Source of the DNA: Cognatundibacterium squillarum
GTDB lineage: Bacteria; Pseudomonadota; Gammaproteobacteria; Burkholderiales; Burkholderiaceae_D
Assembly: GCF_014652435.1 (NCBI RefSeq)
Contig: NZ_BMYU01000004.1
Coordinates: forward strand, 310,001 to 374,000
Reading direction: 5' to 3'
DNA: 64,000 nt
Both the position numbers and the translations under genes were made by a program. The notes beneath the pieces are model-generated. The model was not told the DNA's origin. It did no database searches and saw only the letters and a list, made by a program, of their open reading frames with translations. Of the stretch, positions 1 through 64,000 are shown piece by piece (position 1 is the first letter of the stretch; every line of letters starts with the position of its first letter).

Positions 1-340
1 CTGCGCCGAAACGTCGCGGATCCGTCATCCGGATCGCCTGCCCTCCGAATACCAGATCCAGATGGTCATGTTTTTCCGCAGGACTGCCAGCGGGTACCAC
101 TCTTAAATGCCCGGACATCCCGAGATGAATCAGTAAAGTACCGTTGGCAAAAAACAGCAGCAAATATTTACCGCGTCTTCCAGTACGCAGCACGGATTTT
201 GTTTTCAGCAAGTCCGGTAAATCCGGTGGAAACGGCCAGCGCAATCCGGCACGGCGCATGATCACCGCTGTGACAGTTTTACCGCTGATATGCGGATCCA
301 CACCAAGACGTGTTACTTCTACCTCCGGCAATTCCGGCAT
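1..340 (-). CDS. mutM: Formamidopyrimidine-DNA glycosylase (MutM/Fpg), N-terminal part
   Basis: This is a DNA repair glycosylase/AP lyase that removes 8-oxoguanine and other oxidised purines. Reading leftward from ATG at 340, the protein begins MPELPEVEVTRLGVDP, the invariant Fpg N-terminus in which Pro2 is the catalytic nucleophile and Glu3 is essential. Further on are GRRGKYLL (the conserved beta-lyase-region lysine) and DPRRFGA at the window edge. About 113 residues are present of roughly 270 in the family, so the gene is cut by the window start. A GGGAG-type ribosome site lies just upstream. It diverges from the TPR lipoprotein gene, a common arrangement in Burkholderiales. Identification is secure. 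Confidence 0.95.
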   Translation of the reverse strand, partial: MPELPEVEVTRLGVDPHISGKTVTAVIMRRAGLRWPFPPDLPDLLKTKSVLRTGRRGKYLLLFFANGTLLIHLGMSGHLRVVPAGSPAEKHDHLDLVFGGQAIRMTDPRRFGA

Positions 341-512
341 CTTCACTCCCTTTTTTACTTGCTTGCCGGATGTTCACTATATTTGCTGCAGGGGTTGCGC
401 AGCAGTACCTTATAGACAAACAAAAAACATTTACAATCCGGCACAAGTCATTGAATACTGTTAAATACGATACAGCGTACAATCAGACAGCTTATTTTTT
501 ATCGGATCCGCT

Positions 513-2357
513 TTGAATACCACTTTTGCATCATTCAAACCTGTGCTTTCCGCATTGCGTCCAGCCAGCGCAATTGCCGGCCTTTTGCTCCTGAGCGCCT
601 GCGCCACTACCGGTCAGCAGCGTACATTACAAGCCGACGATGCGCATCATGTCCATGATGCCGCGAATGCAGCATTATCAGCACCTGCACCGGGAGGCAA
701 ATCTGCAACTGCGACGAGCGTACCGGAAGAAAAACTGCCTGCTGTCAAGCTGACCGATGAGCTGTTTTATAAAATTCTGGCGTCTGAAATCGCTTTTCAG
801 CGCGGTCAGTGGCAAGCGTCTTACGTCACCTTACTGTCAGTTGCACAGCAGACACGTGACCCGCGCATTGCCAAGCGCGCCATGGAAATGGCACTGGCAG
901 CAAGACAGCCCGGTGAAGCGCTGTCGGCGATCCGTTTATGGCGCGAATTATCACCTGAATCCAACGAAGCGACACAATACTACCTCGGCTTTATGCTGAC
1001 GAACGGCGAGCTGGATGAAATCAAGTCCGTCTACAGCCAGAAACTTGCAGAAAGTCAGCCGGCCCAACGCGGCATTCTGATGCTTCAGGCGCAACGCCTG
1101 CTGTCGCGCGCAAAAGATAAACAGGCTGCGCTGAATACGCTGGATCAGATTGTTGCGCCATATCAGTCCGGTGCCGATGCGAAAGTTGCCCAAGCTCAGG
1201 CCGCGCTGAATGCCGGTGACAAAGTCCGTGCAGTGCGTGACGCACGTCAGGTACTGGCACTGAAACCGGATTCTGAATTAGCAATACTGACAATTGCACA
1301 GGCATCCGCGCCAACGGAAGCGATACCGGAATTGCAGACGTTTATCGACAAAAACCCCGGGGCGCAGGATCTGCGAATCGCACTGGCAAGTCTGCTGATC
1401 GAGCAGAAGCGCTACGCTGAAGCTGCAGCGCAATTCCGGCTGATACTGCGCGACAAACCGGAAGACACCAACGCAACTTATACACTGGCAGTACTTGCAC
1501 TGGAACAAAATCAGCTGGACGAAGCAGAGGCCGGCTTCATTCGCTATTTGCAACTGAGCGAGCAAAAAAGCGAAGAGCGCGATCTGACGATGGCTTATCT
1601 GAACCTTGCCCGCATCGCCTACGAAAGAAAAAATCCGCAGCAGGCTCAGGAATGGCTGGCGAAAGTGGATGCAATGGATGGCCGTAATCCTGCATGGTTT
1701 GGCGTACAACTGCGCCGGGCCAGTTTGTATGCGCGCATGGGCAATCTGAATCAGGCGCGCGAGATCCTGCACACAACAACCGCCGGTAGTCAGAATGAAG
1801 AAATTCAGTTAATTCAGACAGAAGCGCAATTGCTGCGCGACAGTGGCAGCGTACTCGAAACCATTGATGTTCTGCGTCAGGGAATCAAACGTTTTCCGGA
1901 AGCCAGCGATCTGATGTACGACTATGCGATGGTGCTGGAGAGTCAGCAGAATTTCACAGAAATGGAAAAGCAGTTGCGCAAAGTAATTCAATTAGCGCCG
2001 AAAAACCAGCACGCTTACAATGCGCTCGGCTATTCATTTGCTGACCGCAACATCCGGCTGGATGAAGCAACTACGCTGATTGAAAAAGCGAATCAGCTGG
2101 CCCCGGAAGATCCTTACATTCTGGACAGCCTGGGATGGGTGCATTTCCGGAAAGGTGAGCACGCCAAAGCGGAAGAAATATTACGCAAAGCTTTCAGCAT
2201 GCGTACCGATCCTGAAATCGCAGCACATCTTGGCGAGGTTCTGTGGGTAAAAGGTGACCAGGCGGCAGCACTGCAAATCTGGCAAGATGCCCTGAAAAAA
2301 GACGCATCCAATCAGTCGTTACGCAGCACACTGGAACGCCTGAAAGTACAACCCTGA
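513..2357 (+). CDS. Tetratricopeptide repeat lipoprotein upstream of lolB
   Basis: A 614-residue protein. The N-terminus has a hydrophobic signal segment ending in LLLLSAC, a lipobox that predicts lipidation at about Cys30 and anchoring in an envelope membrane. The rest is mostly helical with TPR-type repeats; the clearest are near residues 480-600 (NALGYSFADRN, DSLGWVHFRKGEHAKAEEIL). The apparent start is TTG at 513; no ATG fits better. The gene ends 41 bases before the likely lolB start, so the two are probably co-transcribed. TPR lipoproteins in this position are thought to act in envelope assembly, but the exact role is not visible from sequence. Family and localisation are confident; function is not. 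Confidence 0.85.
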   Translation: MNTTFASFKPVLSALRPASAIAGLLLLSACATTGQQRTLQADDAHHVHDAANAALSAPAPGGKSATATSVPEEKLPAVKLTDELFYKILASEIAFQRGQWQASYVTLLSVAQQTRDPRIAKRAMEMALAARQPGEALSAIRLWRELSPESNEATQYYLGFMLTNGELDEIKSVYSQKLAESQPAQRGILMLQAQRLLSRAKDKQAALNTLDQIVAPYQSGADAKVAQAQAALNAGDKVRAVRDARQVLALKPDSELAILTIAQASAPTEAIPELQTFIDKNPGAQDLRIALASLLIEQKRYAEAAAQFRLILRDKPEDTNATYTLAVLALEQNQLDEAEAGFIRYLQLSEQKSEERDLTMAYLNLARIAYERKNPQQAQEWLAKVDAMDGRNPAWFGVQLRRASLYARMGNLNQAREILHTTTAGSQNEEIQLIQTEAQLLRDSGSVLETIDVLRQGIKRFPEASDLMYDYAMVLESQQNFTEMEKQLRKVIQLAPKNQHAYNALGYSFADRNIRLDEATTLIEKANQLAPEDPYILDSLGWVHFRKGEHAKAEEILRKAFSMRTDPEIAAHLGEVLWVKGDQAAALQIWQDALKKDASNQSLRSTLERLKVQP

Positions 2358-2398
2358 TTTCATTGCCGGCGACACTGCTCACCGGCATTTCCATTTTT

Positions 2399-3007
2399 AT
2401 GATCCGCACTTTTTTCAGCAAACTGTCTTCACTGACAAGCGTTATCATTTGCGCTACTGCAATTTCTGCATGCCAGACGCTGCCGCAATCTGCTTCCACA
2501 CAAAAACCTGCCACAACCGGGGAGATACGCTCCGGCACGTTTAACTGCGGTGGCAAATTATTTGTACGTTATAACACTCAGGGAAAACCCCAGCAATTTC
2601 CGGGGCGCTTTGACTGGTCTCAGCAAAACGACAAACTCGAGATTCAGATTTACTCTCCTGTTGGTCAGACTGTCGCACGTATCACAGAACAACCGGATCA
2701 GGCCTCACTGGAACAACCGGGCAAGCCGGCAATTCTCTCTGCCAGCCTTGATCAGTTACTGGAGGAAGTGTTGCGTTACCCATTACCTGCAAGTGGTATG
2801 AAAGACTGGCTTCAGGGAAATATCAAAAATACAGACGGACAAATCCGCCAATTAAATCCGGAAGATCAGAGCCTGGAACAAAATGGCTGGAAACTGCGTT
2901 TTGCGAGCTGGTACAGTGCCGGCAAACCAAAACGTATCGATATCAGTGGTTACACAGAACAGGCTGGTGAAGTCATAATACAGATCGTTCTCGACGCTGA
3001 AGATTAA
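2399..3007 (+). CDS. lolB: Outer-membrane lipoprotein receptor LolB
   Basis: LolB receives lipoproteins from the periplasmic carrier LolA and inserts them in the outer membrane. I chose ATG at 2399 (202 residues) over an upstream in-frame TTG at 2363. This start gives a compact lipoprotein signal, MIRTFFSKLSS followed by AISAC, with Cys25 as the lipidated residue. The body has the LolB beta-sandwich signatures: an early GTFNCGGKLFVRYN strand, FDWSQQNDKLEIQIYSPVGQ, and a C-terminal RIDISGY strand. It sits between the TPR lipoprotein and ispE (5-base gap), the standard betaproteobacterial order. The length is usual for the family. Confidence 0.92.
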   Translation: MIRTFFSKLSSLTSVIICATAISACQTLPQSASTQKPATTGEIRSGTFNCGGKLFVRYNTQGKPQQFPGRFDWSQQNDKLEIQIYSPVGQTVARITEQPDQASLEQPGKPAILSASLDQLLEEVLRYPLPASGMKDWLQGNIKNTDGQIRQLNPEDQSLEQNGWKLRFASWYSAGKPKRIDISGYTEQAGEVIIQIVLDAED

Positions 3008-3012
3008 GCACC

Positions 3013-3873
3013 ATGACTCTCTCTCTGACCCGGTGCCCTGCCCCGGCCAAACTGAATTTGTTTTTGCATGTTAACGGACGCAGGCCGGATGGTTACCATA
3101 TTCTGCAATCTGTATTTCAACTGATAGATCGCTGTGACTACCTGGATGCAGAAGTTACGAATGATGGTCTCATCCGACGTAGCAATGACATTCCGGGTGT
3201 CCCTGAAGACAGTGATTTAATTATTCGCGCAGCGCGATTACTGCAACAGCACACAGGCTGCGAACGCGGTGCTCTGCTGACGCTTCACAAAAGTCTGCCG
3301 ATGGGCGGAGGTCTGGGCGGTGGTTCATCCGACGCGGCGACAACACTGATGGCACTGAATCACTTATGGAACACAGGTCTGAATCAGCAACAACTGATGC
3401 AACTCGGACTGCAACTTGGCGCGGATGTGCCTTTCTTTCTGTTTGGTCAGAACGCATTTGCTGAAGGTATCGGCGAAGAATTACAGCCTGTAGAAACACC
3501 GGAATGCTGGTACGTCGTGGTCGAACCGGGTGTACATGTACCGACCCCCGCAATTTTCGGTGCTCCCCAGTTGACAAGAGACACCAAACCCGTCAAAATA
3601 ACGGACTTTCCTGCTGACGAATTCGTTAAATGGAAAAATGATCTGCAGTCAGTTGCCTGCCTGCTGTATCCGGAAGTAGATAAAGCCATTCAGTGGTTAA
3701 GTCAGTTCGGATCAGCAAAAATGACCGGATCCGGAGCTTGCGTATTTTGCGCTGTTTCTGATGAATCAGAAGCTGACAAAATTATTGAAAAGCATGAGGG
3801 TCAGTGGAAATTATGGAAGGCAAAATCACTGAGAATTCATCCGATGATGAAAAAACTGCAGGCAAAAGATTGA
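3013..3873 (+). CDS. ispE: 4-diphosphocytidyl-2-C-methyl-D-erythritol kinase
   Basis: IspE is a cytosolic GHMP-superfamily kinase that phosphorylates CDP-methylerythritol in the MEP route to isoprenoids. Visible motifs are APAKLNLFLHVNGRRPDGYH at residues 10-29, the glycine-rich ATP loop PMGGGLGGGSSDAATTL at about 96-112, and the C-terminal MTGSGACVF motif near 237. The length of 286 residues is typical. Five bases separate it from lolB and it is followed directly by tRNA-Gln, so one transcript probably covers lolB, ispE and the tRNA. Confidence 0.96.
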   Translation: MTLSLTRCPAPAKLNLFLHVNGRRPDGYHILQSVFQLIDRCDYLDAEVTNDGLIRRSNDIPGVPEDSDLIIRAARLLQQHTGCERGALLTLHKSLPMGGGLGGGSSDAATTLMALNHLWNTGLNQQQLMQLGLQLGADVPFFLFGQNAFAEGIGEELQPVETPECWYVVVEPGVHVPTPAIFGAPQLTRDTKPVKITDFPADEFVKWKNDLQSVACLLYPEVDKAIQWLSQFGSAKMTGSGACVFCAVSDESEADKIIEKHEGQWKLWKAKSLRIHPMMKKLQAKD

Positions 3874-3936
3874 TTCTGACGCGAATTTCGTGATAAAATA
3901 ATCGAAGTTCTGCTAGCAGAAAACAGGTTTTAGTGT

Positions 3937-4013
3937 AGGGGAATCGCCAAGCTGGTTAAGGCACCGGATTTTGATTCCGGCATGCAAAGGTTCGAATCCT
4001 TTTTCCCCTGCCA
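3937..4013 (+). tRNA. tRNA-Gln (anticodon UUG)
   Basis: A full cloverleaf can be drawn. The acceptor AGGGGAA pairs with TTCCCCT, the discriminator is G at 4010 and CCA is encoded at 4011-4013. The anticodon stem CCGGA/TCCGG encloses the 7-base loop TTTTGAT with anticodon TTG at 3971-3973. The T-loop GGTTCGAATCC is present. It lies 63 bases after ispE, the conserved betaproteobacterial position before prs. Confidence 0.97.
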
Positions 4014-4021
4014 ACATACAG

Positions 4022-4054
4022 AAAGCCGCCGCATACTTTGTGCGGCGGCTTTTT
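4022..4054 (+). terminator. Rho-independent terminator after tRNA-Gln
   Basis: A 12-bp stem, AAAGCCGCCGCA paired with TGCGGCGGCTTT, closes an 7-base loop and is followed by a T run. It ends the ispE-tRNA transcript before prs. Confidence 0.9.
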
Positions 4055-4130
4055 CAGTTTTTGCTTTTGATGATTTGTCGTATAGACTCAGACATCATCC
4101 TCACCGTATATTCAGCCGATAGGTCCCGCC

Positions 4131-5093
4131 ATGGCAAACGCGCGCGTCAATGACAACATGATGGTCTTCACTGGTAACGCTAATCCGACTCTTGCAGCCG
4201 GCGTTGCCAAGCAATTAGGTATTCCGCTCGGAAAAGCCGATGTTTCTAAATTTTCTGACGGCGAAGTTGCTGTGGAGATTAACGAAAACGTTCGTGGTAA
4301 AGACGTTTTCGTACTGCAATCGACCTGCGCTCCGACCAATGACAACCTGATGGAACTGATGCTGATGGTTGATGCACTGAAACGTGCGTCAGCTGGCCGT
4401 ATCACTGCCGCCATCCCTTACTTCGGTTACGCACGTCAGGATCGTCGTCCGCGCTCTGCACGTGTCGCGATCTCTGCAAAAGTTGTCGCGAACATGCTGG
4501 AAGAAGCCGGCGTTGACCGCGTTCTGATTATGGATCTGCATGCAGATCAGATTCAGGGTTTCTTCGACATTCCTGTTGATAACATCTATGCATCCCCGAT
4601 TCTGCTCGGCGATCTGGTAGCAAAAAATTACGAAGATCTGCTGGTTGTTTCGCCTGACGTTGGCGGTGTTGTTCGTGCCCGTGCGCTGGCAAAACGCCTG
4701 AACTGCGATCTGGCCATTATCGACAAACGTCGCCCTAAAGCGAACGTTTCCGAAGTCATGAACATCATCGGTGAAGTTGAAGGCCGTAACTGCGTCATTA
4801 TGGATGACATGGTTGACACAGCAGGCACACTGGTCAAAGCGGCTGAAGTTCTGAAAGAACGCGGCGCGAAAAAAGTACTGGCTTACTGTACACACCCGGT
4901 TTTGTCCGGACCAGCAGTGGATCGCATTTCCAATTCTCCGCTGGATGAACTGGTCGTTACCGACACTATCCCGCTGACCGCTGCTGCACGCGCATGCAGC
5001 AAAATCCGTCAGCTGTCCTGTGACAGCCTGCTGGCAGAAACATTCCGCCGTATCACCAAAGGTGAATCGGTCATGTCTCTGTTCACTGACTAA
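4131..5093 (+). CDS. prs: Ribose-phosphate pyrophosphokinase
   Basis: Prs makes PRPP from ribose 5-phosphate and ATP for purine, pyrimidine, histidine and tryptophan synthesis. The 320-residue length is canonical. Class I signatures are [21 protein letters not shown] near 40-60, the catalytic flexible-loop region [10 protein letters not shown] near 102-111, the [17 protein letters not shown] metal-binding signature near 133-149, and the PRPP loop [12 protein letters not shown] near 222-233. ATG at 4131 gives the expected N-terminus. It is bounded by terminators on both sides. The product also supplies apt, at 44.4 kb in this window. Confidence 0.97.
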
Positions 5094-5110
5094 TTACACA
5101 AAGTATTCTT

Positions 5111-5140
5111 GCGCCGTCCGGTTTGGGCGGCGCTTTTTTT
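5111..5140 (+). terminator. Rho-independent terminator between prs and rplY
   Basis: GCGCCGTCC pairs with GGGCGGCGC (one G-U pair) and is followed by seven T residues. It lies 18 bases after the prs stop. rplY follows 61 bases later and may need read-through or its own promoter. Confidence 0.85.
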
Positions 5141-5201
5141 GCGGCCCTGGTCGCGGGGCCGTTTCACCGCAAGCTTTGCTTGCACAATTTGGAGTTACAC
5201 C

Positions 5202-5747
5202 ATGAAAATCACAGCATTCGCACGCAAAGAGCAGGGGACCGGAGCGAGCCGCCGCCTGCGCCGCGCTGGCCAGACACCAGGCATCATCTACGGTGGCACT
5301 GAAGCGCCAGTAGCAATCACTCTGGATCACAACGCACTGTTCCACGCACTGCGTAAAGAAGCATTCCACGCTTCTATCCTGGATATGGAAGTTGAAGGCA
5401 AAGTAGAAAAAGTTCTGCTGCGCGACTTCCAGATGCATGCATACAAACAAATGGTAATGCACGCTGACTTCCAACGTGTAGATATGACCCAGAAAATCAC
5501 TGTAAAAGTACCTCTGCACTTCGTAAACGCAGACGTATCTCCAGCAGTTAAACTGTCTTCCGCTCTGATCAGCCACGTAGCGAACGAAGTTGAAGTTTCC
5601 TGCCTGCCAGCTGACCTGCCAGAATTCATCGAAGTAGATCTGTCCAAAATCGAAGCTGGTCAGTCTGTTCACGCTGCTGATCTGGTTCTGCCAGCAGGCG
5701 TTGCTGTTGTTCACGGCGACGCAACAGTTGCTAACGCAGCTGCTTAA
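5202..5747 (+). CDS. rplY: 50S ribosomal protein L25 (CTC form)
   Basis: L25 binds 5S rRNA in the large subunit. I chose ATG at 5202, preceded by GGAG, over an upstream in-frame ORF extension that runs through the terminator; this gives 181 residues starting [20 protein letters not shown]. The N-terminal 5S-binding domain (about 1-90, with GIIYGG and [13 protein letters not shown]) is followed by a CTC/TL5 C-terminal domain (about 95-181, [17 protein letters not shown] and [20 protein letters not shown]). This two-domain form is usual in betaproteobacteria. The peptidyl-tRNA hydrolase gene that often follows is absent here. Confidence 0.95.
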
Positions 5748-5770
5748 TCTGTTTATTCAGATTTCCGGAA

Positions 5771-5797
5771 AAGCCAGCCCTGCGCTGGCTTTTTTGT
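5771..5797 (+). terminator. Rho-independent terminator after rplY
   Basis: AAGCCAGC pairs with GCTGGCTT around a short loop and is followed by TTTTTGTTTTTT, 24 bases after the rplY stop. Confidence 0.88.
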
Positions 5798-6016
5798 TTT
5801 TTAACACAGATCAAACGCTACTCTCCCGGCTGAGCTGAGCTTCACTCATCGTACCCGCCCTGCTCCTGACATCTGCCAGCTAATAAACGGAACAGGAGTA
5901 TTAAAAACTCCCCATTGCCAGCCCGTCTTGTGCTGATGTACTGATTTACGATTACACTGTCAGATTATCAATGGTTTAACGGCACAGAATTTTCTGCCTA
6001 CGCAACGGAGCCTTTT

Positions 6017-7750
6017 ATGATGAAATGGAAAACTGCGCTGCTTAGCGCTGCACTCCTAAGCATTTTTTTCACTCCTGCCAGTCAGGCACAGATCGCTGCC
6101 GGAATTCGTTACGATACCAGCTATCCGATCATCAGCCCGGTTCATGGCAAACAAGGCATGGTCGTCAGCGAGCAGGCACTGGCATCACAAGCCGGACTGG
6201 AGATTTTACAGCGTGGCGGAAACGCAATTGACGCCGCAATTGCAACCGGGTTTGCACTCGCCGTCGTTTTGCCCAATGCCGGTAACATTGGCGGCGGCGG
6301 GTTTATGCTGGTGCATGACAGTCGCAGCGGAAAGCAAGTGGCACTGGATTTTCGAGAGCTGGCACCACGTGCGGCCAGACGTGATTTATATTTAGATGCA
6401 CAGGGTAATGTCATTCCTGAGAAATCCACTTACAGCCATCAGGCGGTAGGCATTCCCGGAACCGTTGCAGGCCTCGAACTCGCGCATAAACGCTTCGGCA
6501 GCCTGCCGTGGCAACAACTGCTTGCACCGGCAATACAGCTTGCAGAAAAAGGTTTCACAGTCAGCCCGCACCTGGCCAGTCTGCTGACGGCAGAAGCCGG
6601 GCATCTGGGACGCTGGCCTGCCAGTCGTGCTATTTTCTTCCGGAACGGACATCCGCTGCAAAGCGGTGATCTTTTAAAACAGACAGATCTGGCGAAGTCC
6701 TTGCGACTGATTGCGCGTGATGGCGCCAAAGCATTTTACGAAGGTGAGATTGCACAGAAAATTGCCGCAGAAATGAAGGCGAATGACGGTCTGATTACAC
6801 AGGCTGACCTGCAGGCTTATCGCGCAGCTGAGCGGGTACCGGTACGCGGCAATTACCGTGGATTTGAAGTGATTTCCATGCCTCCGCCAAGTTCCGGTGG
6901 CGTGCACATTGTACAAATGCTCAATATGCTGGAGCATTTTCCGTTGCGTGAACAAGGTCATAACAGCGCTGCCACACTTCATCAGATGAGTGAGATCATG
7001 AAGCGCGCTTATGCTGACCGCGCAGAGTACCTGGGCGATCCGGACCATATCAACATACCGGTAAAGGCACTGACCAGTAAAGCCTATGCTAATGCGCTGG
7101 TACAGCAAATTTCACCGGACAAGGCGACGCCGTCAACTGAGATACGCGCCGGCAAACTGCAGCCTTACGAAAGCGATCAGACTACCCATTACAGCGTGGC
7201 CGACAAGTATGGCAATGTAGTCAGCACCACGTACACCTTAAATCTGAATTTCGGTAGCGGCATCGTCGCCAGTGGCACCGGTATTTTGCTGAATAATGAA
7301 ATGGATGATTTTTCCGTCAAACCGGGTGTACCGAATGCATTCGGACTGGTTGGCGGTGAAGCAAACGCTGTCGGCACATGGAAGCGTCCATTAAGCTCTA
7401 TGTCCCCCACACTGGTACTGCAAAACGGCAAACCAGTGATTGCAACCGGCAGTCCGGGCGGTAGCCGCATTATCACTACCGTTTTGCAAACGCTGGTAAA
7501 TATGATCGACTTCGGCATGAATCCGGCTGAAGCGGCTGTTGCACCGCGTATTCATCAGCAATGGCTGCCCGATCAGTTACGTTACGAAGCAGGTATCAGC
7601 CAGGATACTCTGCGCCTGCTGGCGCAACGCGGACAAAATCTGCAGCCGGCACAGGTCATGGGAAAAACACAGACCATACAAATCACGGCAAAGGGTCTGG
7701 CTGGTTTCTCTGATCCGCGCAATCCTGACGGCAAAGCTGCAGCGTATTAA
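6017..7750 (+). CDS. ggt: Gamma-glutamyltransferase (secreted)
   Basis: GGT cleaves the gamma-glutamyl bond of glutathione and related peptides in the periplasm. It is made as an Ntn-hydrolase precursor that self-cleaves. The 577-residue protein has a signal peptide (MMKWKTALLSAALLSIFF, cut near SQAQ), the large-subunit signature GGNAIDAAIATGFALAVVLPN, and the autoprocessing site Q-T-T-H-Y. Thr389 would become the N-terminal nucleophile of the small subunit. Small-subunit motifs PLSSMSPT and GSPGGSRI are present. It has a spaced upstream region (269 bases after rplY) and looks monocistronic. Together with the secreted peptidases in this window it suggests peptide scavenging. Confidence 0.95.
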   Translation: MMKWKTALLSAALLSIFFTPASQAQIAAGIRYDTSYPIISPVHGKQGMVVSEQALASQAGLEILQRGGNAIDAAIATGFALAVVLPNAGNIGGGGFMLVHDSRSGKQVALDFRELAPRAARRDLYLDAQGNVIPEKSTYSHQAVGIPGTVAGLELAHKRFGSLPWQQLLAPAIQLAEKGFTVSPHLASLLTAEAGHLGRWPASRAIFFRNGHPLQSGDLLKQTDLAKSLRLIARDGAKAFYEGEIAQKIAAEMKANDGLITQADLQAYRAAERVPVRGNYRGFEVISMPPPSSGGVHIVQMLNMLEHFPLREQGHNSAATLHQMSEIMKRAYADRAEYLGDPDHINIPVKALTSKAYANALVQQISPDKATPSTEIRAGKLQPYESDQTTHYSVADKYGNVVSTTYTLNLNFGSGIVASGTGILLNNEMDDFSVKPGVPNAFGLVGGEANAVGTWKRPLSSMSPTLVLQNGKPVIATGSPGGSRIITTVLQTLVNMIDFGMNPAEAAVAPRIHQQWLPDQLRYEAGISQDTLRLLAQRGQNLQPAQVMGKTQTIQITAKGLAGFSDPRNPDGKAAAY

Positions 7751-7762
7751 TGTTTCCCGGTA

Positions 7763-7796
7763 CAAAGCAGATGCGCATCTTTCGCTGTCTGCTTTG
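7763..7796. terminator. Hairpin between converging ggt and fau
   Basis: CAAAGCAGA pairs perfectly with TCTGCTTTG around a 16-base loop between the two gene ends. There is no T run on either strand. It may act as an mRNA 3'-end stabiliser or a weak bidirectional terminator; this is inferred from position. Confidence 0.45.
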
Positions 7797-7814
7797 GCGC
7801 CCTCCGGCCTCGTA

Positions 7815-8435
7815 TCAGCGCAGACCTGACTCGGTCAGAATACCCGACATCGGTAAATCAAACTCTCCGGGCTCAAACACCGTTGATGCCAGTTCGTACG
7901 CAATTCCCAGCGGCAGAGCTGAGGTCAGCTGCGCCAGCGTCCGGTCATAAAATCCGCCGCCGTATCCAAGCCGGTACGCCTGCTGATTAAAACCCACGCA
8001 AGGCACCAGCAGTATTTCCGGTTCGATCAGCTTTTCCTTATCAGCGGGTAAAGGAATACCGTATTCATCAAGCTCCATGGCATCGCCCTGCTGCCATGCG
8101 AGAAATTTCAGCGGCGCATTTTTCTCCACGACCCAGGGCAGCGCCAGCTGTATGCCCATCGCTGTGATTTGCGGATACCAGTCGCGTAAATCAGGTTCTG
8201 CCTGAATCGGCCAGTACACCGCGAGGCTGGATGGCTGGCGTTGCTGCAACCATCGCATTAACCCTTCCGCTATCTGCGCATCCCAGATGCGACGCTGTTC
8301 CGCCGCCACAGATTTTCTCGCGCTGAGTAATGCCTTACGCAAGGCTTTGCGATCGCTCACCGGTTTCATCGCATCAGAGTGTGCGTCAGGGTTTGCCTGT
8401 GTCATACTGTTAAGAATCGTTTTACTCATGATCAA
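7815..8435 (-). CDS. fau: 5-formyltetrahydrofolate cyclo-ligase
   Basis: This cytosolic enzyme converts 5-formyl-THF to 5,10-methenyl-THF using ATP and so feeds one-carbon metabolism. Family marks are KALRKALLSARKSV near residues 30-43, LALPWV, the phosphate-loop region LIEPEILLVPCVGFNQQAYRLGYGGGFYDRTLA, and a C-terminal EPGEFDLPMSGILT. The start is uncertain. The longest ORF starts at 8435, only four bases from the divergent slt start, and no candidate (8435, 8429, 8405, 8369) has a convincing Shine-Dalgarno site. ATG at 8405 or 8369 would still keep the conserved core and leave room for a promoter. Confidence 0.92.
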   Translation of the reverse strand: MIMSKTILNSMTQANPDAHSDAMKPVSDRKALRKALLSARKSVAAEQRRIWDAQIAEGLMRWLQQRQPSSLAVYWPIQAEPDLRDWYPQITAMGIQLALPWVVEKNAPLKFLAWQQGDAMELDEYGIPLPADKEKLIEPEILLVPCVGFNQQAYRLGYGGGFYDRTLAQLTSALPLGIAYELASTVFEPGEFDLPMSGILTESGLR

Positions 8436-8438
8436 AAA

Positions 8439-10406
8439 ATGGCTGTCAAATTCTGGCTCAGCGCACTGAGCGTCACGATGTTAGCAGGTTTTCACATGTC
8501 TGCCGTGCAGGCAGCAACGGGCAAAAAAACACTGGTCAATGATGATGACAGGCTGATGGCGCTGCGGGAAGCAGCGTTTCACGATGACAGCCAGTCGGCG
8601 GATCAGTATGCGGCGCAGCTCGGCAACTATGATATTCCTTCGTATGTGGATTACTACCGTCTGCGTGCGCGCATGGCAAAAGCCAGCAATACGGAGTTCC
8701 GCGAATTTATACAGAAATACGAAGGCAGCGCGATTGCTGACCGCGCCCGTAATGACTGGCTGTTAATGCTGGGACGGCGCGGCGAATGGGAACTGTTTGA
8801 TCAGCAGTATCCGCAATTCGTGGTGGCCGACGATAATCAGTTACGCTGCTACGCCGTGTTATCACGCGCAGCCAAAGCACAAAAAGTGGCGCAGGATGCC
8901 AAAGCCCTGCTGAACAGTCCGAAAGACTACGGCGAAGGCTGCTACAACATGCTGAATTACATGTATCAGAATCAGCAGCTGGATGCAGGTTTTGTGTATT
9001 TCCAGTTAAGGATGGCGGCTGAAAACGGTGCGCTGCCGCTGGCACTGCGCCTCGGCAAGCTGCTGGATATTCCGGAAAAGAAAATCAGCGAAGCATTTGA
9101 AAAACCGGCAGCGCTGATGAAAAAAGGTCCGGAGCAAAGCAAGGCATCGCGGGAATTATTTCTGGCAGCGCTCGGACGCCTTGCCAAATCCGATCCGGAA
9201 GAAGCTGCACAAGCCTTATCCCGCTACAGCGCCCGTCTGAGTGAACATGAACGCGCCAATGGCTGGGCGCAGATCGCCCTGCAATCAGCCTACAAACTGG
9301 AACCGGATGCCATCGGTTACTGGACCCGCGCAGACGGTGCAGATCTGACGATAGAAGCCAGCCAGTGGCGGGTGCGTTCAGCATTACGCGAAACCGACTG
9401 GAAACTGGTACGTCAGGGCATCCTCGCCATGCCGGCGAGCCTGCGTAATGATCCGGCCTGGATTTATTGGCTGGGCCGCGCTTACAAAGCCGAAGGCCGC
9501 AACGATGAAGCGGCGAAACTGTTCAGCAGCATCGCTGATCAGCACCATTTTTACGGTCAGTTAGCGACCGAGGAAAGCGGCAGGAAAATCGGCGTACCAC
9601 CGGCTGGCCGCGCCATCAGTGCGGAAGAACTGGCGCAGATGGAAAAAAATCCCGGTCTGCAGCGTGCGCTGCGTTTTTATGGGATGAACCTGCGAACCGA
9701 AGGCACACGCGAATGGAACTGGGAACTGCGCCGGATGAATGAACGTCAGCATCTGGCGGCGGCGGAACTGGCGCGCCAGAATCAGATGCTGGACCGCATG
9801 GTGAATACCTCTGACCGTACCCGTGGCGAAACCGATTTCGGACAGCGTTTTCCGACGCCGTTCAGCGACAGCATGTACCGCATGACCAGCTCACTCGGTC
9901 TGGATATGGCCTGGGTATATGGTCTGATCCGTCAGGAATCGCGCTTTGTCATGACGGCAAAATCACATGTCGGTGCTTCAGGCTTAATGCAGATCATGCC
10001 CGCGACGGCCCGTTATGTGGCAAAGAAAATCGGGCTCAGCGATTTCTTACCGCATCAGGTGAATGACATCGACACTAATATTCAGCTCGGTACCAATTAC
10101 CTGAACATGGTGCTGACTGATCTGGGCGGCTCGCAGGCGCTGGCATCAGCGGCATACAATGCGGGGCCGGGTCGTCCGCGCGCATGGCGTGCCAAACTCA
10201 GTAAGCCGGTGGAAGGAGCTATTTTTGCTGAAACCATTCCATTCCATGAAACCCGTGGCTATGTCAAAAACGTGCTGTCAAATGCAACCTACTATGCTGC
10301 TATTCTTGAGAAAAAACCGCAGTCACTGAAAGCCCGTCTGGGTGTGGTCGTGCCGAAAGGAATGTCTGCCAGCGATGCCGATTTACCTGATGACAGGAAA
10401 CTCTGA
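8439..10406 (+). CDS. slt: Soluble lytic murein transglycosylase (Slt70-like)
   Basis: A periplasmic enzyme that cleaves peptidoglycan glycan strands to 1,6-anhydro muropeptides. I chose ATG at 8439 (655 residues) because it gives a clean signal peptide, MAVKFWLSALSVTM... ending near VQAA; the longer reading frame starts inside fau. The middle is the helical U/L ring typical of Slt70. The C-terminal SLT domain carries GLIRQESRF (catalytic Glu in QES), SGLMQIMPATA, NIQLGTNYL and ASAAYNAGPGR. It overlaps the next gene by one base (TGATG). Confidence 0.93.
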   Translation: MAVKFWLSALSVTMLAGFHMSAVQAATGKKTLVNDDDRLMALREAAFHDDSQSADQYAAQLGNYDIPSYVDYYRLRARMAKASNTEFREFIQKYEGSAIADRARNDWLLMLGRRGEWELFDQQYPQFVVADDNQLRCYAVLSRAAKAQKVAQDAKALLNSPKDYGEGCYNMLNYMYQNQQLDAGFVYFQLRMAAENGALPLALRLGKLLDIPEKKISEAFEKPAALMKKGPEQSKASRELFLAALGRLAKSDPEEAAQALSRYSARLSEHERANGWAQIALQSAYKLEPDAIGYWTRADGADLTIEASQWRVRSALRETDWKLVRQGILAMPASLRNDPAWIYWLGRAYKAEGRNDEAAKLFSSIADQHHFYGQLATEESGRKIGVPPAGRAISAEELAQMEKNPGLQRALRFYGMNLRTEGTREWNWELRRMNERQHLAAAELARQNQMLDRMVNTSDRTRGETDFGQRFPTPFSDSMYRMTSSLGLDMAWVYGLIRQESRFVMTAKSHVGASGLMQIMPATARYVAKKIGLSDFLPHQVNDIDTNIQLGTNYLNMVLTDLGGSQALASAAYNAGPGRPRAWRAKLSKPVEGAIFAETIPFHETRGYVKNVLSNATYYAAILEKKPQSLKARLGVVVPKGMSASDADLPDDRKL

Positions 10407-11128
10407 TGCAAGAAACTGCAATTCACCCCGCTATTGCCGCGCTGATGAAAGATCAGCGCCCTTCCCTGAAACTGGTGATCGGCAATAAAAATTATTCCTC
10501 ATGGTCTATGCGGCCGTGGGTACTGATGCGCGCCTTCGGCATCCCATTTGAAGAAATCCGTATTCTGCTCGGTCAGGGTGATACCACCAGCAAAATTGCT
10601 GACTATTCGCTGGCCGGAAAAGTACCGGTCCTGATCGCCAATGAGCATGTGATCTGGGATTCACTGGCGATCTGTGAATATCTGGCAGAACAGTTTTCGA
10701 TTTTGAATCTGTGGCCGCAGGATGTGCTGGCGCGCGCCCATGCTCGCAGCATCTGCGCTGAAATGCATTCCGGGTTCTCCTCGCTGCGCTTTGACATGCC
10801 GATGAACATCAAAGGCCGCTTTCCCGGCAAAGGCCGTACCATGGGCGCACAGGCGGACATCGGCCGCATTTGTGAAATCTGGGAAGATTGTCTGGCACGC
10901 TACGGTGCGCATGGTTATCTGTTCGGTGCGTTTTCGATTGCCGATGCATATTTTGCGCCGGTTGTGATGCGTTTTCGTACTTACGGCGTCGCGCTGGCAC
11001 CAGCGCTGGAAGCCTATGCAGACCGCGTGATTGCCCACCCTGCTGTCGCGCACTGGATACACGGCGCCGAAATGGAAACCGAAACACTGCCTATGCATGA
11101 TGCCCGTATTGAAAGGCAGGGTGAATGA
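10406..11128 (+). CDS. Glutathione S-transferase family protein
   Basis: A 240-residue cytosolic protein with a thioredoxin-fold N-terminal domain starting at about residue 20 (LVIGNKNYSSWSMRPWVLM, in which Ser/Tyr may bind glutathione; then KVPVL and DSLAICEYLAE as the G-site). An all-helical C-terminal domain follows. Its start overlaps the slt stop and its stop overlaps the cca start (ATGA), so it is the middle of a translationally coupled slt-gst-cca operon, an order seen in other Burkholderiales. The substrate is unknown. Confidence 0.88.
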   Translation: MQETAIHPAIAALMKDQRPSLKLVIGNKNYSSWSMRPWVLMRAFGIPFEEIRILLGQGDTTSKIADYSLAGKVPVLIANEHVIWDSLAICEYLAEQFSILNLWPQDVLARAHARSICAEMHSGFSSLRFDMPMNIKGRFPGKGRTMGAQADIGRICEIWEDCLARYGAHGYLFGAFSIADAYFAPVVMRFRTYGVALAPALEAYADRVIAHPAVAHWIHGAEMETETLPMHDARIERQGE

Positions 11129-12381
11129 AGATTTATCAGGTTGGCGGCGCGGTGCGCGACCGCTTACTGGGTTTGCCGGTACAGGACGTCGATTACGTGG
11201 TCGTCGGCAGCACACCGGAAGCAATGCTGGCTGCCGGTTACAAACCAGTAGGCAAAGACTTTCCGGTTTTCCTGCATCCGCGCAGCCATGAAGAATATGC
11301 ACTGGCCCGTACCGAAAGAAAAACCGCAGCCGGCTACAAAGGTTTTGCGTTTTACACCGATGCATCAGTGACGCTGGAAGAAGATTTAATCCGGCGCGAT
11401 CTGACGATTAATGCGATGGCGCTCGGCGACGACGGTCAGATTATTGATCCTTACGGCGGACAAGCCGATCTGAACGCGCGCATACTGCGCCATGTGTCAC
11501 CGGCGTTTGAAGAAGATCCGGTGCGGATACTGCGGCTGGCGCGCTTCGCTGCCCGTTTTTCTGCGCCCGGTCAGGAATTCAGCGTGGCGCCGGAAACCAT
11601 GCAGCTGATGCGGAATATGGTGGCCGCAGGCGAAGTCGATGCACTGGTGCCGGAACGGGTATGGCAAGAAATTGCGCGCGGCCTGATGGAACAGCGCCCG
11701 TCGCGCATGATAGAAATTTTAAAAGAGTGCGGTGCGCTGGCACGCTTGCTGCCGGAATTGCTACGTTTGTGGGGCGTGCCGCAACCTTTGCATTACCATC
11801 CGGAAGGCGATACCGGTGTGCATTGCATGCTGGTCGTCGATCAGGCCGCACAGCGCGGCTATCCGCTGGCGGTGCGCTTTGCCGCGCTGCTGCATGATCT
11901 GGGTAAAGGTGTGACCGATCCCGCAGCATGGCCTGCACATCACGGACACGAAGCACTGGGTGTACCGCTGACCGATGCCGTTTGCCAGCGTTTGCGGGTG
12001 CCTTCGGACTGCCGCGATCTGGCGGTGATGACCACGCGTGAGCACGGCGTCTGTGGTCAGGCAGCAATACTGCGTCCGGCGACCATTGCAGATTTGTTTC
12101 AGCGTTGCGACGCTTACCGCAAACCCGACCGTTTCCGTGCGATGTTGCTGGCCATTGAATGTGATTATTGCGGACGCACCGGTTATGAAACCCGCGAATT
12201 CCGCCAGAAAGCCTTTCTGGAAGCAGCACTGGAAGCTGCACTGAGCGTGGATGCCGGTGCTGTGGCGAAGGCTTGTACGACACCGGCACGGATTCCGGAA
12301 GCGGTACGCAGTGCAAGAATCGATGCCATCCGTGCATGGCGTAAAAACAGCGGTATCGCGGCAGACGACGATGAGGCCTGA
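11125..12381 (+). CDS. cca: Multifunctional CCA-adding tRNA nucleotidyltransferase
   Basis: Adds or repairs the 3' CCA of tRNAs; the bacterial long form also has phosphohydrolase activity. The 418-residue protein has GGAVRDRLLG at residues 6-15 (class II nucleotidyltransferase loop), DVDYVVVG (metal-binding Asp pair), RRDLTINAMA, PVRILRLARFAARF, and an HD-domain motif LHDLGKG near 254 with HHGHE following. The start overlaps the gst stop by four bases. Length and domain order match the E. coli enzyme. Confidence 0.96.
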   Translation: MKIYQVGGAVRDRLLGLPVQDVDYVVVGSTPEAMLAAGYKPVGKDFPVFLHPRSHEEYALARTERKTAAGYKGFAFYTDASVTLEEDLIRRDLTINAMALGDDGQIIDPYGGQADLNARILRHVSPAFEEDPVRILRLARFAARFSAPGQEFSVAPETMQLMRNMVAAGEVDALVPERVWQEIARGLMEQRPSRMIEILKECGALARLLPELLRLWGVPQPLHYHPEGDTGVHCMLVVDQAAQRGYPLAVRFAALLHDLGKGVTDPAAWPAHHGHEALGVPLTDAVCQRLRVPSDCRDLAVMTTREHGVCGQAAILRPATIADLFQRCDAYRKPDRFRAMLLAIECDYCGRTGYETREFRQKAFLEAALEAALSVDAGAVAKACTTPARIPEAVRSARIDAIRAWRKNSGIAADDDEA

Positions 12382-12523
12382 GCCTGCGCGGCCTCGTCAG
12401 ATCGCACCTGTTGCGTTGCAGCAAAATATTCTCTGAGCTTGCGCAATCCGCCTGCTATTCTGGAACAAATACTCGGTAGCGATGCCTTTTTTTGAACTAT
12501 GGGCTGACCTACAATAGCAGACA

Positions 12524-12538
12524 TTGTGCGTCGCACAA
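12524..12538. other. Short perfect inverted repeat upstream of the GNAT gene
   Basis: TTGTGCG-T-CGCACAA, a 7-bp perfect palindrome with a one-base centre, lies about 60 bases before the start at 12598. It could be an operator, judging only from position and symmetry. Confidence 0.35.
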
Positions 12539-12557
12539 ATCAGTATCAGAAAACTGT

Positions 12558-12582
12558 CAGCGGACGGGTATGGCGTCCGCTG
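12558..12582 (+). other. Stable hairpin in the GNAT gene leader
   Basis: CAGCGGACG pairs perfectly with CGTCCGCTG around a 7-base loop. It ends six bases before the GTGGAG ribosome site of the gene starting at 12598. There is no T run after it, so it is not a normal terminator. A role in controlling translation is inferred. Confidence 0.4.
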
Positions 12583-12597
12583 TATTGTGGAGCTGCG

Positions 12598-13263
12598 ATG
12601 AAATCCTCTGATGTGTTTCCGGTTCAGCCGGCAGACCCTTCCGGTCAGCATCCCCGTCCGGTGATCCGTGTCAAAGAACTGTCGGCCAATGACCGTCACC
12701 GTATCCTGCGCCATTTTCTGGGGCTGGAAGACAGTGACCGCCTGCTGCGTTTCGGTACCGTGCTGCCGGATGCACTGATCCGCAAATATGTGGAAAGTCT
12801 GGATTTTTCGCGCGACAAAGTATTCGGCGTGTTCAGTCACCATTTCCGTCTGGTGGGCGTCGGTCATCTGGCATTTATGGCGCGTAAGGATTACGACGAC
12901 AATACCGAGAAACGTCAGGTCGCGGAATTCGGGGTTTCGGTTTCCTCGTATGCGCGTGGCAAGGGCATCGGTTTCCGCCTGTTTCAGCGCGGTGCGATTC
13001 ATTGCCGCAATGCCGATGTGGACACGCTGTACATGCATTGTCTGGCATCGAATCAGACCATGATCCATATCGCCAAAAAAGCCGGCATGCAGATCCACCG
13101 CGAATACGGCGAAGCGGATGCCTATCTGAAACTGCGCCCTGCTTCGGCGAAATCGATCCTGAAAGAGGCGATGGATGAACAGGTGGCGTTTCTGGATTAC
13201 ACCTGGAAAGCGAATGCGCGGGCGGCAGTCAAACTGTTAAGGCATTTGCCGGGCTTTAAATAA
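12598..13263 (+). CDS. GNAT-family N-acetyltransferase
   Basis: A 221-residue protein with an acetyltransferase fold: RVKELSANDRHRILRHFLGLEDSDRLLRFG at the start, then GVGHLAFMARK, AEFGVSVSSYARGKGIGFRLFQRGAIHCRNADVDTLYMHCL with the acetyl-CoA-binding R-G-x-G-I-G pattern at about residues 118-125. ATG at 12598 was chosen because it follows a GGAG site and a long non-conserved extension precedes it. The substrate is unknown. It is not coupled to cca (216-base gap with two hairpin structures). Confidence 0.8.
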   Translation: MKSSDVFPVQPADPSGQHPRPVIRVKELSANDRHRILRHFLGLEDSDRLLRFGTVLPDALIRKYVESLDFSRDKVFGVFSHHFRLVGVGHLAFMARKDYDDNTEKRQVAEFGVSVSSYARGKGIGFRLFQRGAIHCRNADVDTLYMHCLASNQTMIHIAKKAGMQIHREYGEADAYLKLRPASAKSILKEAMDEQVAFLDYTWKANARAAVKLLRHLPGFK

Positions 13264-13284
13264 GCACCTGTTTGATTACTAAGG

Positions 13285-13370
13285 CTGTGCAGAAGTCCGC
13301 ATTTGTGTTTTACGGAGCGCCGGACTTTCTGCCGACGAGCGGGATTTTGCTGTGCAGAACCCCGCATTTA
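13285..13370 (+). repeat. Intergenic 86-bp repeat, copy A
   Basis: One of at least six colinear copies (A-F). Key blocks are CTGTGCAGAAGTCCGCATTT at the left end, a core with CTTTCTGCCGACGA, and CTGTGCAGAACCCCGCATTT at the right end. The two ends are direct repeats 66 bases apart. Aligned by eye to copy C (27030-27115), 65 of 86 positions match with no gaps. It lies between the converging GNAT and ornithine-cyclodeaminase-like genes. Confidence 0.85.
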
Positions 13371-13377
13371 CCCCGGA

Positions 13378-14343
13378 TTACGACTGCTCTGCTCTGTTTT
13401 CCGGCACGCTGAGCTGGCGCTGCACCAGATGCGCTGTCACCAGATCTGCCAGCGCCGTTCCCACCGATTTGAACAAGGTAATCTGCTCAGTGAAACGGCG
13501 TCCGGCGACGCCACGACAGCAAGCCGCCAGATCGGCAAAAATTTCTTCCATGGAAAACCGGCCCTCATCACGCGGAATCAGCAATTCACCGGCTTCCCGC
13601 ACCACGTTCGGGGTGTAATCGACAAATACACAGGATTTGACCACCAGCTCAGTATCGCATTCGCGCCGGTCCGGACTGTGGTTGCCGAGCAGATCGACAT
13701 GGCAGCCAGCCTGCACATCTTCGCCCAGCACCAGCGGCTCGGCGCTGCCGGTAGCGGCAACAATGATTTCTGCCGACCGCACAGCCGCGCGCAGATCGCT
13801 GACAGCCGTGATCTGCAGCGCAGGATGTTCCGCACGGAATGCCGCGACCACCGCTTCGGCTTTTTTCACATCCCTGCCCCAGACCTGAATCTCAGTCAGC
13901 TGACGTACGGAAGCGTGCGCCCGCAGCAAAGGCAGCGCCAGATTGCCGGTGCCCAGCAGCAGCAAACGCGATGCGTCCGGACGCGCCAGCTTTTGTGCTG
14001 CCAGCGCCGATACGGCCGCGGTACGCCAGTAAGTGACGCTGGTGCCATCCACCATCGCCAGCGGTTCACCGTGATCGCGTTTGAACAGCAGAATTTTCGA
14101 AAACAGCGTCGGCAATTGCTGTGCTCCGTTATCAGGAAAATAGGTAAAGGCTTTCACGCCGATCACTTCATCGTTCCACGATGGCAGTACCGCAAACGCA
14201 TCGTGATTATCTTCCTGTTCCGTCAGCGGAAACACTTGCCGCGCCGGCATATGGAAGGTGCCGGCAAATGCGCGGTCCAGCGCCGCAATCAGTACCGGAA
14301 AATTCAGCGACTGATGTACCTGTTCAGCGGAAATCACCTGCAT
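13378..14343 (-). CDS. Ornithine cyclodeaminase / mu-crystallin family protein
   Basis: A 321-residue NAD(P)-dependent protein of the OCD/alanine dehydrogenase-like superfamily. ATG at 14343 is preferred because AGGAG sits five bases upstream; a GTG at 14349 is too close. Family marks are the N-terminal ISAEQVHQSLNFPVLIAAL, KAFTYFPDN, a Rossmann motif LLLLGTGNLALPLLRAH near residue 125, and ADLVTAH at the end. Members act on ornithine, delta-1-pyrroline-2-carboxylate, alanine or related imino acids, so the substrate cannot be fixed. The gene is bracketed by inverted repeat copies A and B. Confidence 0.85.
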   Translation of the reverse strand: MQVISAEQVHQSLNFPVLIAALDRAFAGTFHMPARQVFPLTEQEDNHDAFAVLPSWNDEVIGVKAFTYFPDNGAQQLPTLFSKILLFKRDHGEPLAMVDGTSVTYWRTAAVSALAAQKLARPDASRLLLLGTGNLALPLLRAHASVRQLTEIQVWGRDVKKAEAVVAAFRAEHPALQITAVSDLRAAVRSAEIIVAATGSAEPLVLGEDVQAGCHVDLLGNHSPDRRECDTELVVKSCVFVDYTPNVVREAGELLIPRDEGRFSMEEIFADLAACCRGVAGRRFTEQITLFKSVGTALADLVTAHLVQRQLSVPENRAEQS

Positions 14344-14419
14344 ATGCACTCCTGATATATTTAAAAAATACCGCTATTATCCGGTGTTCTGACTGCCGCC
14401 GACAAGGCAAAAAACCGCT

Positions 14420-14504
14420 GAAATGCGGAGAATGGCACAGTTTTTCATCGACGTCCGCAGAAACAGTGGCGCTCCGGACACCCCCGCTGACGAAGTCTGC
14501 ACAA
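14420..14504 (-). repeat. Intergenic 86-bp repeat, copy B (reverse orientation)
   Basis: Read on the minus strand it starts TTGTGCAGAC, has the core block CGGAGCGCCACTGTTTCTGC, and ends CTGTGCCATTCTCCGCATTT. It is one base shorter than copy A. It lies upstream of the ornithine-cyclodeaminase-like gene and downstream of the Lrp regulator, in the opposite orientation to copy A. Confidence 0.75.
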
Positions 14505-14520
14505 TCAATATCCGATAAGA

Positions 14521-15021
14521 TCAGGCCGCACCCAGCGGTAAGGCGGTGGTGTCTTTGATCTGTTGCAGCGCGAAGCTGGACTTCACATCCAGCACTGCCG
14601 GATGGCGCAGCAGGGTTTCCATCATGAAACGGGAAAAATGGTTCATGTCTTCCACATGCACCCGCAGCAGATAATCCATTTCACCGGTCATCGCATAGCA
14701 AGCCACCACTTCCGCCCATTGCGCCACCGATACCGCAAAATCATCACGCGGCGAACGCGACGCGCCTTTCGATGGCACATCGCTGTGCTTTTCCAGCCGC
14801 ACATTCACATAAGCCAGCAAGCCGAGGCCGATACGCGCCGGTTCCAGCAACGCCACGTATTGCCGGATCACCCCGCTCTCTTCCAGACGCTTGATACGGC
14901 GCAGGCAGGGCGATGGCGACAGATTGACCCGCTCTGCCACTTCCTGATTGGTCAGCCGCCCGTCCGCCTGCAAAATCGCCAGAATTTTGCGGTCAATTTT
15001 ATCCAGTTCAATCTGCGCCAT
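14521..15021 (-). CDS. Lrp/AsnC-family regulator divergent from hpd
   Basis: A 166-residue regulator. The helix-turn-helix is at residues 6-50 (LDKIDRKILAILQADGRLTNQEVAERVNLSPS...LRRIKRLEE) and the ligand-binding RAM domain follows (LAYVNVRLEKH, GEMDYLLRVHVEDMNHFSRFM, DVKSSFALQQIKDTTALPL). There is an extra loop near residues 82-95 (SDVPSKGASRSPRDD), longer than in typical Lrp. ATG at 15021 has GAGGGG upstream. It is transcribed away from hpd with 181 bases between the starts, so control of tyrosine/phenylalanine catabolism is a reasonable inference. Confidence 0.92.
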   Translation of the reverse strand: MAQIELDKIDRKILAILQADGRLTNQEVAERVNLSPSPCLRRIKRLEESGVIRQYVALLEPARIGLGLLAYVNVRLEKHSDVPSKGASRSPRDDFAVSVAQWAEVVACYAMTGEMDYLLRVHVEDMNHFSRFMMETLLRHPAVLDVKSSFALQQIKDTTALPLGAA

Positions 15022-15202
15022 TTTTATCCCCTCATCATCAGAATATGCGCAACATTATTGCGCACATCATGCAATCTTTGGTGAATTTTGGAATTAAATG
15101 GCGTGTTACGCCGACTATACTGTGAGTTTGCGCTGTATCAAACCGCGTACGAATGTGCCGGTTGAAGCAGAATTTCAAACGAATCCCCCACAGGAGACAA
15201 AC

Positions 15203-16318
15203 ATGACATTCCAAACCTGGGAAAACCCGATGGGCACCGACGGCTTCGAATTCGTCGAATACGCCGCACCTGATCCGGCTGCCATGGGCAAGCTGTTCGA
15301 AACGATGGGCTTTGTGGCCATTGCTAAACACCGTACCAAAGATGTCACACTGTACCGTCAGGGTGATGTGAACTTCATCATCAACGCGGAACCGGATTCG
15401 TTTGCACAGAAATTCGCACGCAAACACGGCCCTTGCGTCTGCGCATTTGCTTTCCGCGTCAAAGATGCGAACTTCGCTTACAAACGCGCACTGGAACTGG
15501 GCGCATGGGGCTTCGATAACAAAACCGGCCCGATGGAACTGAATATTCCTGCCATCAAAGGTATCGGCGATTCTCTGATTTATTTCGTTGACCGCTGGAA
15601 AGGCAAAGACGGCGCAGAACCTGGCGCGATCGGCAATATCAGCATTTACGATGCTGACTTCGTGGCGATTCCGGGCGTGGATCCGAATCCGGTTGGTCAC
15701 GGTCTGACCTACATCGACCATCTGACCCACAATGTCTACCGTGGCCGCATGAAAGAATGGGCTGATTTCTACGAAACCCTGTTCAACTTCCGCGAAATCC
15801 GTTACTTCGACATCGCCGGTAAACACACAGGTCTGAAATCCAAAGCGATGACCTCGCCTTGCGGCAAAATCCGCATCCCGATCAATGAATCTTCTGATGA
15901 CAAATCCCAGATCGCAGAATATCTGGATCTGTACCACGGCGAAGGTGTTCAGCATATCGCGATGGGCACAGATGATGTATACAAAACCGTTGCAGGCATG
16001 AAAGCTGACGGCGTCAGCTTCCAGGACACCATCGAAACTTACTACGATCTGGTTGACCGTCGTCTGCCTGGCCACGGTGAAAATCTGGAAGAACTGCGCA
16101 AGCTGCGTATTCTGATCGACGGTAAATCCACCGAAGAAGCGCGTCAGTTACTGCTGCAAATCTTCACCACCACCGTGATTGGTCCGATCTTCTTCGAGAT
16201 CATCCAGCGCAAAGGTGATCAGGGCTTCGGCGAAGGCAATTTCCGCGCTTTGTTTGAATCCATTGAGCTGGATCAAATCCGCCGCGGTGTGCTGAAAGAC
16301 GAAACCACCACAGCGTAA
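15203..16318 (+). CDS. hpd: 4-hydroxyphenylpyruvate dioxygenase
   Basis: A cytosolic Fe(II) enzyme that turns 4-hydroxyphenylpyruvate into homogentisate in tyrosine breakdown. ATG at 15203 follows CAGGAGAC; the longer frame upstream is not conserved in character. The 371 residues form two vicinal-oxygen-chelate halves. Likely iron ligands are His in GLTYIDHLTHN, His in GEGVQHIAMGTDD, and Glu in GPIFFEIIQRKGDQGFGEGNF near the C-terminus, which is the HPPD signature. phhA follows 81 bases later after a terminator. Confidence 0.96.
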   Translation: MTFQTWENPMGTDGFEFVEYAAPDPAAMGKLFETMGFVAIAKHRTKDVTLYRQGDVNFIINAEPDSFAQKFARKHGPCVCAFAFRVKDANFAYKRALELGAWGFDNKTGPMELNIPAIKGIGDSLIYFVDRWKGKDGAEPGAIGNISIYDADFVAIPGVDPNPVGHGLTYIDHLTHNVYRGRMKEWADFYETLFNFREIRYFDIAGKHTGLKSKAMTSPCGKIRIPINESSDDKSQIAEYLDLYHGEGVQHIAMGTDDVYKTVAGMKADGVSFQDTIETYYDLVDRRLPGHGENLEELRKLRILIDGKSTEEARQLLLQIFTTTVIGPIFFEIIQRKGDQGFGEGNFRALFESIELDQIRRGVLKDETTTA

Positions 16319-16342
16319 GCAAAAACGATATGAGACAATCGC

Positions 16343-16380
16343 AAAAGGCTGAACACTCCCGAGTGTCAGCCTTTTGTCTT
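16343..16380 (+). terminator. Terminator between hpd and phhA
   Basis: AAAAGGCTGAACACTC pairs with GAGTGTCAGCCTTTT (one mismatch) around CC, followed by TGTCTT. phhA starts only 20 bases later, so it probably depends on read-through or on a promoter overlapping the hairpin. Confidence 0.8.
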
Positions 16381-16399
16381 AACAAGTATAAATAAAATC

Positions 16400-17281
16400 A
16401 TGGATACCACCGTCAGCAACGAAGACTTTCTGGCCACTGTGGCCGAAAAATCCCACGGCGCCGCTTTACGCGGAGACTACGCAAGCGCCGATGCGCAGTA
16501 TGTTGTGCAACAGGACTGGGCAGCGTATACGGAAGAAGAACATGCGCTGTGGCGCCGTTTGTATCAGCGCCAGATGGCGCTGCTGCCGGGCCGCGCCTGT
16601 AATGAATTTATCGAAGCGCTGCAAGGTTTAAATGCAGCAGATGGCATTCCGCAATTTGAAGCCACCTCGAAAAAACTGGAAGCAGCAACTGGCTGGACCA
16701 TCGTTGCCGTACCGGGCCTTATTCCGGAACTGACCTTCTTCGACCATCTGGCAAACCGCCGTTTCCCGGTGACAGTGTGGCTGCGCAAACCGGAAGAATT
16801 CAATTACATCGTTGAGCCGGATGTGTTCCACGATTTCTTCGGCCATGTACCACTGCTGTTCAACCCTGTATTCGCCGACTATATGCAGCGTTACGGTCAG
16901 GGAGGTTTAAAAGCCATGCAGCTCGGCGGTCTGGATCAGCTGGCACGCCTGTACTGGTACACCGTGGAATTCGGTCTGATCAATACGCCGGAAGGCTTGC
17001 GTATTTACGGCGCTGGCATTCTGTCATCCGGCGGTGAAGTCGAATACTGCCTGACACCGGGTACGACATCGCGCCATATCCATCTGGATATCAAGCGCTG
17101 CCTGAACACGCTGTACAAAATCGACACGTATCAGGAAACCTATTTCGTGATTAACAGTTTCGATGAATTGTTTGAAGGCACCGCACCGGATTTCACGCCC
17201 TATTACGAAGAGCTGAAATCCAAAACACCGTATCCTGCCAATAGTTTGCTGGACGGTGAAACGGAATTGCTGCCGGGCTGA
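16400..17281 (+). CDS. phhA: Phenylalanine 4-monooxygenase
   Basis: Hydroxylates phenylalanine to tyrosine with tetrahydropterin and non-haem iron, feeding the hpd step next door via transamination. The 293-residue monodomain form lacks the eukaryotic regulatory domain. The iron facial triad is visible: His144 and His149 in VFHDFFGHVP and Glu190 in WYTVEFGL. The end of the catalytic core (TYQETYFVINSFDELFE) is present. It ends at a strong terminator shared with the convergent PhyH-family gene. Confidence 0.96.
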   Translation: MDTTVSNEDFLATVAEKSHGAALRGDYASADAQYVVQQDWAAYTEEEHALWRRLYQRQMALLPGRACNEFIEALQGLNAADGIPQFEATSKKLEAATGWTIVAVPGLIPELTFFDHLANRRFPVTVWLRKPEEFNYIVEPDVFHDFFGHVPLLFNPVFADYMQRYGQGGLKAMQLGGLDQLARLYWYTVEFGLINTPEGLRIYGAGILSSGGEVEYCLTPGTTSRHIHLDIKRCLNTLYKIDTYQETYFVINSFDELFEGTAPDFTPYYEELKSKTPYPANSLLDGETELLPG

Positions 17282-17303
17282 TTTCACTTAGTCACCCTGT
17301 CGC

Positions 17304-17341
17304 AAAAAGCCTGCACAATCTTTTTTGTGCAGGCTTTTTTA
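17304..17341. terminator. Bidirectional terminator between phhA and the PhyH gene
   Basis: AAAAAGCCTGCACAA pairs with TTGTGCAGGCTTTTTT. A-rich and T-rich flanks give a T run on both strands, so it can end both converging transcripts. The PhyH-family stop codon lies inside its right edge. Confidence 0.88.
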
Positions 17342-18283
17342 TATCCAGATGTCATGATCTTTATGATCATCCCGGATATAAGTCAGATACTGGACCATAC
17401 GTGGCCTGCTACCGAAGTTCGGTGTTGCACAGTGCGGTAAAGCCTGATGCCAGATCACAAAGTCTCCGGCATTTCCCGGCACAGCTTCAGGCACCAGCGT
17501 TGCAGCGGCGTATTCACGGGGATTCACACCGGCCGGCACTTGCTGCAACCAGTCTGCCAGCACATGATGAAAACCCGGTACACAGTGAAACGCCCCTTCT
17601 TCCGCGCCGCAATCGGTCAGATATAACAAGCCCTGAAATTTCTCCGGCACGGGTTGCGCCAGACTGACATCCCAGTGCAGATCACTGCCGGAAAACGGTG
17701 TCTCCGCGCTTACAGGCGGATTAAAGCTCAGATGATCAATGGTTTTGTAGATCGCCGTGCTGCCATACAATTGTTCATACGCGGCCCGGATACGTCCTGA
17801 CTCACGATTGGTATTGATACGCGGATGGTCATACAAAGGCATCATCAGCCCATGCTTTTTTTGATTTGCCAGATGCCAGCTGGCCGGATCATGCTGCTGT
17901 ATGCCAAGGAAATCACAAATAGCATCGCAGGTTTCAGCGCATGCCTGACGGTCAATCACTGCAGGTAAAACCAGATAACCGTTCTGATGCCAGAAGGCCA
18001 GTTGCTCCGGTGTCAGAAGCCAGTCAGTCCCGGTGGGCTGATCGTTTTCTGTATGCGTATCCAGCACCTGATATCCGGCCTCAGACTGCGCCACCCATTG
18101 CAAAAATTCAGACAGCGAAGGACGTTGTTCCAGCAAATACCGCAACGCAACCGGATGCGCAATATGATGCGCATACAAAGCGCGAACCTGCTGTTCCCAG
18201 CCTGCGTCAGGATCTTCCGCCGTGTTGCCGGAAGGATTGCAAATGCGATGCCAGAGCTGCTCTAACACTGGTTTATCCTGCAT
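17339..18283 (-). CDS. Phytanoyl-CoA dioxygenase (PhyH) family protein
   Basis: A 314-residue Fe(II)/2-oxoglutarate oxygenase-like protein. After an ~85-residue N-terminal region of unknown role comes the double-stranded beta-helix: LAFWHQNGYLVLPAVID (family start), SDLHWDVSL with the His-x-Asp iron ligands, GAFHCVPGFHH, and a distal His region GDFVIWHQALPHCATPNFGSRPR with an Arg that would bind 2-oxoglutarate. PhyH proteins hydroxylate diverse small molecules; the substrate here is unknown. The N-terminal extension is longer than in minimal PhyH enzymes. Confidence 0.85.
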   Translation of the reverse strand: MQDKPVLEQLWHRICNPSGNTAEDPDAGWEQQVRALYAHHIAHPVALRYLLEQRPSLSEFLQWVAQSEAGYQVLDTHTENDQPTGTDWLLTPEQLAFWHQNGYLVLPAVIDRQACAETCDAICDFLGIQQHDPASWHLANQKKHGLMMPLYDHPRINTNRESGRIRAAYEQLYGSTAIYKTIDHLSFNPPVSAETPFSGSDLHWDVSLAQPVPEKFQGLLYLTDCGAEEGAFHCVPGFHHVLADWLQQVPAGVNPREYAAATLVPEAVPGNAGDFVIWHQALPHCATPNFGSRPRMVQYLTYIRDDHKDHDIWI

Positions 18284-18367
18284 GGAACCCCCCGGCTGAT
18301 ATCAATCTGATCAGTGTAAATTGACGGGGTTCTGTGAACAAGTAAATTAAGATTAGCTCACAGACAT

Positions 18368-18412
18368 ACAACAAAATGCCGGACGACCTGCAATCGGTCA
18401 TCCGGCATTCTG
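18368..18412 (-). terminator. Terminator after the DUF2087 gene
   Basis: On the minus strand AATGCCGGATGACC pairs with GGTCGTCCGGCATT (one mismatch) and is followed by TTGTTG. It lies 35 bases past the stop at 18447. Confidence 0.7.
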
Positions 18413-18446
18413 CAAGCCTGTACTGCGTTTTTTTCGGTTTCAGAAC

Positions 18447-19271
18447 TCAGCGGAGTTTGCGGTAAATTCCGTTCTCACGCTGCATCAGACCATGCACCAC
18501 CAGTTCACGGCGCAGTGTCGCCACATCATCGTGATAACGGCTTAATACCTGATTCAGTGCTATTTCAGAATAAGGCATATCCATGCTGATCTGTGCCGCC
18601 AGCCAGCGCAGAATCACCAGTCGTTTTTTTCTTTGCTGCGGGATTTTTTGTATGCGTTCGTCTGCGACAAAGTTTTTCAGAATCTGCGCTGAGGTCTGCT
18701 CATCACTGTGCAAAGCCTGCTGGTCTGCCTGCCAGTTCCACTGGCTTTCCCAGTGTTCCAGCCGCGTTTGCTGCAGACGCTGTTGCGCCAGCGTCTGCCA
18801 TGCCTGACTGCCATAAGCTGCCACCAGATCATACTGAATTGCAGACCATACCGCATCATCGTCTGTCATCCCCAGATGTTTCACAAACGAAGCTTCTGCC
18901 AGCACAAACTGCCGTGCATACGGCAACAAAAACATACCGGGTTGTAAAGCTTGCTGGTGGCGGGCTTCTGCATAGCCGGAAAACCATAGATTAGTAAAAC
19001 CGGCAGCATGTTCTCCGTACCAGAACGCCCCCATATCACCGGGGTCAGTGGCTTGGCCGGATAATGCACAGCGAGCATGCTCCCAGTCACGAAAGCCTGT
19101 GTCAGCGGCAATCAGGTTCAGGCACTGGCTGTGGCTGGGTTCTGTTTCCGGCGACCAGTTGCGACGGCGACATAATATCCGCACGCGTTTAATGCTGGCA
19201 CTGTGCTGACGTTGCAATTGCTTTTGCAATACACGTGCACGGGTTTTGATTTCTTCAGTGAGTACGTTCAT
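18447..19271 (-). CDS. DUF2087-domain protein with a basic N-terminal region
   Basis: A 274-residue protein I cannot assign to a function. The last ~75 residues (RKKRLVILRWLAAQI ... YSEIALNQVLSRYHDDVATLRRELVVHGLMQRENGIYRKL) match the DUF2087 pattern, a winged-helix-like module often found in transcription regulators. The N-terminal 60 residues are basic and contain SHSQCLNLIAADTGFRDWEHAR, resembling the N-terminal motif of some proteins annotated as glyoxalase-superfamily. The middle (90-190) is rich in Trp, Gln and Tyr. ATG at 19271 follows GGAG. It stands alone and has its own terminator. Confidence 0.7.
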   Translation of the reverse strand: MNVLTEEIKTRARVLQKQLQRQHSASIKRVRILCRRRNWSPETEPSHSQCLNLIAADTGFRDWEHARCALSGQATDPGDMGAFWYGEHAAGFTNLWFSGYAEARHQQALQPGMFLLPYARQFVLAEASFVKHLGMTDDDAVWSAIQYDLVAAYGSQAWQTLAQQRLQQTRLEHWESQWNWQADQQALHSDEQTSAQILKNFVADERIQKIPQQRKKRLVILRWLAAQISMDMPYSEIALNQVLSRYHDDVATLRRELVVHGLMQRENGIYRKLR

Positions 19272-19522
19272 GTAATTTCTCCGTGAACGGCACGGACATG
19301 ATACGTCAGAAAACAGGATAAAGACTGAGGCAACATGACCGCTCCGATTCGTTATGCTGACGACCCGCTACGTCAAACGAATACTGGCTGATCACATCGG
19401 AAAGATGGCAGACGCACATCTGTGGTCTGCAAAGACAGCAGGGTGAGATCCTCTTTTGCGGGCAGGCACCCCTACGCACCTGTCCCGCTATTCTAGGTTG
19501 ATTGCACAGAACGCGCAACAGC

Positions 19523-20389
19523 TCAGTAAAAGCCTGCTTCGCCTTCCGGACGTGTCTTGAAACGTTTATGCGCCCAAAAATATTCTGCCGGTGCGAAACG
19601 AATCTGGCTTTCAATAAACGCATTCATCTGACGGGTGGCCTCGGTCAGGCTGGCATCGCCCGGATAATTTTCCCACGCCGGATGGAAACGTACCTGCCAG
19701 CCCTGGTAATCCGGCAGATAAGTGGCGGTGACCGGAATGACTTTCGCACCGGAAGTTGCCACCAGACGCGGCAACGCAATCAGGGTCGCGGCAGGCACAC
19801 CGAAAAACGGAATAAATTCTGCATTCTTAATACCGAAATCCATATCCGGCAGCATGAAGTAAGGCAAGCCCTGCTGCATGGCGCGCAGTATCGGCTTAAT
19901 GCCTTCATTACGTGAAAACAATTGCACCGGACGAAAACGTGAACGCCCTTTACGCAGCGCACGGTCAAACACTTTATTTTTTTGCTCGGAATAAATCGAA
20001 CACAGCGAAGATTCCAGCATGGTCGCCACACCCGCGACTTCCAGACACACAAAATGCGGGCACATGATCACGACCGGACCGGCCTTAATGTCAGCCAGCG
20101 GTACGCCGGGTTCGACATGAATCAGTTTTTTCAGACGCGACTCCGGTGCCCACCACAGAATGCCGCGTTCAAACACGCTGCGGGCATAGTAACGAAAATG
20201 CTGCTTAGCAAGTTGGTAGCGTTCCGCTTCGCTGAGTTCCGGCATGCAAAGTCGCAGATTGGTCAGCGTAATGCGGCGGCGTTTCTTAATCACATAAAAT
20301 AAGAAACTACCGACCGTTTCACCGAAACGCCCCAGCAGTGGCAGCGGCAACCAGTGCAGCAACCACATAATCAATAACATCAGTCTCAT
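19523..20389 (-). CDS. lpxL: Lipid A biosynthesis lauroyl/acyl transferase (LpxL/HtrB family), second copy
   Basis: An inner-membrane late acyltransferase of lipid A synthesis. The 288-residue protein has an N-terminal membrane helix, then the catalytic HX4E motif in CPHFVCLEVAG, plus RRRITLTNLRLCMPELS and a C-terminal PAEYFWAHKRFKTRPEGE, all characteristic of HtrB/MsbB proteins. Its ATG overlaps the preceding acyltransferase gene by four bases (ATGA), so the pair is translationally coupled. Which acyl chain each adds cannot be told from sequence. Confidence 0.9.
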   Translation of the reverse strand: MRLMLLIMWLLHWLPLPLLGRFGETVGSFLFYVIKKRRRITLTNLRLCMPELSEAERYQLAKQHFRYYARSVFERGILWWAPESRLKKLIHVEPGVPLADIKAGPVVIMCPHFVCLEVAGVATMLESSLCSIYSEQKNKVFDRALRKGRSRFRPVQLFSRNEGIKPILRAMQQGLPYFMLPDMDFGIKNAEFIPFFGVPAATLIALPRLVATSGAKVIPVTATYLPDYQGWQVRFHPAWENYPGDASLTEATRQMNAFIESQIRFAPAEYFWAHKRFKTRPEGEAGFY

Positions 20390-21234
20390 ACCGCATCCTG
20401 CTCCGGCCCGCTGACACCTTCCGGTGTTTTATAGCGGTTGTAACTCCAGAAATACTGTGCCGGTGCGGCCAGAATCAGTTTTTCCATCGCTCGGTTAATT
20501 GCTTCCGCCTGACCCGCCGCATCTTCCGGCAGGGCTTCTTCAAATGGCAGGAAACGAACGCGGTAACCACGTCCGAACGGCAGACGTTCAGCATACGTCA
20601 CAATCACCGGTGCACCGCTCATGGTGTGCAGTTTGGCAGACAGCGTCATGGTATACGCCGGCTTGCCGAAGAAGCGCGCCCACACGCCCTCGCCTTCCTG
20701 CGGTACCTGATCCGGCAGCAGGCCAATTGCTTCGCCCTTGCGCAGTGCTTTTGCCATGATGCGCACACCGGATAAGTTGGCCGGCGCCAGCAACAGATTG
20801 TCGCGGGCACGTGCGCCTTCAATCAGCGGTTTCAGCGCTTCCTGACGCGGCGGACGGTACATCACCGTTAAGCGGGTGCGCACTGCAATAGATTGCGCAA
20901 CGATCTCAAAACAACCCAGATGCGGTGTCAGGAAAATCACACCCTTACCGGCATCCAGCGCAGTCTGCACCAGTTCCCAGTTCTCCAGCGTCGCGGTTTT
21001 TAACACACGCTCAGGCTTCGCGCACCAGATAAAAGGCAGCTCCGCAATATTTTTACCGGCTTCGCTGACCGCTGCGCCCAGATGCGCCTCCACACCAGCC
21101 AGCTGCATATTGTGTCGCATACGACGACGATAAGAGCCGGAAAGACCGTAAACCAGCCAGCCCAGTGCTGCGCCGCCGGCATGCAGCACCGGCAAAGGGA
21201 AATATGAAAAGAATCGAAATAGACGAACTAGCAT
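20386..21234 (-). CDS. Lipid A biosynthesis acyltransferase (LpxL/LpxM family), first copy
   Basis: A paralogue of the next gene. I chose ATG at 21234 (282 residues, MLVRLFRFFSYFPLP) because the upstream part of the longer ORF is polar, unlike an acyltransferase N-terminus. The HX4E motif is in TPHLGCFEIVA, with GLLPDQVPQEGEGVWARFFGKPAYTM and PAQYFWSYNRYKTPEG near the end. It diverges from metK, an arrangement familiar in Burkholderiales. Two tandem copies suggest two secondary acyl chains on lipid A. Confidence 0.9.
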   Translation of the reverse strand: MLVRLFRFFSYFPLPVLHAGGAALGWLVYGLSGSYRRRMRHNMQLAGVEAHLGAAVSEAGKNIAELPFIWCAKPERVLKTATLENWELVQTALDAGKGVIFLTPHLGCFEIVAQSIAVRTRLTVMYRPPRQEALKPLIEGARARDNLLLAPANLSGVRIMAKALRKGEAIGLLPDQVPQEGEGVWARFFGKPAYTMTLSAKLHTMSGAPVIVTYAERLPFGRGYRVRFLPFEEALPEDAAGQAEAINRAMEKLILAAPAQYFWSYNRYKTPEGVSGPEQDAV

Positions 21235-21455
21235 GACGCCGCTCAAGTACCAGTGAAAAAACGAGGGGTATTCGACAGAATATCGAGAGAAGGCGTAAAA
21301 TATCACACATTGCGCACCGGAATACTGTTCCGGCACAGCTTTACCGCCGAGTTAACAGACAACTTGCGAGGCGGTTTATAAATTCCGCTAAAGCGTCGCA
21401 GGTTCACATTTTGACTGCGGCACATTTTTTCGGTCATTTTTTACAGGAGCCTGCG

Positions 21456-22637
21456 ATGGCAAGTGACTTTCTCTTTACCTCTGAATCAGTATCCGAAGGA
21501 CATCCGGACAAAGTAGCTGATCAGATCTCTGATGCGATTCTGGATGCAATTCTCGAACAGGATCCGCGTTCCCGTGTAGCTGCTGAAACCCTGACCAATA
21601 CTGGTCTGGTGGTGCTGGCTGGTGAAATCACTACCAACGCCCACGTAGATTACATTCAGGTTGCCCGCGACACCATCAAGCGTATCGGTTACGACAATAC
21701 CGATTACGGTATCGACTATAAAGGTTGCGCGGTACTGGTCGCTTACGACAAACAATCGAATGATATTGCTCAGGGCGTGGATCACGCATCCGACGACCAT
21801 CTGAACACCGGTGCCGGTGATCAGGGTCTGATGTTCGGTTATGCCTGCGATGAAACACCGGAACTGATGCCTGCGCCGATTTACTATGCACACCGTCTGG
21901 TAGAGCGTCAGGCGCAACTGCGTAAGGATGGCCGCCTGCCATTCCTGCGTCCGGATGCAAAATCTCAGGTCACCATGCGTTATGTTGACGGCAAACCGCA
22001 TTCTATCGATACCGTTGTGCTGTCCACTCAGCATCACCCTGACCAGAGTGAATCTGCAACCAAGATGAAAGCTTCATTTATCGAAGCCGTCATCGAAGAA
22101 ATCATCAAACCGGTACTGCCATCCGAGTGGCTGCAGGATACAAAATACCTGATCAACCCGACCGGCCGTTTCGTGATCGGTGGCCCGCAAGGCGATTGCG
22201 GTCTGACCGGCCGTAAGATCATCGTCGATACCTACGGTGGCGCATGCCCGCACGGTGGTGGTGCATTCTCCGGTAAAGATCCGACAAAAGTAGACCGTTC
22301 CGCAGCTTACGCGGCACGTTACGTCGCGAAAAACATCGTGGCTGCCGGTCTGGCGCGTCAGTGCCAGATTCAGGTTGCCTACGCCATTGGCGTTGCACGT
22401 CCGATGAACGTGACAGTGTATACCGAAGGTACCGGTGTTATCCCTGACGAGCAAATCGCCGCACTGGTGAACGAGCACTTCGACCTGCGTCCGAAAGGCA
22501 TCATCCAGATGCTGGATCTGCTGCGTCCGATTTACTCCAAAACAGCTGCTTACGGCCACTTCGGTCGTGAAGAGCCTGAATTCAGCTGGGAACGTACCGA
22601 CAAAGCAGCGATTCTGCGCGCTGCAGCAGGACTGTAA
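21456..22637 (+). CDS. metK: S-adenosylmethionine synthetase
   Basis: Makes SAM from methionine and ATP. ATG at 21456 follows AGGAG, and the 393-residue product starts [20 protein letters not shown], the usual N-terminus. Signatures include [16 protein letters not shown], the [12 protein letters not shown] loop, [26 protein letters not shown] and [13 protein letters not shown]. Together with ahcY, metF and metC in this window it covers most of the activated methyl cycle. The M14 peptidase gene follows 20 bases later and may be co-transcribed. Confidence 0.97.
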
Positions 22638-22657
22638 TACAAGGAGTCAGCATCCCG

Positions 22658-23536
22658 ATGCCACGTCGTTTCGCAGTAGCCTGCACGCTGGCATCGTGCA
22701 CCGCGCTGATGCCTTACACGGCGGTTGCCTCCGGCACCGCCGTTCCTCCGCCCCCCTCTGCCAGTGAACACTGGTGTAAAACAATCACTCCTCAGTTACC
22801 GGCTGTTTCAGAGCAGGATTGCCTGCGTTTGTATCTGGCCCCGTCCGGCGCGTATTCGGTTCGGAGCATTCCGCTGATGACGCGCTTTTTCAGCGCCAAA
22901 CCTGGTAACCCGAAAGCCTTGCGCATTCTGCTGCTCGGCGGTATTCACGGCGATGAGCAGACTTCTTCCGCAATTACGTTTAAATGGATGGACAAGCTGC
23001 TGCGCAATGGCCCCGGTGAATTTCAGTGGAAAGTAGCGCCGGTTGTGAATCCGGATGGCTTGCTGGCAAGGCCAGCCACCCGCGTGAATGCCAACGGTGT
23101 AGACCTGAACCGCAACTTCCCGACACCGGAATGGCAGAAAGAAGCCGAAGATTATTGGGTGCGTACCACGAAGCGTGATCCGCGCCGTTTTCCCGGCAAA
23201 CAACCGGTTTCCGAACCGGAAAGCCGCTGGGTGAACGAAGAAATCGAACGCTATAAACCACATGTGATTATTTCTGTCCATGCGCCTTACGGCGTGCTGG
23301 ATTTTGACGGCCCTGCCGAGCCACCGGTACGTTTCGGACGCTTAATTTATAACCGTGTCGGCGTGTACCCCGGTTCGCTCGGTAATTACAGCGGGCTGCA
23401 CAAGGATATTCCGGTGGTGACGATAGAGTTACCGAATGCGCGGCAAATGCCGTCCGATGACGAAATCAACCGTATCTGGGATGACATGCAGCAATGGATA
23501 AGAAAAAATCTTTCCAAAGCATCGGTGAAAGATTGA
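22658..23536 (+). CDS. Secreted M14-family metallopeptidase
   Basis: A 292-residue zinc carboxypeptidase-like enzyme with a signal peptide (about residues 1-25). Zinc ligands are visible: GGIHGDEQ (H-x-x-E), His in IISVHAPYG, and the catalytic Glu in VTIELPN. NRNFPTP is the substrate-binding Asn-Arg motif. Its short length and murein-amidase-like layout recall MpaA (gamma-D-Glu-Dap amidase), so peptidoglycan peptide trimming is possible. It lies just after metK but is not functionally related to it. Confidence 0.85.
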   Translation: MPRRFAVACTLASCTALMPYTAVASGTAVPPPPSASEHWCKTITPQLPAVSEQDCLRLYLAPSGAYSVRSIPLMTRFFSAKPGNPKALRILLLGGIHGDEQTSSAITFKWMDKLLRNGPGEFQWKVAPVVNPDGLLARPATRVNANGVDLNRNFPTPEWQKEAEDYWVRTTKRDPRRFPGKQPVSEPESRWVNEEIERYKPHVIISVHAPYGVLDFDGPAEPPVRFGRLIYNRVGVYPGSLGNYSGLHKDIPVVTIELPNARQMPSDDEINRIWDDMQQWIRKNLSKASVKD

Positions 23537-26032
<2,496 letters not shown>

Positions 26033-26051
26033 TCCACAGGGTGCAGAAAAC

Positions 26052-26083
26052 AAAAAATCCCCGGTTCGCCGGGGATTTTTTTA
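26052..26083 (+). terminator. Terminator after the M4 protease
   Basis: AAATCCCCGG pairs with CCGGGGATTT around TTCG, followed by a T run. It lies 20 bases past the stop codon. Confidence 0.92.
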
Positions 26084-26127
26084 TTGTGTTGTGCTTCGCT
26101 GAACCTGACTTCTGATTGGCAAATATC

Positions 26128-26360
26128 TAGAACTCATTTCATAAATACCCGCGAGATGCGTTTGTCTCATAGCGCAGGCTGGCAAGACGGACAAGGCAGT
26201 GAATAGCGGTGCTATTCACAACGCGTCCAACGCTGTCCAGCGTGCGCTATGAGGCAAACCCTTCGGGAACGGATGTGCCGGGCGCATTGCTTTGTTGCGT
26301 CGCGCACTGCATCCCGGCACCTCGCGTTCGCACTCGTGGCTATTTATGAAATGAGTTCTA
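26128..26360. mobile_element. MITE-like element with perfect 20-bp terminal inverted repeats
   Basis: The ends are TAGAACTCATTTCATAAATA (26128-26147) and its exact reverse complement at 26341-26360. Inside, 26161-26182 and 26237-26258 are an almost perfect 22-bp inverted repeat, and the centre has GTGAATAGC-GGT-GCTATTCAC (26199-26219). There is no coding capacity. The terminal TA on each side would fit a TA target duplication, as for IS630/Tc1-type elements, but that is inference. It sits between the converging M4 protease and cupin genes. Confidence 0.85.
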
Positions 26361-26387
26361 CAAGCGACGCTGGTGACGGTCAATACA

Positions 26388-26834
26388 TCAGTCGTTTTTA
26401 ATTGTCAGCGGCGTCCCCTGCGCACCGGCGTAAAACACGATCAGTACCACCGGCTCGTCGCCACTGGTACCACGGTGAACACTGCCCACCATTTCCGGCA
26501 ATACCTGACCCGGGCCAAGCAATTTCTTTTCACCGTTTTCCTGTTTTTCCACGGTCAACTGACCGGACACCACATACGCGGCGTTCATTACCGGATGATG
26601 GTGCCACGGGAGGCTGGTTTTCGGGGGAATTGTGATCTTCAGGACGGTCATTTCCGGTTGTCCGGCCGGATAAGCAGCGTAAGCCTTGCCATCCCAGGAA
26701 GCGGTGCTTTTCAGTAATACTTCTGATACCGCACCGGCATGTGCCGGACCATCTGCCAGCGCAACACCGCTGAATGCCGATAAAGCCAGCGCTACAAACC
26801 CGGTTGCGAGACGGGAAAACGGAAAACCTTGCAT
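26388..26834 (-). CDS. Periplasmic cupin-domain protein
   Basis: A 148-residue protein with a signal peptide (about 1-27, ending near ALADG) and a single cupin barrel. Metal-binding His residues are in PWHHHPVMNAAYVVSGQL (motif 1), and His119 in GSVHRGTSGDEP fits motif 2. ATG at 26834 follows AAGGAG. Small secreted cupins of this type have no agreed function; sensing or isomerising a small ligand is possible. Confidence 0.82.
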   Translation of the reverse strand: MQGFPFSRLATGFVALALSAFSGVALADGPAHAGAVSEVLLKSTASWDGKAYAAYPAGQPEMTVLKITIPPKTSLPWHHHPVMNAAYVVSGQLTVEKQENGEKKLLGPGQVLPEMVGSVHRGTSGDEPVVLIVFYAGAQGTPLTIKND

Positions 26835-27402
26835 GCTTAACTCCTTAATTAGTGTTATTTAGTCAATCCGACACTATACCGCGCCACCGGCTTGCTGCTG
26901 TTCTGCATTCGCAATGCAAAACACATATTTCTGCCGGACACCCGCTGCCACTGCCCGGATACAACGCTTTCGTCCGGCTAGTGCTCCGGTGCAACAGATT
27001 CAGTGATCCGGTGCCGGCAAGGAGCAGCACTATGCAGCTATCCGCATTCATCATTTTCGGAGAGCCAAACTTTCTGCCGACGACAGCGCAACTGCTGTGC
27101 AGAACACCGCATTTGAGGCTAAAAATGCCTGTTTTCCGGCTGCAACAGACGGTCGGGCAGACTATTCACAATTCTGCGCAAAAACGAAATTTTTGACGGC
27201 AGCAGGGACGGAAAACCAGCGCTTCCCTGTTTTTACGGCATTTCCCGAACTTCAGTGTTTTTAAGGCATCGAAAACCTTGCAGCCAGACTGCCTGAATGC
27301 GAATATCGCTTTCCCGGATACCTGCAGGCTTGCCCGCATCAGCGTGTGCTGCATGCGCCGTACAAAGCTGCTGACAATATCACCAGACCCGAGAGGAGAA
27401 GA
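26835..27402. other. 568-bp divergent intergenic region
   Basis: It lies between the divergent cupin and prolyl oligopeptidase genes. Repeat copy C occupies 27030-27115. The remainder shows no convincing gene; short in-frame ORFs here have no recognisable features. Promoters for both flanking genes are presumably here but none stands out. Confidence 0.5.
27030..27115 (+). repeat. Intergenic 86-bp repeat, copy C
   Basis: Left end CTATGCAGCTATCCGCATTC, core ACTTTCTGCCGACGACAGCG, right end CTGTGCAGAACACCGCATTT. It is exactly 86 bases long and colinear with copies A, E and F. It lies in the divergent cupin/prolyl oligopeptidase region. Confidence 0.85.
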
Positions 27403-29526
27403 ATGAACCAACACCACAACCGGACGGCCATTGCCGCCATCGCCTTAGCCCTGACCAGCTTTGCCGGCAGCGCCGCTGCGCAACAGGACGCTTTCCAGTG
27501 GCTGGAAAATGTCGAAGGCAAAAAATCCATGGAATGGGTGACAGCGCGCAATGCCGAAACCCGTGCCAAGCTGAAAGATGACGCCGGATTCGCGAAGCTG
27601 AAAGATGACCTGCTGGTGGTGCTGAACTCGAAAGACCGTATTCCGGGCATCTACAAAATGGGCGATTTCGTCTACAACTTCTGGACCGATGCAGCCAATC
27701 CGCGCGGCGTATGGCGTCGTACCACGCTGGAAGAATATCGCAAAGCAACGCCGGCATGGGAAACCGTGCTGGACATCGATGCCATCGGCAAAGCAGAAAA
27801 TGTTAACTGGGTATTTAAAGGCGCAAACTGCCGCGAGCCGGTGTATGACCGCTGTCTGATCAGCCTGTCACGCGGCGGTGCGGATGCAGTGACTGTGCGT
27901 GAATTTGATATCGCCAGCAAATCCTTTGTGAAAGACGGCTTTACATTGCCTGAAGCCAAACTGTCGGCGGACTGGCGCGATCTGAACAGCATTTATGTCG
28001 CCACTGATTTCGGTGCAGGCAGCATGACGGATTCCGGCTATCCGCGCATCATCAAAGAATGGAAACGCGGCACACCGCTGCAAAATGCGACCACGCTGCT
28101 GGAAGGTAAAACCACGGACATGAGCGTCAGCGCGCAGCTGAGCCGCCATCAGAATCATCAGTATGAATTGCTGCACCGTCAGATCACTTTCTACACCGCA
28201 GAACACTTTTACCGCGACGGCGACAAACTGAACCGTCTGGACGTACCGGCCAAAGCGGATATCGGTTTCTTCCGCGATCAGATGCTGGTCACCCTGCGCG
28301 AAGACTGGACTGTGAACGGCAAAACCTATGTCAGCGGCAGCGTACTGGCAACCGGTTTTGACAGCTTCAAACAGGGCGGCCGTGAATTTACCGTGTTGTT
28401 CACACCAAGCGCATCCACATCCTATGTCGGTGCGGCAGAAACCAAGAACTTCCTGTTGCTGCAAACACTGGAAGACGTGAAAAGCCGTCTGACCGAATGG
28501 AAACTGGAAAACGGTAAATGGAGTTCCCGTCAGGTCAATCTGCCGACCATGGGCGCAGTCGGTGTGGCTGGCTGGGATGCAGAAAACAGCGATGCGTACA
28601 CCCTGAGTTTTTCTGATTACCTGACACCGGCTGTGTATATGATGGCAAATGCCGGCAGCGATCAGCGTGAATTACTGAAGTCTGCACCGGCTTTCTTTGA
28701 TGCCAGTGCGTATGAAACAGTGCAGCAGTTTGCGACCTCAAAAGACGGCACCAAAGTGCCTTACTTTGTTGTGAAGCGCAAAGATGCGAAACTGGACGGC
28801 AACAACCCTACCCTGCTGTACGGCTACGGCGGCTTCCTGGTGCCACTGACACCATCGTATTCCGGTGGCCTCGGTAAGAGCTGGCTGGAAAAAGGTGGCG
28901 TGTACGTGGTGGCGAATATCCGTGGCGGCGGCGAATACGGCCCGCGCTGGCATGAAGCAGCACTGAAAGGCAATCGTCAGCGCGCTTATGATGACTTCGC
29001 GGCAGTAGCGCAGGATCTGATCAGCAAAAAAATCACCAGCCCGCGCCATCTGGGTGCCATGGGCGGCAGTAACGGTGGCTTACTGGCAGGCGTGGCGCTG
29101 ACACAGCGTCCGGATCTGTTCAACGCTGTCGTCAGTCAGGTACCGTTGCTGGATATGCAGCGCTTCAACAAACTGCTGGCCGGCGCTTCGTGGATGGGTG
29201 AGTACGGCAATCCGGATGTCAAAGCCGAGTGGGATTTCATCCGCCGTTACTCGCCTTATCACAATGTCAAAGCCGGTGTGAAATATCCGAATGTGCTGTT
29301 CATCACGTCCACCCGTGATGACCGCGTGCATCCGGGTCATGCCCGTAAGATGGCAGCCAAGATGCTGAAACAGGGACATAAGAATGTCTGGTACTATGAA
29401 AACATCGAAGGCGGCCATGGCGGTGCGGCGAACAACGAGCAACGCGCTGACATGAGTGCCATCACTTACACCTTCCTGTGGAATATGCTGAAACCGGATA
29501 ACGCTGCGAACGCAGTACACAAGTAA
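27403..29526 (+). CDS. Prolyl oligopeptidase family serine peptidase (S9A), secreted
   Basis: A 707-residue peptidase with a signal peptide (about 1-25, SFAGSAAAQ). ATG at 27403 is preceded by GAGAGGAGAAG. A beta-propeller makes up residues ~60-440, followed by the alpha/beta-hydrolase domain. The catalytic triad is Ser556 in GGSNGG, Asp at 639/640 in TRDDRVHP, and His672 in EGGHGG. The propeller normally limits substrates to short peptides, so with GGT and the M4 protease it may complete extracellular peptide degradation. A signal peptide is not universal in this family. Confidence 0.93.
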   Translation: MNQHHNRTAIAAIALALTSFAGSAAAQQDAFQWLENVEGKKSMEWVTARNAETRAKLKDDAGFAKLKDDLLVVLNSKDRIPGIYKMGDFVYNFWTDAANPRGVWRRTTLEEYRKATPAWETVLDIDAIGKAENVNWVFKGANCREPVYDRCLISLSRGGADAVTVREFDIASKSFVKDGFTLPEAKLSADWRDLNSIYVATDFGAGSMTDSGYPRIIKEWKRGTPLQNATTLLEGKTTDMSVSAQLSRHQNHQYELLHRQITFYTAEHFYRDGDKLNRLDVPAKADIGFFRDQMLVTLREDWTVNGKTYVSGSVLATGFDSFKQGGREFTVLFTPSASTSYVGAAETKNFLLLQTLEDVKSRLTEWKLENGKWSSRQVNLPTMGAVGVAGWDAENSDAYTLSFSDYLTPAVYMMANAGSDQRELLKSAPAFFDASAYETVQQFATSKDGTKVPYFVVKRKDAKLDGNNPTLLYGYGGFLVPLTPSYSGGLGKSWLEKGGVYVVANIRGGGEYGPRWHEAALKGNRQRAYDDFAAVAQDLISKKITSPRHLGAMGGSNGGLLAGVALTQRPDLFNAVVSQVPLLDMQRFNKLLAGASWMGEYGNPDVKAEWDFIRRYSPYHNVKAGVKYPNVLFITSTRDDRVHPGHARKMAAKMLKQGHKNVWYYENIEGGHGGAANNEQRADMSAITYTFLWNMLKPDNAANAVHK

Positions 29527-29547
29527 TCCGGCTTTTCGCCCTTCCGC

Positions 29548-29583
29548 AATCCGTTACTCCATGCCGGAGTAACGGATTTTTTT
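29548..29583 (+). terminator. Terminator after the prolyl oligopeptidase gene
   Basis: AATCCGTTACTCC pairs perfectly with GGAGTAACGGATT around ATGCC and is followed by a T run. The next gene starts 14 bases later. Confidence 0.92.
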
Positions 29584-29596
29584 ATCTGATAACGCT

Positions 29597-31348
29597 ATGA
29601 CACTGTTTCAGTTTTTGTGGTCTTTTATACGGCGGCACCGGCGCAATTATGTGCTGGCAGCAACAATGCTGTTCTGTATTTCCATACTGACTGTCTGGAT
29701 TCCGCGCCAGACCGGTCATCTGATTGACTTGCTGGCCAGCCATCCGGCTGACAATACACAGTTAATAAAAGAACTGGCGTATTTACTGCTGGCCGGTATC
29801 GTCATCTACTTTTTACGGGTAGGCTGGCGCATACAATTGTTCACCGCTTCTTATCAGCTGGGCGTGGAATTAAGGACGCGGCTATATCAGAAACTCTGCC
29901 TGCAAAGCGGTGCTTTTTTTGATCAGCAAAAAACCGGCGATCTGATGGCAATGGGCACAAATGATGCCGATGCGATTGAACTGGCTGCAGGCGAAGCAGC
30001 GCTGGCAGGGTTTGACGGCAGCGTCACCTTCGCGCTGGTGATCAGCATGATGCTGACATCCGTTGACTGGCGGCTGGCACTGGTTGCCTTACTGCCCTTC
30101 CCCTTCATGGCGCTGGCTTTCCGCAAAATCACCCACCATGTGCATGATGCTTCAAGAGCTTCGCTGGACAGTTTCAGCGCCTTGAATGAGCAGGTACAGG
30201 AATCGCTGGCTGGTGTGCGTACTATCCGCGCACTGGGACTGGAACAGAGGAATGCAGCGCAATTTTCAGCGCTGGCCAGTGCCGCACGCGAATCCAGCTA
30301 TCAGGCACAGCGCTGGGAAGCGGCCTTTGAACCTGCCGTCGGTCTGAGCCTGACGTTTGCCGGTCTGATGACGTTAGCGGTGGGTGGCTGGCTGGTCTGG
30401 CAGCATGAAATCACGATCGGTGCGCTGACCAGCTTCAGCATGTATCTGGGACAACTGATCTGGCCTATGTTTGCTGCAGGCTGGGTACTGGCCTTGCTGG
30501 AACGTGGTAAAGCAGCATGGAAGCGACTGGAACCGGTACTGAATGCAGAATTGCTGGTCAAAGACACCGGCAGCCTTTCCAACATGCCGGCACCGGCCAT
30601 CACGCTGCAGCATGTGCAGTTTGCGTATCCGACTCAGGCAACACCTGCGCTGCAGGATCTGCATCTGGAAATACGCGCCGGACAAACCATCGGCATTGCC
30701 GGCCCGACCGGTGCCGGCAAGTCCACATTAGTACGCTTACTGCTGCGCCAGTATGAATTACAGCAGGGGCAGATTTTGTGGGGCGGACATCCGCTGCATG
30801 CATATCAGATAGATGCGCTGCGCTCACAACTGAACTGGGTTGCACAGGAACCGTTTCTGTTCTCTGCATCGGTGGCACAAAACATCGCTTTATCAGCACC
30901 CGGTGCCAGCCGCGCACAGATTGAAGAAGCGGCAAGACTGGCATCCGTCCACGATGACATTCTGCGTTTCCCACAAGGCTATGACACCCCGGTCGGCGAA
31001 CGCGGCATTACGCTGTCCGGCGGACAACGTCAGCGGGTGGCGATTGCGCGCGCTTTGCTGACCGACAGTGCCTTACTGATTCTGGACGATGCCTTGTCTG
31101 CGGTCGATACCGCAACGGAAACGCAGATCCTGCAGCACTTACGCCATCTGCGCCAGCAACATCCGACCCGTACCATGATCATCATCAGCCACCGCCTGAG
31201 TGCGCTGGCAGAAGCAGATCAGATTATTGTGATGAAAAACGGACATATTCACGAACAGGGAAACCATGATTTCCTATTGCAACACAACGGATGGTACGCC
31301 GCACAATGGCGCTACCAGCAACTGGAGGCGAGTTTAGATGCAGCCTGA
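29597..31348 (+). CDS. mdlA: ABC transporter, fused permease/ATPase (MdlA-like half)
   Basis: A 583-residue half-transporter with six transmembrane helices (about 1-310) and a nucleotide-binding domain. Walker A is GPTGAGKST near residue 370, the signature is LSGGQRQR near 475, and Walker B LLILDDALSAVD. The Walker B catalytic position is Asp-Asp rather than the usual Asp-Glu, so this half may hydrolyse ATP poorly, as is common in heterodimeric exporters. It overlaps mdlB by 11 bases. Substrate unknown; multidrug or lipid export is typical of relatives. Confidence 0.88.
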   Translation: MTLFQFLWSFIRRHRRNYVLAATMLFCISILTVWIPRQTGHLIDLLASHPADNTQLIKELAYLLLAGIVIYFLRVGWRIQLFTASYQLGVELRTRLYQKLCLQSGAFFDQQKTGDLMAMGTNDADAIELAAGEAALAGFDGSVTFALVISMMLTSVDWRLALVALLPFPFMALAFRKITHHVHDASRASLDSFSALNEQVQESLAGVRTIRALGLEQRNAAQFSALASAARESSYQAQRWEAAFEPAVGLSLTFAGLMTLAVGGWLVWQHEITIGALTSFSMYLGQLIWPMFAAGWVLALLERGKAAWKRLEPVLNAELLVKDTGSLSNMPAPAITLQHVQFAYPTQATPALQDLHLEIRAGQTIGIAGPTGAGKSTLVRLLLRQYELQQGQILWGGHPLHAYQIDALRSQLNWVAQEPFLFSASVAQNIALSAPGASRAQIEEAARLASVHDDILRFPQGYDTPVGERGITLSGGQRQRVAIARALLTDSALLILDDALSAVDTATETQILQHLRHLRQQHPTRTMIIISHRLSALAEADQIIVMKNGHIHEQGNHDFLLQHNGWYAAQWRYQQLEASLDAA

Positions 31349-33116
31349 GCAACAACCAAGTATGACACCGGCAGAACAACGCCAGCGGGCACTGCAACTG
31401 TTGTTCAGTGCTGCCAGTCCTGAAAAATCGCAGGTGCGCAAAGGCTTGCTGCTGTTACTGATCGCGGCCGGACTGGAAGCCATCGGCCCGTGGCTCGGTA
31501 AAGCCTTTATTGATCAGTACCTGTTACCACGTCAGCTGGCATGGACAGAAATCATTCCGCTGCTGGCAGCTTTCCTGATTTCCGGCTGGATAGCAACATG
31601 GCTGCGTTACCGGCAACTGGTGCGACTGGCCGGTGTGGCGATGCGTTCGGTGCAGCGGCTGCGTGAACAAGTGTATTCCCACGTACTGAAACTACCGATG
31701 GCTTTCTTCGACCGCAGCATGACCGGCCAGCTGGTCAGCCGCGTTACCAACGATACCGAAGCAGTCAAAAATCTGTACGTGCAGGTATTGTTTGTGATGC
31801 TGGACAGTTCGATTGTGGTGATCGGTGCCATGACCGGCATGCTGCTGCTCGAATGGCGTCTGTTTCTGGTGGTACTGCCGTTAATTCCGGCAGTAGTGCT
31901 GATCGTCTGGTTTTATCAGCGCTGGAGTGCTCCGGCAGTTGCCCGTGCGCGCCAGCTGCGCAGCGATATCAATGCACAACTGGCAGAAAGCCTGCAGGGT
32001 ATGCACACACTGCAAGCCAGCCGCGCTGAACAACGTTTTGCTCAACGCTTTGATCAGACAGGTCAGCAGCATTACGCTGCACGTCTGCAAGAGTTAAAAG
32101 CCAACGCCTGGCTGTTGCGTCCGGCGCTGGATTTTCTGAATATTCTGATTTTAGTGATCGTGATTTTCAGCTTCAGCCAGCAGCGTTTTTCCGGTGTGGA
32201 AATCGGTATTCTGTATGCGTTTGTCAGCTATATCGCGCGTGTCGTGGAACCACTGATCCAGATCACTATGCAGTTCGGACAAATTCAGCAAGCCATTGTG
32301 TCTGCTGCCCGCGTGAATACACTGTTACAGGAACCTGCAGCGGAAGAAAAAGCGAGTCACGCACAGATGCAGAGCGGCAGCATCCGCATCCTTGATCTCA
32401 GCTTCTCCTACCAGACTGGCAAGCCAGTCCTGAAAAACATTGATCTGAACATAGAAAACGGCCAGATGACCGGTATCGTCGGGCACACCGGCAGTGGTAA
32501 GTCCACGCTACTGAGCCTGCTGCTGCGTTTTTACGAAGCTGACTCTGGCACAATCCTGATCGATGATCAGCCTGTCCATGCTTATGGTACACAACACTTC
32601 CGTGAGCGCGTCGGTCTGGTACCGCAGGAACCGTATTTGCTGGCAGCCAGCATTGCCGATAATATCCGCATGGGCCGTGACATTGCTGAAGACGAAGTGA
32701 TTGCTGCGGCAAAGGCTGCGCATATTCACGATTTTATTTGCGGATTTGAACACGGCTATGCAACGCAGCTTGGCACCGGTGGCGTACAACTCTCATCCGG
32801 TCAGAAACAGCTGATCGCGATTGCACGTGCGCTGGCGGGTAAACCGCAGGTCTTATTTCTGGATGAAGCAACTTCGCATATCGACAGTGAAACTGAACAG
32901 ATCGTGCAGCAGACACTGAATGAATTACGCGGCAAGGTCACCGTCGTCGCGATTGCGCACCGTTTATCCACGATACGTGATGCCGATCAGATTATCGTGT
33001 TAAATCACGGCGTGATTGCAGAACAGGGGCAGCACGCCAGTCTGATGCAGATCGAGCAAGGTATTTATCAGCGCCTGTACACCTTACAGACGCTGGAAGA
33101 AAGGGAAACAATATGA
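31338..33116 (+). CDS. mdlB: ABC transporter, fused permease/ATPase (MdlB-like half)
   Basis: A 592-residue partner of the preceding gene. Six membrane helices (about 30-330) precede the ATPase domain with Walker A GHTGSGKST near residue 383, signature LSSGQKQL near 487, and Walker B VLFLDEATSHID carrying the normal catalytic Glu. The pair therefore has one canonical and one degenerate catalytic site. The stop overlaps the start of the penicillin-binding protein gene by four bases (ATGA). Confidence 0.88.
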   Translation: MQPEQQPSMTPAEQRQRALQLLFSAASPEKSQVRKGLLLLLIAAGLEAIGPWLGKAFIDQYLLPRQLAWTEIIPLLAAFLISGWIATWLRYRQLVRLAGVAMRSVQRLREQVYSHVLKLPMAFFDRSMTGQLVSRVTNDTEAVKNLYVQVLFVMLDSSIVVIGAMTGMLLLEWRLFLVVLPLIPAVVLIVWFYQRWSAPAVARARQLRSDINAQLAESLQGMHTLQASRAEQRFAQRFDQTGQQHYAARLQELKANAWLLRPALDFLNILILVIVIFSFSQQRFSGVEIGILYAFVSYIARVVEPLIQITMQFGQIQQAIVSAARVNTLLQEPAAEEKASHAQMQSGSIRILDLSFSYQTGKPVLKNIDLNIENGQMTGIVGHTGSGKSTLLSLLLRFYEADSGTILIDDQPVHAYGTQHFRERVGLVPQEPYLLAASIADNIRMGRDIAEDEVIAAAKAAHIHDFICGFEHGYATQLGTGGVQLSSGQKQLIAIARALAGKPQVLFLDEATSHIDSETEQIVQQTLNELRGKVTVVAIAHRLSTIRDADQIIVLNHGVIAEQGQHASLMQIEQGIYQRLYTLQTLEERETI

Positions 33117-35356
33117 AGTGGTTATTAGGATTAGGCGCTCTCGCCGGAACAGCGGTACTGGGCGTAGCGGGATATACCTTTCTGGTACTGGCTCCCGGCT
33201 TGCCTGATCTGGATGCGGTCACAGATTACCGGCCGAAAATTCCGCTGCGTATTTATACCGCTGATAATGCGCTGATCGGTGAATTCGGTGAAGAACACCG
33301 TGAATTTGTCGCCATCAAAGATATGCCGAAAGTTATGAAAGATGCGTTGTTGTCGACAGAAGATGCACGCTTCTATGAACACAATGGCGTGGATTACATC
33401 GGTGCCGGACGTGCAATTCTGGCCGATTTGCGCGGCGGCTTTCATCAGGGTGCTTCCACCATCACCATGCAGGTGGCACGGAATTTCTTCCTGAGTCAGG
33501 AAAAAACCGTGAATCGCAAACTCAAAGAATTATTGCTGACCTCCCGCATCGAATCTGCGCTGACCAAAGACCAGATTCTGGAACTGTATATGAACCAGAT
33601 TTATCTGGGACAACGTTCGCATGGCTTTGCCGGTGCAGCACGCACCTATTTCAATAAACCTTTAAAAGATGTGACACTGGCAGAAGCAGCGATGCTGGCC
33701 GGCATTCCGAAAAATCCGGTACGTCACAATCCGGTAGCGAATTTCCAGAAAGCGAAACAGCGTCAGGAAGTGGTGCTGAAGCTGATGCTGACCCGTGGTG
33801 TGATTACGGAAAATCAGTACGATCAGGCAGTGCATGAAAAAATCACGGTCACCGGCAAACAGATTTTTGATTCGCGTGCTGACTATGTCGCGGAAATGGT
33901 GCGTCAGAAAGTCGTCGAGGAATACAAAGAGCAGGCATACACCAGCGGCATCCGCGTCTACACCACGCTGCTGAAAGCGGATCAGGATGCGGCGTATGAA
34001 GCTGTGCGTAAAAATGTGATGGCTTACGATCAGCGCCACGGCTACCGTGGCCCTGAAGCCTTTATTCAGCTGCCTTCCGACAGTGAAGAGCGTGACGATG
34101 CGATTGATGACGTACTGAAAAAACATCCTTCCAGCGATACTTTGCTGGCAGCCGTCGTGACTGAGGCCAGCCCGCGCAAAGTGCTTGCAGAACTGGCCAG
34201 CGGCGAAACCGTGAGCATCGATGGTGACGGTTTGCGTTTTGCCAGTGCAGGTTTGCAAGCGAAAGCCGCGTCGGCATTGAAAATCGTGCCGGGTGCCGTG
34301 ATCCGCGTGATTAAAGACAATAAAAACCGCTGGAGTATCACACAGTTGCCGGAAGTCGAAGGTGCGTATGTGGCACTGAATGCCGATGATGGCACGGTGC
34401 GCGCGCTGGTCGGTGGTTTTGACTTCAACCGGAAGAAATTCAATCACGTTACCAGCGGCTGGCGTCAGCCGGGTTCGAGTATGAAGCCGTTTATTTATTC
34501 GGCTGCGCTGGAAAAAGGCTTTTCACCGGCAACCCAGATCAACGACGTGCAGTTATCGCAAACCACCGATGAAGTGCTGAAATGGGACCCGCGCAATGAC
34601 GATGGAAAATACGAAGGCCCGGTCAGTATGCGTTATGCGCTGGCACATTCGAAAAACGTGGTCTCGGTGCGGATACTGCAAGCGATAGGTGTACAGCATG
34701 CACTGGACTGGCTGCAGCATTTCGGTTTCAGTAAAGATAAGCATCCGGCCAATCTGACGCTGACACTGGGAACCGGCTCCGTTACACCGATGCAGCTGGC
34801 AGGTGCGTATGCGGTGTTTGCGAACGGTGGCTATCAGGTCAGCCCGCAACTGATTACCCGAATCACGGATGCCAAAGGTCAGGTATTGAAATCCGTACCG
34901 GTAACCAAAGTGGATGAATCAGCGCGTGTGATTGATGCCCGCAATGCCTTTATTACCGACAGTATGCTGCGCGAAGTGACACGCAGCGGTACGGGTGCGT
35001 CGGCCAGTACCAGACTCGGACGTTCCGATCTGGCGGGTAAAACCGGTACCACCAGCGATGCGGTAGACGGCTGGTTTGCCGGATATGCCGCGAATGTGGT
35101 GGCAGTTGCGTGGATGGGTTATGACGATCCGAAATCACTTGGCGGACGTGAATTCGGTGCGACGCTGGCGTTGCCGATCTGGATCGACAGTATGCGTGCC
35201 GCACTGGCCGGTAAGCCGCAAATCGTGCGTGCTGCGCCGGAAGGTGTCAGCAATGCCGAAGGTGACTGGATGTATCAGGAATGGCTGAACGGCGGTGGCG
35301 TGCGCCAGCTGGGTCTGGAAGAAGCACCGGCTGTTGTCACACCGCCTGCGCAATAA
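33113..35356 (+). CDS. Class A penicillin-binding protein (PBP1A family)
   Basis: A bifunctional peptidoglycan synthase of 747 residues with one N-terminal membrane anchor (about 5-27). The GT51 glycosyltransferase domain has EDARFYEHNGVDY with catalytic Glu near 80, GASTITMQVARNFFL, and EILELYMNQIYLG-like sequence. The transpeptidase domain has the nucleophile motif SSMKP (about 459), AHSKN (SxN box) and KTGTT. It is translationally coupled to the mdlB-like gene, which is unusual for a PBP1A; the larger mrcA homologue normally lies by the pil genes. This may therefore be a second PBP1 paralogue. Confidence 0.9.
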   Translation: MKWLLGLGALAGTAVLGVAGYTFLVLAPGLPDLDAVTDYRPKIPLRIYTADNALIGEFGEEHREFVAIKDMPKVMKDALLSTEDARFYEHNGVDYIGAGRAILADLRGGFHQGASTITMQVARNFFLSQEKTVNRKLKELLLTSRIESALTKDQILELYMNQIYLGQRSHGFAGAARTYFNKPLKDVTLAEAAMLAGIPKNPVRHNPVANFQKAKQRQEVVLKLMLTRGVITENQYDQAVHEKITVTGKQIFDSRADYVAEMVRQKVVEEYKEQAYTSGIRVYTTLLKADQDAAYEAVRKNVMAYDQRHGYRGPEAFIQLPSDSEERDDAIDDVLKKHPSSDTLLAAVVTEASPRKVLAELASGETVSIDGDGLRFASAGLQAKAASALKIVPGAVIRVIKDNKNRWSITQLPEVEGAYVALNADDGTVRALVGGFDFNRKKFNHVTSGWRQPGSSMKPFIYSAALEKGFSPATQINDVQLSQTTDEVLKWDPRNDDGKYEGPVSMRYALAHSKNVVSVRILQAIGVQHALDWLQHFGFSKDKHPANLTLTLGTGSVTPMQLAGAYAVFANGGYQVSPQLITRITDAKGQVLKSVPVTKVDESARVIDARNAFITDSMLREVTRSGTGASASTRLGRSDLAGKTGTTSDAVDGWFAGYAANVVAVAWMGYDDPKSLGGREFGATLALPIWIDSMRAALAGKPQIVRAAPEGVSNAEGDWMYQEWLNGGGVRQLGLEEAPAVVTPPAQ

Positions 35357-35384
35357 AAAAATCCCGCGGCAAACGCCGCGGGAA
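35357..35384 (-). terminator. Terminator for the metC transcript
   Basis: CCCGCGGC pairs perfectly with GCCGCGGG around a 4-base loop. The T run is only on the minus strand, so it terminates the leftward metC transcript, although it directly abuts the stop codon of the rightward penicillin-binding protein gene. Confidence 0.85.
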
Positions 35385-35483
35385 AAACATCCTGACCTTT
35401 GGAGGAGAAGCAGTAGGACAGTCCTTATCATAGCGAAACAGCATGACAAGCGTATGACAGCCCTATTGCTCCTTCAGGGAGAG

Positions 35484-36689
35484 TCAGGCTGCACGAGCCA
35501 AACGCGCCTGCTCCCGCAAGGCGTCAAATCCTTGTTGCAGATCGCTGATCAGATCTTCCACACATTCCAGACCCACATGCAAACGTATCATCGGCGCAGT
35601 CCATTGCGCGGCACGATGGTTACGAACACGCGAAGGATCGGTCGGCAGAATCAGACTTTCATAGCCACCCCAGCTGAAACCGATACCGAATAAATCCGTA
35701 CTGTCGATCAGTGCCGCAACTTGCTGACGGCAGATATCGTCATGGAAGCGTGCCCCCATCAGACCGCAGGCATATTTCGGATCAAAATCACGTTTCCAGA
35801 TTTGATGACCTTGTGCGCCCGGCATAGGCGGATACAGAACTTCGGCCACTTCCGGTTGCGCTGCCAGCCATTCAGCCACGCGCATTGCGCTTTCACGATG
35901 CACCGCCAGACGGGCTGCCATGGTACGCAAACCGCGCAGTGCCAGCGCAGCATCATCGCCGCCAATCGCCAGACCGAGTTGTTTGTAGGTATCGCGAATC
36001 GGCGCTTCCAGCGCAGCATTCGTGAGGATTGCACCCATCAGCGCATCCGAGTGACCAACGATGTATTTGGTCGCTGCATGGATCGATACATCCACGCCCA
36101 GTTCAAACGATTTCCAGCCCACCGGCGTTGCCCATGTGCTGTCAGACACCACCACCGCGCCGGCCGCATGCGCTGCGGCGGCAATCGCGGGAATATCCTG
36201 CACTTCAAAGGTCAGCGAACCCGGCGACTCAACAAAAATAACTTTGGTATTCGGTCTGATCAGCGCGGCAATATCTGCACCTGCCAGCGGATCATAGTAA
36301 GTGGTTTCCACGCCCATTTGCTTCAGCATGTTGTCGCAGAAGTGACGGGTCGGATCGTAGGCGGAATCGGTCATCAGCAAATGATCACCGGATTTCAGCA
36401 AAGCCAGCAGCGTGGTGGTGATTGCCGACAAACCGGACGGGGTCAGCAGACAGGCTGCAGCGCCTTCGGCTGCACACAATGCCTGTTCCAGCGCATGCGT
36501 AGTTTCATTGCCGTGGCGGCCGTAGACACGGCGCGTACCGTAGGCTTCCTGCAGCGATGCGCAATCCGGAAACAGCATGGTTGATGCGCGGACCAGCGGC
36601 GGGTTCACCGGACCATGATGACGCTTGCCTTTGCGTCCGGCGTGGGTCAGTCTGGTGGCGGTCTGAAATTCTGTGCTGTGGTCTGCCAT
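35484..36689 (-). CDS. metC: Cystathionine beta-lyase
   Basis: A PLP enzyme of the Cys/Met metabolism family that cleaves cystathionine to homocysteine, ammonia and pyruvate. I chose ATG at 36689, with AGGAG upstream (401 residues, MADHSTEFQTATRLTHAGR). Family motifs are VYGRHGNETTHALEQ, the SDSTWATP cofactor loop, the PLP lysine in SIHAATKYIVGHSD, and SWGGYESL near the C-terminus. Gamma-synthase activity cannot be excluded on motifs alone. The divergent Lrp-type regulator is a likely controller. Confidence 0.88.
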   Translation of the reverse strand: MADHSTEFQTATRLTHAGRKGKRHHGPVNPPLVRASTMLFPDCASLQEAYGTRRVYGRHGNETTHALEQALCAAEGAAACLLTPSGLSAITTTLLALLKSGDHLLMTDSAYDPTRHFCDNMLKQMGVETTYYDPLAGADIAALIRPNTKVIFVESPGSLTFEVQDIPAIAAAAHAAGAVVVSDSTWATPVGWKSFELGVDVSIHAATKYIVGHSDALMGAILTNAALEAPIRDTYKQLGLAIGGDDAALALRGLRTMAARLAVHRESAMRVAEWLAAQPEVAEVLYPPMPGAQGHQIWKRDFDPKYACGLMGARFHDDICRQQVAALIDSTDLFGIGFSWGGYESLILPTDPSRVRNHRAAQWTAPMIRLHVGLECVEDLISDLQQGFDALREQARLARAA

Positions 36690-36809
36690 GGTGCGCTCCT
36701 GCATAAAAGTAACTATGCAGAAATCGTAACAAGAGGCACGGAAAATTTTTTACCAAATTAAGTGCAATTTTGGGCTAACATTAAAAAAATTTTCTACAAA
36801 TTAGAAATT
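36690..36809. promoter_or_regulatory. AT-rich divergent promoter region between metC and an Lrp-type regulator
   Basis: The 120-bp gap is distinctly AT-rich (for example AAAAATTTTTTACC and ATTAAAAAAATTTTC), as expected for overlapping promoters and an Lrp-type binding region. Exact -35/-10 boxes are not certain. Confidence 0.5.
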
Positions 36810-37280
36810 ATGGATAAAAAAGACCTAGAAATCCTCGAAATTCTACAAAAAAATGCGAGTATTTCGATGGCTGAACTGGCCGAATCCGTGCATTTATCCG
36901 TCACACCGTGCTGGCGGCGGGTGCAGAAGATGCAGGAAGAAGGCGTGATACAGGCGCAGGTGACCTTATGTGATCCGGTCAAACTGAATCTGGGGCTGAC
37001 CGTGATGGTGGCGCTGAAAGCAGCGCGGCATAACGAAACCTGGATGCAAAAGTTCATCAGCGGCGTGCGTGATATTCCGGAAATCGTGGAAATTCTGCGC
37101 ATGAGCGGCGATATCGATTACCTGCTGAAAGTGCATGTGCCGGATATGGCGGGTTTTGATCAGGTGTACAAAAAACTGGTGCGCGTAGCGGATCTGCAGG
37201 ATGTCAGCTCCAGTTTTGTGATGGAAGTCATCAAAAGCACCACGGCGCTGCCGCTGGATTATGTGCAGCTGAAGAAGTAA
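36810..37280 (+). CDS. Lrp/AsnC-family regulator divergent from metC
   Basis: A 156-residue regulator starting at ATG 36810 (MDKKDLEILEILQKNASIS); the longer frame adds an unconserved extension. The HTH is at 3-45 (MAELAESVHLSVTPCWRRVQKM) and the RAM domain at 60-145, with SGDIDYLLKVHVPDMAGF and a C-terminal VMEVIKSTTALPL motif close to that of the Lrp protein at 14521. Divergence from metC suggests methionine or cystathionine as context. Repeat copy D lies downstream. Confidence 0.92.
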   Translation: MDKKDLEILEILQKNASISMAELAESVHLSVTPCWRRVQKMQEEGVIQAQVTLCDPVKLNLGLTVMVALKAARHNETWMQKFISGVRDIPEIVEILRMSGDIDYLLKVHVPDMAGFDQVYKKLVRVADLQDVSSSFVMEVIKSTTALPLDYVQLKK

Positions 37281-37374
37281 GTTTCCACCAGTTGTTTTCA
37301 GCGGATCTGCCGCAGAATTTGCCATCGCTGCACACTGAATAATCCGGGTGAAAAACGCGTTTCCGGCGCGGACT

Positions 37375-37459
37375 CTGTGCAAATATCGTCACATGCGTTT
37401 TTGCGAAGCCCGCACTTTCTGCCGACGACAAGCGTATCGCTGTGCTGAACTCCGCATTC
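37375..37459 (+). repeat. Intergenic 86-bp repeat, copy D
   Basis: Left end CTGTGCAAATATCGTCAC, core CGCACTTTCTGCCGACGACA, right end CTGTGCTGAACTCCGCATTC. It needs at least one small gap to align with the 86-base copies. It lies between converging genes. Confidence 0.78.
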
Positions 37460-37574
37460 TGGCCGTTTTTCGGGCTTTGCAGGGCTTTTCAGGCCTCTTC
37501 AGGAGTTTTCAGATTGTTTTCCTGGTCATGTATCTCTGAAGCGATTTCAGGGACTGACCAGTCAGGCGGATAAT

Positions 37575-37612
37575 AAAAAAGCGCTGCAGCCATTACAGGT
37601 CTGCAGCGCTTT
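37575..37612 (-). terminator. Terminator after the diiron/MBL-fold gene
   Basis: AAAGCGCTGCAG pairs with CTGCAGCGCTTT, and the minus strand continues with TTTTATTA. It lies 40 bases past the stop at 37652. Confidence 0.88.
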
Positions 37613-37651
37613 GCATTTCTTCCGCACATGCCGGATGGCATGAATCCGGAT

Positions 37652-38434
37652 TTATCCGCGATAACGGTAATGCTCCTGTGTGAACAGATCGATACCGCAT
37701 TGCAGGTTTTCTATCCAGTCCAGGAAAGCGTGAATCGCTTCGCGACCTTTGAAGTAGCGACCATGCTGCGGCACCAGCATATCCACATCCATTTCACGCA
37801 CCATTGCTGCCCAGTAACGGCAGACTTTATTCGACACCATATAGCGTTTATGAAAACCGCTCATGGTGTGCAGCGATGCCAGAAATTCTTCTTTGGTTTC
37901 AATCGGTTTTTCGATTTCATGCTCATCCACCATAGATGCGCCGACGTCACCGGAAAACAGAATTTTGGATTTGGTATCGTAAAACTGGAAATTACCTTCA
38001 GCGTGCAAAAAGTGCGCCGGTACCGCGTGGATGGTGGTGTCGCGTAAATGCACAGGCATACCCTCATCCGGAATGCCGATGATGCGGCCTTCTGCACGGT
38101 TCAGATTACAAAAGTGCGGCACAAAGCGTGACCACAGTTTGGAGACATACAGTTTGCACTCGGTGCTGAACAACCACTTGTCCAGCGCACCGATAATGTC
38201 CGGGTCCTGATGCGAAGCAAACAGATATTTCAGTTGTTGCTTCGGCAAATAGCGGTGCATTGATAACACCAGCGAGTTATAAGTCAGATGGCCGGATGGA
38301 TCAATCAGTGCACCCTCGCCGTCAGAGACCACCAGAAACTGATTGGCCTGGACAGCATGATCGGTAGCATCTTTAACGAGATCATTGAACATGATACAAA
38401 CGTGCTTACCATCGTTATACAGTTCGATTGCCAA
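37652..38434 (-). CDS. MBL-fold / ODP-type diiron protein
   Basis: A 260-residue protein of the oxygen-binding-diiron (ODP) branch of the metallo-beta-lactamase fold, as in flavodiiron proteins but without a flavodoxin domain. Metal-ligand candidates are HQDPD near residue 75, His in HAVPAHFLHAEGNFQFYD, Asp in ILFSGDVGASMVDEHE, and His in LVPQHGRYFKG. Standalone ODP proteins are linked to oxygen or NO sensing and reduction; the role here is unknown. It is monocistronic with its own terminator. Confidence 0.82.
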   Translation of the reverse strand: MAIELYNDGKHVCIMFNDLVKDATDHAVQANQFLVVSDGEGALIDPSGHLTYNSLVLSMHRYLPKQQLKYLFASHQDPDIIGALDKWLFSTECKLYVSKLWSRFVPHFCNLNRAEGRIIGIPDEGMPVHLRDTTIHAVPAHFLHAEGNFQFYDTKSKILFSGDVGASMVDEHEIEKPIETKEEFLASLHTMSGFHKRYMVSNKVCRYWAAMVREMDVDMLVPQHGRYFKGREAIHAFLDWIENLQCGIDLFTQEHYRYRG

Positions 38435-38613
38435 TGTTTTCTCCCGTTATGCTGTCATCCAAAATCGGACATCAGATTGTAACGAGCAGCGCCGTGAGGT
38501 TTCTTGACTTACATCAATCTGATGCATGGCACATAACACCACTTTCTGCATTTCCGGACAAATGGCAGCAAGTTATGCGAATTACACGACATTTCTGCGC
38601 TTTGCCAAGCGTC

Positions 38614-38647
38614 ATAAAAAACCCCGCAGCCACAGACTGCGGGGTCA
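38614..38647 (-). terminator. Terminator after the porin gene
   Basis: ACCCCGCAG pairs with CTGCGGGGT and the minus strand continues TTTTTATGAC. It lies about 22 bases past the stop at 38668. Confidence 0.9.
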
Positions 38648-38667
38648 GAACATTCTTTCAGAAATGC

Positions 38668-39828
38668 TCAGAATGTGCCTTGCAGTGATACCGATAACAC
38701 TCTGGAGTCACCGAAGAAAGGATAAGAGTAATGCGACTTATCTTTCGAAATATCGTACTGCACTTTCAACGCCATATTTTTCCGGAAATCCCAGCGCAGT
38801 GACAAATAATGCGAGCTGCGTGCTTCAATCGGCTCGGTCACCGTTGTGTACTGCGAATACGTGTACATCGGGGTCCATGCGCCATAGTTATAGCCAACGC
38901 CGATTAATGCGTATTTATAAATCGCGTTCAGACCGATTGCCGGATTCTTTTGTTCGAAGCGGTCAAGCTCGGTTTTGATCAGCCAGTTTTTATAATCCAT
39001 ATTGGCAGACAAACCGTAAATGCGCGTTGGCTGATCTTTCAGCAGATAGACGGTGCCGGCGACCGGATCATTTTGCGATACGGTTTCTTCATGCCGCATC
39101 ATCATTGCACGGACATCGAAAATACCGTTATTCACGGTAACCGATGCGCCGAGAATTTTTTTCCATGCATCATCGGTCGGCGTACCGTAATACAAACGGG
39201 TGTAATAAGCATTATTGCTTTGCGAATAGCTGCCGGTCCATGCTGTAGCAGTCATCGCCCAGTCTGACTGACCGAGCTGAGTACGGTAACTGACATTCGC
39301 ACCGTTATAGGCAAAAATCGGCCAGCCATACACATCCGGTGCCGGACGCACCCACGGATACGCATACCCGACATATAAATAATCACTGTAATAATACAAA
39401 GGAATACGGAAGCGCCCCGCCTGAAATGTCCATGCAGAATCTTCTGATGGTTGCCAGGTCAGATAGGCCCAGTCAACCGTCGGGCGCGAGCCCTGATTCG
39501 GGTTGTTGGCACGGGCAATGAACTGCGCAGTCGCGGAAAACGTACTGCTGAATTCTTTTTTAATCTGTACGCCGATCAGCGATTCCTGGTCAAACTGCCA
39601 GCCTTTTTCTTTTTCATACATGCCAGTGTATTCCCAGTTCTGAATAGAACACGGGCATTTGTACTGCATGTAATTCCACGGCGTAGAACTGCCAAGCGCA
39701 GAGCCACTGATCACTTTGGCACCCGTGATGTTGTAAAAACCGCTCAGCTTCAGCGAGCCCGATTCATCCAGATCAATTGCTGATGCCAGACCGGGCAGGA
39801 ATAACAAAGCACATACAAGCTTCTTCAT
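38668..39828 (-). CDS. Outer-membrane beta-barrel (porin-like) protein
   Basis: A 386-residue exported protein starting at ATG 39828, seven bases after AGGAGG. The signal peptide is MKKLVCALLFLPGLASA. The mature part alternates polar and hydrophobic residues rich in Tyr, Trp and Thr, and ends in Phe (SVSLQGTF), the hallmark of an outer-membrane beta-barrel. A Cys pair (KCPCS) near residue 58 is unusual for a porin. It follows the PstS-like gene by 29 bases and is probably its operon partner. The transported solute is unknown. Confidence 0.82.
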   Translation of the reverse strand: MKKLVCALLFLPGLASAIDLDESGSLKLSGFYNITGAKVISGSALGSSTPWNYMQYKCPCSIQNWEYTGMYEKEKGWQFDQESLIGVQIKKEFSSTFSATAQFIARANNPNQGSRPTVDWAYLTWQPSEDSAWTFQAGRFRIPLYYYSDYLYVGYAYPWVRPAPDVYGWPIFAYNGANVSYRTQLGQSDWAMTATAWTGSYSQSNNAYYTRLYYGTPTDDAWKKILGASVTVNNGIFDVRAMMMRHEETVSQNDPVAGTVYLLKDQPTRIYGLSANMDYKNWLIKTELDRFEQKNPAIGLNAIYKYALIGVGYNYGAWTPMYTYSQYTTVTEPIEARSSHYLSLRWDFRKNMALKVQYDISKDKSHYSYPFFGDSRVLSVSLQGTF

Positions 39829-39857
39829 AGTAATCCTCCTGACAATGCAGCTGATGG

Positions 39858-40268
39858 TCAAGGAACGACAGCGACGACTTTGACCGAATCATCCACACTG
39901 GCTTTATCTATATAAGCGATGGCATTCGGCGTCTCCGCCACGTATTTACGTGCCTCGGCTGGGGTCTTGAATTCTTTCGGCGGCTTGGCCTTACCTGTAA
40001 ATGTCAGTTTGGCCCAGATTGCGTGTACTTGTGACGGCTCTTTATCAAGTACTTTTTTATAAAACTCAGCTTTCAGCGGAGAAGTATCTGCCAGTTCCAC
40101 AGGCGCAAACAAACTGGAGCCTCCCAGATAGAATTGTGAAACCTGAGTCAGATATATTTTGGTCGCAGGATTGTCTTTGTTCACAATCAAAACCAGTTCC
40201 GCATGTGCCAGCGATGGCAGCATTGTTGCCAGCAACCCGCCGGAAATTAACCAATCACGCATTTTCAT
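39858..40268 (-). CDS. Small PstS-like periplasmic protein
   Basis: A 136-residue exported protein. ATG at 40268 follows GGGAGG; its signal peptide ends near LAHAE. The mature part (LVLIVNKDNPATKIYLTQVSQFYLGGSSLFAPVELAD ... AIAYIDKASVDDSVKVVAVV) matches the phosphate-binding PstS-like family in a short, one-lobe form, much shorter than true PstS (about 320-340 residues). No transport genes adjoin; instead a porin-like gene follows. Short PstS-like proteins paired with a barrel are seen in proteobacteria without a settled role. Confidence 0.78.
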   Translation of the reverse strand: MKMRDWLISGGLLATMLPSLAHAELVLIVNKDNPATKIYLTQVSQFYLGGSSLFAPVELADTSPLKAEFYKKVLDKEPSQVHAIWAKLTFTGKAKPPKEFKTPAEARKYVAETPNAIAYIDKASVDDSVKVVAVVP

Positions 40269-40381
40269 ACAGCGCCTCCCCGCCTGACGACAACAGCGAT
40301 GACCGATAATAATTTTCCGCACCACTGAACGTCGCAGAATCAGGATGCGGGAACGCTTGAATGCTCAGAATAGATTATCAG

Positions 40382-40660
40382 CATTTATTTCATCAATAGC
40401 CGCGAATGCGAGGTGCCGGGAAGCAGTGCGCGGCTGCTTAGAAGGAAAAACGGATTGCAAAGCAGTCCGCCTGCGAAGCGACTTCCACATAGTTGCGGAA
40501 GGATGCACTCAGCAGCACAGACTGGAGCCTGTGCAAGCGACGCAACAAAGCATTGTGCCCGGCACCTCCGTTTCCCGGTGGTTTTTCCTTTAGCCCGCAT
40601 CGTGATGCTGCTCGCGTTCCATGCTGGCTGCGCGCCAGCCAGCATTGCGTACAAATCTGC
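40382..40660. mobile_element. Decayed relative of the MITE at 26128, with an inserted segment
   Basis: Positions 40382-40432 (CATTTATTTCATCAATAGCC then GCGAGGTGCCGGGAAGCAGT) match the reverse complement of the right end of the intact element. Positions 40537-40577 (GACGCAACAAAGCATTGTGC, then CCCGGCACCTCCGTTTCCCG) match the next part. In the intact element these two blocks are directly adjacent; here about 105 bases lie between them. The second terminal repeat is not recognisable. The right boundary is approximate. Confidence 0.65.
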
Positions 40661-40887
40661 CCCAATGATATCTCTCAATAAATTCCGATTGACAGAGCCC
40701 CCCTGCACCAACCATCCCCTGAGTTCAATATAGATACAAACACGAACCAACTCCAAGACAAGCCCCATTTCCTGACAAAAAACAACAATTCATTCACACC
40801 GATGCCGCATTGTTGTTTTACTGTTCATGCGATGATACGCACGGATGCCCAAATGTCGTTACGCTGCGCCAGCAAATTGCCGCAAAA

Positions 40888-40920
40888 GAAAAAGCACCCG
40901 TAGCGGGTGCTTTTTCTTTT
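40888..40920. terminator. Terminator after metF
   Basis: AAAAGCACCCG pairs with CGGGTGCTTTT around TAG, with T-rich sequence following on both strands. It lies about 45 bases past the metF stop and terminates the leftward ahcY-holin-metF operon. Confidence 0.88.
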
Positions 40921-40964
40921 GTTACATCGACGCTGATGTTCGCTCAGTGAAAGCTGCTTCTTAC

Positions 40965-41801
40965 TTACTTGCCGGCCGTCAGACGATTCCAGATTTCGGT
41001 CGTGGCGATTGTCTGATTCAGCGAATAAAAATGCAGACCCGGTGCACCGCCTGCCAGCAGACGTTCACACATGTCGGTGACAACATCAAGACCGAAGGCT
41101 TTGATCGACGCAGTATCATCACCGAAGCTTTGCAGCTTCAGACGTACCCAGCGCGGAATCTCTGCGCCGCACATGTCGGAGAAACGCAGCAATTGTGAGC
41201 TGCTGGTGATCGGCATAATGCCCGGCACCACCGGCACATCCACGCCCTGCTTCTGCACTTCATCGACAAACTGGAAGTAAGCGTCGGCGTTGTAGAAATA
41301 CTGGGTAATTGCAGAGTTGGCACCGGCTTTGACTTTGCGTACAAAATTGTTCACGTCGTCTTGTGGCGAGCGCGCCTGCGGATGCATTTCCGGATATGCC
41401 GCCACTTCGATATGGAACCAGTCGCCGGTTTCGGCACGGATAAATTCCACCAGTTCATTTGCGTAGCGGAATTCTCCGCCCATACCGTAACCACTCGGGA
41501 AATCGCCGCGCAGTGCAACAACGCGACGAATACCGAAATTCTGGTACTGACGCAGAATCGCACCGATCGATTCTTTCGTACCGCCGATACAGGATAAATG
41601 CGGTGCAGCCTGCATCCCTTCACGCTGGATTTCGACCACGGTATCCAGTGTGCCTTGTTGTGTCGTACCGCCTGCACCAAAAGTCACAGAAAAATATTGC
41701 GGCTTCAGTTGCGCCAGCTTTGCACGTGTCACGCGCAGTTTTTCCGCACCTTCTGCTGTCTTTGGCGGGAAAAATTCAATACTGAAATTCGGGCTAGTCA
41801 T
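40965..41801 (-). CDS. metF: 5,10-methylenetetrahydrofolate reductase
   Basis: A FAD enzyme that makes 5-methyl-THF for methionine synthesis. The 278-residue TIM barrel has FSIEFFPPKTAEG at the start (catalytic Glu), SVTFGAGGTTQQGT, ALRGDFPSG (folate/FAD region), and ITQYFYNADAYFQFVD near 185. It starts with a four-base overlap (ATGA) with the holin-like gene and is the last gene of the SAH-controlled operon. Confidence 0.96.
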   Translation of the reverse strand: MTSPNFSIEFFPPKTAEGAEKLRVTRAKLAQLKPQYFSVTFGAGGTTQQGTLDTVVEIQREGMQAAPHLSCIGGTKESIGAILRQYQNFGIRRVVALRGDFPSGYGMGGEFRYANELVEFIRAETGDWFHIEVAAYPEMHPQARSPQDDVNNFVRKVKAGANSAITQYFYNADAYFQFVDEVQKQGVDVPVVPGIMPITSSSQLLRFSDMCGAEIPRWVRLKLQSFGDDTASIKAFGLDVVTDMCERLLAGGAPGLHFYSLNQTIATTEIWNRLTAGK

Positions 41802-42142
41802 GATTGCTCAAAAATTAAAGTCGACAATGTCCAGGAGATCACGCTGTATAACAATGCGCCGCCGGTAGCAGACCAGAATCCGGTGACATGGAAACCATCC
41901 ACCATATTCGCCACACCCCAGAACAGCAGGCCGTTAATCACGAAAATAAATAAACCCATGCTGAGCATGGTGACCGGCAAAGTCAGCAAGACCAGCAATG
42001 GCCGGATCACGGCATTCACCAGTCCCAGCACCAATGCCACCACCAGCGCGGTACCGAGTCCGTCGATTTGTACGGAATGCATCAGATACGGAATCGCCAG
42101 TAAGGCAATGGCATTGATCAGCCAGTTGGCTAACAAACGCAT
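41798..42142 (-). CDS. Phage-holin-4-like inner membrane protein
   Basis: A 114-residue protein with four predicted membrane helices (about 4-22, 28-50, 57-80 and 88-110). It belongs to the family called phage holin 4-like (PF04020 type; NAVIRPLLVLLTLPVT is typical). Despite the name there is no phage context. It is conserved between ahcY and metF in many betaproteobacteria, and its role is unknown. The ribosome site AGGAG lies directly after the ahcY terminator. Confidence 0.88.
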   Translation of the reverse strand: MRLLANWLINAIALLAIPYLMHSVQIDGLGTALVVALVLGLVNAVIRPLLVLLTLPVTMLSMGLFIFVINGLLFWGVANMVDGFHVTGFWSATGGALLYSVISWTLSTLIFEQS

Positions 42143-42157
42143 AACATCTCCTGAAAA

Positions 42158-42195
42158 AAACTCCCCGGTCTGACGAGCATGGCGGGGAGTTTTGC
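42158..42195 (-). terminator. Intra-operon terminator between ahcY and the holin-like gene
   Basis: On the minus strand ACTCCCCG pairs with CGGGGAGT around a ~18-base loop, followed by TTTTTT and then CAGGAG, the ribosome site of the next gene. It begins four bases after the ahcY stop. It probably sets a lower level for metF than for ahcY. Confidence 0.82.
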
Positions 42196-42198
42196 AGA

Positions 42199-43617
42199 TT
42201 AATAACGGTAGTGTTCAGGCTTGTACGGGCCTTCTTTTTTCACGCCGATATAGTTCGCCTGCTCTTCGGTCAGTTCAGTCAGCTGTGCGTTGAAGCGGGT
42301 CAGCTGCAGACGGGCTACTTTTTCATCCAGATGCTTCGGCAGCGTGTACACGCCGACCGGATAGTCTGCATTACGCTGGAACAGTTCGATCTGCGCCAGT
42401 GTCTGATTCGCGAAGCTGGAGCTCATCACATACGATGGGTGACCGGTTGCACAACCCAGATTTACCAGACGGCCTTCTGCCAGCAGAATGATACGTTTGC
42501 CGTTCGGGAAGATTACGTGATCGACTTGTGGTTTGATGTTTTCCCATGTGTACTGCTTCAGGGAAGCCACGTCGATTTCATTATCGAAGTGACCGATGTT
42601 GCAAACGATGGCCTGATCTTTCATGCGCAGCATGTTGTCATGTGTGATCACGTGGTAGTTACCGGTCGTGGTCACGAAGATGTCGCCGTGTTCTGCTGCG
42701 TAATCCATGGTTACCACGCGGTAACCTTCCATTGCTGCCTGCAGTGCGCAGATAGGATCGATTTCTGTAACCCAGACTTGCGCTGCCAGCGCGCGCAGAG
42801 CCTGTGCAGAACCCTTACCGACGTCACCGTAACCGCAAACCACAGCAACTTTACCGGCAACCATCACGTCAGTCGCACGTTTGATACCGTCAACCAGCGA
42901 TTCGCGGCAACCGTACAGATTATCGAATTTCGATTTGGTCACGGAATCGTTCACGTTGATTGCAGGGAACGCCAGTTTGCCGTCTTTATGCATTTGATAC
43001 AGACGATGCACGCCGGTAGTGGTTTCTTCGGTCACGCCTTTAATTTCAGCCAGACGTTTGGAATACCATTGCGGATCTTTGGCCAGATGTGCGCGGATAG
43101 AATTGAACAGGCAGACTTCTTCTTCGGAACCCGGTTTGTCCAGTACGGACAGATCGGTTTCAGCACGGGTACCCAGATGCAGCAACAGCGTTGCGTCGCC
43201 GCCGTCATCCAGAATCATGTTGGAGTAACCGCCGTCAGTCCATTCAAAAATGCGGTGGGTGAATTCCCAGTATTCATCCAGACTTTCGCCTTTGAATGCG
43301 AATACCGGTGTGCCGCCGGCAGCAATTGCTGCTGCGGCATGGTCTTGTGTGGAGTAAATATTGCAGGAAGCCCAGCGAACCTGCGCGCCCAGTGCGATCA
43401 GTGTTTCAATCAGCACAGCGGTCTGAATCGTCATGTGCAGGGAACCGGTGATACGCGCACCTTTCAGTGGCTGGGATGCAGCGAATTCTTTACGAATTGC
43501 CATCAGGCCCGGCATTTCGGTTTCAGCGATGCGAATTTCTTTACGGCCCCAGTCAGCCAGACTCAGGTCGGCAACCAGAAAATCCTGTTGGGTTTGTTGT
43601 GTTGTGGTGGCGTTCAT
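42199..43617 (-). CDS. ahcY: Adenosylhomocysteinase (SAH hydrolase)
   Basis: An NAD-dependent enzyme that splits S-adenosylhomocysteine to adenosine and homocysteine, relieving inhibition of methyltransferases. ATG at 43617 is preferred over GTG at 43620; AAGGAGGG lies upstream. The 472-residue protein has [17 protein letters not shown]-like start, the signature [16 protein letters not shown] (Rossmann loop), [27 protein letters not shown], and C-terminal [13 protein letters not shown] with the NAD-binding Lys-Tyr. An SAH riboswitch lies in its leader. Confidence 0.97.
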
Positions 43618-43645
43618 CACGCCCTCCTTTCTGAAATGAAAAAAG

Positions 43646-43785
43646 TAACGTGAGCGCAGTTGAATTCGGTGATATCCGGAAAACAGATCAAGTGAGCCTC
43701 GGCCACATCAGAACTGCAGAAAACGGATCAGAGAAGTTTTTCCAAGCCTGGCAGGGCTGACCTGTCGCAACGCTCCTTGGAAAGA
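43646..43785 (-). promoter_or_regulatory. S-adenosylhomocysteine (SAH) riboswitch
   Basis: The ahcY leader, read on the minus strand, has CCAAGGAGCGTTGCGAC, then GCCAGGCTTGG closing the P1 stem (CCAAG with CTTGG), and about 84 bases later TGCGCTCACG. GAGCG can pair with CGCTC to form the expected pseudoknot. This matches the known SAH riboswitch consensus (RF01057 type), which turns ahcY on when SAH is high. The long insertion before the pseudoknot strand fits the variable P4 region. A TATACT -10 candidate lies just upstream near 43790. Confidence 0.85.
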
Positions 43786-43860
43786 CTGAAGTATAAACCA
43801 GCCTGCCGATTTCTGCACCTGTAGCGCATTGCGGTGCCGCGCTTTATTCTCCGTTAAGTT

Positions 43861-44337
43861 TCAGGCAACACCGTTATCCGGCAACAGTGATTTACCCATG
43901 CAAAGCGACAGATTGTTTTCTGTGTATTTTCCGAAGGCTGTAATCGCGGCATAGCCATGCTTACGGTAAAACGCGATGGCGCGCGGATTGGTATGCCGTA
44001 CTGCCAGACAAATCTGCTGATAACCCCATTGCAGTGCCTGCTGCTCCAGCCAGCCCAGTACTTGTGCTGCCACGCCGGTTTCACCCGGACGTGCATACAT
44101 GCGCTTAAGCTCCGCAACCTGCATACCGGCGGGGCGCAGGGCTGCACAAGCGAGTGGCATACCCTGCGGATTTCGCGCCACAACGAAGCAGGCACCGTCC
44201 TGCTGCACATCGCTGGCGCAAAAACTGCTCTGACCACTGTCACCGGTCAGCAGCACCAGCCGCGCCGATAACTCTGCCAGCAACAAACGTGCATCCGGAT
44301 GATCAGGCGATTCGGCTTGTATCAGAACGGGCAACAT
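43861..44337 (-). CDS. GNAT-family N-acetyltransferase
   Basis: A 158-residue acetyltransferase. ATG at 44337 (MLPVLIQAESPDHPDARLLL) was chosen because the longer ORF extends back through a terminator hairpin into apt. The acetyl-CoA-binding region is ELKRMYARPGETGVAAQVLGWLEQQA near 85-110, followed by CLAVRHTNPRAIAFYRKHGYAAI, typical of the GNAT C-terminal half. Substrate unknown. Confidence 0.82.
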   Translation of the reverse strand: MLPVLIQAESPDHPDARLLLAELSARLVLLTGDSGQSSFCASDVQQDGACFVVARNPQGMPLACAALRPAGMQVAELKRMYARPGETGVAAQVLGWLEQQALQWGYQQICLAVRHTNPRAIAFYRKHGYAAITAFGKYTENNLSLCMGKSLLPDNGVA

Positions 44338-44354
44338 AAACGGACTCCGGAAAA

Positions 44355-44385
44355 GAAAAACGGATGAGGGGAACTCATCCGTTTT
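44355..44385 (-). terminator. Terminator between apt and the GNAT gene
   Basis: AAAACGGATGAG pairs with CTCATCCGTTTT around a 5-base loop, and the minus strand continues TTCTTTTCC. It ends the apt transcript; the GNAT gene starts 18 bases later. Confidence 0.88.
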
Positions 44386-44431
44386 ACGCAAAATCAGTGC
44401 CAGCCTGACAAGGCCGCTGACGGTTTGCTGA

Positions 44432-44974
44432 TCAGTGACCGTCGAAATTGCAGATAGTGAAAAGTGGCAAGCCGCTGTCTTTGATGATGCGCGAACCGCC
44501 CAGTTCAGGCAGATCGACAATCACGGCACCTTCCACGACTTCCGCGCCCAGACGTTCCAGCAGTTTTTTGCCAGCCATCATCGTGCCGCCGGTCGCGATC
44601 AGATCGTCGATCAGTACAACGCGGTCACCTTTTTTGCACGCATCCGCATGCAGTTCCACCGTTGCGCTGCCGTATTCCAGTTCGTATTCTTCCGATACCG
44701 TGTGGAAAGGCAGTTTGCCTTTTTTACGAATCGGTACGAAACCCAGATTCAGTTCATAGGCCAGCACGGAGCCGATAATGAAGCCGCGCGCATCCAGACC
44801 GGCGATTACGTCGATTTTTTCGTCCATGTAGCGATGTACGAACATATCGATCAGAACACGGAATACCTTCGGGTTTTGCAGTAACGGGGTGATGTCACGG
44901 AACATCACGCCCTGCTGCGGCCAGTCAGGTACGGTACGGATATGCTGTTTGATGTACTCGGAGGGATTTAACAT
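44432..44974 (-). CDS. apt: Adenine phosphoribosyltransferase
   Basis: Salvages adenine to AMP using PRPP. The 180-residue length is typical. Motifs are [36 protein letters not shown], and the PRPP-binding loop [14 protein letters not shown] near residues 117-130. It lies next to ahcY's neighbourhood; SAH breakdown yields adenosine rather than adenine, so the functional link is loose. Confidence 0.96.
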
Positions 44975-45008
44975 CGCCTGAGGTCCTTCAGAATTTTACG
45001 ATAACCCG

Positions 45009-46991
45009 CTATTTTAGCAGCCGGAGCTCTGCTCTTGCGACTGCTTCCGAGGTTCCCCTCAAAACAATCACATCACCGGCCTGTAAACCTTGCTCTGCCT
45101 GCAACTCCAGACGGCGGCTGCCGCGGCGCATACTGTGAATTTCCGCTTCAGTATCTTCCAGTGCCAGTTCCGCCAGCGTCTTGCCGACCGCCGTGGCACG
45201 TTCAGTCAGCACCACCGTATGCAAACGAATCTGCATCGCATCCGGACTGTCAGACGCATCGCTGGCACCGTGGAAGAAGCCGCGCAGGGATTCGTAACGC
45301 GCATCGCGTGCTGCCTGTACGCGGTGCACCACGCGGCGCAAAGGCACGCCAAGCAGCACCAGTGCATGCGACGCCAGCATCAGGCTGCCTTCCATCAGCT
45401 CCGGCACCACTTCGGTCGCACCGGCGGCGCGCAGTTTTTCCAGATCAACATCATCGTGGCTGCGCACAATCACCGGCAGACTCGGATTCAGTTCATTCAC
45501 AAAATGCAAAATACGCAAGGCAGAAGCCGTGCTGGTATAGGTAATGACCAGCGCCGACGCGCGGTTGATACCGGCGGCCACCAGACTTTCACGCCGCGCC
45601 GCGTCGCCATACGACACATTCGCACCACCAGTCTGTGCTTCGCGCACGCGGTCGGGGTCCAGATCCAGTGCGTGGTAATCGATATTTTCTTCAGACAGCA
45701 AACGCGCCAGATTCTGTCCGCTGCGGCCAAAACCGGCAATGATCACATGCTTGCGGGTCGACATGGTGCGTGCTGCGATCTGCGTCAGCGCCAGCGATTG
45801 CATCATCCATTCATTGGAAGACAGCTTCATCACAATCGCATCCGATTTTGCCAGAATGAAAGGTGATATCAGCATCGACAACACCATCGACGCCAGAATC
45901 AGCTGCAGCAATTCTTTGTCGATCAGGGACAAGGCGCCGGCCTGATTCAGCAACACAAAGCCGAACTCACCGGCCTGCGCCAGCGCCAGCCCGGTACGCA
46001 GCGCGACGCTAGTGGTGCTGCCGAACAAACGCGCCAGTCCGGCAATCAGCACAAATTTCAGCAGCAAAGGCACCACGAACAGGAACAGCACGATGCCTGC
46101 ATTGCTGACCACCAGCTTCAGATTCAGCAGCATCCCGACAGTAATGAAGAACAAACCGAGCAGCACATCGCGGAAAGGTTTAATGTCTTCTTCCACCTGA
46201 TGCCGGTATTCAGTTTCAGAGATCAGCATGCCGGCAACAAACGCGCCCAGCGCCATCGACAGACCGGCGCGGTCCGTCAGCCATGCCGCACCGAGCGTCA
46301 CCAGCAACAGGTTCAGCATGAATAATTCCTGCGAACGCCGTTTCACGACGATGCGAAACCAGGTTCGCATCAAACGCTGACCGATCACCAGCAACACAAA
46401 CAGCACCAGCACCGCTTTGCCACCGGCCCATGCCAGCGTCTGTACGATATCGCCGGAATGCGCCGCCATCGCCGGCACCAGAATCAGCAGCGGCACCACG
46501 GCCAGATCCTGAAACAGCAGGATGGCGATAATCTGACGGCCGTGCAGGCTTTCCAGCTCCAGCCGCTCTGTGAGCATTTTGGACACAATCGCGGTGGATG
46601 ACATCGCCAGCGCACCACCCAGCGCAAACGACGCCTGCCAGCTGATCGCAAACCACTGCGGCAGCCAGTAACTGACAATCGCACCACCGGCCAGCGCCGC
46701 CACGATCGTCACCACTACCTGCGCCAGCCCCAGCCCGAACACTTGTTTACGCATGGTCATCAGCTTGGGCAGCGAGAATTCCAGTCCGATCGAAAACATC
46801 AGGAACACCACGCCGAATTCCGCCATTTCATGCGTGACTTCGCTGTCTTCGGCAAAACCCAGTCCGTGCGGACCGATCAGAACACCGACCACCAGATAGC
46901 CCAGTATCGGTGGCAATTGCAGCATACGAAAAGCCACCACACCAAGCACGGCGGCGGTCAGCAGAGATAAGGTCGTGTCGAGTGCATTCAT
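45009..46991 (-). CDS. CPA2-family monovalent cation:proton antiporter (KefB/KefC-like)
   Basis: A 660-residue inner-membrane protein. The N-terminal ~385 residues form a sodium/hydrogen-exchanger domain with about 12 helices (start LLTAAVLGVVAFRMLQLPPILGYLVVG). A TrkA-N nucleotide-binding domain follows (HVIIAGFGRSGQNLARLL, about 415-530), and then a TrkA-C domain (about 565-655; LEDTEAEIHSMRRG). This is the layout of Kef potassium efflux systems, though the partner subunit KefF/G is absent here. No ribosome site is obvious before the start. The ion specificity is inferred from the family. Confidence 0.9.
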   Translation of the reverse strand: MNALDTTLSLLTAAVLGVVAFRMLQLPPILGYLVVGVLIGPHGLGFAEDSEVTHEMAEFGVVFLMFSIGLEFSLPKLMTMRKQVFGLGLAQVVVTIVAALAGGAIVSYWLPQWFAISWQASFALGGALAMSSTAIVSKMLTERLELESLHGRQIIAILLFQDLAVVPLLILVPAMAAHSGDIVQTLAWAGGKAVLVLFVLLVIGQRLMRTWFRIVVKRRSQELFMLNLLLVTLGAAWLTDRAGLSMALGAFVAGMLISETEYRHQVEEDIKPFRDVLLGLFFITVGMLLNLKLVVSNAGIVLFLFVVPLLLKFVLIAGLARLFGSTTSVALRTGLALAQAGEFGFVLLNQAGALSLIDKELLQLILASMVLSMLISPFILAKSDAIVMKLSSNEWMMQSLALTQIAARTMSTRKHVIIAGFGRSGQNLARLLSEENIDYHALDLDPDRVREAQTGGANVSYGDAARRESLVAAGINRASALVITYTSTASALRILHFVNELNPSLPVIVRSHDDVDLEKLRAAGATEVVPELMEGSLMLASHALVLLGVPLRRVVHRVQAARDARYESLRGFFHGASDASDSPDAMQIRLHTVVLTERATAVGKTLAELALEDTEAEIHSMRRGSRRLELQAEQGLQAGDVIVLRGTSEAVARAELRLLK

Positions 46992-47055
46992 GCAATTATT
47001 ATTGCCGATTTGCTGCGCTTGCTGGCTGTTTTTATCAATATGCGAACCAACAGCA

Positions 47056-47141
47056 TGTGATGGTTTTCCGCATCAGGCACTTCCGGAGAGCCGCGCAAAC
47101 TCTGGGACAACGGCAAATGACTGTGCCGGATGCCGCATTTC
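47056..47141 (+). repeat. Intergenic 86-bp repeat, copy E
   Basis: Shared blocks are CTTCCGGAGAGCCGCGCAAA in the core and CTGTGCCGGATGCCGCATTT at the right end. The left 10 bases have drifted (TGTGATGGTT). It is exactly 86 bases in register with A, C and F, and the match continues past the right end (CAGGGATTTTTT). Confidence 0.75.
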
Positions 47142-47322
47142 AGGGATTTTTTGCCCTTTTGAATGCCGTCTGCGGCATTCCGGTGCACCGCTGTCAGTTA
47201 CGTGGCGGGTACGCTGAAAGAATGAATCTGCCGGAAGACGAAGCGACCGGAACGCTGCGTCACCCTCCTCCCCTTAGTCAACGATACCGGAGCCGGTAAT
47301 CCTTCGGAAAATGTAACTTCAT

Positions 47323-47408
47323 CTGTGCAGCTATCCGCACAGGCATACTCCGGAGAACCGCGCAAACTCTGAGACACCGCCATATAGCTATGCAGAACAC
47401 CGCATTTC
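47323..47408 (+). repeat. Intergenic 86-bp repeat, copy F
   Basis: Left end CTGTGCAGCTATCCGCA, core CCGGAGAACCGCGCAAACTC, right end CTATGCAGAACACCGCATTT. It is 86 bases and colinear with copies A, C and E. It is closest to copy E in the core and to copy C at the ends. Confidence 0.82.
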
Positions 47409-47583
47409 AGGTGTTTTCAGGGTAATTTCGCCAGACTTTTGCCTGTCTGCCGCTTTATCGCGCTGCATGCGGGAAAAACACAAAAGGCTGACAGCAGGGC
47501 CAGCGCGTCGCTACCGGACAGCGCATCGGTGTGGCGCAAAGCAATGTTACATCTGGCAGAGTTTTTGCTTACCGGATTTCGTT

Positions 47584-47589
47584 TATACT
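47584..47589 (+). promoter_or_regulatory. Candidate -10 box for kdsD
   Basis: TATACT ends seven bases before the kdsD ATG. If it is the active -10, transcription would start at or next to the start codon, giving a leaderless mRNA. No good -35 is visible at the usual distance, so this is tentative. Confidence 0.35.
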
Positions 47590-47595
47590 TCGGGC

Positions 47596-48627
47596 ATGAA
47601 GAATCTGAATGCCCAACCTGTTGAAATACCGCGCCTCTCTGCCGACGCAGCCGGGCGCGCCGTGGCGCTGGCAGCGGAAACACTGCAGATTGAAGCCGAT
47701 GCACTGATCGCGCTGCAAGGCCGTCTGCAAGGCGAAGATGCCGAAGCCTTTACCCGCGCTGTTGAAGCGTTGCTCGCCTGCAACGGCCGCGTCGTTGTTT
47801 CCGGCATCGGCAAATCCGGCCATATCGGCCGCAAAATTGCTGCCACATTCGCCTCGACCGGTACCCCGTCTTTCTTTGTGCATCCTGCCGAAGCCGCGCA
47901 CGGCGATCTGGGGATGGTTACGGCGCAAGACGTATTTATCGCGATTTCCTATTCCGGAGAATCCGCCGAGCTGATGGCGATCGTTCCCATCATTAAACGT
48001 CTGGGCGTGACCACAATCACCATGACCGGCAATCCGGCATCGGGTCTGGCAAAAATCGCGGATATTCATCTGAACCTGCATGTCGATAAAGAAGCCTGTC
48101 CGCTGAATCTGGCACCAACCGCTTCCACCACAGTCACGCTGGCACTCGGCGATGCGCTGGCAGTGGCGGTGCTGGATACCCGTGGTTTCCGCGCTGAAGA
48201 TTTTGCGCGTTCGCATCCCGGTGGTGCACTCGGTCGCCGCTTACTGACGCATGTGAAAGACGTGATGCGCAGCGGTGATGCCGTTCCGGCAGTCACACCG
48301 GATACACCACTGACCACCGCATTGCTGGAAATCACCAAAAAAGGCATTGCGATGACTGCAGTGGTGGATGAGCAGCAGCGCATACTCGGCGTGTTCACCG
48401 ATGGCGACCTGCGCCGCCTGATGGATGGCGCACGCGATTTCAGCGCGATCCGTATCGGTGATGTGATGCACCGTCAGCCGCGCACTATCCGGGCTGAGAA
48501 ACTCGCGGTCGAAGCGGTGGAAATGATGGAAACCTACCGTATTAACCAGTTATTAGTCAGCGATGAACAAGGCCGCCTGACCGGTGCGCTGCATATTCAT
48601 GATCTGACCCGTGCAAAGGTAATCTGA
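47596..48627 (+). CDS. kdsD: D-arabinose-5-phosphate isomerase
   Basis: Converts ribulose 5-phosphate to arabinose 5-phosphate, the first committed step to KDO for LPS. The 343-residue protein has an N-terminal SIS domain (about 45-180; VVVSGIGKSGHIGRKIAATFASTGTPSFFVHPAEAAHGDLGM) and two CBS domains (about 210-340; VMRSGDAVPAVTPDTPL and DVMHRQPRTIRAEKLA). ATG at 47596 gives the family N-terminus, but it has no clear ribosome site. It overlaps kdsC by one base. Confidence 0.93.
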   Translation: MKNLNAQPVEIPRLSADAAGRAVALAAETLQIEADALIALQGRLQGEDAEAFTRAVEALLACNGRVVVSGIGKSGHIGRKIAATFASTGTPSFFVHPAEAAHGDLGMVTAQDVFIAISYSGESAELMAIVPIIKRLGVTTITMTGNPASGLAKIADIHLNLHVDKEACPLNLAPTASTTVTLALGDALAVAVLDTRGFRAEDFARSHPGGALGRRLLTHVKDVMRSGDAVPAVTPDTPLTTALLEITKKGIAMTAVVDEQQRILGVFTDGDLRRLMDGARDFSAIRIGDVMHRQPRTIRAEKLAVEAVEMMETYRINQLLVSDEQGRLTGALHIHDLTRAKVI

Positions 48628-49151
48628 TGTCTGCAATCAATCAAAAAGCAGCGGCTGTCCGCCTGATGATCTTTGATGTGGATGGCATCCTGACCGATGG
48701 CAGCCTGCATTTTTCCGCCGATGGCGAAATCATCAAAACCTTTAATGTGCTCGATGGACAGGGCATACGCCTGTTACAGGACGCCGGCATCCAGACTGCC
48801 ATCATCAGCGCCCGCCAGTCACCTGTGGTGCTGAAACGCGCCAGCGATCTGGGCATCAGCCACATCCGTCAGGGCATCCACGATAAAGCCAGCGCCTTTG
48901 CGGCCTTACTGGAAGAATTACAACTGACACCGGCGGAATGCGGCTTCATCGGCGACGATGTCATCGATTTGCCGGTATTGCGTCAGGTCGGCTTTGCCGC
49001 CAGCGTACCGAATGGCCATGCGGAAGTCCGCAGCCGCGTGGATTATGTGACCACCGCACAGGGTGGTCGCGGCGCTGTGCGTGAAATCTGTGATCTGATC
49101 CTGAAAGCACAGGGTCATTATGATGCCATGCTCGCAAGGTTCCTCGGATGA
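48627..49151 (+). CDS. kdsC: 3-deoxy-D-manno-octulosonate-8-phosphate phosphatase
   Basis: A HAD-superfamily phosphatase that releases KDO from KDO 8-phosphate. The 174-residue protein has no cap domain, as is normal for KdsC. The nucleophile motif is MIFDVDGILTDG (Asp17/Asp19 region), with SARQSP (motif II), and FIGDDVIDLPVL (motif IV). It starts on the kdsD stop and overlaps lptC by four bases. Confidence 0.95.
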   Translation: MSAINQKAAAVRLMIFDVDGILTDGSLHFSADGEIIKTFNVLDGQGIRLLQDAGIQTAIISARQSPVVLKRASDLGISHIRQGIHDKASAFAALLEELQLTPAECGFIGDDVIDLPVLRQVGFAASVPNGHAEVRSRVDYVTTAQGGRGAVREICDLILKAQGHYDAMLARFLG

Positions 49152-49801
49152 GTATGTCGCTGACCGCTGACCGCTTTAAGACCTGGACCGGTATCGCTTT
49201 ACTGGCTGCAATCACCATGGGTGTGATCTGGTACTGGCACAGTGTTACCCATTTCGGTAGCGGTGATGATCCGTCACGTCAGCGCAAAGAGCCCGATTAC
49301 TATATCGAACGCTTTAACTACATCAAAATTTCGAATAACGGCAAAGCCAACTACCATGTCACCGGCGACCGTCTGCAGCATTTACCGGTGACTGACCAGA
49401 TCGAAATTTTCCAGCCACTGATCCACAGCTACGATGCCCGTCGCGAACCGGTAACCTTGCGCGCCGACAGAGCACTGGTGGAACAAAAATCTGCAGCCGA
49501 AAATAATACCCGTCAGGAAGACAAAGTCCATTTGCACGGCGATGTCAGGGTTGTACAGGCAGAACCTGCGCATCCTGAATTCATGCAGTTAACAACCAGT
49601 TATCTGATGCTGCTGCCGGATACCGACAAAGTAATCACAGATCAGGCCGTTGAATTACTCACGCCGCGTGTACGCGCAACCGCTGTCGGGCTGGAAGCCG
49701 ATCAGATCACACAACAACTTCAGTTACGCAGTCAGGTCAAAGTGCATGTGCAGCCGCGCAGCCTGAGCCGCACTGCAACCACCTCAAGGAATCCATCATG
49801 A
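49148..49801 (+). CDS. lptC: LPS export system protein LptC
   Basis: A bitopic inner-membrane protein of 217 residues that passes LPS from LptBFG to LptA. One membrane helix near residues 13-30 (WTGIALLAAITMGVIWYW) is followed by a periplasmic beta-jellyroll; PDYYIERFNYIKISNNGKANYHVTGDRLQHLPVTD is the typical LptC start. Four-base overlaps with kdsC and lptA show translational coupling. It is somewhat longer at the C-terminus than the E. coli protein. Confidence 0.92.
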   Translation: MSMSLTADRFKTWTGIALLAAITMGVIWYWHSVTHFGSGDDPSRQRKEPDYYIERFNYIKISNNGKANYHVTGDRLQHLPVTDQIEIFQPLIHSYDARREPVTLRADRALVEQKSAAENNTRQEDKVHLHGDVRVVQAEPAHPEFMQLTTSYLMLLPDTDKVITDQAVELLTPRVRATAVGLEADQITQQLQLRSQVKVHVQPRSLSRTATTSRNPS

Positions 49802-50358
49802 CTATCCGACTCCGTCGCTGGCTGCGATGCCTGCTGCCAGTCAGCATGATGCTGCTGTCGCTCAGCAGCCATGCTGAAAAAGGCGACAAATACAAAGAAA
49901 TCGTCGCGACTGCAGGTAACTCCCGCGCCGACCTGAAAAAGAATGTTCTGCATTTAACCCAGGGCGTGGAAATCAGTCAGGGTTCGCTGGTCATTAAAGC
50001 TAACAATGCCGTGATGAGTGAACTGGCTGATGGCTCAACACAATATCTGCTGAACGGTGTCGCCGGCGCAAAGATGCAGTTCCGTCAGAAGCTTGATGGC
50101 GGCAATCGCTGGATGGAAGGCGAAGCTGAAAAAGCGACCTTTAACTCCACTTCCGGCATGGTGATCCTGACCGGTGATGCCCGCGTCAGAAATCTGGACA
50201 GCGGCAAAGTCACGCAGGAACAAAACGGCGAGTATTTATCTTACGACACGATCAACGAAGTGTTTGTCGGTGCGAATTCTGCCAGCGGCCAGCATGATGC
50301 AAGCAAACCGGCTGTACGTATCGTCATCCAGAGCAAACTGACACCACCGGCGGAGTAA
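49798..50358 (+). CDS. lptA: Periplasmic LPS transport protein LptA
   Basis: Forms the periplasmic bridge for LPS between LptC and LptD. The 186-residue protein has a signal peptide (about 1-24, ending SSHAE) and an OstA-type jellyroll with [24 protein letters not shown] and [32 protein letters not shown]. It is two bases upstream of lptB and overlaps lptC. Confidence 0.94.
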
Positions 50359-50360
50359 AC

Positions 50361-51113
50361 ATGGCAAACGCGGAAAGCACATTGTCAGTCAAAGGTTTGC
50401 AAAAGCGTTACGGTGCGCGTCAGGTAGTGCGTGATGTGTCTTTGATGGTGCGCAGTGGTGAAGTCGTCGGTTTGCTCGGGCCAAACGGTGCAGGCAAAAC
50501 CACATCGTTTTATATGATAGTCGGACTGGTCCCGTCGGATGCCGGTGAAATCCGGATCGACCAGCACGATGTCAGCCGTCATGCTATTCACGAACGTGCC
50601 GTGATGGGCTTGTCCTATCTGCCACAGGAAGCATCGGTATTCCGCAAACTCACCGTGGAAGAAAATATCCGTGCAGTACTGGAGTTGCGCAAAGATAAAG
50701 ACGGCAAAGCGCTCAGCGAAAAGCATATTCGCAAAAAACTGGATGCCTTACTGCATGATCTGCAAATCGAAGGCTTGCGTGAAAATCCTGCACTGTCATT
50801 GTCCGGCGGCGAACGTCGCCGTGTGGAAATTGCCCGCGCACTCGCTACTGAACCACGCTTCGTTTTGCTGGACGAACCGTTTGCAGGGGTCGATCCTATC
50901 GCTGTGATCGAAATCCAGCGCATTGTCCGTTTTCTGAAAGAGCGCGGTATCGGCGTTCTGATCACGGATCACAATGTCCGCGAAACGCTGGGTATTTGTG
51001 ATCATGCCTACATTATTAATCAGGGCGCGGTACTCGCCAGTGGCAAGCCGGAAGACATTGTACAGAACGAGTCTGTGCGCAAAGTCTATCTCGGAGAACA
51101 TTTCCGCATGTAA
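50361..51113 (+). CDS. lptB: LPS export ABC transporter ATP-binding protein LptB
   Basis: The cytoplasmic ATPase that powers LPS extraction with LptF and LptG. The 250 residues include Walker [10 protein letters not shown] near 36-44, the Q-loop [17 protein letters not shown], signature [15 protein letters not shown] near 141, Walker [16 protein letters not shown], and the switch His in [11 protein letters not shown]. LptF/LptG are not in the window. rpoN follows after six bases, the order conserved in many proteobacteria. Confidence 0.96.
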
Positions 51114-51119
51114 GCGTCT

Positions 51120-52598
51120 ATGAAGCAAAGCCTGCAATTACGCACCTCTCAGCATCTGGCACTGACGCCACAACTGCAGCAATCTATACGTCTGCTGCAA
51201 CTGTCGACGCTGGAGTTACATCAGGAACTGGAAGCGGCCCTGATCGAAAACCCGATGCTGGAACGGATCGATGATCCGCTGGATCAGGCGGTACGCTTGC
51301 TGGCAGACGGCGCGCTGAATACAGGCAGTCTGCACAATGATGCTGGTATGCAAACCGCAACCCCTGCGAGCGAAGAGCCTGTGCCTTCCGAAGCAGCGGC
51401 AGCTGACGCTGACCTACCACCCGCTGAAAGTGTCAATCCGGATGACTGGGGACCGGAAATACGCAGTAACGGATCAGGCGGCGAGGACGACGATCTGCGC
51501 CCGCAGCTGGAAGCTGCTCCGCAGACTCTGCGGGAATTTCTGCTCAGCCAGACTGCCCTGACAGTGCGTGAACCGCGCGACCACGCATTACTGGAACTGA
51601 TCATTGATGCACTGGATGACAACGGCTATCTGTCAGAATCACTGGAAGATTTGCATGCGAGCCTGCCGCTTGAGTTATATGTTGAGCCGGAAGAGTTACA
51701 GTTTGCCCTGAACCTGCTGCAGTCTCTGGAACCGGCGGGTATCGGTGCCCGCAATCTGTCGGAGTGCCTGGCACTGCAGGTTCGTCGCCTCCCGGGTATC
51801 CCGTTTGTCACCAGACGTCTGGCACTGCAGATTGTTGAAAATCATTTACCGCAATTTGCCGCACGTGACTTTACCCGTTTGCGCAAAGCCCTGAATTGCG
51901 ACGATGAAGATTTGCGCGATGCACAACAGGTCATTCGCTGCTGTAACCCGCGCCCCGGTGCGGATTACACGCAACCGGAAGCGGATTATGTCGTACCGGA
52001 TGTAATCGTCAGAAAATGCGGAAATCAATGGCAAGTCACGCTTAATCAGGACGTGATGCCGAAACTTCGCGTCAGTTCGCTATATGCAGGTCTGGCACGT
52101 GAATCGCGCTCAGAATGCGGATTGCATAATCAGGTGCAGGAAGCCCGCTGGCTGATCAAAAATATGCGGCAGCGTTTCGAAACAATTTTGCGCGTTGCAC
52201 AAGCCATTGTTGAGCGTCAGCGCAACTTCTTTACACATGGTGAAGTCGCCATGCGCCCCCTTGTTTTGCGTGAAATAGCTGATACACTAGGTTTACACGA
52301 GAGTACGATTTCTCGTGTAACCACTCAGAAATACATGCTGACCCCGCATGGCATGTTTGAACTGAAGTATTTTTTCGGAAGCCATGTCGCGACGGAAACC
52401 GGGGGTGAAGCATCATCCACCGCGATACGCGCTCTGATCAAGCAGTTAATAGGAGCAGAAGACCAGAAGAGCCCACTCTCTGACAGCAAAATTGCAGACA
52501 TGCTGGGCGAACAAGGCATGGTAATTGCACGACGCACTGTTGCCAAATACCGTGAAGCCCTGAAAATTCCCCCAGTGAGTATGCGAAAAATCTTGTAG
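51120..52598 (+). CDS. rpoN: RNA polymerase sigma-54 factor
   Basis: Sigma-54 directs transcription of nitrogen, motility and other genes with activator ATPases. The 492-residue protein has the Gln- and Leu-rich region I ([34 protein letters not shown]), an acidic region II (about 65-135), the core-binding domain, an HTH ([19 protein letters not shown]) near 390, and the RpoN box [10 protein letters not shown] near 470-479. It lacks a good ribosome site and probably relies on coupling with lptB. Confidence 0.96.
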
Positions 52599-52705
52599 TG
52601 CAATTCTTGTAATTCAGGCTTTCATTGCTATATATGATTTAGCGCAACATCAGAAAAACTGAGACAGCGCATTCTAGTAGCAAGATCATCACATAGGAGC
52701 ACAGT

Positions 52706-53050
52706 ATGAATCTCACCATCAGTGGACATCACGTCGAAGTTACTCCTGCAATTCGCGAATACGTACAAACCAAACTCGAACGCATCCGGCGTCATTTTGA
52801 CCAGGTCATTGATATTGCTGTTATCCTCACCGTAGACAAACTGCGTGAAAAAGAAAAGCGTCATAAGGCAGATATTAATCTGCATGTCAGTGGCAAAGAT
52901 ATTCATGTTGAAAGCCTTGCACATGATTTATATGCAGCGATTGACGCACTGGTTGACAAATTAGACCGTCAGGTAATTAAGCATAAAGACAAGATTCAGG
53001 ACCATAATCACGAAGCAATAAAACATATGCCAGATCCGGCATCGTTGTAA
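52706..53050 (+). CDS. hpf: Ribosome hibernation-promoting factor (short HPF)
   Basis: Binds 30S subunits in stationary phase and helps form inactive 100S ribosomes. The 114-residue protein is the short type: [24 protein letters not shown], then [16 protein letters not shown] and [26 protein letters not shown] at 52706 follows AGGAG. It is downstream of rpoN as in many proteobacteria, but the ptsN-hprK genes that often come next are not here. Confidence 0.95.
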
Positions 53051-53070
53051 TCGTTTAAGTGAATATGAGC

Positions 53071-53097
53071 ACAGGGCGGAAACGCCCTGTTTTGCTT
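53071..53097 (+). terminator. Terminator after hpf
   Basis: ACAGGGCG pairs with CGCCCTGT around GAAA and is followed by TTTGCTTT. It lies 20 bases past the hpf stop. Confidence 0.85.
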
Positions 53098-53194
53098 TCC
53101 GGCTTCTGAATAAAAAATCTCAGGAACGTTTTTCCGTACTCACTCTGACAAACAGCTTCATTACTATTCGTTAATCGCGGTTTATTTCCTCACA

Positions 53195-54304
53195 ATGCTT
53201 TTTATGGACAACATGATACGCACTTCTGTTATCAATCATATCGGACACATCGAACTGAACCGCCCGCAAGCGCTGAACTCCTTGTCACTCGACATGATTC
53301 GTACGCTCACGCATACCCTGATCAACTGGAAGTCAGATTCCGAAGTACTTGCTGTTGTTATTTTCAGCAGTAGTGAAAGGGCATTTTGTGCCGGGGGTGA
53401 TATCCGCTTTTTCTATGAAGCTGCAAATCAGACTCCGCAGGGAGGCAGCGCCTTGCTGGAAGATTTTTTTACAGAAGAGTATGCGCTGAACCATCTGATT
53501 CATCATTATCCAAAACCGTATGTAGCTTTAATGAATGGTGTGGTAATGGGCGGTGGGATGGGAATCGCTCAGGCTGGTCCGCAATCGGCAATACGTATCG
53601 TTACCGAAAAAACCAAAATGGCAATGCCTGAAGTAAACATAGGTTTGTTTCCAGATGTCGGCGGCGGCTACTTTCTGTCTCGTATGCCAGGTCAGACAGG
53701 TCGGTATCTGGGGCTGACTGGGGAAATCATCAGCGGTGAAGACGCCATAGAAACCGGCTTGGCAGATATTCTCATCCCTTCGGAACACATCCCTGCGCTC
53801 ATGCAATTTCTGAAAACCTGTGATACGCAAAACCTGAAACAGCAGCTTGTAAAATTTTCTCAGTCTTTACATCTCCCACAAGGGGACTGTTTTATCAATA
53901 AAAATCGCCATTTAATTGATCACTACTTTTCAGGAAACTCTGCTTCCGAAATATGCCGGAAATTGCAATCCGGCGAAGACACTTTCGCGAAAAAGGTACT
54001 AGCCACAATAGCAAAGCGTTCTCCTTTGATGGTGTGCGTAACTCTGGAACAATTAAAGCGATCCGCAACAATGAATGTTGCAGAATGCCTGCGCATGGAA
54101 CGAACGATGGTCAGGCATTGTTTTGGACAAACCGAAGTTACTGAGGGGATACGTGCGCTGGTAATTGATAAAGATAACCAGCCGAAATGGCAACATCAGC
54201 ATGTCAGTGATGTCAGCGAAAATGAAATTCAGCATTTCTTCCAAACCGTATGGCCTGACACTGCACACCCGCTTCACATGCTGACTGACCCGGTGATTGA
54301 TTAA
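53195..54304 (+). CDS. Enoyl-CoA hydratase-fold protein, probable 3-hydroxyisobutyryl-CoA hydrolase
   Basis: A 369-residue crotonase-superfamily protein. The oxyanion-hole motifs are SSERAFCAGGDIRFFYEA (about 60-77) and MNGVVMGGGMGIAQ (about 108-121); MPEVNIGLFPDVGGGYFLSRMPG carries the Glu and Asp seen in HIBYL-CoA hydrolases. The length and C-terminal extension (APYSPLMVCVTLEQLKR-like region at about 270) also fit that branch, which acts in valine breakdown. Starts at 53195, 53204 or 53213 are all possible. It converges with the branched-chain amino acid transporter, which fits. Confidence 0.85.
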   Translation: MLFMDNMIRTSVINHIGHIELNRPQALNSLSLDMIRTLTHTLINWKSDSEVLAVVIFSSSERAFCAGGDIRFFYEAANQTPQGGSALLEDFFTEEYALNHLIHHYPKPYVALMNGVVMGGGMGIAQAGPQSAIRIVTEKTKMAMPEVNIGLFPDVGGGYFLSRMPGQTGRYLGLTGEIISGEDAIETGLADILIPSEHIPALMQFLKTCDTQNLKQQLVKFSQSLHLPQGDCFINKNRHLIDHYFSGNSASEICRKLQSGEDTFAKKVLATIAKRSPLMVCVTLEQLKRSATMNVAECLRMERTMVRHCFGQTEVTEGIRALVIDKDNQPKWQHQHVSDVSENEIQHFFQTVWPDTAHPLHMLTDPVID

Positions 54305-54311
54305 CCATGTT

Positions 54312-54347
54312 ACTCCCGCCGTTCTGTTCACATATCCCGGCGGGAGT
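54312..54347. terminator. Hairpin between converging crotonase-family and livF genes
   Basis: ACTCCCGCCG pairs perfectly with CGGCGGGAGT around a 16-base loop. It has no T run on either strand, like the hairpin at 7763. It may be a bidirectional 3'-end structure. Confidence 0.5.
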
Positions 54348-54362
54348 CGTCTGCAGCTCTGA

Positions 54363-55085
54363 TCAGTGACTGCCACCCAGATAAGCTGCCTTCACTGCAG
54401 GATCATTTTTCAGTTGTGCTGCTGGTCCATGAACTGAAATCCGCCCGTTTTCGAGAACATAGCCATAATCTGCAACAGCGAGTGCCGCAGCAGCAAACTG
54501 TTCAACCAGCAGCATCGTTCGCCCTTCATCTTTCAGTCTCTGCAGTATTCTGAATACTTCGTCCACCAGAATCGGTGCCAATCCCATGGAAGGTTCATCT
54601 AATAGAATTACCTCAGGATTCAGCATGACGGCTCTTGCCATTGCAAGCATTTGCTGCTCTCCGCCAGACAAAGTACCTGCGAGCTGATTTCTGCGCTCTC
54701 TGAGACGCGGAAATAATTCCATAGCACGCTGCAGATCTGCCTCAATATCGCCTTTGGGACGTCCGCCTGTGAAACGGGGGAATGCACCGAGCAGCATGTT
54801 ATCCATCACTGACATTGTTGAAAAAACCCTGCGACCTTCAGGTGAGTGTGCCAGACCGGCTCTGGCAATTTTATGCGAGTCCAGACCCGTGATATTTTTT
54901 CCATCCAAAGAAATAATGCCACTTTTCGGCTTCAGCATCCCGGAAATTGAACGCATAGTCGTAGTTTTGCCAGCGCCATTGGAGCCGATCAGCGTCACCA
55001 GTTTTCCAGCAGGTACTTCCAGAGAAATTCCGTGCAGCACTTCAACTTTCCCATATGCTGCATGCAGGTTTTCAATTTTCAGCAT
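54363..55085 (-). CDS. livF: Branched-chain amino acid ABC transporter ATPase LivF
   Basis: A 240-residue ATPase of the HAAT family: IENLHAAYGKVEVLHGISLEV start, Walker A GSNGAGKTT near 34, signature LSGGEQQMLAMARA near 137, Walker B VILLDEPSMGLAP. It is the second ATPase of the transporter, the first being fused to the permease in the gene upstream. Its start overlaps that gene by seven bases. GGGGGA serves as ribosome site. Confidence 0.94.
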   Translation of the reverse strand: MLKIENLHAAYGKVEVLHGISLEVPAGKLVTLIGSNGAGKTTTMRSISGMLKPKSGIISLDGKNITGLDSHKIARAGLAHSPEGRRVFSTMSVMDNMLLGAFPRFTGGRPKGDIEADLQRAMELFPRLRERRNQLAGTLSGGEQQMLAMARAVMLNPEVILLDEPSMGLAPILVDEVFRILQRLKDEGRTMLLVEQFAAAALAVADYGYVLENGRISVHGPAAQLKNDPAVKAAYLGGSH

Positions 55086-57037
55086 TTTCCCCCCACTGCT
55101 GTTTTTTCATCAGCCGAGTCTTTCTGACTACCACCCAGATATGCCTCAATAACCCTGGCATCCTGCTGAATTTCAGCCGGCGATCCTTCAGCAATTTTCT
55201 GTCCGAAGTCCAGCACAGTCACAATATCGCACACTGACATCACAACATCCATATGATGTTCAATCAAAATAATTGTGACACCACTTTCCTTAATTTTCTT
55301 AATTATCTGAGTTAACTCTTTTATATCCGGAGCTGTTAATCCTGCTGCAGGCTCATCCAACAGTAACAATCCGGGATTGAGTGCAAGCGCACGCCCGATT
55401 TCCAGCAATCGCTGCTTTCCATACGGAAGGTTTCTGGCCTCCTCATCTGCAAGATCATCCAGCCCGACAAATCTGAGTATGCTTGCAGCACGCTGCCGTG
55501 CAGCAACTTCGTACAGTCGGTCACTGCGACTCGCCACTAAAATATCCCATAACGAACTGCCAAACGTATGGTGCAACCCGACAAGAATATTCTCAGTTGC
55601 AGTCATTTCACCAAACAACTGCACATTTTGAAAAGTCCGCGCGATACCGCTTAATGCAATCGCAGACGGCGTTTTTCCGGATATCAATGCACCGCCATAC
55701 GTCACTTTCCCGTCCGTTGGCAAATAAATACCGGTCAGAACATTCATCATTGTGCTTTTTCCGGAACCATTCGGACCGATCAATCCATGTACAGTACCTT
55801 TTTCGATAAGGAGATCAACTCTGTTAAGTGCCTTCAAACCACCAAACTGCATAACAATCTGATCTGCATTCAGAATGTTGCGACCTGTCTGATTTCCGTG
55901 AAATTGCACTGCGCTGTGACTTTCCATCGCTCCGGTATGAGATGTCACATGCCTTGCCCGGGAACCTGTGATATTCATAGAAAAGCCAACAATACCATCT
56001 TGCAAGTAATAAACTACAAAAAGCGTCATCAACCCGAAAATGGTCAGTCGCCAGTCAGTAATGCTCTCGAGTCTGTATGCGAATAAAGCCATACCAATTA
56101 ATGCGATAACCGGCACCAGCATGCCTCGTAGTGCAGCACGGGTGTGGAAAAATGCCACGATCGAAAAAATGACGCCCAAACATGCTGCGCCCGACGCAAT
56201 CTTTCTGAATAACTCGATGTCAGCCAGCAAAGACGGAAGCATTACGACGATAAGTGCACCGAGCAGAGATCCTGTACGCGACTTTCGTCCCCCCATAATC
56301 ACTGCCAGTAAAAACAAGATCGTCAGCTCGAAGTTATAGGTGTTAGGTGAGATATATTCTTCAGAATAGGCATACAGACTTCCGGCAAGCCCCGCGAGCG
56401 CAGCGCTGATGACAAACGCCAGAACTTTATAGCGGTATACGGAAACTCCCATACAATCTGATGCGATCGGACTATCACGCAATGCCTGAAATGCACGTCC
56501 AAGATAAGACTTCAATATCCTGTGCACGCACAGCATCGCCAGCAGCATCATCAAAGCGACAAAATAGTAATGTCCGGTCTCTGTCAGTTTGGCTCCGAGA
56601 AACACAGGCTTTGCCACCTTGATACCCATTGGGCCTTCGGTGAGAAAGCTCATTTCGTTAATCAGAATCTGAATAATTGTTCCGAACGCGAGCGTTACCA
56701 TCGCCAGATATGGCCCGGTTACCCGTAATGCAGGTAATGCCAACAAAGCACCGAAGCCCGCCGTCAGTAAGATGCTGGCTGGTATCGTGAGATAAAAAGG
56801 CAGGCCGAATTTGAGTAAAAGAACACCTGTAGTATAAGAACCAATACCAAACAAACCAGCATGCCCTAAAGAAACCTGACCTGTGTAACCAACGACTATA
56901 TCAAGACCAAACAATAGAATTGCGTAAATCAGTATAGTCTCGACCAGATGCAGATAGTACGGGTTGTGTATAAAGACAGGTACAAGCAAAATTCCCAATA
57001 CACCGATCCATGGCGCAATATGCAGTATTTTTTTCAT
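55079..57037 (-). CDS. livM/livG: Fused branched-chain amino acid permease LivM and ATPase LivG
   Basis: A 652-residue fusion. Residues ~1-330 are a LivM permease with about ten helices (VVGYTGQVSLGHAGLFGIGSY, ALRDSPIASDCMGVSVYRYK). After a ~55-residue linker comes a LivG ATPase (about 385-640): ADQIVMQFGGLKALNRVDL, Walker A GPNGSGKST, LPYGKQRLLEIGRAL, LLLDEPAAGLTAPDIKEL, and the LivG-specific end VIEAYLGGS. ATG at 57037 follows GAGGAATAAT and is preferred to ATG 57049, which overlaps livH by four bases without a ribosome site. The reading frame across the joint is open. Confidence 0.92.
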   Translation of the reverse strand: MKKILHIAPWIGVLGILLVPVFIHNPYYLHLVETILIYAILLFGLDIVVGYTGQVSLGHAGLFGIGSYTTGVLLLKFGLPFYLTIPASILLTAGFGALLALPALRVTGPYLAMVTLAFGTIIQILINEMSFLTEGPMGIKVAKPVFLGAKLTETGHYYFVALMMLLAMLCVHRILKSYLGRAFQALRDSPIASDCMGVSVYRYKVLAFVISAALAGLAGSLYAYSEEYISPNTYNFELTILFLLAVIMGGRKSRTGSLLGALIVVMLPSLLADIELFRKIASGAACLGVIFSIVAFFHTRAALRGMLVPVIALIGMALFAYRLESITDWRLTIFGLMTLFVVYYLQDGIVGFSMNITGSRARHVTSHTGAMESHSAVQFHGNQTGRNILNADQIVMQFGGLKALNRVDLLIEKGTVHGLIGPNGSGKSTMMNVLTGIYLPTDGKVTYGGALISGKTPSAIALSGIARTFQNVQLFGEMTATENILVGLHHTFGSSLWDILVASRSDRLYEVAARQRAASILRFVGLDDLADEEARNLPYGKQRLLEIGRALALNPGLLLLDEPAAGLTAPDIKELTQIIKKIKESGVTIILIEHHMDVVMSVCDIVTVLDFGQKIAEGSPAEIQQDARVIEAYLGGSQKDSADEKTAVGGKC

Positions 57038-57045
57038 ATTATTCC

Positions 57046-57936
57046 TCATACTTTTTTAATGGCTGTCTTTCCAAACAACCCGGCCGGTTTTACTGCCAAC
57101 ACGAGCAATAAAAGTATGAGTCCCGGCACTTCCTTGTAGCCTGTTGAAATGTAAAAGCCAGTCAGCGTCTCGGTTACACCCAGTATCAACCCACCAACCA
57201 CAGCCCCCACCCCGGAAGTCAGTCCTCCGATAATTGCAACAGCAAAAGCCTTTAAGCCAAGGGCAGATCCCATGGTTGCACCTGTTAATGTCAAAGGTGC
57301 TACCAGAACTCCCGCAAATGCTGCCGTGGCTGAAGAGAGCGCATAAGAAAAGGTAATGACCTGATTTGTATTAATCCCCATAAGACCTGCGGCATCTCTG
57401 TCGTTCGATGTCGCAACAACCGCTTTGCCATAAATCGATTTTCGATTAAAAATTTCTACGGCAACCATCATTCCAATCGCGCCAAGCACAACCACTATTT
57501 GCATTGGCTGAATATTTGCACCCAAGACCTGAAAAGGCGCTGCACTTAATGGCGAAGGAAAAGTCAGGTCATCTTTTCCCCAGATATTTTCAGCAACATT
57601 CTTGAAAATAATTGCCAGCGCAATCGTCGACATAATCCAGCCAAATTCAGACTTTATTTTTATTGCAGGTCGAACGCCTATCCACTCCACAAATGCACCC
57701 TGCAATGCTCCGAATATCAACACTAACGGAATCATCAGCCAGTAATTCAGATACGGTCCGCCATGTACGTTGCCTACCATACTCAGGCCAGCAAGCGCGC
57801 CAAGCATTAATGCCTCACCCTGACCAAAGTTCAGCGTTCCGGACGTTGCAAATGTCAGTTGGTAGCCAAACGCGATAACGGCATAAATCATCCCCAGCGC
57901 AATTCCGCTGAATACCAGCTGCAGAAAAATATCCAT
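57046..57936 (-). CDS. livH: Branched-chain amino acid ABC permease LivH
   Basis: The second permease of the HAAT transporter, 296 residues and about eight helices. I chose ATG at 57936 (MDIFLQLVFSGIALGMIYAVIAFGYQ), the usual LivH start; the longer ORF runs into a terminator. Motifs: GTLNFGQGEALMLGA, ATSNDRDAAGLMGIN and AVAIIGGLTSGVGAVVGGLILG. It abuts the fused livM/livG gene. Confidence 0.94.
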   Translation of the reverse strand: MDIFLQLVFSGIALGMIYAVIAFGYQLTFATSGTLNFGQGEALMLGALAGLSMVGNVHGGPYLNYWLMIPLVLIFGALQGAFVEWIGVRPAIKIKSEFGWIMSTIALAIIFKNVAENIWGKDDLTFPSPLSAAPFQVLGANIQPMQIVVVLGAIGMMVAVEIFNRKSIYGKAVVATSNDRDAAGLMGINTNQVITFSYALSSATAAFAGVLVAPLTLTGATMGSALGLKAFAVAIIGGLTSGVGAVVGGLILGVTETLTGFYISTGYKEVPGLILLLLVLAVKPAGLFGKTAIKKV

Positions 57937-57980
57937 AATGTGCTCTCTGTAGTTGTAATAAATTCCCTGCCAGCAGAAAT

Positions 57981-58010
57981 GAAAAAACCGGCAAAAATGC
58001 CGGCTTTTCA
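57981..58010 (-). terminator. Terminator between the substrate-binding protein gene and livH
   Basis: CCGGCA pairs with TGCCGG around four bases, and the minus strand continues TTTTTTCATTTC. It is 10 bases past the binding-protein stop. It probably leaves the binding protein more abundant than the membrane complex. Confidence 0.8.
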
Positions 58011-58019
58011 AAAGGAAAT

Positions 58020-59177
58020 TTATTTGGATAAAACAATATGACCGTCTTTCGCCTCTCCCATTACAGGAATTCCCGGCTTAATTGCTTCATGGTCATCATG
58101 AGAGTATGGTTTGACATAGGTTGTGACTACACCCTCCACTTTTTCATTAAGATTTTCGAGAGCCTCCCGGACTTTTACGCCATCAGTAGTTCCAGCCTGT
58201 CGAATTGCCGCAGCAAGCAAATAGACCGAATCGTAGCCTTGTGCTGCCGAGACCGGTGATGGAATTCGCTCTACCTTATATGCTTTTTGATATGCTTCGA
58301 TGAACGCTTTGCGCTTCGGAGTATTCGGATCCTGTATAAATGTTTGCGGCATCGTCGCGCCATTTCCATTTTTCCCCGCGTTATCCAGGAAATTTGCCAT
58401 CGACAAGGTCCAGCTACCTATCATCGGCACTTTCCAGTTCAGCTTCTCCATGCCGTTGGCGATTTGCGCTAATTCCGGTCCGATTCCGTAAGTAAGAACA
58501 GCTTGCGCTCCGGCCTGTTTGGCTTTCAGTAACTGAGGAGTCATATCAACATCTTTAATATTGAATTTCTCAACCGTGACCGCCTTCATACCTTTTGCTG
58601 AGAGTGCTTTTTCAAGATCTTCTCTGCCAAGCTGCCCATAATTTGTCGAATCAGCAAGAATCGCAACTTTCGTCAGTTTTCTCTTACCAACCGCTTCTTC
58701 AACAATCATCGCAGACTGAATTGTGTCATTTGCTGAAACACGGAAAACGTAGTTTTCTTTATGCTCAGGAGACAAAAACTGCTTTGTAATTACACTTCCG
58801 GTAGCCACATTATTCATCACGGGAATTTTAGCTTCCTGATAAAAACGCTGCGATGCAAGTGCAACTCCGGTATTGATATATCCGACTGTAGCAACAACTT
58901 TTTCTTTATTGATGAGCTCTTGCGCAACCTGAACGCCACGCTCATTTTTTGCTTCGTCATCGCGTTCGACTAGCTGTATCTGACGGCCGAGTAATCCTCC
59001 CTTTGCATTAATTTCGGCAACGGCCAGCTTCACCCCATCGCGCATAGAAACCCCCATAGGTGCGGACCCGCCTGTGAGTGGGCCAGACACTCCAATACGG
59101 ATCGTATCTGCAGCGAATGCACTGGATATCAATGAAAGGGATGTAATGGCAAGAACTGCCGTGAATTTACCGGGCAT
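58020..59177 (-). CDS. livK: Branched-chain amino acid ABC transporter substrate-binding protein
   Basis: A 385-residue periplasmic protein with a signal peptide (about 1-23, ending SAFAAD) and a type I periplasmic binding fold: DTIRIGVSGPLTGGSAPMGVSMRDGVKLAVAEINAKGGLLGRQIQLVERDDE. ATG at 59177 follows AGGAG. It is the first gene of the operon. The family also binds aromatic acids and amides, so the exact ligand is not certain. Confidence 0.9.
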   Translation of the reverse strand: MPGKFTAVLAITSLSLISSAFAADTIRIGVSGPLTGGSAPMGVSMRDGVKLAVAEINAKGGLLGRQIQLVERDDEAKNERGVQVAQELINKEKVVATVGYINTGVALASQRFYQEAKIPVMNNVATGSVITKQFLSPEHKENYVFRVSANDTIQSAMIVEEAVGKRKLTKVAILADSTNYGQLGREDLEKALSAKGMKAVTVEKFNIKDVDMTPQLLKAKQAGAQAVLTYGIGPELAQIANGMEKLNWKVPMIGSWTLSMANFLDNAGKNGNGATMPQTFIQDPNTPKRKAFIEAYQKAYKVERIPSPVSAAQGYDSVYLLAAAIRQAGTTDGVKVREALENLNEKVEGVVTTYVKPYSHDDHEAIKPGIPVMGEAKDGHIVLSK

Positions 59178-59593
59178 ACGAGTCTCCTGTCGTGATTATT
59201 TTGATTGCGCATCCCAAAAACTGAACGCGCAGCTGGTGCAACAACAAATCTAAAATTACAACGAAAACGCTATAAATCTTTTATGCTGGCTACATCTGCG
59301 ATAAAGAAATAATTCCTTTTCGAAATACATTTCTTTTTGATCAAAATCGACTCTAACAACTTCTACCGACCGGCAAGGCCGAACTACTAAATATTATGAC
59401 CACAAATATTCATCTGAATATTTGCTTTGATAATTTTCCATTGTACGGAAAATCAAGCTTACGCGATTTAAAATGCTCTGTGGTTTATTTTTTAAAAAAA
59501 TGGCTTTTTTGCCAATTCATAGCATATTCAATTTAACTATTTCTAAGAACCAGAGAAAAAACCATCCTTCCGGATTTTTTGTTTCAGGCCGAA
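59178..59593. other. 416-bp AT-rich intergenic region
   Basis: Upstream of the substrate-binding gene. It is strongly AT-rich with several A and T tracts and holds a 22-bp palindrome at 59403-59424. No gene is supported. The promoter of the liv operon should lie here. Confidence 0.5.
59403..59424. other. 22-bp perfect palindrome upstream of the liv operon
   Basis: CAAATATTCA-TC-TGAATATTTG, two 10-bp arms with a 2-base centre, about 230 bases upstream of the binding-protein start. It may be an operator. Confidence 0.4.
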
Positions 59594-60283
59594 TCAATTC
59601 AACAACGAAAACACCCTGGAAATTGCTTTGCTTCCAGCTCCTAAAGGGTCTTTCCGAATGGCTTTTTCCTCTTCTGCAATCATTACGAAAAGCGCATCAA
59701 GAGCTCGCTCTGTCACATATCCCTCAACTGTCGACTCTTGAGATTTAACCACGCCGAACTTCTGTACCTGCGCCATTACATTATTGTATTTTGATGATAA
59801 ACCAGATTTATCTGTGACGCCTTTTACGACAGGTAAAAATTCTTTGCTTAACTGCGCACTCGTTTTCTGCCGAAAAAATTCTGTAACTGATGTATCTCCG
59901 CCGGTCACAATATTTTTTGCATCAGAAATCGTCATCGATTTAACAGCGTTCAACAGCAGAGGTTTTGCCTTTGGTACCGCTGTTTCAGCTGCACGGTTCA
60001 TTGCGACCACCAACTCATCTAACTGCGCAGACTTTCCTGCCATTTGCAAAACGGGACGAATCTTTTCCAGCGCCGATGGCAATGAAATTTTTACTTTTTC
60101 GTTATTCAGAAAACCACCTTCTTTTCCCAACTGTCCGACAGCTGCACCCGCACCTTTTTCTAGTGCAGCCTTCAAGCCAACACTGGCTTCCTGATTGGAC
60201 AAGTCGCTCAAACCTGCTTCACAGTCAGAATAAGAAAAAAATGCAGACAACGCCATCAATATGACAAATAAGTACTTTTTCAT
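59594..60283 (-). CDS. DUF4197-domain exported protein
   Basis: A 229-residue protein with a signal peptide (about 1-23, ending DCEAG) and a DUF4197 body: LSNQEASVGLKAALEKGAGAAVGQLGKEGGFLNNEKVKISLP ... GGDTSVTEFFRQKTSAQL ... YVTERALDALFVMIAEEEKAIRKDPLGAGSKAISRVF. These are conserved periplasmic proteins of unknown function. It lies 14 bases downstream of dgt and is probably in the same operon as aroK-aroB and dgt. Confidence 0.88.
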   Translation of the reverse strand: MKKYLFVILMALSAFFSYSDCEAGLSDLSNQEASVGLKAALEKGAGAAVGQLGKEGGFLNNEKVKISLPSALEKIRPVLQMAGKSAQLDELVVAMNRAAETAVPKAKPLLLNAVKSMTISDAKNIVTGGDTSVTEFFRQKTSAQLSKEFLPVVKGVTDKSGLSSKYNNVMAQVQKFGVVKSQESTVEGYVTERALDALFVMIAEEEKAIRKDPLGAGSKAISRVFSLLN

Positions 60284-60297
60284 ATAACTAGTGATTT

Positions 60298-61443
60298 TTA
60301 AATGAGTGGTTCATGAATTGAGAAAATCCGTCGGTGCTCGCGCATGGCGAACCGATCTGTCATGCCAGCTATATAATCGGCAATTCGCCGGGCCTGCTTA
60401 GCGACGTTATCTGCGCCTGAACGACCCAATTGATAATCAGCAGGCAACAAACTATGGTCTTGCATGAATGCGTCAAACAACTCTTCAATAACTAATCTTG
60501 CTTTTCGCATCATCCGGTTCACCTGATAATGGCGGTAAAGATTCTTAAACAAAAATTGTTTGAGTTCTGTTGCTTCTGAAGATACCTGATCAGAAAAAGA
60601 TACCAGAGAAGGCAGCTCCCTGATTTCATCAACATGGTGTGGATTAAATTGCTGGATCTGGTCTGTAGTGGTTTGAATCAGGTCGGTAATCAGCGTATGG
60701 ATGATACGTCGAATAGTTTCAGAGACAATTCTTTTGCCGTACACGCCTGGATACAAATGCTCGACAATCCTTCGGTGACGCTCATACAGTGGCACTTCAC
60801 ACAGTTGGCTGTCTGTGATTAATCCGGAACGAATACCGTCATCAATATCGTGATTATTGTAGGCGATTTCGTCAGCTAAATTTGTCAGTTGCGCCTCAAG
60901 ACTGGGGCGCTTTTTTTGCAAGAATCTTTTTCCGACATCACCCAGCTTTTCCGCATTCGCCTGTGAACAATGCTTCAGAATACCTTCTCTCGTTTCAAAG
61001 CATAAGTTTAATCCGTTAAAACTGGCATAGCGTTCTTCCAGCTCATCAACGATACGCAAACTCTGTAAATTATGTTCGAAACCACCATACTCCTGCATGC
61101 ACCTGTTCAAAGCGTCCTGTCCTGCATGTCCGAATGGCGTATGCCCCAGATCATGGGCTAAAGCAATCGCCTCAACGAGGTCTTCATTTAACCGGAGGTT
61201 TCTCGCTATGGAACGTCCAATCTGTGCGACCTCGATGCTATGAGTGAGCCGGGTGCGAAATAAATCACCTTCATGATTTACAAAAACCTGGGTTTTATAC
61301 TCAAGCCTCCGAAAAGCAGAACAGTGAATGATTCGATCCCTGTCACGCTGAAACTCCGTCCTGCCGGCAGATACTGGTTCTGCTTTACTGCGTCCCCGTG
61401 AATCATCTGGATGAACAGCATAAGGTGCCAGTAAAAATGACAT
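60298..61443 (-). CDS. dgt: Deoxyguanosinetriphosphate triphosphohydrolase-like protein
   Basis: An HD-domain nucleotidase that removes triphosphate from dNTPs. The 381-residue protein has [48 protein letters not shown] (HD His), [17 protein letters not shown] (HD pair), and [20 protein letters not shown] lies upstream of the ATG. It is 40 bases downstream of aroK-aroB, an order common in proteobacteria (aroB-dgt). Confidence 0.94.
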
Positions 61444-61483
61444 TCACTCACCCCTCTCAATATTTGCCTCTCAGCAAATTTTG

Positions 61484-63124
61484 TCAGTGTAATATTTCCC
61501 TAAGGATATTTGCAGGAATTTCGGTTATTTCAGCCTTACCCAGGGGTTTGATCAAAATAAAACGAATCTTGCCACCTTCGTTTTTCTTATCAACTTCCAT
61601 CAATTCAAGCCAGCGCTGCTCCCCCAATTGCGGAGGGATAACAGGTAATCCGGCATTACTAATCAGCTGAATTAGCCTGGTTCGCTGCATAAAGTCGATA
61701 AATCCAAGCTTATATGATGCCTCGGCTGCTAACGACATTCCGCAGCCAACAGCTTCTCCATGCAACCACGCACCAAAACCAAGCCCCGCTTCAATAGCAT
61801 GGCCGAATGTATGCCCAAAATTCAGAATCGCCCTTAACCCGCCTTCACGCTCATCCTGCCTGACGATATCTGCTTTGATTTCGCATGATTTGACTATCAC
61901 ATAAGCAAGTGCTTCCGGTTCCCTTTGACGCACTGCATTCATATTCGACTCAAGCCACTCAAAAAATGCAAGGTCAGTGATTGCCCCATGCTTTATTACT
62001 TCTGCAATACCTGCTGATAGCTCATTGTCTGGCAAAGAATTTAACGTTGCAGTATCAGCAATAACGGCCTGTGGCTGATAGAAAGCGCCAATCATATTTT
62101 TGCCAGCAGGATGATTTATTCCCGTCTTTCCTCCAACTGATGAATCTACCTGAGAGAGTAAGGTTGTGGGCACCTGAACAAACGGAACTCCGCGCATATA
62201 GGTCGCTGCAGCAAAGCCCGTCATATCCCCGATTACGCCCCCGCCTAATGCAACGAGCATCGATTTGCGGTCACATTTTTCACTTAAAAGGTGGTCGTAA
62301 ATTTGCGTCAGTGATTCCCAAGTCTTAAATTCTTCGCCGTCACGAAGAATAACTGCACTGACTTCTTTTCCAAGAGAAAGTAATTTTTCCCTTAGCCGGC
62401 TCAGATACAAAGGTGCCACGACATCATTAGTGACAATAACTACTCTCTTTGCCTGAATACTATCTTGCAAAATTTTTTCGTCAGTCAGAATATCCTGCCC
62501 AATAAAAATCGGATATGAGCGCTCCCCCAGTTCAACTTTTAAAGTCTGAACACTTTGACCGGTAGCATTGATGTGTACAGTTTTCATATTTTCCGAGGAC
62601 GAAAGAGTACGATCTGAACAGGGCAATTTTTCTACAATTTGCTGCACCAGATGATTAATATGCGGACGACCAGTTTCAATAATCACATGGGCTGTCTGTT
62701 GATACAGCGAATGCCTCTGTTGCTCCAGCTCTTCCAATTTTTTTCTCGGATCTGCTGTTCTGAGTAATGGCCGGTTTTTATCGTGACGAGTTCTCTGCAA
62801 AATACTGTTTACACTGGCACGCAAGTAAATAACCGTACCACGTTCGTGTAAAAATTGTCGGCTTTCTGCATTCAGAATTGCCCCCCCGCCTGTTGCCAGG
62901 ACGATATCATCCATTGAAGTCAGTTCTTTGATGACCTCAGCCTCGCGAGCACGAAAACTCGCCTCGCCTTCAATTTCAAAAATTACGGGGATAGAAACGC
63001 CTGTACGGGATTCGATTTCATGGTCGGAATCGATAAACCGCTTATTGAGTTTTCGGGCTAATGCCCGGCCAACTGTCGTTTTGCCGGAGCCCATTAGCCC
63101 TACTAGAAAGATATTACCTGCCAT
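61484..63124 (-). CDS. aroK-aroB: Fused shikimate kinase and 3-dehydroquinate synthase
   Basis: One open frame of 546 residues carrying two shikimate-pathway enzymes that are usually separate. Residues 1-~172 are shikimate kinase ([17 protein letters not shown] Walker [24 protein letters not shown]). A ~8-residue Ser-rich linker leads to residue 180, where MKTVHINAT begins a complete AroB of about 367 residues ([59 protein letters not shown]). ATG at 63124 follows AGGAAG. The frame across the joint was checked and is open. Internal re-initiation at Met180 would still allow separate AroB. Confidence 0.93.
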
Positions 63125-63182
63125 GTTCGCTTCCTGAGCCTGATTCACGCTCAGGAAGCTGGCCAAGCATTATGACGCAGTA

Positions 63183-64000
63183 TCAGCAACCTGAGAGTAC
63201 ATTGCTATTCTTAATCGTCATTGTACTTGTAGTTGAGCGATTTAAACTATCGACAATTGTGAAAGTTATCGTTGTATCACCTGCTACACAACGCGTTCCT
63301 TGTGTTCCAACACGTACGCTGAGTGTGCTGTCGTTAAAGAACGTCGACGACGGCAAACTTAAATCCGTTCCAGTACTTGTATATACATTTGCCAGTACTT
63401 TATCGTTCCAGAAAATCTGATAAGGTCCATTTCCACCATTCAGAGTCATTGTAACCGGTGCACTTGTTGCCTCATCAATTGTCCAGCTGGAAGGGGTAAC
63501 CCAAAATCCTGTAGCTGGGGCTCCTACCGTAGAAACAGTCACCGTTTGTACTGCGCCAGCAGCGTCAGAAACAACAATTTGATTTGAAGTTGCGGATGCC
63601 CGGGTCAATTGAGCTGTGAAGGTACCTCCTGAACTCGACAGCACGGTCCCACTCGGAATACCAATTGCGGCAGAATTATTTGACAACACAGTATATGGCG
63701 CGACACCACCATCCACACGGAAGTAAAGGATATCACCGACATTCCCTGCTGTTACATTACTTGGGGAAACAGTGAACGTTGGCCCTGTCACAGCAAGTAC
63801 CTTCACTGCAAAACTCGCCTGGATGCCTTTAGCGTCAGTCACCGTAATTGTTGATGTACCTGCAGCAACTGCTTTAACCGAGAAAATTGTAGTTAAAGTC
63901 GGGAAAGTTGCCGGTGACGTAATTTTTGCAACGGTGACATCGGACGACACCACATTAAATGGTGGCGTACCGCCAATAATGCCGTAATTGCCATTGTCGG
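63183..64000 (-). CDS. Large Ig-like repeat surface or exported protein, C-terminal part
   Basis: The frame is open from the window end to the stop at 63183 and gives ~272 residues. At least three diverged beta-rich repeats are visible, each with a glycine-rich turn: IGGTPPFNVV, VDGGVAPYTVLS and LNGGNGPYQIFW. Each turn is followed by a strand pattern like VTAVGGSTITVTD. A C-terminal Cys (LSGC) and one in GTRCVAGD may form a disulphide. This looks like a bacterial Ig-like domain protein with the start outside the window; function unknown. It probably heads the aroK-aroB operon region where pilus genes usually lie. Confidence 0.72.
   Translation of the reverse strand, partial: DNGNYGIIGGTPPFNVVSSDVTVAKITSPATFPTLTTIFSVKAVAAGTSTITVTDAKGIQASFAVKVLAVTGPTFTVSPSNVTAGNVGDILYFRVDGGVAPYTVLSNNSAAIGIPSGTVLSSSGGTFTAQLTRASATSNQIVVSDAAGAVQTVTVSTVGAPATGFWVTPSSWTIDEATSAPVTMTLNGGNGPYQIFWNDKVLANVYTSTGTDLSLPSSTFFNDSTLSVRVGTQGTRCVAGDTTITFTIVDSLNRSTTSTMTIKNSNVLSGC

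Follow-up and report, generated by a model that had tools for sequence, protein, structure and literature searches.

A 92-base intergenic element, built of three sequence blocks in strict register and present in more than a hundred copies, is a newly described repeat family of one Undibacterium species. About half of its copies stand singly in the gaps between convergent genes, and its right flank carries phased A/T tracts. With a probability of roughly 0.4, we consider the element to be a docking site on double-stranded DNA for a wrapping or bending protein at the ends of transcription units, the most likely job of which would be a topological one together with DNA gyrase or a partner of it.

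The family has been noticed in a single stretch of 64,000 nucleotides (the window), for which an earlier note had listed six repeats, all between genes and unlike any family it could recognise. A profile search has recovered all six within 1–2 bases of the listed positions, with E-values of 2e-23 to 2e-19 that are not independent, because the profile was built on these very copies. An independent test is provided by copy C alone, which in a BLAST search of the host genome has matched at least 39 other places at E ≤ 7.6e-16 (among the best 40 of 331 candidates scored). With the trained profile, 133 copies have been found at E ≤ 1e-3 in 1.26 of the 4.19 Mb of the host (the whole contig C1, 200 kb of C2 and the window), and the best match in the reversed sequence of the same 1.26 Mb has reached E = 1.2. 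By extrapolation, this corresponds to ∼440 copies per genome; the count from an earlier host genome scan, with the best 103 of 3041 candidates scored, is a lower bound. Gene positions come from our own hexamer caller rather than from a standard annotation. By these calls the six window copies are indeed intergenic, which holds for 128 of the 132 placeable members of the family, whereas the remaining four overlap a called gene. No known family has been matched: an Rfam scan of the window has returned only a tRNA and an SAH riboswitch, both away from the copies, with nothing above the gathering threshold at the copies themselves, permissive scans of E and F and of four other loci have given sub-threshold matches only, none of them over a core, and no paper title in the open-licence literature searched describes this repeat family.

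Within the window, copies A (13284..13375, plus strand) and D (37374..37465, plus strand) occupy convergent gaps, the former between an acetyltransferase-like and an ornithine cyclodeaminase-like gene, the latter between the genes of an Lrp/AsnC regulator and an ODP-family metallo-beta-lactamase-fold protein. Both belong to the 92-bp class, as do copy C (27029..27120, plus strand), placed by our gene calls in a divergent gap with a prolyl oligopeptidase-like gene downstream, and copy E (47055..47146, plus strand), likewise in a divergent gap. Copy B (14415..14505, minus strand) is one base shorter (91 bp) and is flanked, by the same calls, by two minus-strand genes. Copy F (47322..47413, plus strand) starts 175 bp after E and has the same centre block, which is absent from all other copies among the 133; F has probably arisen from E, or E from F, by local copying or conversion.

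The outer blocks of the element align as direct repeats, as the earlier note had proposed for its ends, so that terminal inverted repeats are indeed missing, and no long palindrome of the REP/ERIC type has been found. Their spacing has been measured as 65 bp rather than the 66 suggested before, and the idea of a 66-bp unit present 1.3 times has given way to a three-block element, since the middle is a distinct, conserved third block. In a long class the outer blocks lie 86 bp apart, each spacer being extended by 10–11 bp, or about one helical turn. Among 118 copies passing a block scan with free spacers, the spacer combinations have been (0,0) in 104, (+11,+10) in 10, (+10,+10) in 3 and (0,−1) in 1, and the reversed control has given 0. 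The genus relative G001 holds one long-class copy with outer blocks exactly 86 bp apart. Each length class may be of single origin, and the helical-turn argument would then rest on few events. The blocks are conserved while the spacers are nearly free in sequence, and many columns are near-invariant although the copies average 70% identity; the highest core identity between any two of 112 copies is 97.8%. For the three pairs at least 95% alike, the comparison of constrained with variable columns has given 0.7% vs. 10%, a contrast that is partly circular because the columns were defined on the same copies. In the column profile the left edge is sharp, no column beyond it exceeding 0.17 bits, and the right boundary is gradual.

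The T-rich continuation past the right end, remarked on in the earlier note, is real and on the family average periodic. A/T tracts recur every ∼10.25 bp over ∼45 bp right of the element, where the best period of 10.25 bp has an amplitude of 0.21 (control maximum 0.05 in 1000 draws of intergenic windows); the right arms of 17 long copies have shown 9.75 bp at 0.22 (control maximum 0.12), and the left flank a weak signal of 0.09 at 11.25 bp (control maximum 0.05). Inside the element, the period is 10.25 bp in columns 40–90 and 8.25–9 further left. Measured per sequence, the power at 10.25 bp is 3.35 in the right arms, against 1.43 in the left flanks, 1.29 in intergenic windows elsewhere and 1.10 in convergent gaps without a copy. 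By eye, tracts at ∼10 bp are clear in the arms of C (27121..27165), D (37466..37510), E (47147..47191) and F (47414..47458, all plus strand), and they are weak right of A and B; it is the family average that carries the claim. Columns 92–95 are all T in 53 and all A in 11 of 112 copies, where 25 and 0.3 are expected; whole tracts thus swap strand, which fits DNA shape better than RNA. The arm has mostly not been copied with the core, nearest pairs being 36% identical over 40 bp and all pairs 34%; among five pairs at least 92% alike, two have the first 10–30 bp of arm in common and three little.

Of the 160 convergent gaps, 66 hold a copy, as do 48 of the 685 tandem gaps and 11 of the 159 divergent ones, the last being mostly avoided. 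When only gaps of at least 60 bp are considered and the copy length is subtracted, the preference persists (62/117 convergent vs. 58/502 others; odds ratio 8.6, p 1e-20). Exactly one copy is present in 63 of the 81 convergent gaps of at least 150 bp, and two copies in none, for which the Poisson probability is 2e-5 over all 160 convergent gaps and 8e-8 over the 81, a class partly selected by having a copy. Relative to the upstream gene, 30 copies point in the same and 20 in the opposite direction, and no replication or GC-skew bias has been evident by eye on contig C1.

Few copies have been found in related Oxalobacteraceae, where more had been expected, and among the genomes searched the expansion is seen in this species only. 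Three of 42 other Undibacterium genomes give 3–5 matches each, of which 3–4 are convincing copies, and the others none or weak partial matches (best 98–107 candidates per genome scored, query R2 having been run on 40 of the 42). De novo repeat detection in 400 kb each of G001 and a further relative, G013, has given no intergenic cluster of more than six gaps, whereas a cluster in 400 kb of the host comprises 44, and block pairs at 65 or 86 bp number 36 and 3 in the host and 0 in either relative over the same stretches. The median convergent gap is 238 bp in the host (400 kb), 77 bp in G001 (400 kb) and 118 bp in G013. All three copy-bearing syntenic convergent gaps are much longer in the host than in G001 (286, 369 and 238 vs. 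75, 96 and 6 bp), whereas nine syntenic gaps without a copy have medians of 79 and 71 bp; judged by eye, the relatives' empty gaps give no base-exact alignment. No match has been obtained in plasmids and phages by BLAST with one copy, or in viral and genome contigs with an exact pattern, a set from which records near the host were perhaps left out. Since nothing comparable occurs in the relatives, whose convergent gaps are short, the function cannot be one on which the genus as a whole depends.

Among known systems, the REP and BIME elements of enterobacteria (BIME-2 with gyrase, BIME-1/RIB with IHF) likewise occur in hundreds of intergenic copies at 3′ ends and in convergent gaps. They bind gyrase or a bending protein, a property that is here proposed for the new element too, and they consist of imperfect GC-rich palindromic hairpin units that this element does not have; its own layout is one of direct repeats, with three blocks in fixed register and a phased arm on one side. 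The definition of REP includes a GT(A/G)G head (PMC2817692), and in the column profile (112 copies) neither end shows such a conserved tetranucleotide. Strong gyrase sites (phage Mu SGS, pSC101, pBR322) have a similar total of ∼130–140 bp with a phased right arm, but are single and follow a degenerate motif, whereas here a repeated family has many near-invariant bases and gyrase binding is only predicted. MITEs such as Correia elements and RUP are also short, non-coding, dispersed and lineage-specific; unlike them, the family has no terminal inverted repeats, a search confined to Y1_Tnp has found no related transposase, and in the part read two copies never share a convergent gap. Resolvase res sites and integron attC sites combine several protein-binding sites at fixed helical spacing, or are repeats flanking genes; here, the copies are many and dispersed, and their outer blocks are direct, not inverted.

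As a docking site, the element together with its arm would be the place where a protein complex assembles and bends or wraps ∼130–140 bp, its parts being the two outer blocks of like orientation, the centre block halfway between them and the phased right arm. Placed singly in convergent junctions, and less often at other transcription-unit ends, such sites would most likely hold gyrase, or a wrapping or bending protein working with it, where converging transcription accumulates positive supercoils, as is thought for BIME-2 of E. coli. The gyrase motif of E. coli is described as 130 bp long with flanks of 10.75-bp periodic GC content, and gyrase as collecting downstream of transcription units and in BIME-2 (PMC6379681); REPs are reported to be often sited between convergent genes (PMC1525189). 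However, that motif is degenerate and periodic on both sides, whereas the element has many near-invariant bases and a periodicity that is clear on the right (10.25 bp) and weak on the left, so that a sequence-specific protein would be required, in addition to gyrase or in its place. The long class is 20–21 bp longer, which a gyrase footprint of fixed size would not obviously accommodate, and the lineage-specific expansion fits a selfish element equally well. Arrangement and placement have been observed, whereas the wrapping, the part of gyrase or a partner, and a benefit to the cells are inferred. The broader claim that most convergent junctions with room carry exactly one wrapping site, sequence-specific and non-palindromic, and that such sites form a new class of topological element, which selection for keeping apart or relaxing converging transcription has spread through a single genome, is somewhat unlikely, if arguable.

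The main competitor is a selfish, non-autonomous mobile element, quite possible though short of probable, whose blocks would be transposase or recombinase sites and which would insert beside bendable DNA at gene ends and persist where it does least harm; the right arm could then be a target preference. It would account for 133 copies in 30% of one genome as against the handful in each of three relatives, for the sharp left edge, for an arm mostly not inherited with the core and for the lengthened syntenic gaps. It is consistent, too, with 12 adjacent same-strand pairs (equal length, at least 80% alike, less than 4 kb apart), ten of which have the element plus 0–16 bp in common and two more flank, which speaks against segmental duplication as the source of close pairs. 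Against a selfish origin stand the missing terminal inverted repeats, the ceiling of 97.8% core identity among 112 copies, the near-invariant columns retained at 70% mean identity, and the exactly one copy per convergent gap, which would require target immunity. Nor has a linked enzyme been found for the sole transposase type searched: the single Y1_Tnp gene of the genome has no copy in its 3.3-kb locus, leaving mobilisation by a RAYT flanked by copies unsupported. A recombination or attachment site for gene cassettes, with copy pairs flanking exchangeable cargo, is improbable. There are 24 genes with a copy on both sides (15.5 expected), with lower coding scores (p 0.012), and a Pfam scan of ten of them has revealed a T6SS Tdi1-type immunity gene and an HD-CE ATPase gene and no transposase; pairs less than 6 kb apart are mostly same-strand (37/48), and in G001, G011 and G062 a variable toxin-like region lies between two copies, one of which has its left edge where G062 departs from the other two genomes. 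Yet this junction is a single case, gene orientation within pairs is mixed, and most copies do not belong to a pair that encloses a gene.

A transcribed RNA element, be it a riboswitch, small RNA, Rho loading site or terminator, is very unlikely. In copy-bearing convergent gaps, a copy does precede the first terminator-like hairpin on 31 of 132 gene sides, such a hairpin is absent from 45 of 132 sides (and from 28 of the 130 sides of 65 convergent gaps that lack a copy and measure at least 40 bp), and copy A folds better than 197 of 200 shuffles. But the other copies fold somewhat better than shuffles at best and less well at worst, and share no structure (z from −2.6 for A to +2.1 for D over the six window copies), and the covariation for which a check had been proposed has not appeared, RNAalifold on 37 copies giving no conserved fold beyond a hairpin of four pairs at the right block, without compensatory change. 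RNA structure as the common basis has been rejected for its inconsistent folds and missing covariation, and a Rho-loading site for the use of both orientations together with the strand swaps of the A/T tracts; nor do the copies match Rfam, which likewise lends no support to a resemblance of E and F to a glycine riboswitch. A micro-ORF is also disfavoured, as lengths and centre blocks vary and the column profile shows no three-base pattern by eye; the six reading frames are open in 33 to 106 of the 133 copies.

It has long been asked whether REP-like intergenic repeats serve the cell or themselves, and for this question the family offers a clean case: the element is non-palindromic, so no hairpin confounds the result, convergent gaps of the part read never hold two copies, two length classes differ by about one helical turn per side, and the relatives are unexpanded. 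If gyrase or a bending protein binds to the copies, it would become directly testable how convergent transcription contributes to the placing of topological sites; if neither does, the family would be an unusually disciplined selfish element.

The six copies of the window (A–F, ~13284 to 47413), which the earlier note had grouped into one repeat family, fall into a single common register upon alignment, and a profile built from them has, within the window, retrieved these six and nothing else above threshold. As this profile is self-trained, an independent test has been made by BLAST with copy C alone, which has matched 40 places of the genome including itself at E ≤ 7.6e-16 (the best 40 of 331 candidates scored). 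In a sample of 1.26 Mb, made up of host contig C1 in full, the initial 200 kb of C2 and the window itself (C4, 310001-374000), a trained profile has yielded 133 copies at E ≤ 1e-3; the best E in the reversed-sequence control has been 1.2. Scaled to the host genome of 4,185,104 bases, this corresponds to about 440 copies. The element is a real intergenic family matched to none of the known ones, in line with the earlier reading as unrecognised and not REP/ERIC: it is BIME-like by behaviour, but lies outside BIMEs by structure.

Profiled column by column, 112 copies of 92 bp have shown a sharp left edge (at most 0.17 bits in the columns left of it) and three blocks separated by nearly free spacer columns, i.e., a left block TRTGCAGnnnTC(CG/GT)CAT, a centre around CTTTCTGCCGACGAC and a right block CTRTGCnGAAnnCCGCATTT. 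Left and right block form a direct repeat with a spacing of 65 bp, which corrects the 66 bases given before. At columns 14-15 the left block carries GT in 59/112 and CG in 42/112 copies, giving the two forms TCGTCAT and TCCGCAT, and the right block almost invariably reads CCGCATTT. Both spacers are extended in a long class of 112-114 bp (17 copies). With both spacers left variable, the 118 copies passing the thresholds of the scan have shown the combinations (0,0) in 104, (+11,+10) in 10, (+10,+10) in 3 and (0,-1) in one case and no others, and the reversed control has given zero copies; accordingly, the centre stays midway and each side grows by about one helical turn together with the other. 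One long-class copy of the congeneric genome G001 has exactly 86 bp between its outer blocks, the diverged 92-bp copies of G011 and G062 align without gaps, and each length class may have a single origin.

Regarding placement, gene gaps from a hexamer gene finder contain at least one copy in 66/160 convergent, 48/685 tandem and 11/159 divergent cases. Since a copy lengthens its gap, its own length has been subtracted in a repeat of the test, in which copies occupy 62/117 convergent and 58/502 other gaps measuring 60 bp or more (odds ratio 8.6, p 1e-20). Among 81 convergent gaps of at least 150 bp, 63 hold one copy, 18 none and 0 two or more, compared with a Poisson expectation of about 37, 29 and 14. 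Gaps with two copies are two tandem ones and a divergent one, the latter with E and F of the window, which is atypical in that A and D alone among its copies lie in convergent gaps. In tandem gaps the copy lies at a median of 114 bp past the upstream stop and 236 bp ahead of the next start, 30 in gene sense and 20 opposite. The placement as a whole points towards the ends of transcription. The window also contains a tRNA gene (RF00005, 3937-4010, plus strand, 64 bits) and a SAH riboswitch (RF01057, 43645-43784, minus strand, 52 bits at a gathering score of 37).

Three syntenic convergent gaps with a host copy measure 286, 369 and 238 bp in the host vs 75, 96 and 6 bp in G001, an extra length exceeding that of the element, whereas copy-free ones are of similar length in both (medians 79 and 71, n=9). 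Convergent-gap medians in 400 kb each are 77 bp in G001, 118 bp in G013 and 238 bp in the host, and no comparable repeat has been found in these 400 kb of G001 and G013, so that the expansion is one added in the host lineage. Across 43 genus genomes, host included, the matches of model R1 outside the host have been limited to G001 (four, one weak), G011 (two) and G062 (three), besides G005 and G063, which have each given one weak partial match. The broader R2, run on 40 of the 42 other genomes, has given 4, 3 and 5 matches in G001, G011 and G062 (one in G062 weak) and zero in the remaining 37. A BLAST search with a single copy over 60 genomes of 25 families, the host among them, has matched the host alone, with diverged copies being missed by this method. 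The host, G001, G011 and G062 each carry a copy, with strong divergence in G011 and G062, at a locus beside a gene that we take from its reading frame to be typA/BipA-like (host C1 728427-728518; L267, L268, L051). The expansion is thus one of an old, rare family. In the adjoining segment, G001 aligns with the host over 534 bases at 74% but with G011 over only 241 bases at 73%, although on the typA side G001 and G011 share 99% identity, which suggests that this segment has been exchanged. A window protein with SIS and CBS domains, presumably KdsD-like, has its nearest named relatives in Undibacterium species (78% identity), which places the host in Undibacterium.

The T-rich continuation described earlier beyond the right end has proven to be an A/T-periodic arm with a best period of 10.25 bp. 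Past column 82, maxima of A/T content lie near 83, 94, 104, 114 and 124, separated by GGC-rich troughs, and then fade. The amplitude is 0.21 over 50 bp against a maximum of 0.05 in 1000 draws of intergenic windows, and 0.22 against 0.12 in the 17 long copies; the left flank is weak (0.09 at 11.25 bp), yet exceeds the control maximum of 0.05. Computed per sequence, right arms have a power of 3.35 at 10.25 bp, compared with 1.43 for left flanks, 1.29 for other intergenic windows and 1.10 for convergent gaps that lack a copy. Whole tracts are all T in 53/112 (25 expected) and all A in 11/112 (0.3 expected under independence). Identity over 40 arm bases is 36% for nearest and 34% for all pairs, and in five pairs at least 92% alike the first 10-30 arm bases are common in two and little shared in three. 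Consequently, the arm is either mostly constrained in phase rather than sequence or a property of the landing site. RNA explanations of the element are contradicted by the lack of a common structure, by orientation and by the swapped tracts. Its strict register of three blocks, the helical-turn spacing and the phased arm argue that a protein complex probably assembles here on bent or wrapped DNA.

Core identity to the nearest copy has a median of 0.84 and a maximum of 0.978 (all-pair mean 0.70). Constrained and variable columns differ by 0.7% and 10% in the three closest pairs and by 7% and 42% in pairs below 86% identity, a contrast that is partly circular, as these very copies served to class the columns. 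The closest relative lies within 6 kb for 16/112 copies (0.9 expected; 1000 permutations gave at most 6), on the same strand in 15 of the 16. In 10/12 adjacent same-strand pairs homology spans the element plus 0-16 bp, reaching further into the flank in 2/12, which means that such pairs mostly arose by copying of the element alone or by gene conversion between direct repeats lying next to each other. The host genome has yielded a single Y1_Tnp (RAYT-like) gene (C11, 113908-114231), whose 3.3-kb locus contains no copy. We regard a selfish element as a possible, tentative account. That copies are recombination sites of cassettes appears unlikely. Copies flank 24 genes on both sides vs 15.5 expected, and ten of these genes, when scanned, have included one Tdi1-type immunity gene and one HD-CE ATPase gene. 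Both look foreign (L173 4203-7229; L166 10369-10953; contig C1): one, of low GC (0.40), encodes an HD-CE/HATPase protein, the other a Tdi1-type immunity protein of a T6SS. In G001, G011 and G062, a variable region with toxin-like genes lies between two copies (L075 7577-9667; L076 7896-9684; L221/L223), and a second short repeat around GCAACAGATGCATTCC occurs inside it (L075 7668-7713, 8458-8503, 9443-9496). The region adjoins a GH44 gene, with a pretoxin HINT-domain frame in G001 and different frames in G011, and G062 departs from both at the left edge of one copy.

The element would be a topological site at transcription ends, a reading to which we assign a probability of roughly 0.4, with gyrase as the closest precedent. 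The E. coli gyrase motif has been reported to span 130 bp with 47-bp flanks periodic at 10.75 bp, and gyrase to be drawn to BIME-2 as well as to the DNA downstream of transcription units (PMC6379681; PMC12393610, preprint); BIMEs are described as binding IHF or gyrase (PMC2817692), and convergent gene pairs as a frequent REP position (PMC1525189). Gyrase motifs are, however, degenerate and two-sided, unlike the element, so that a sequence-specific partner would likely be needed. The topological, selfish and cassette readings overlap, and a selfish element may have been recruited.
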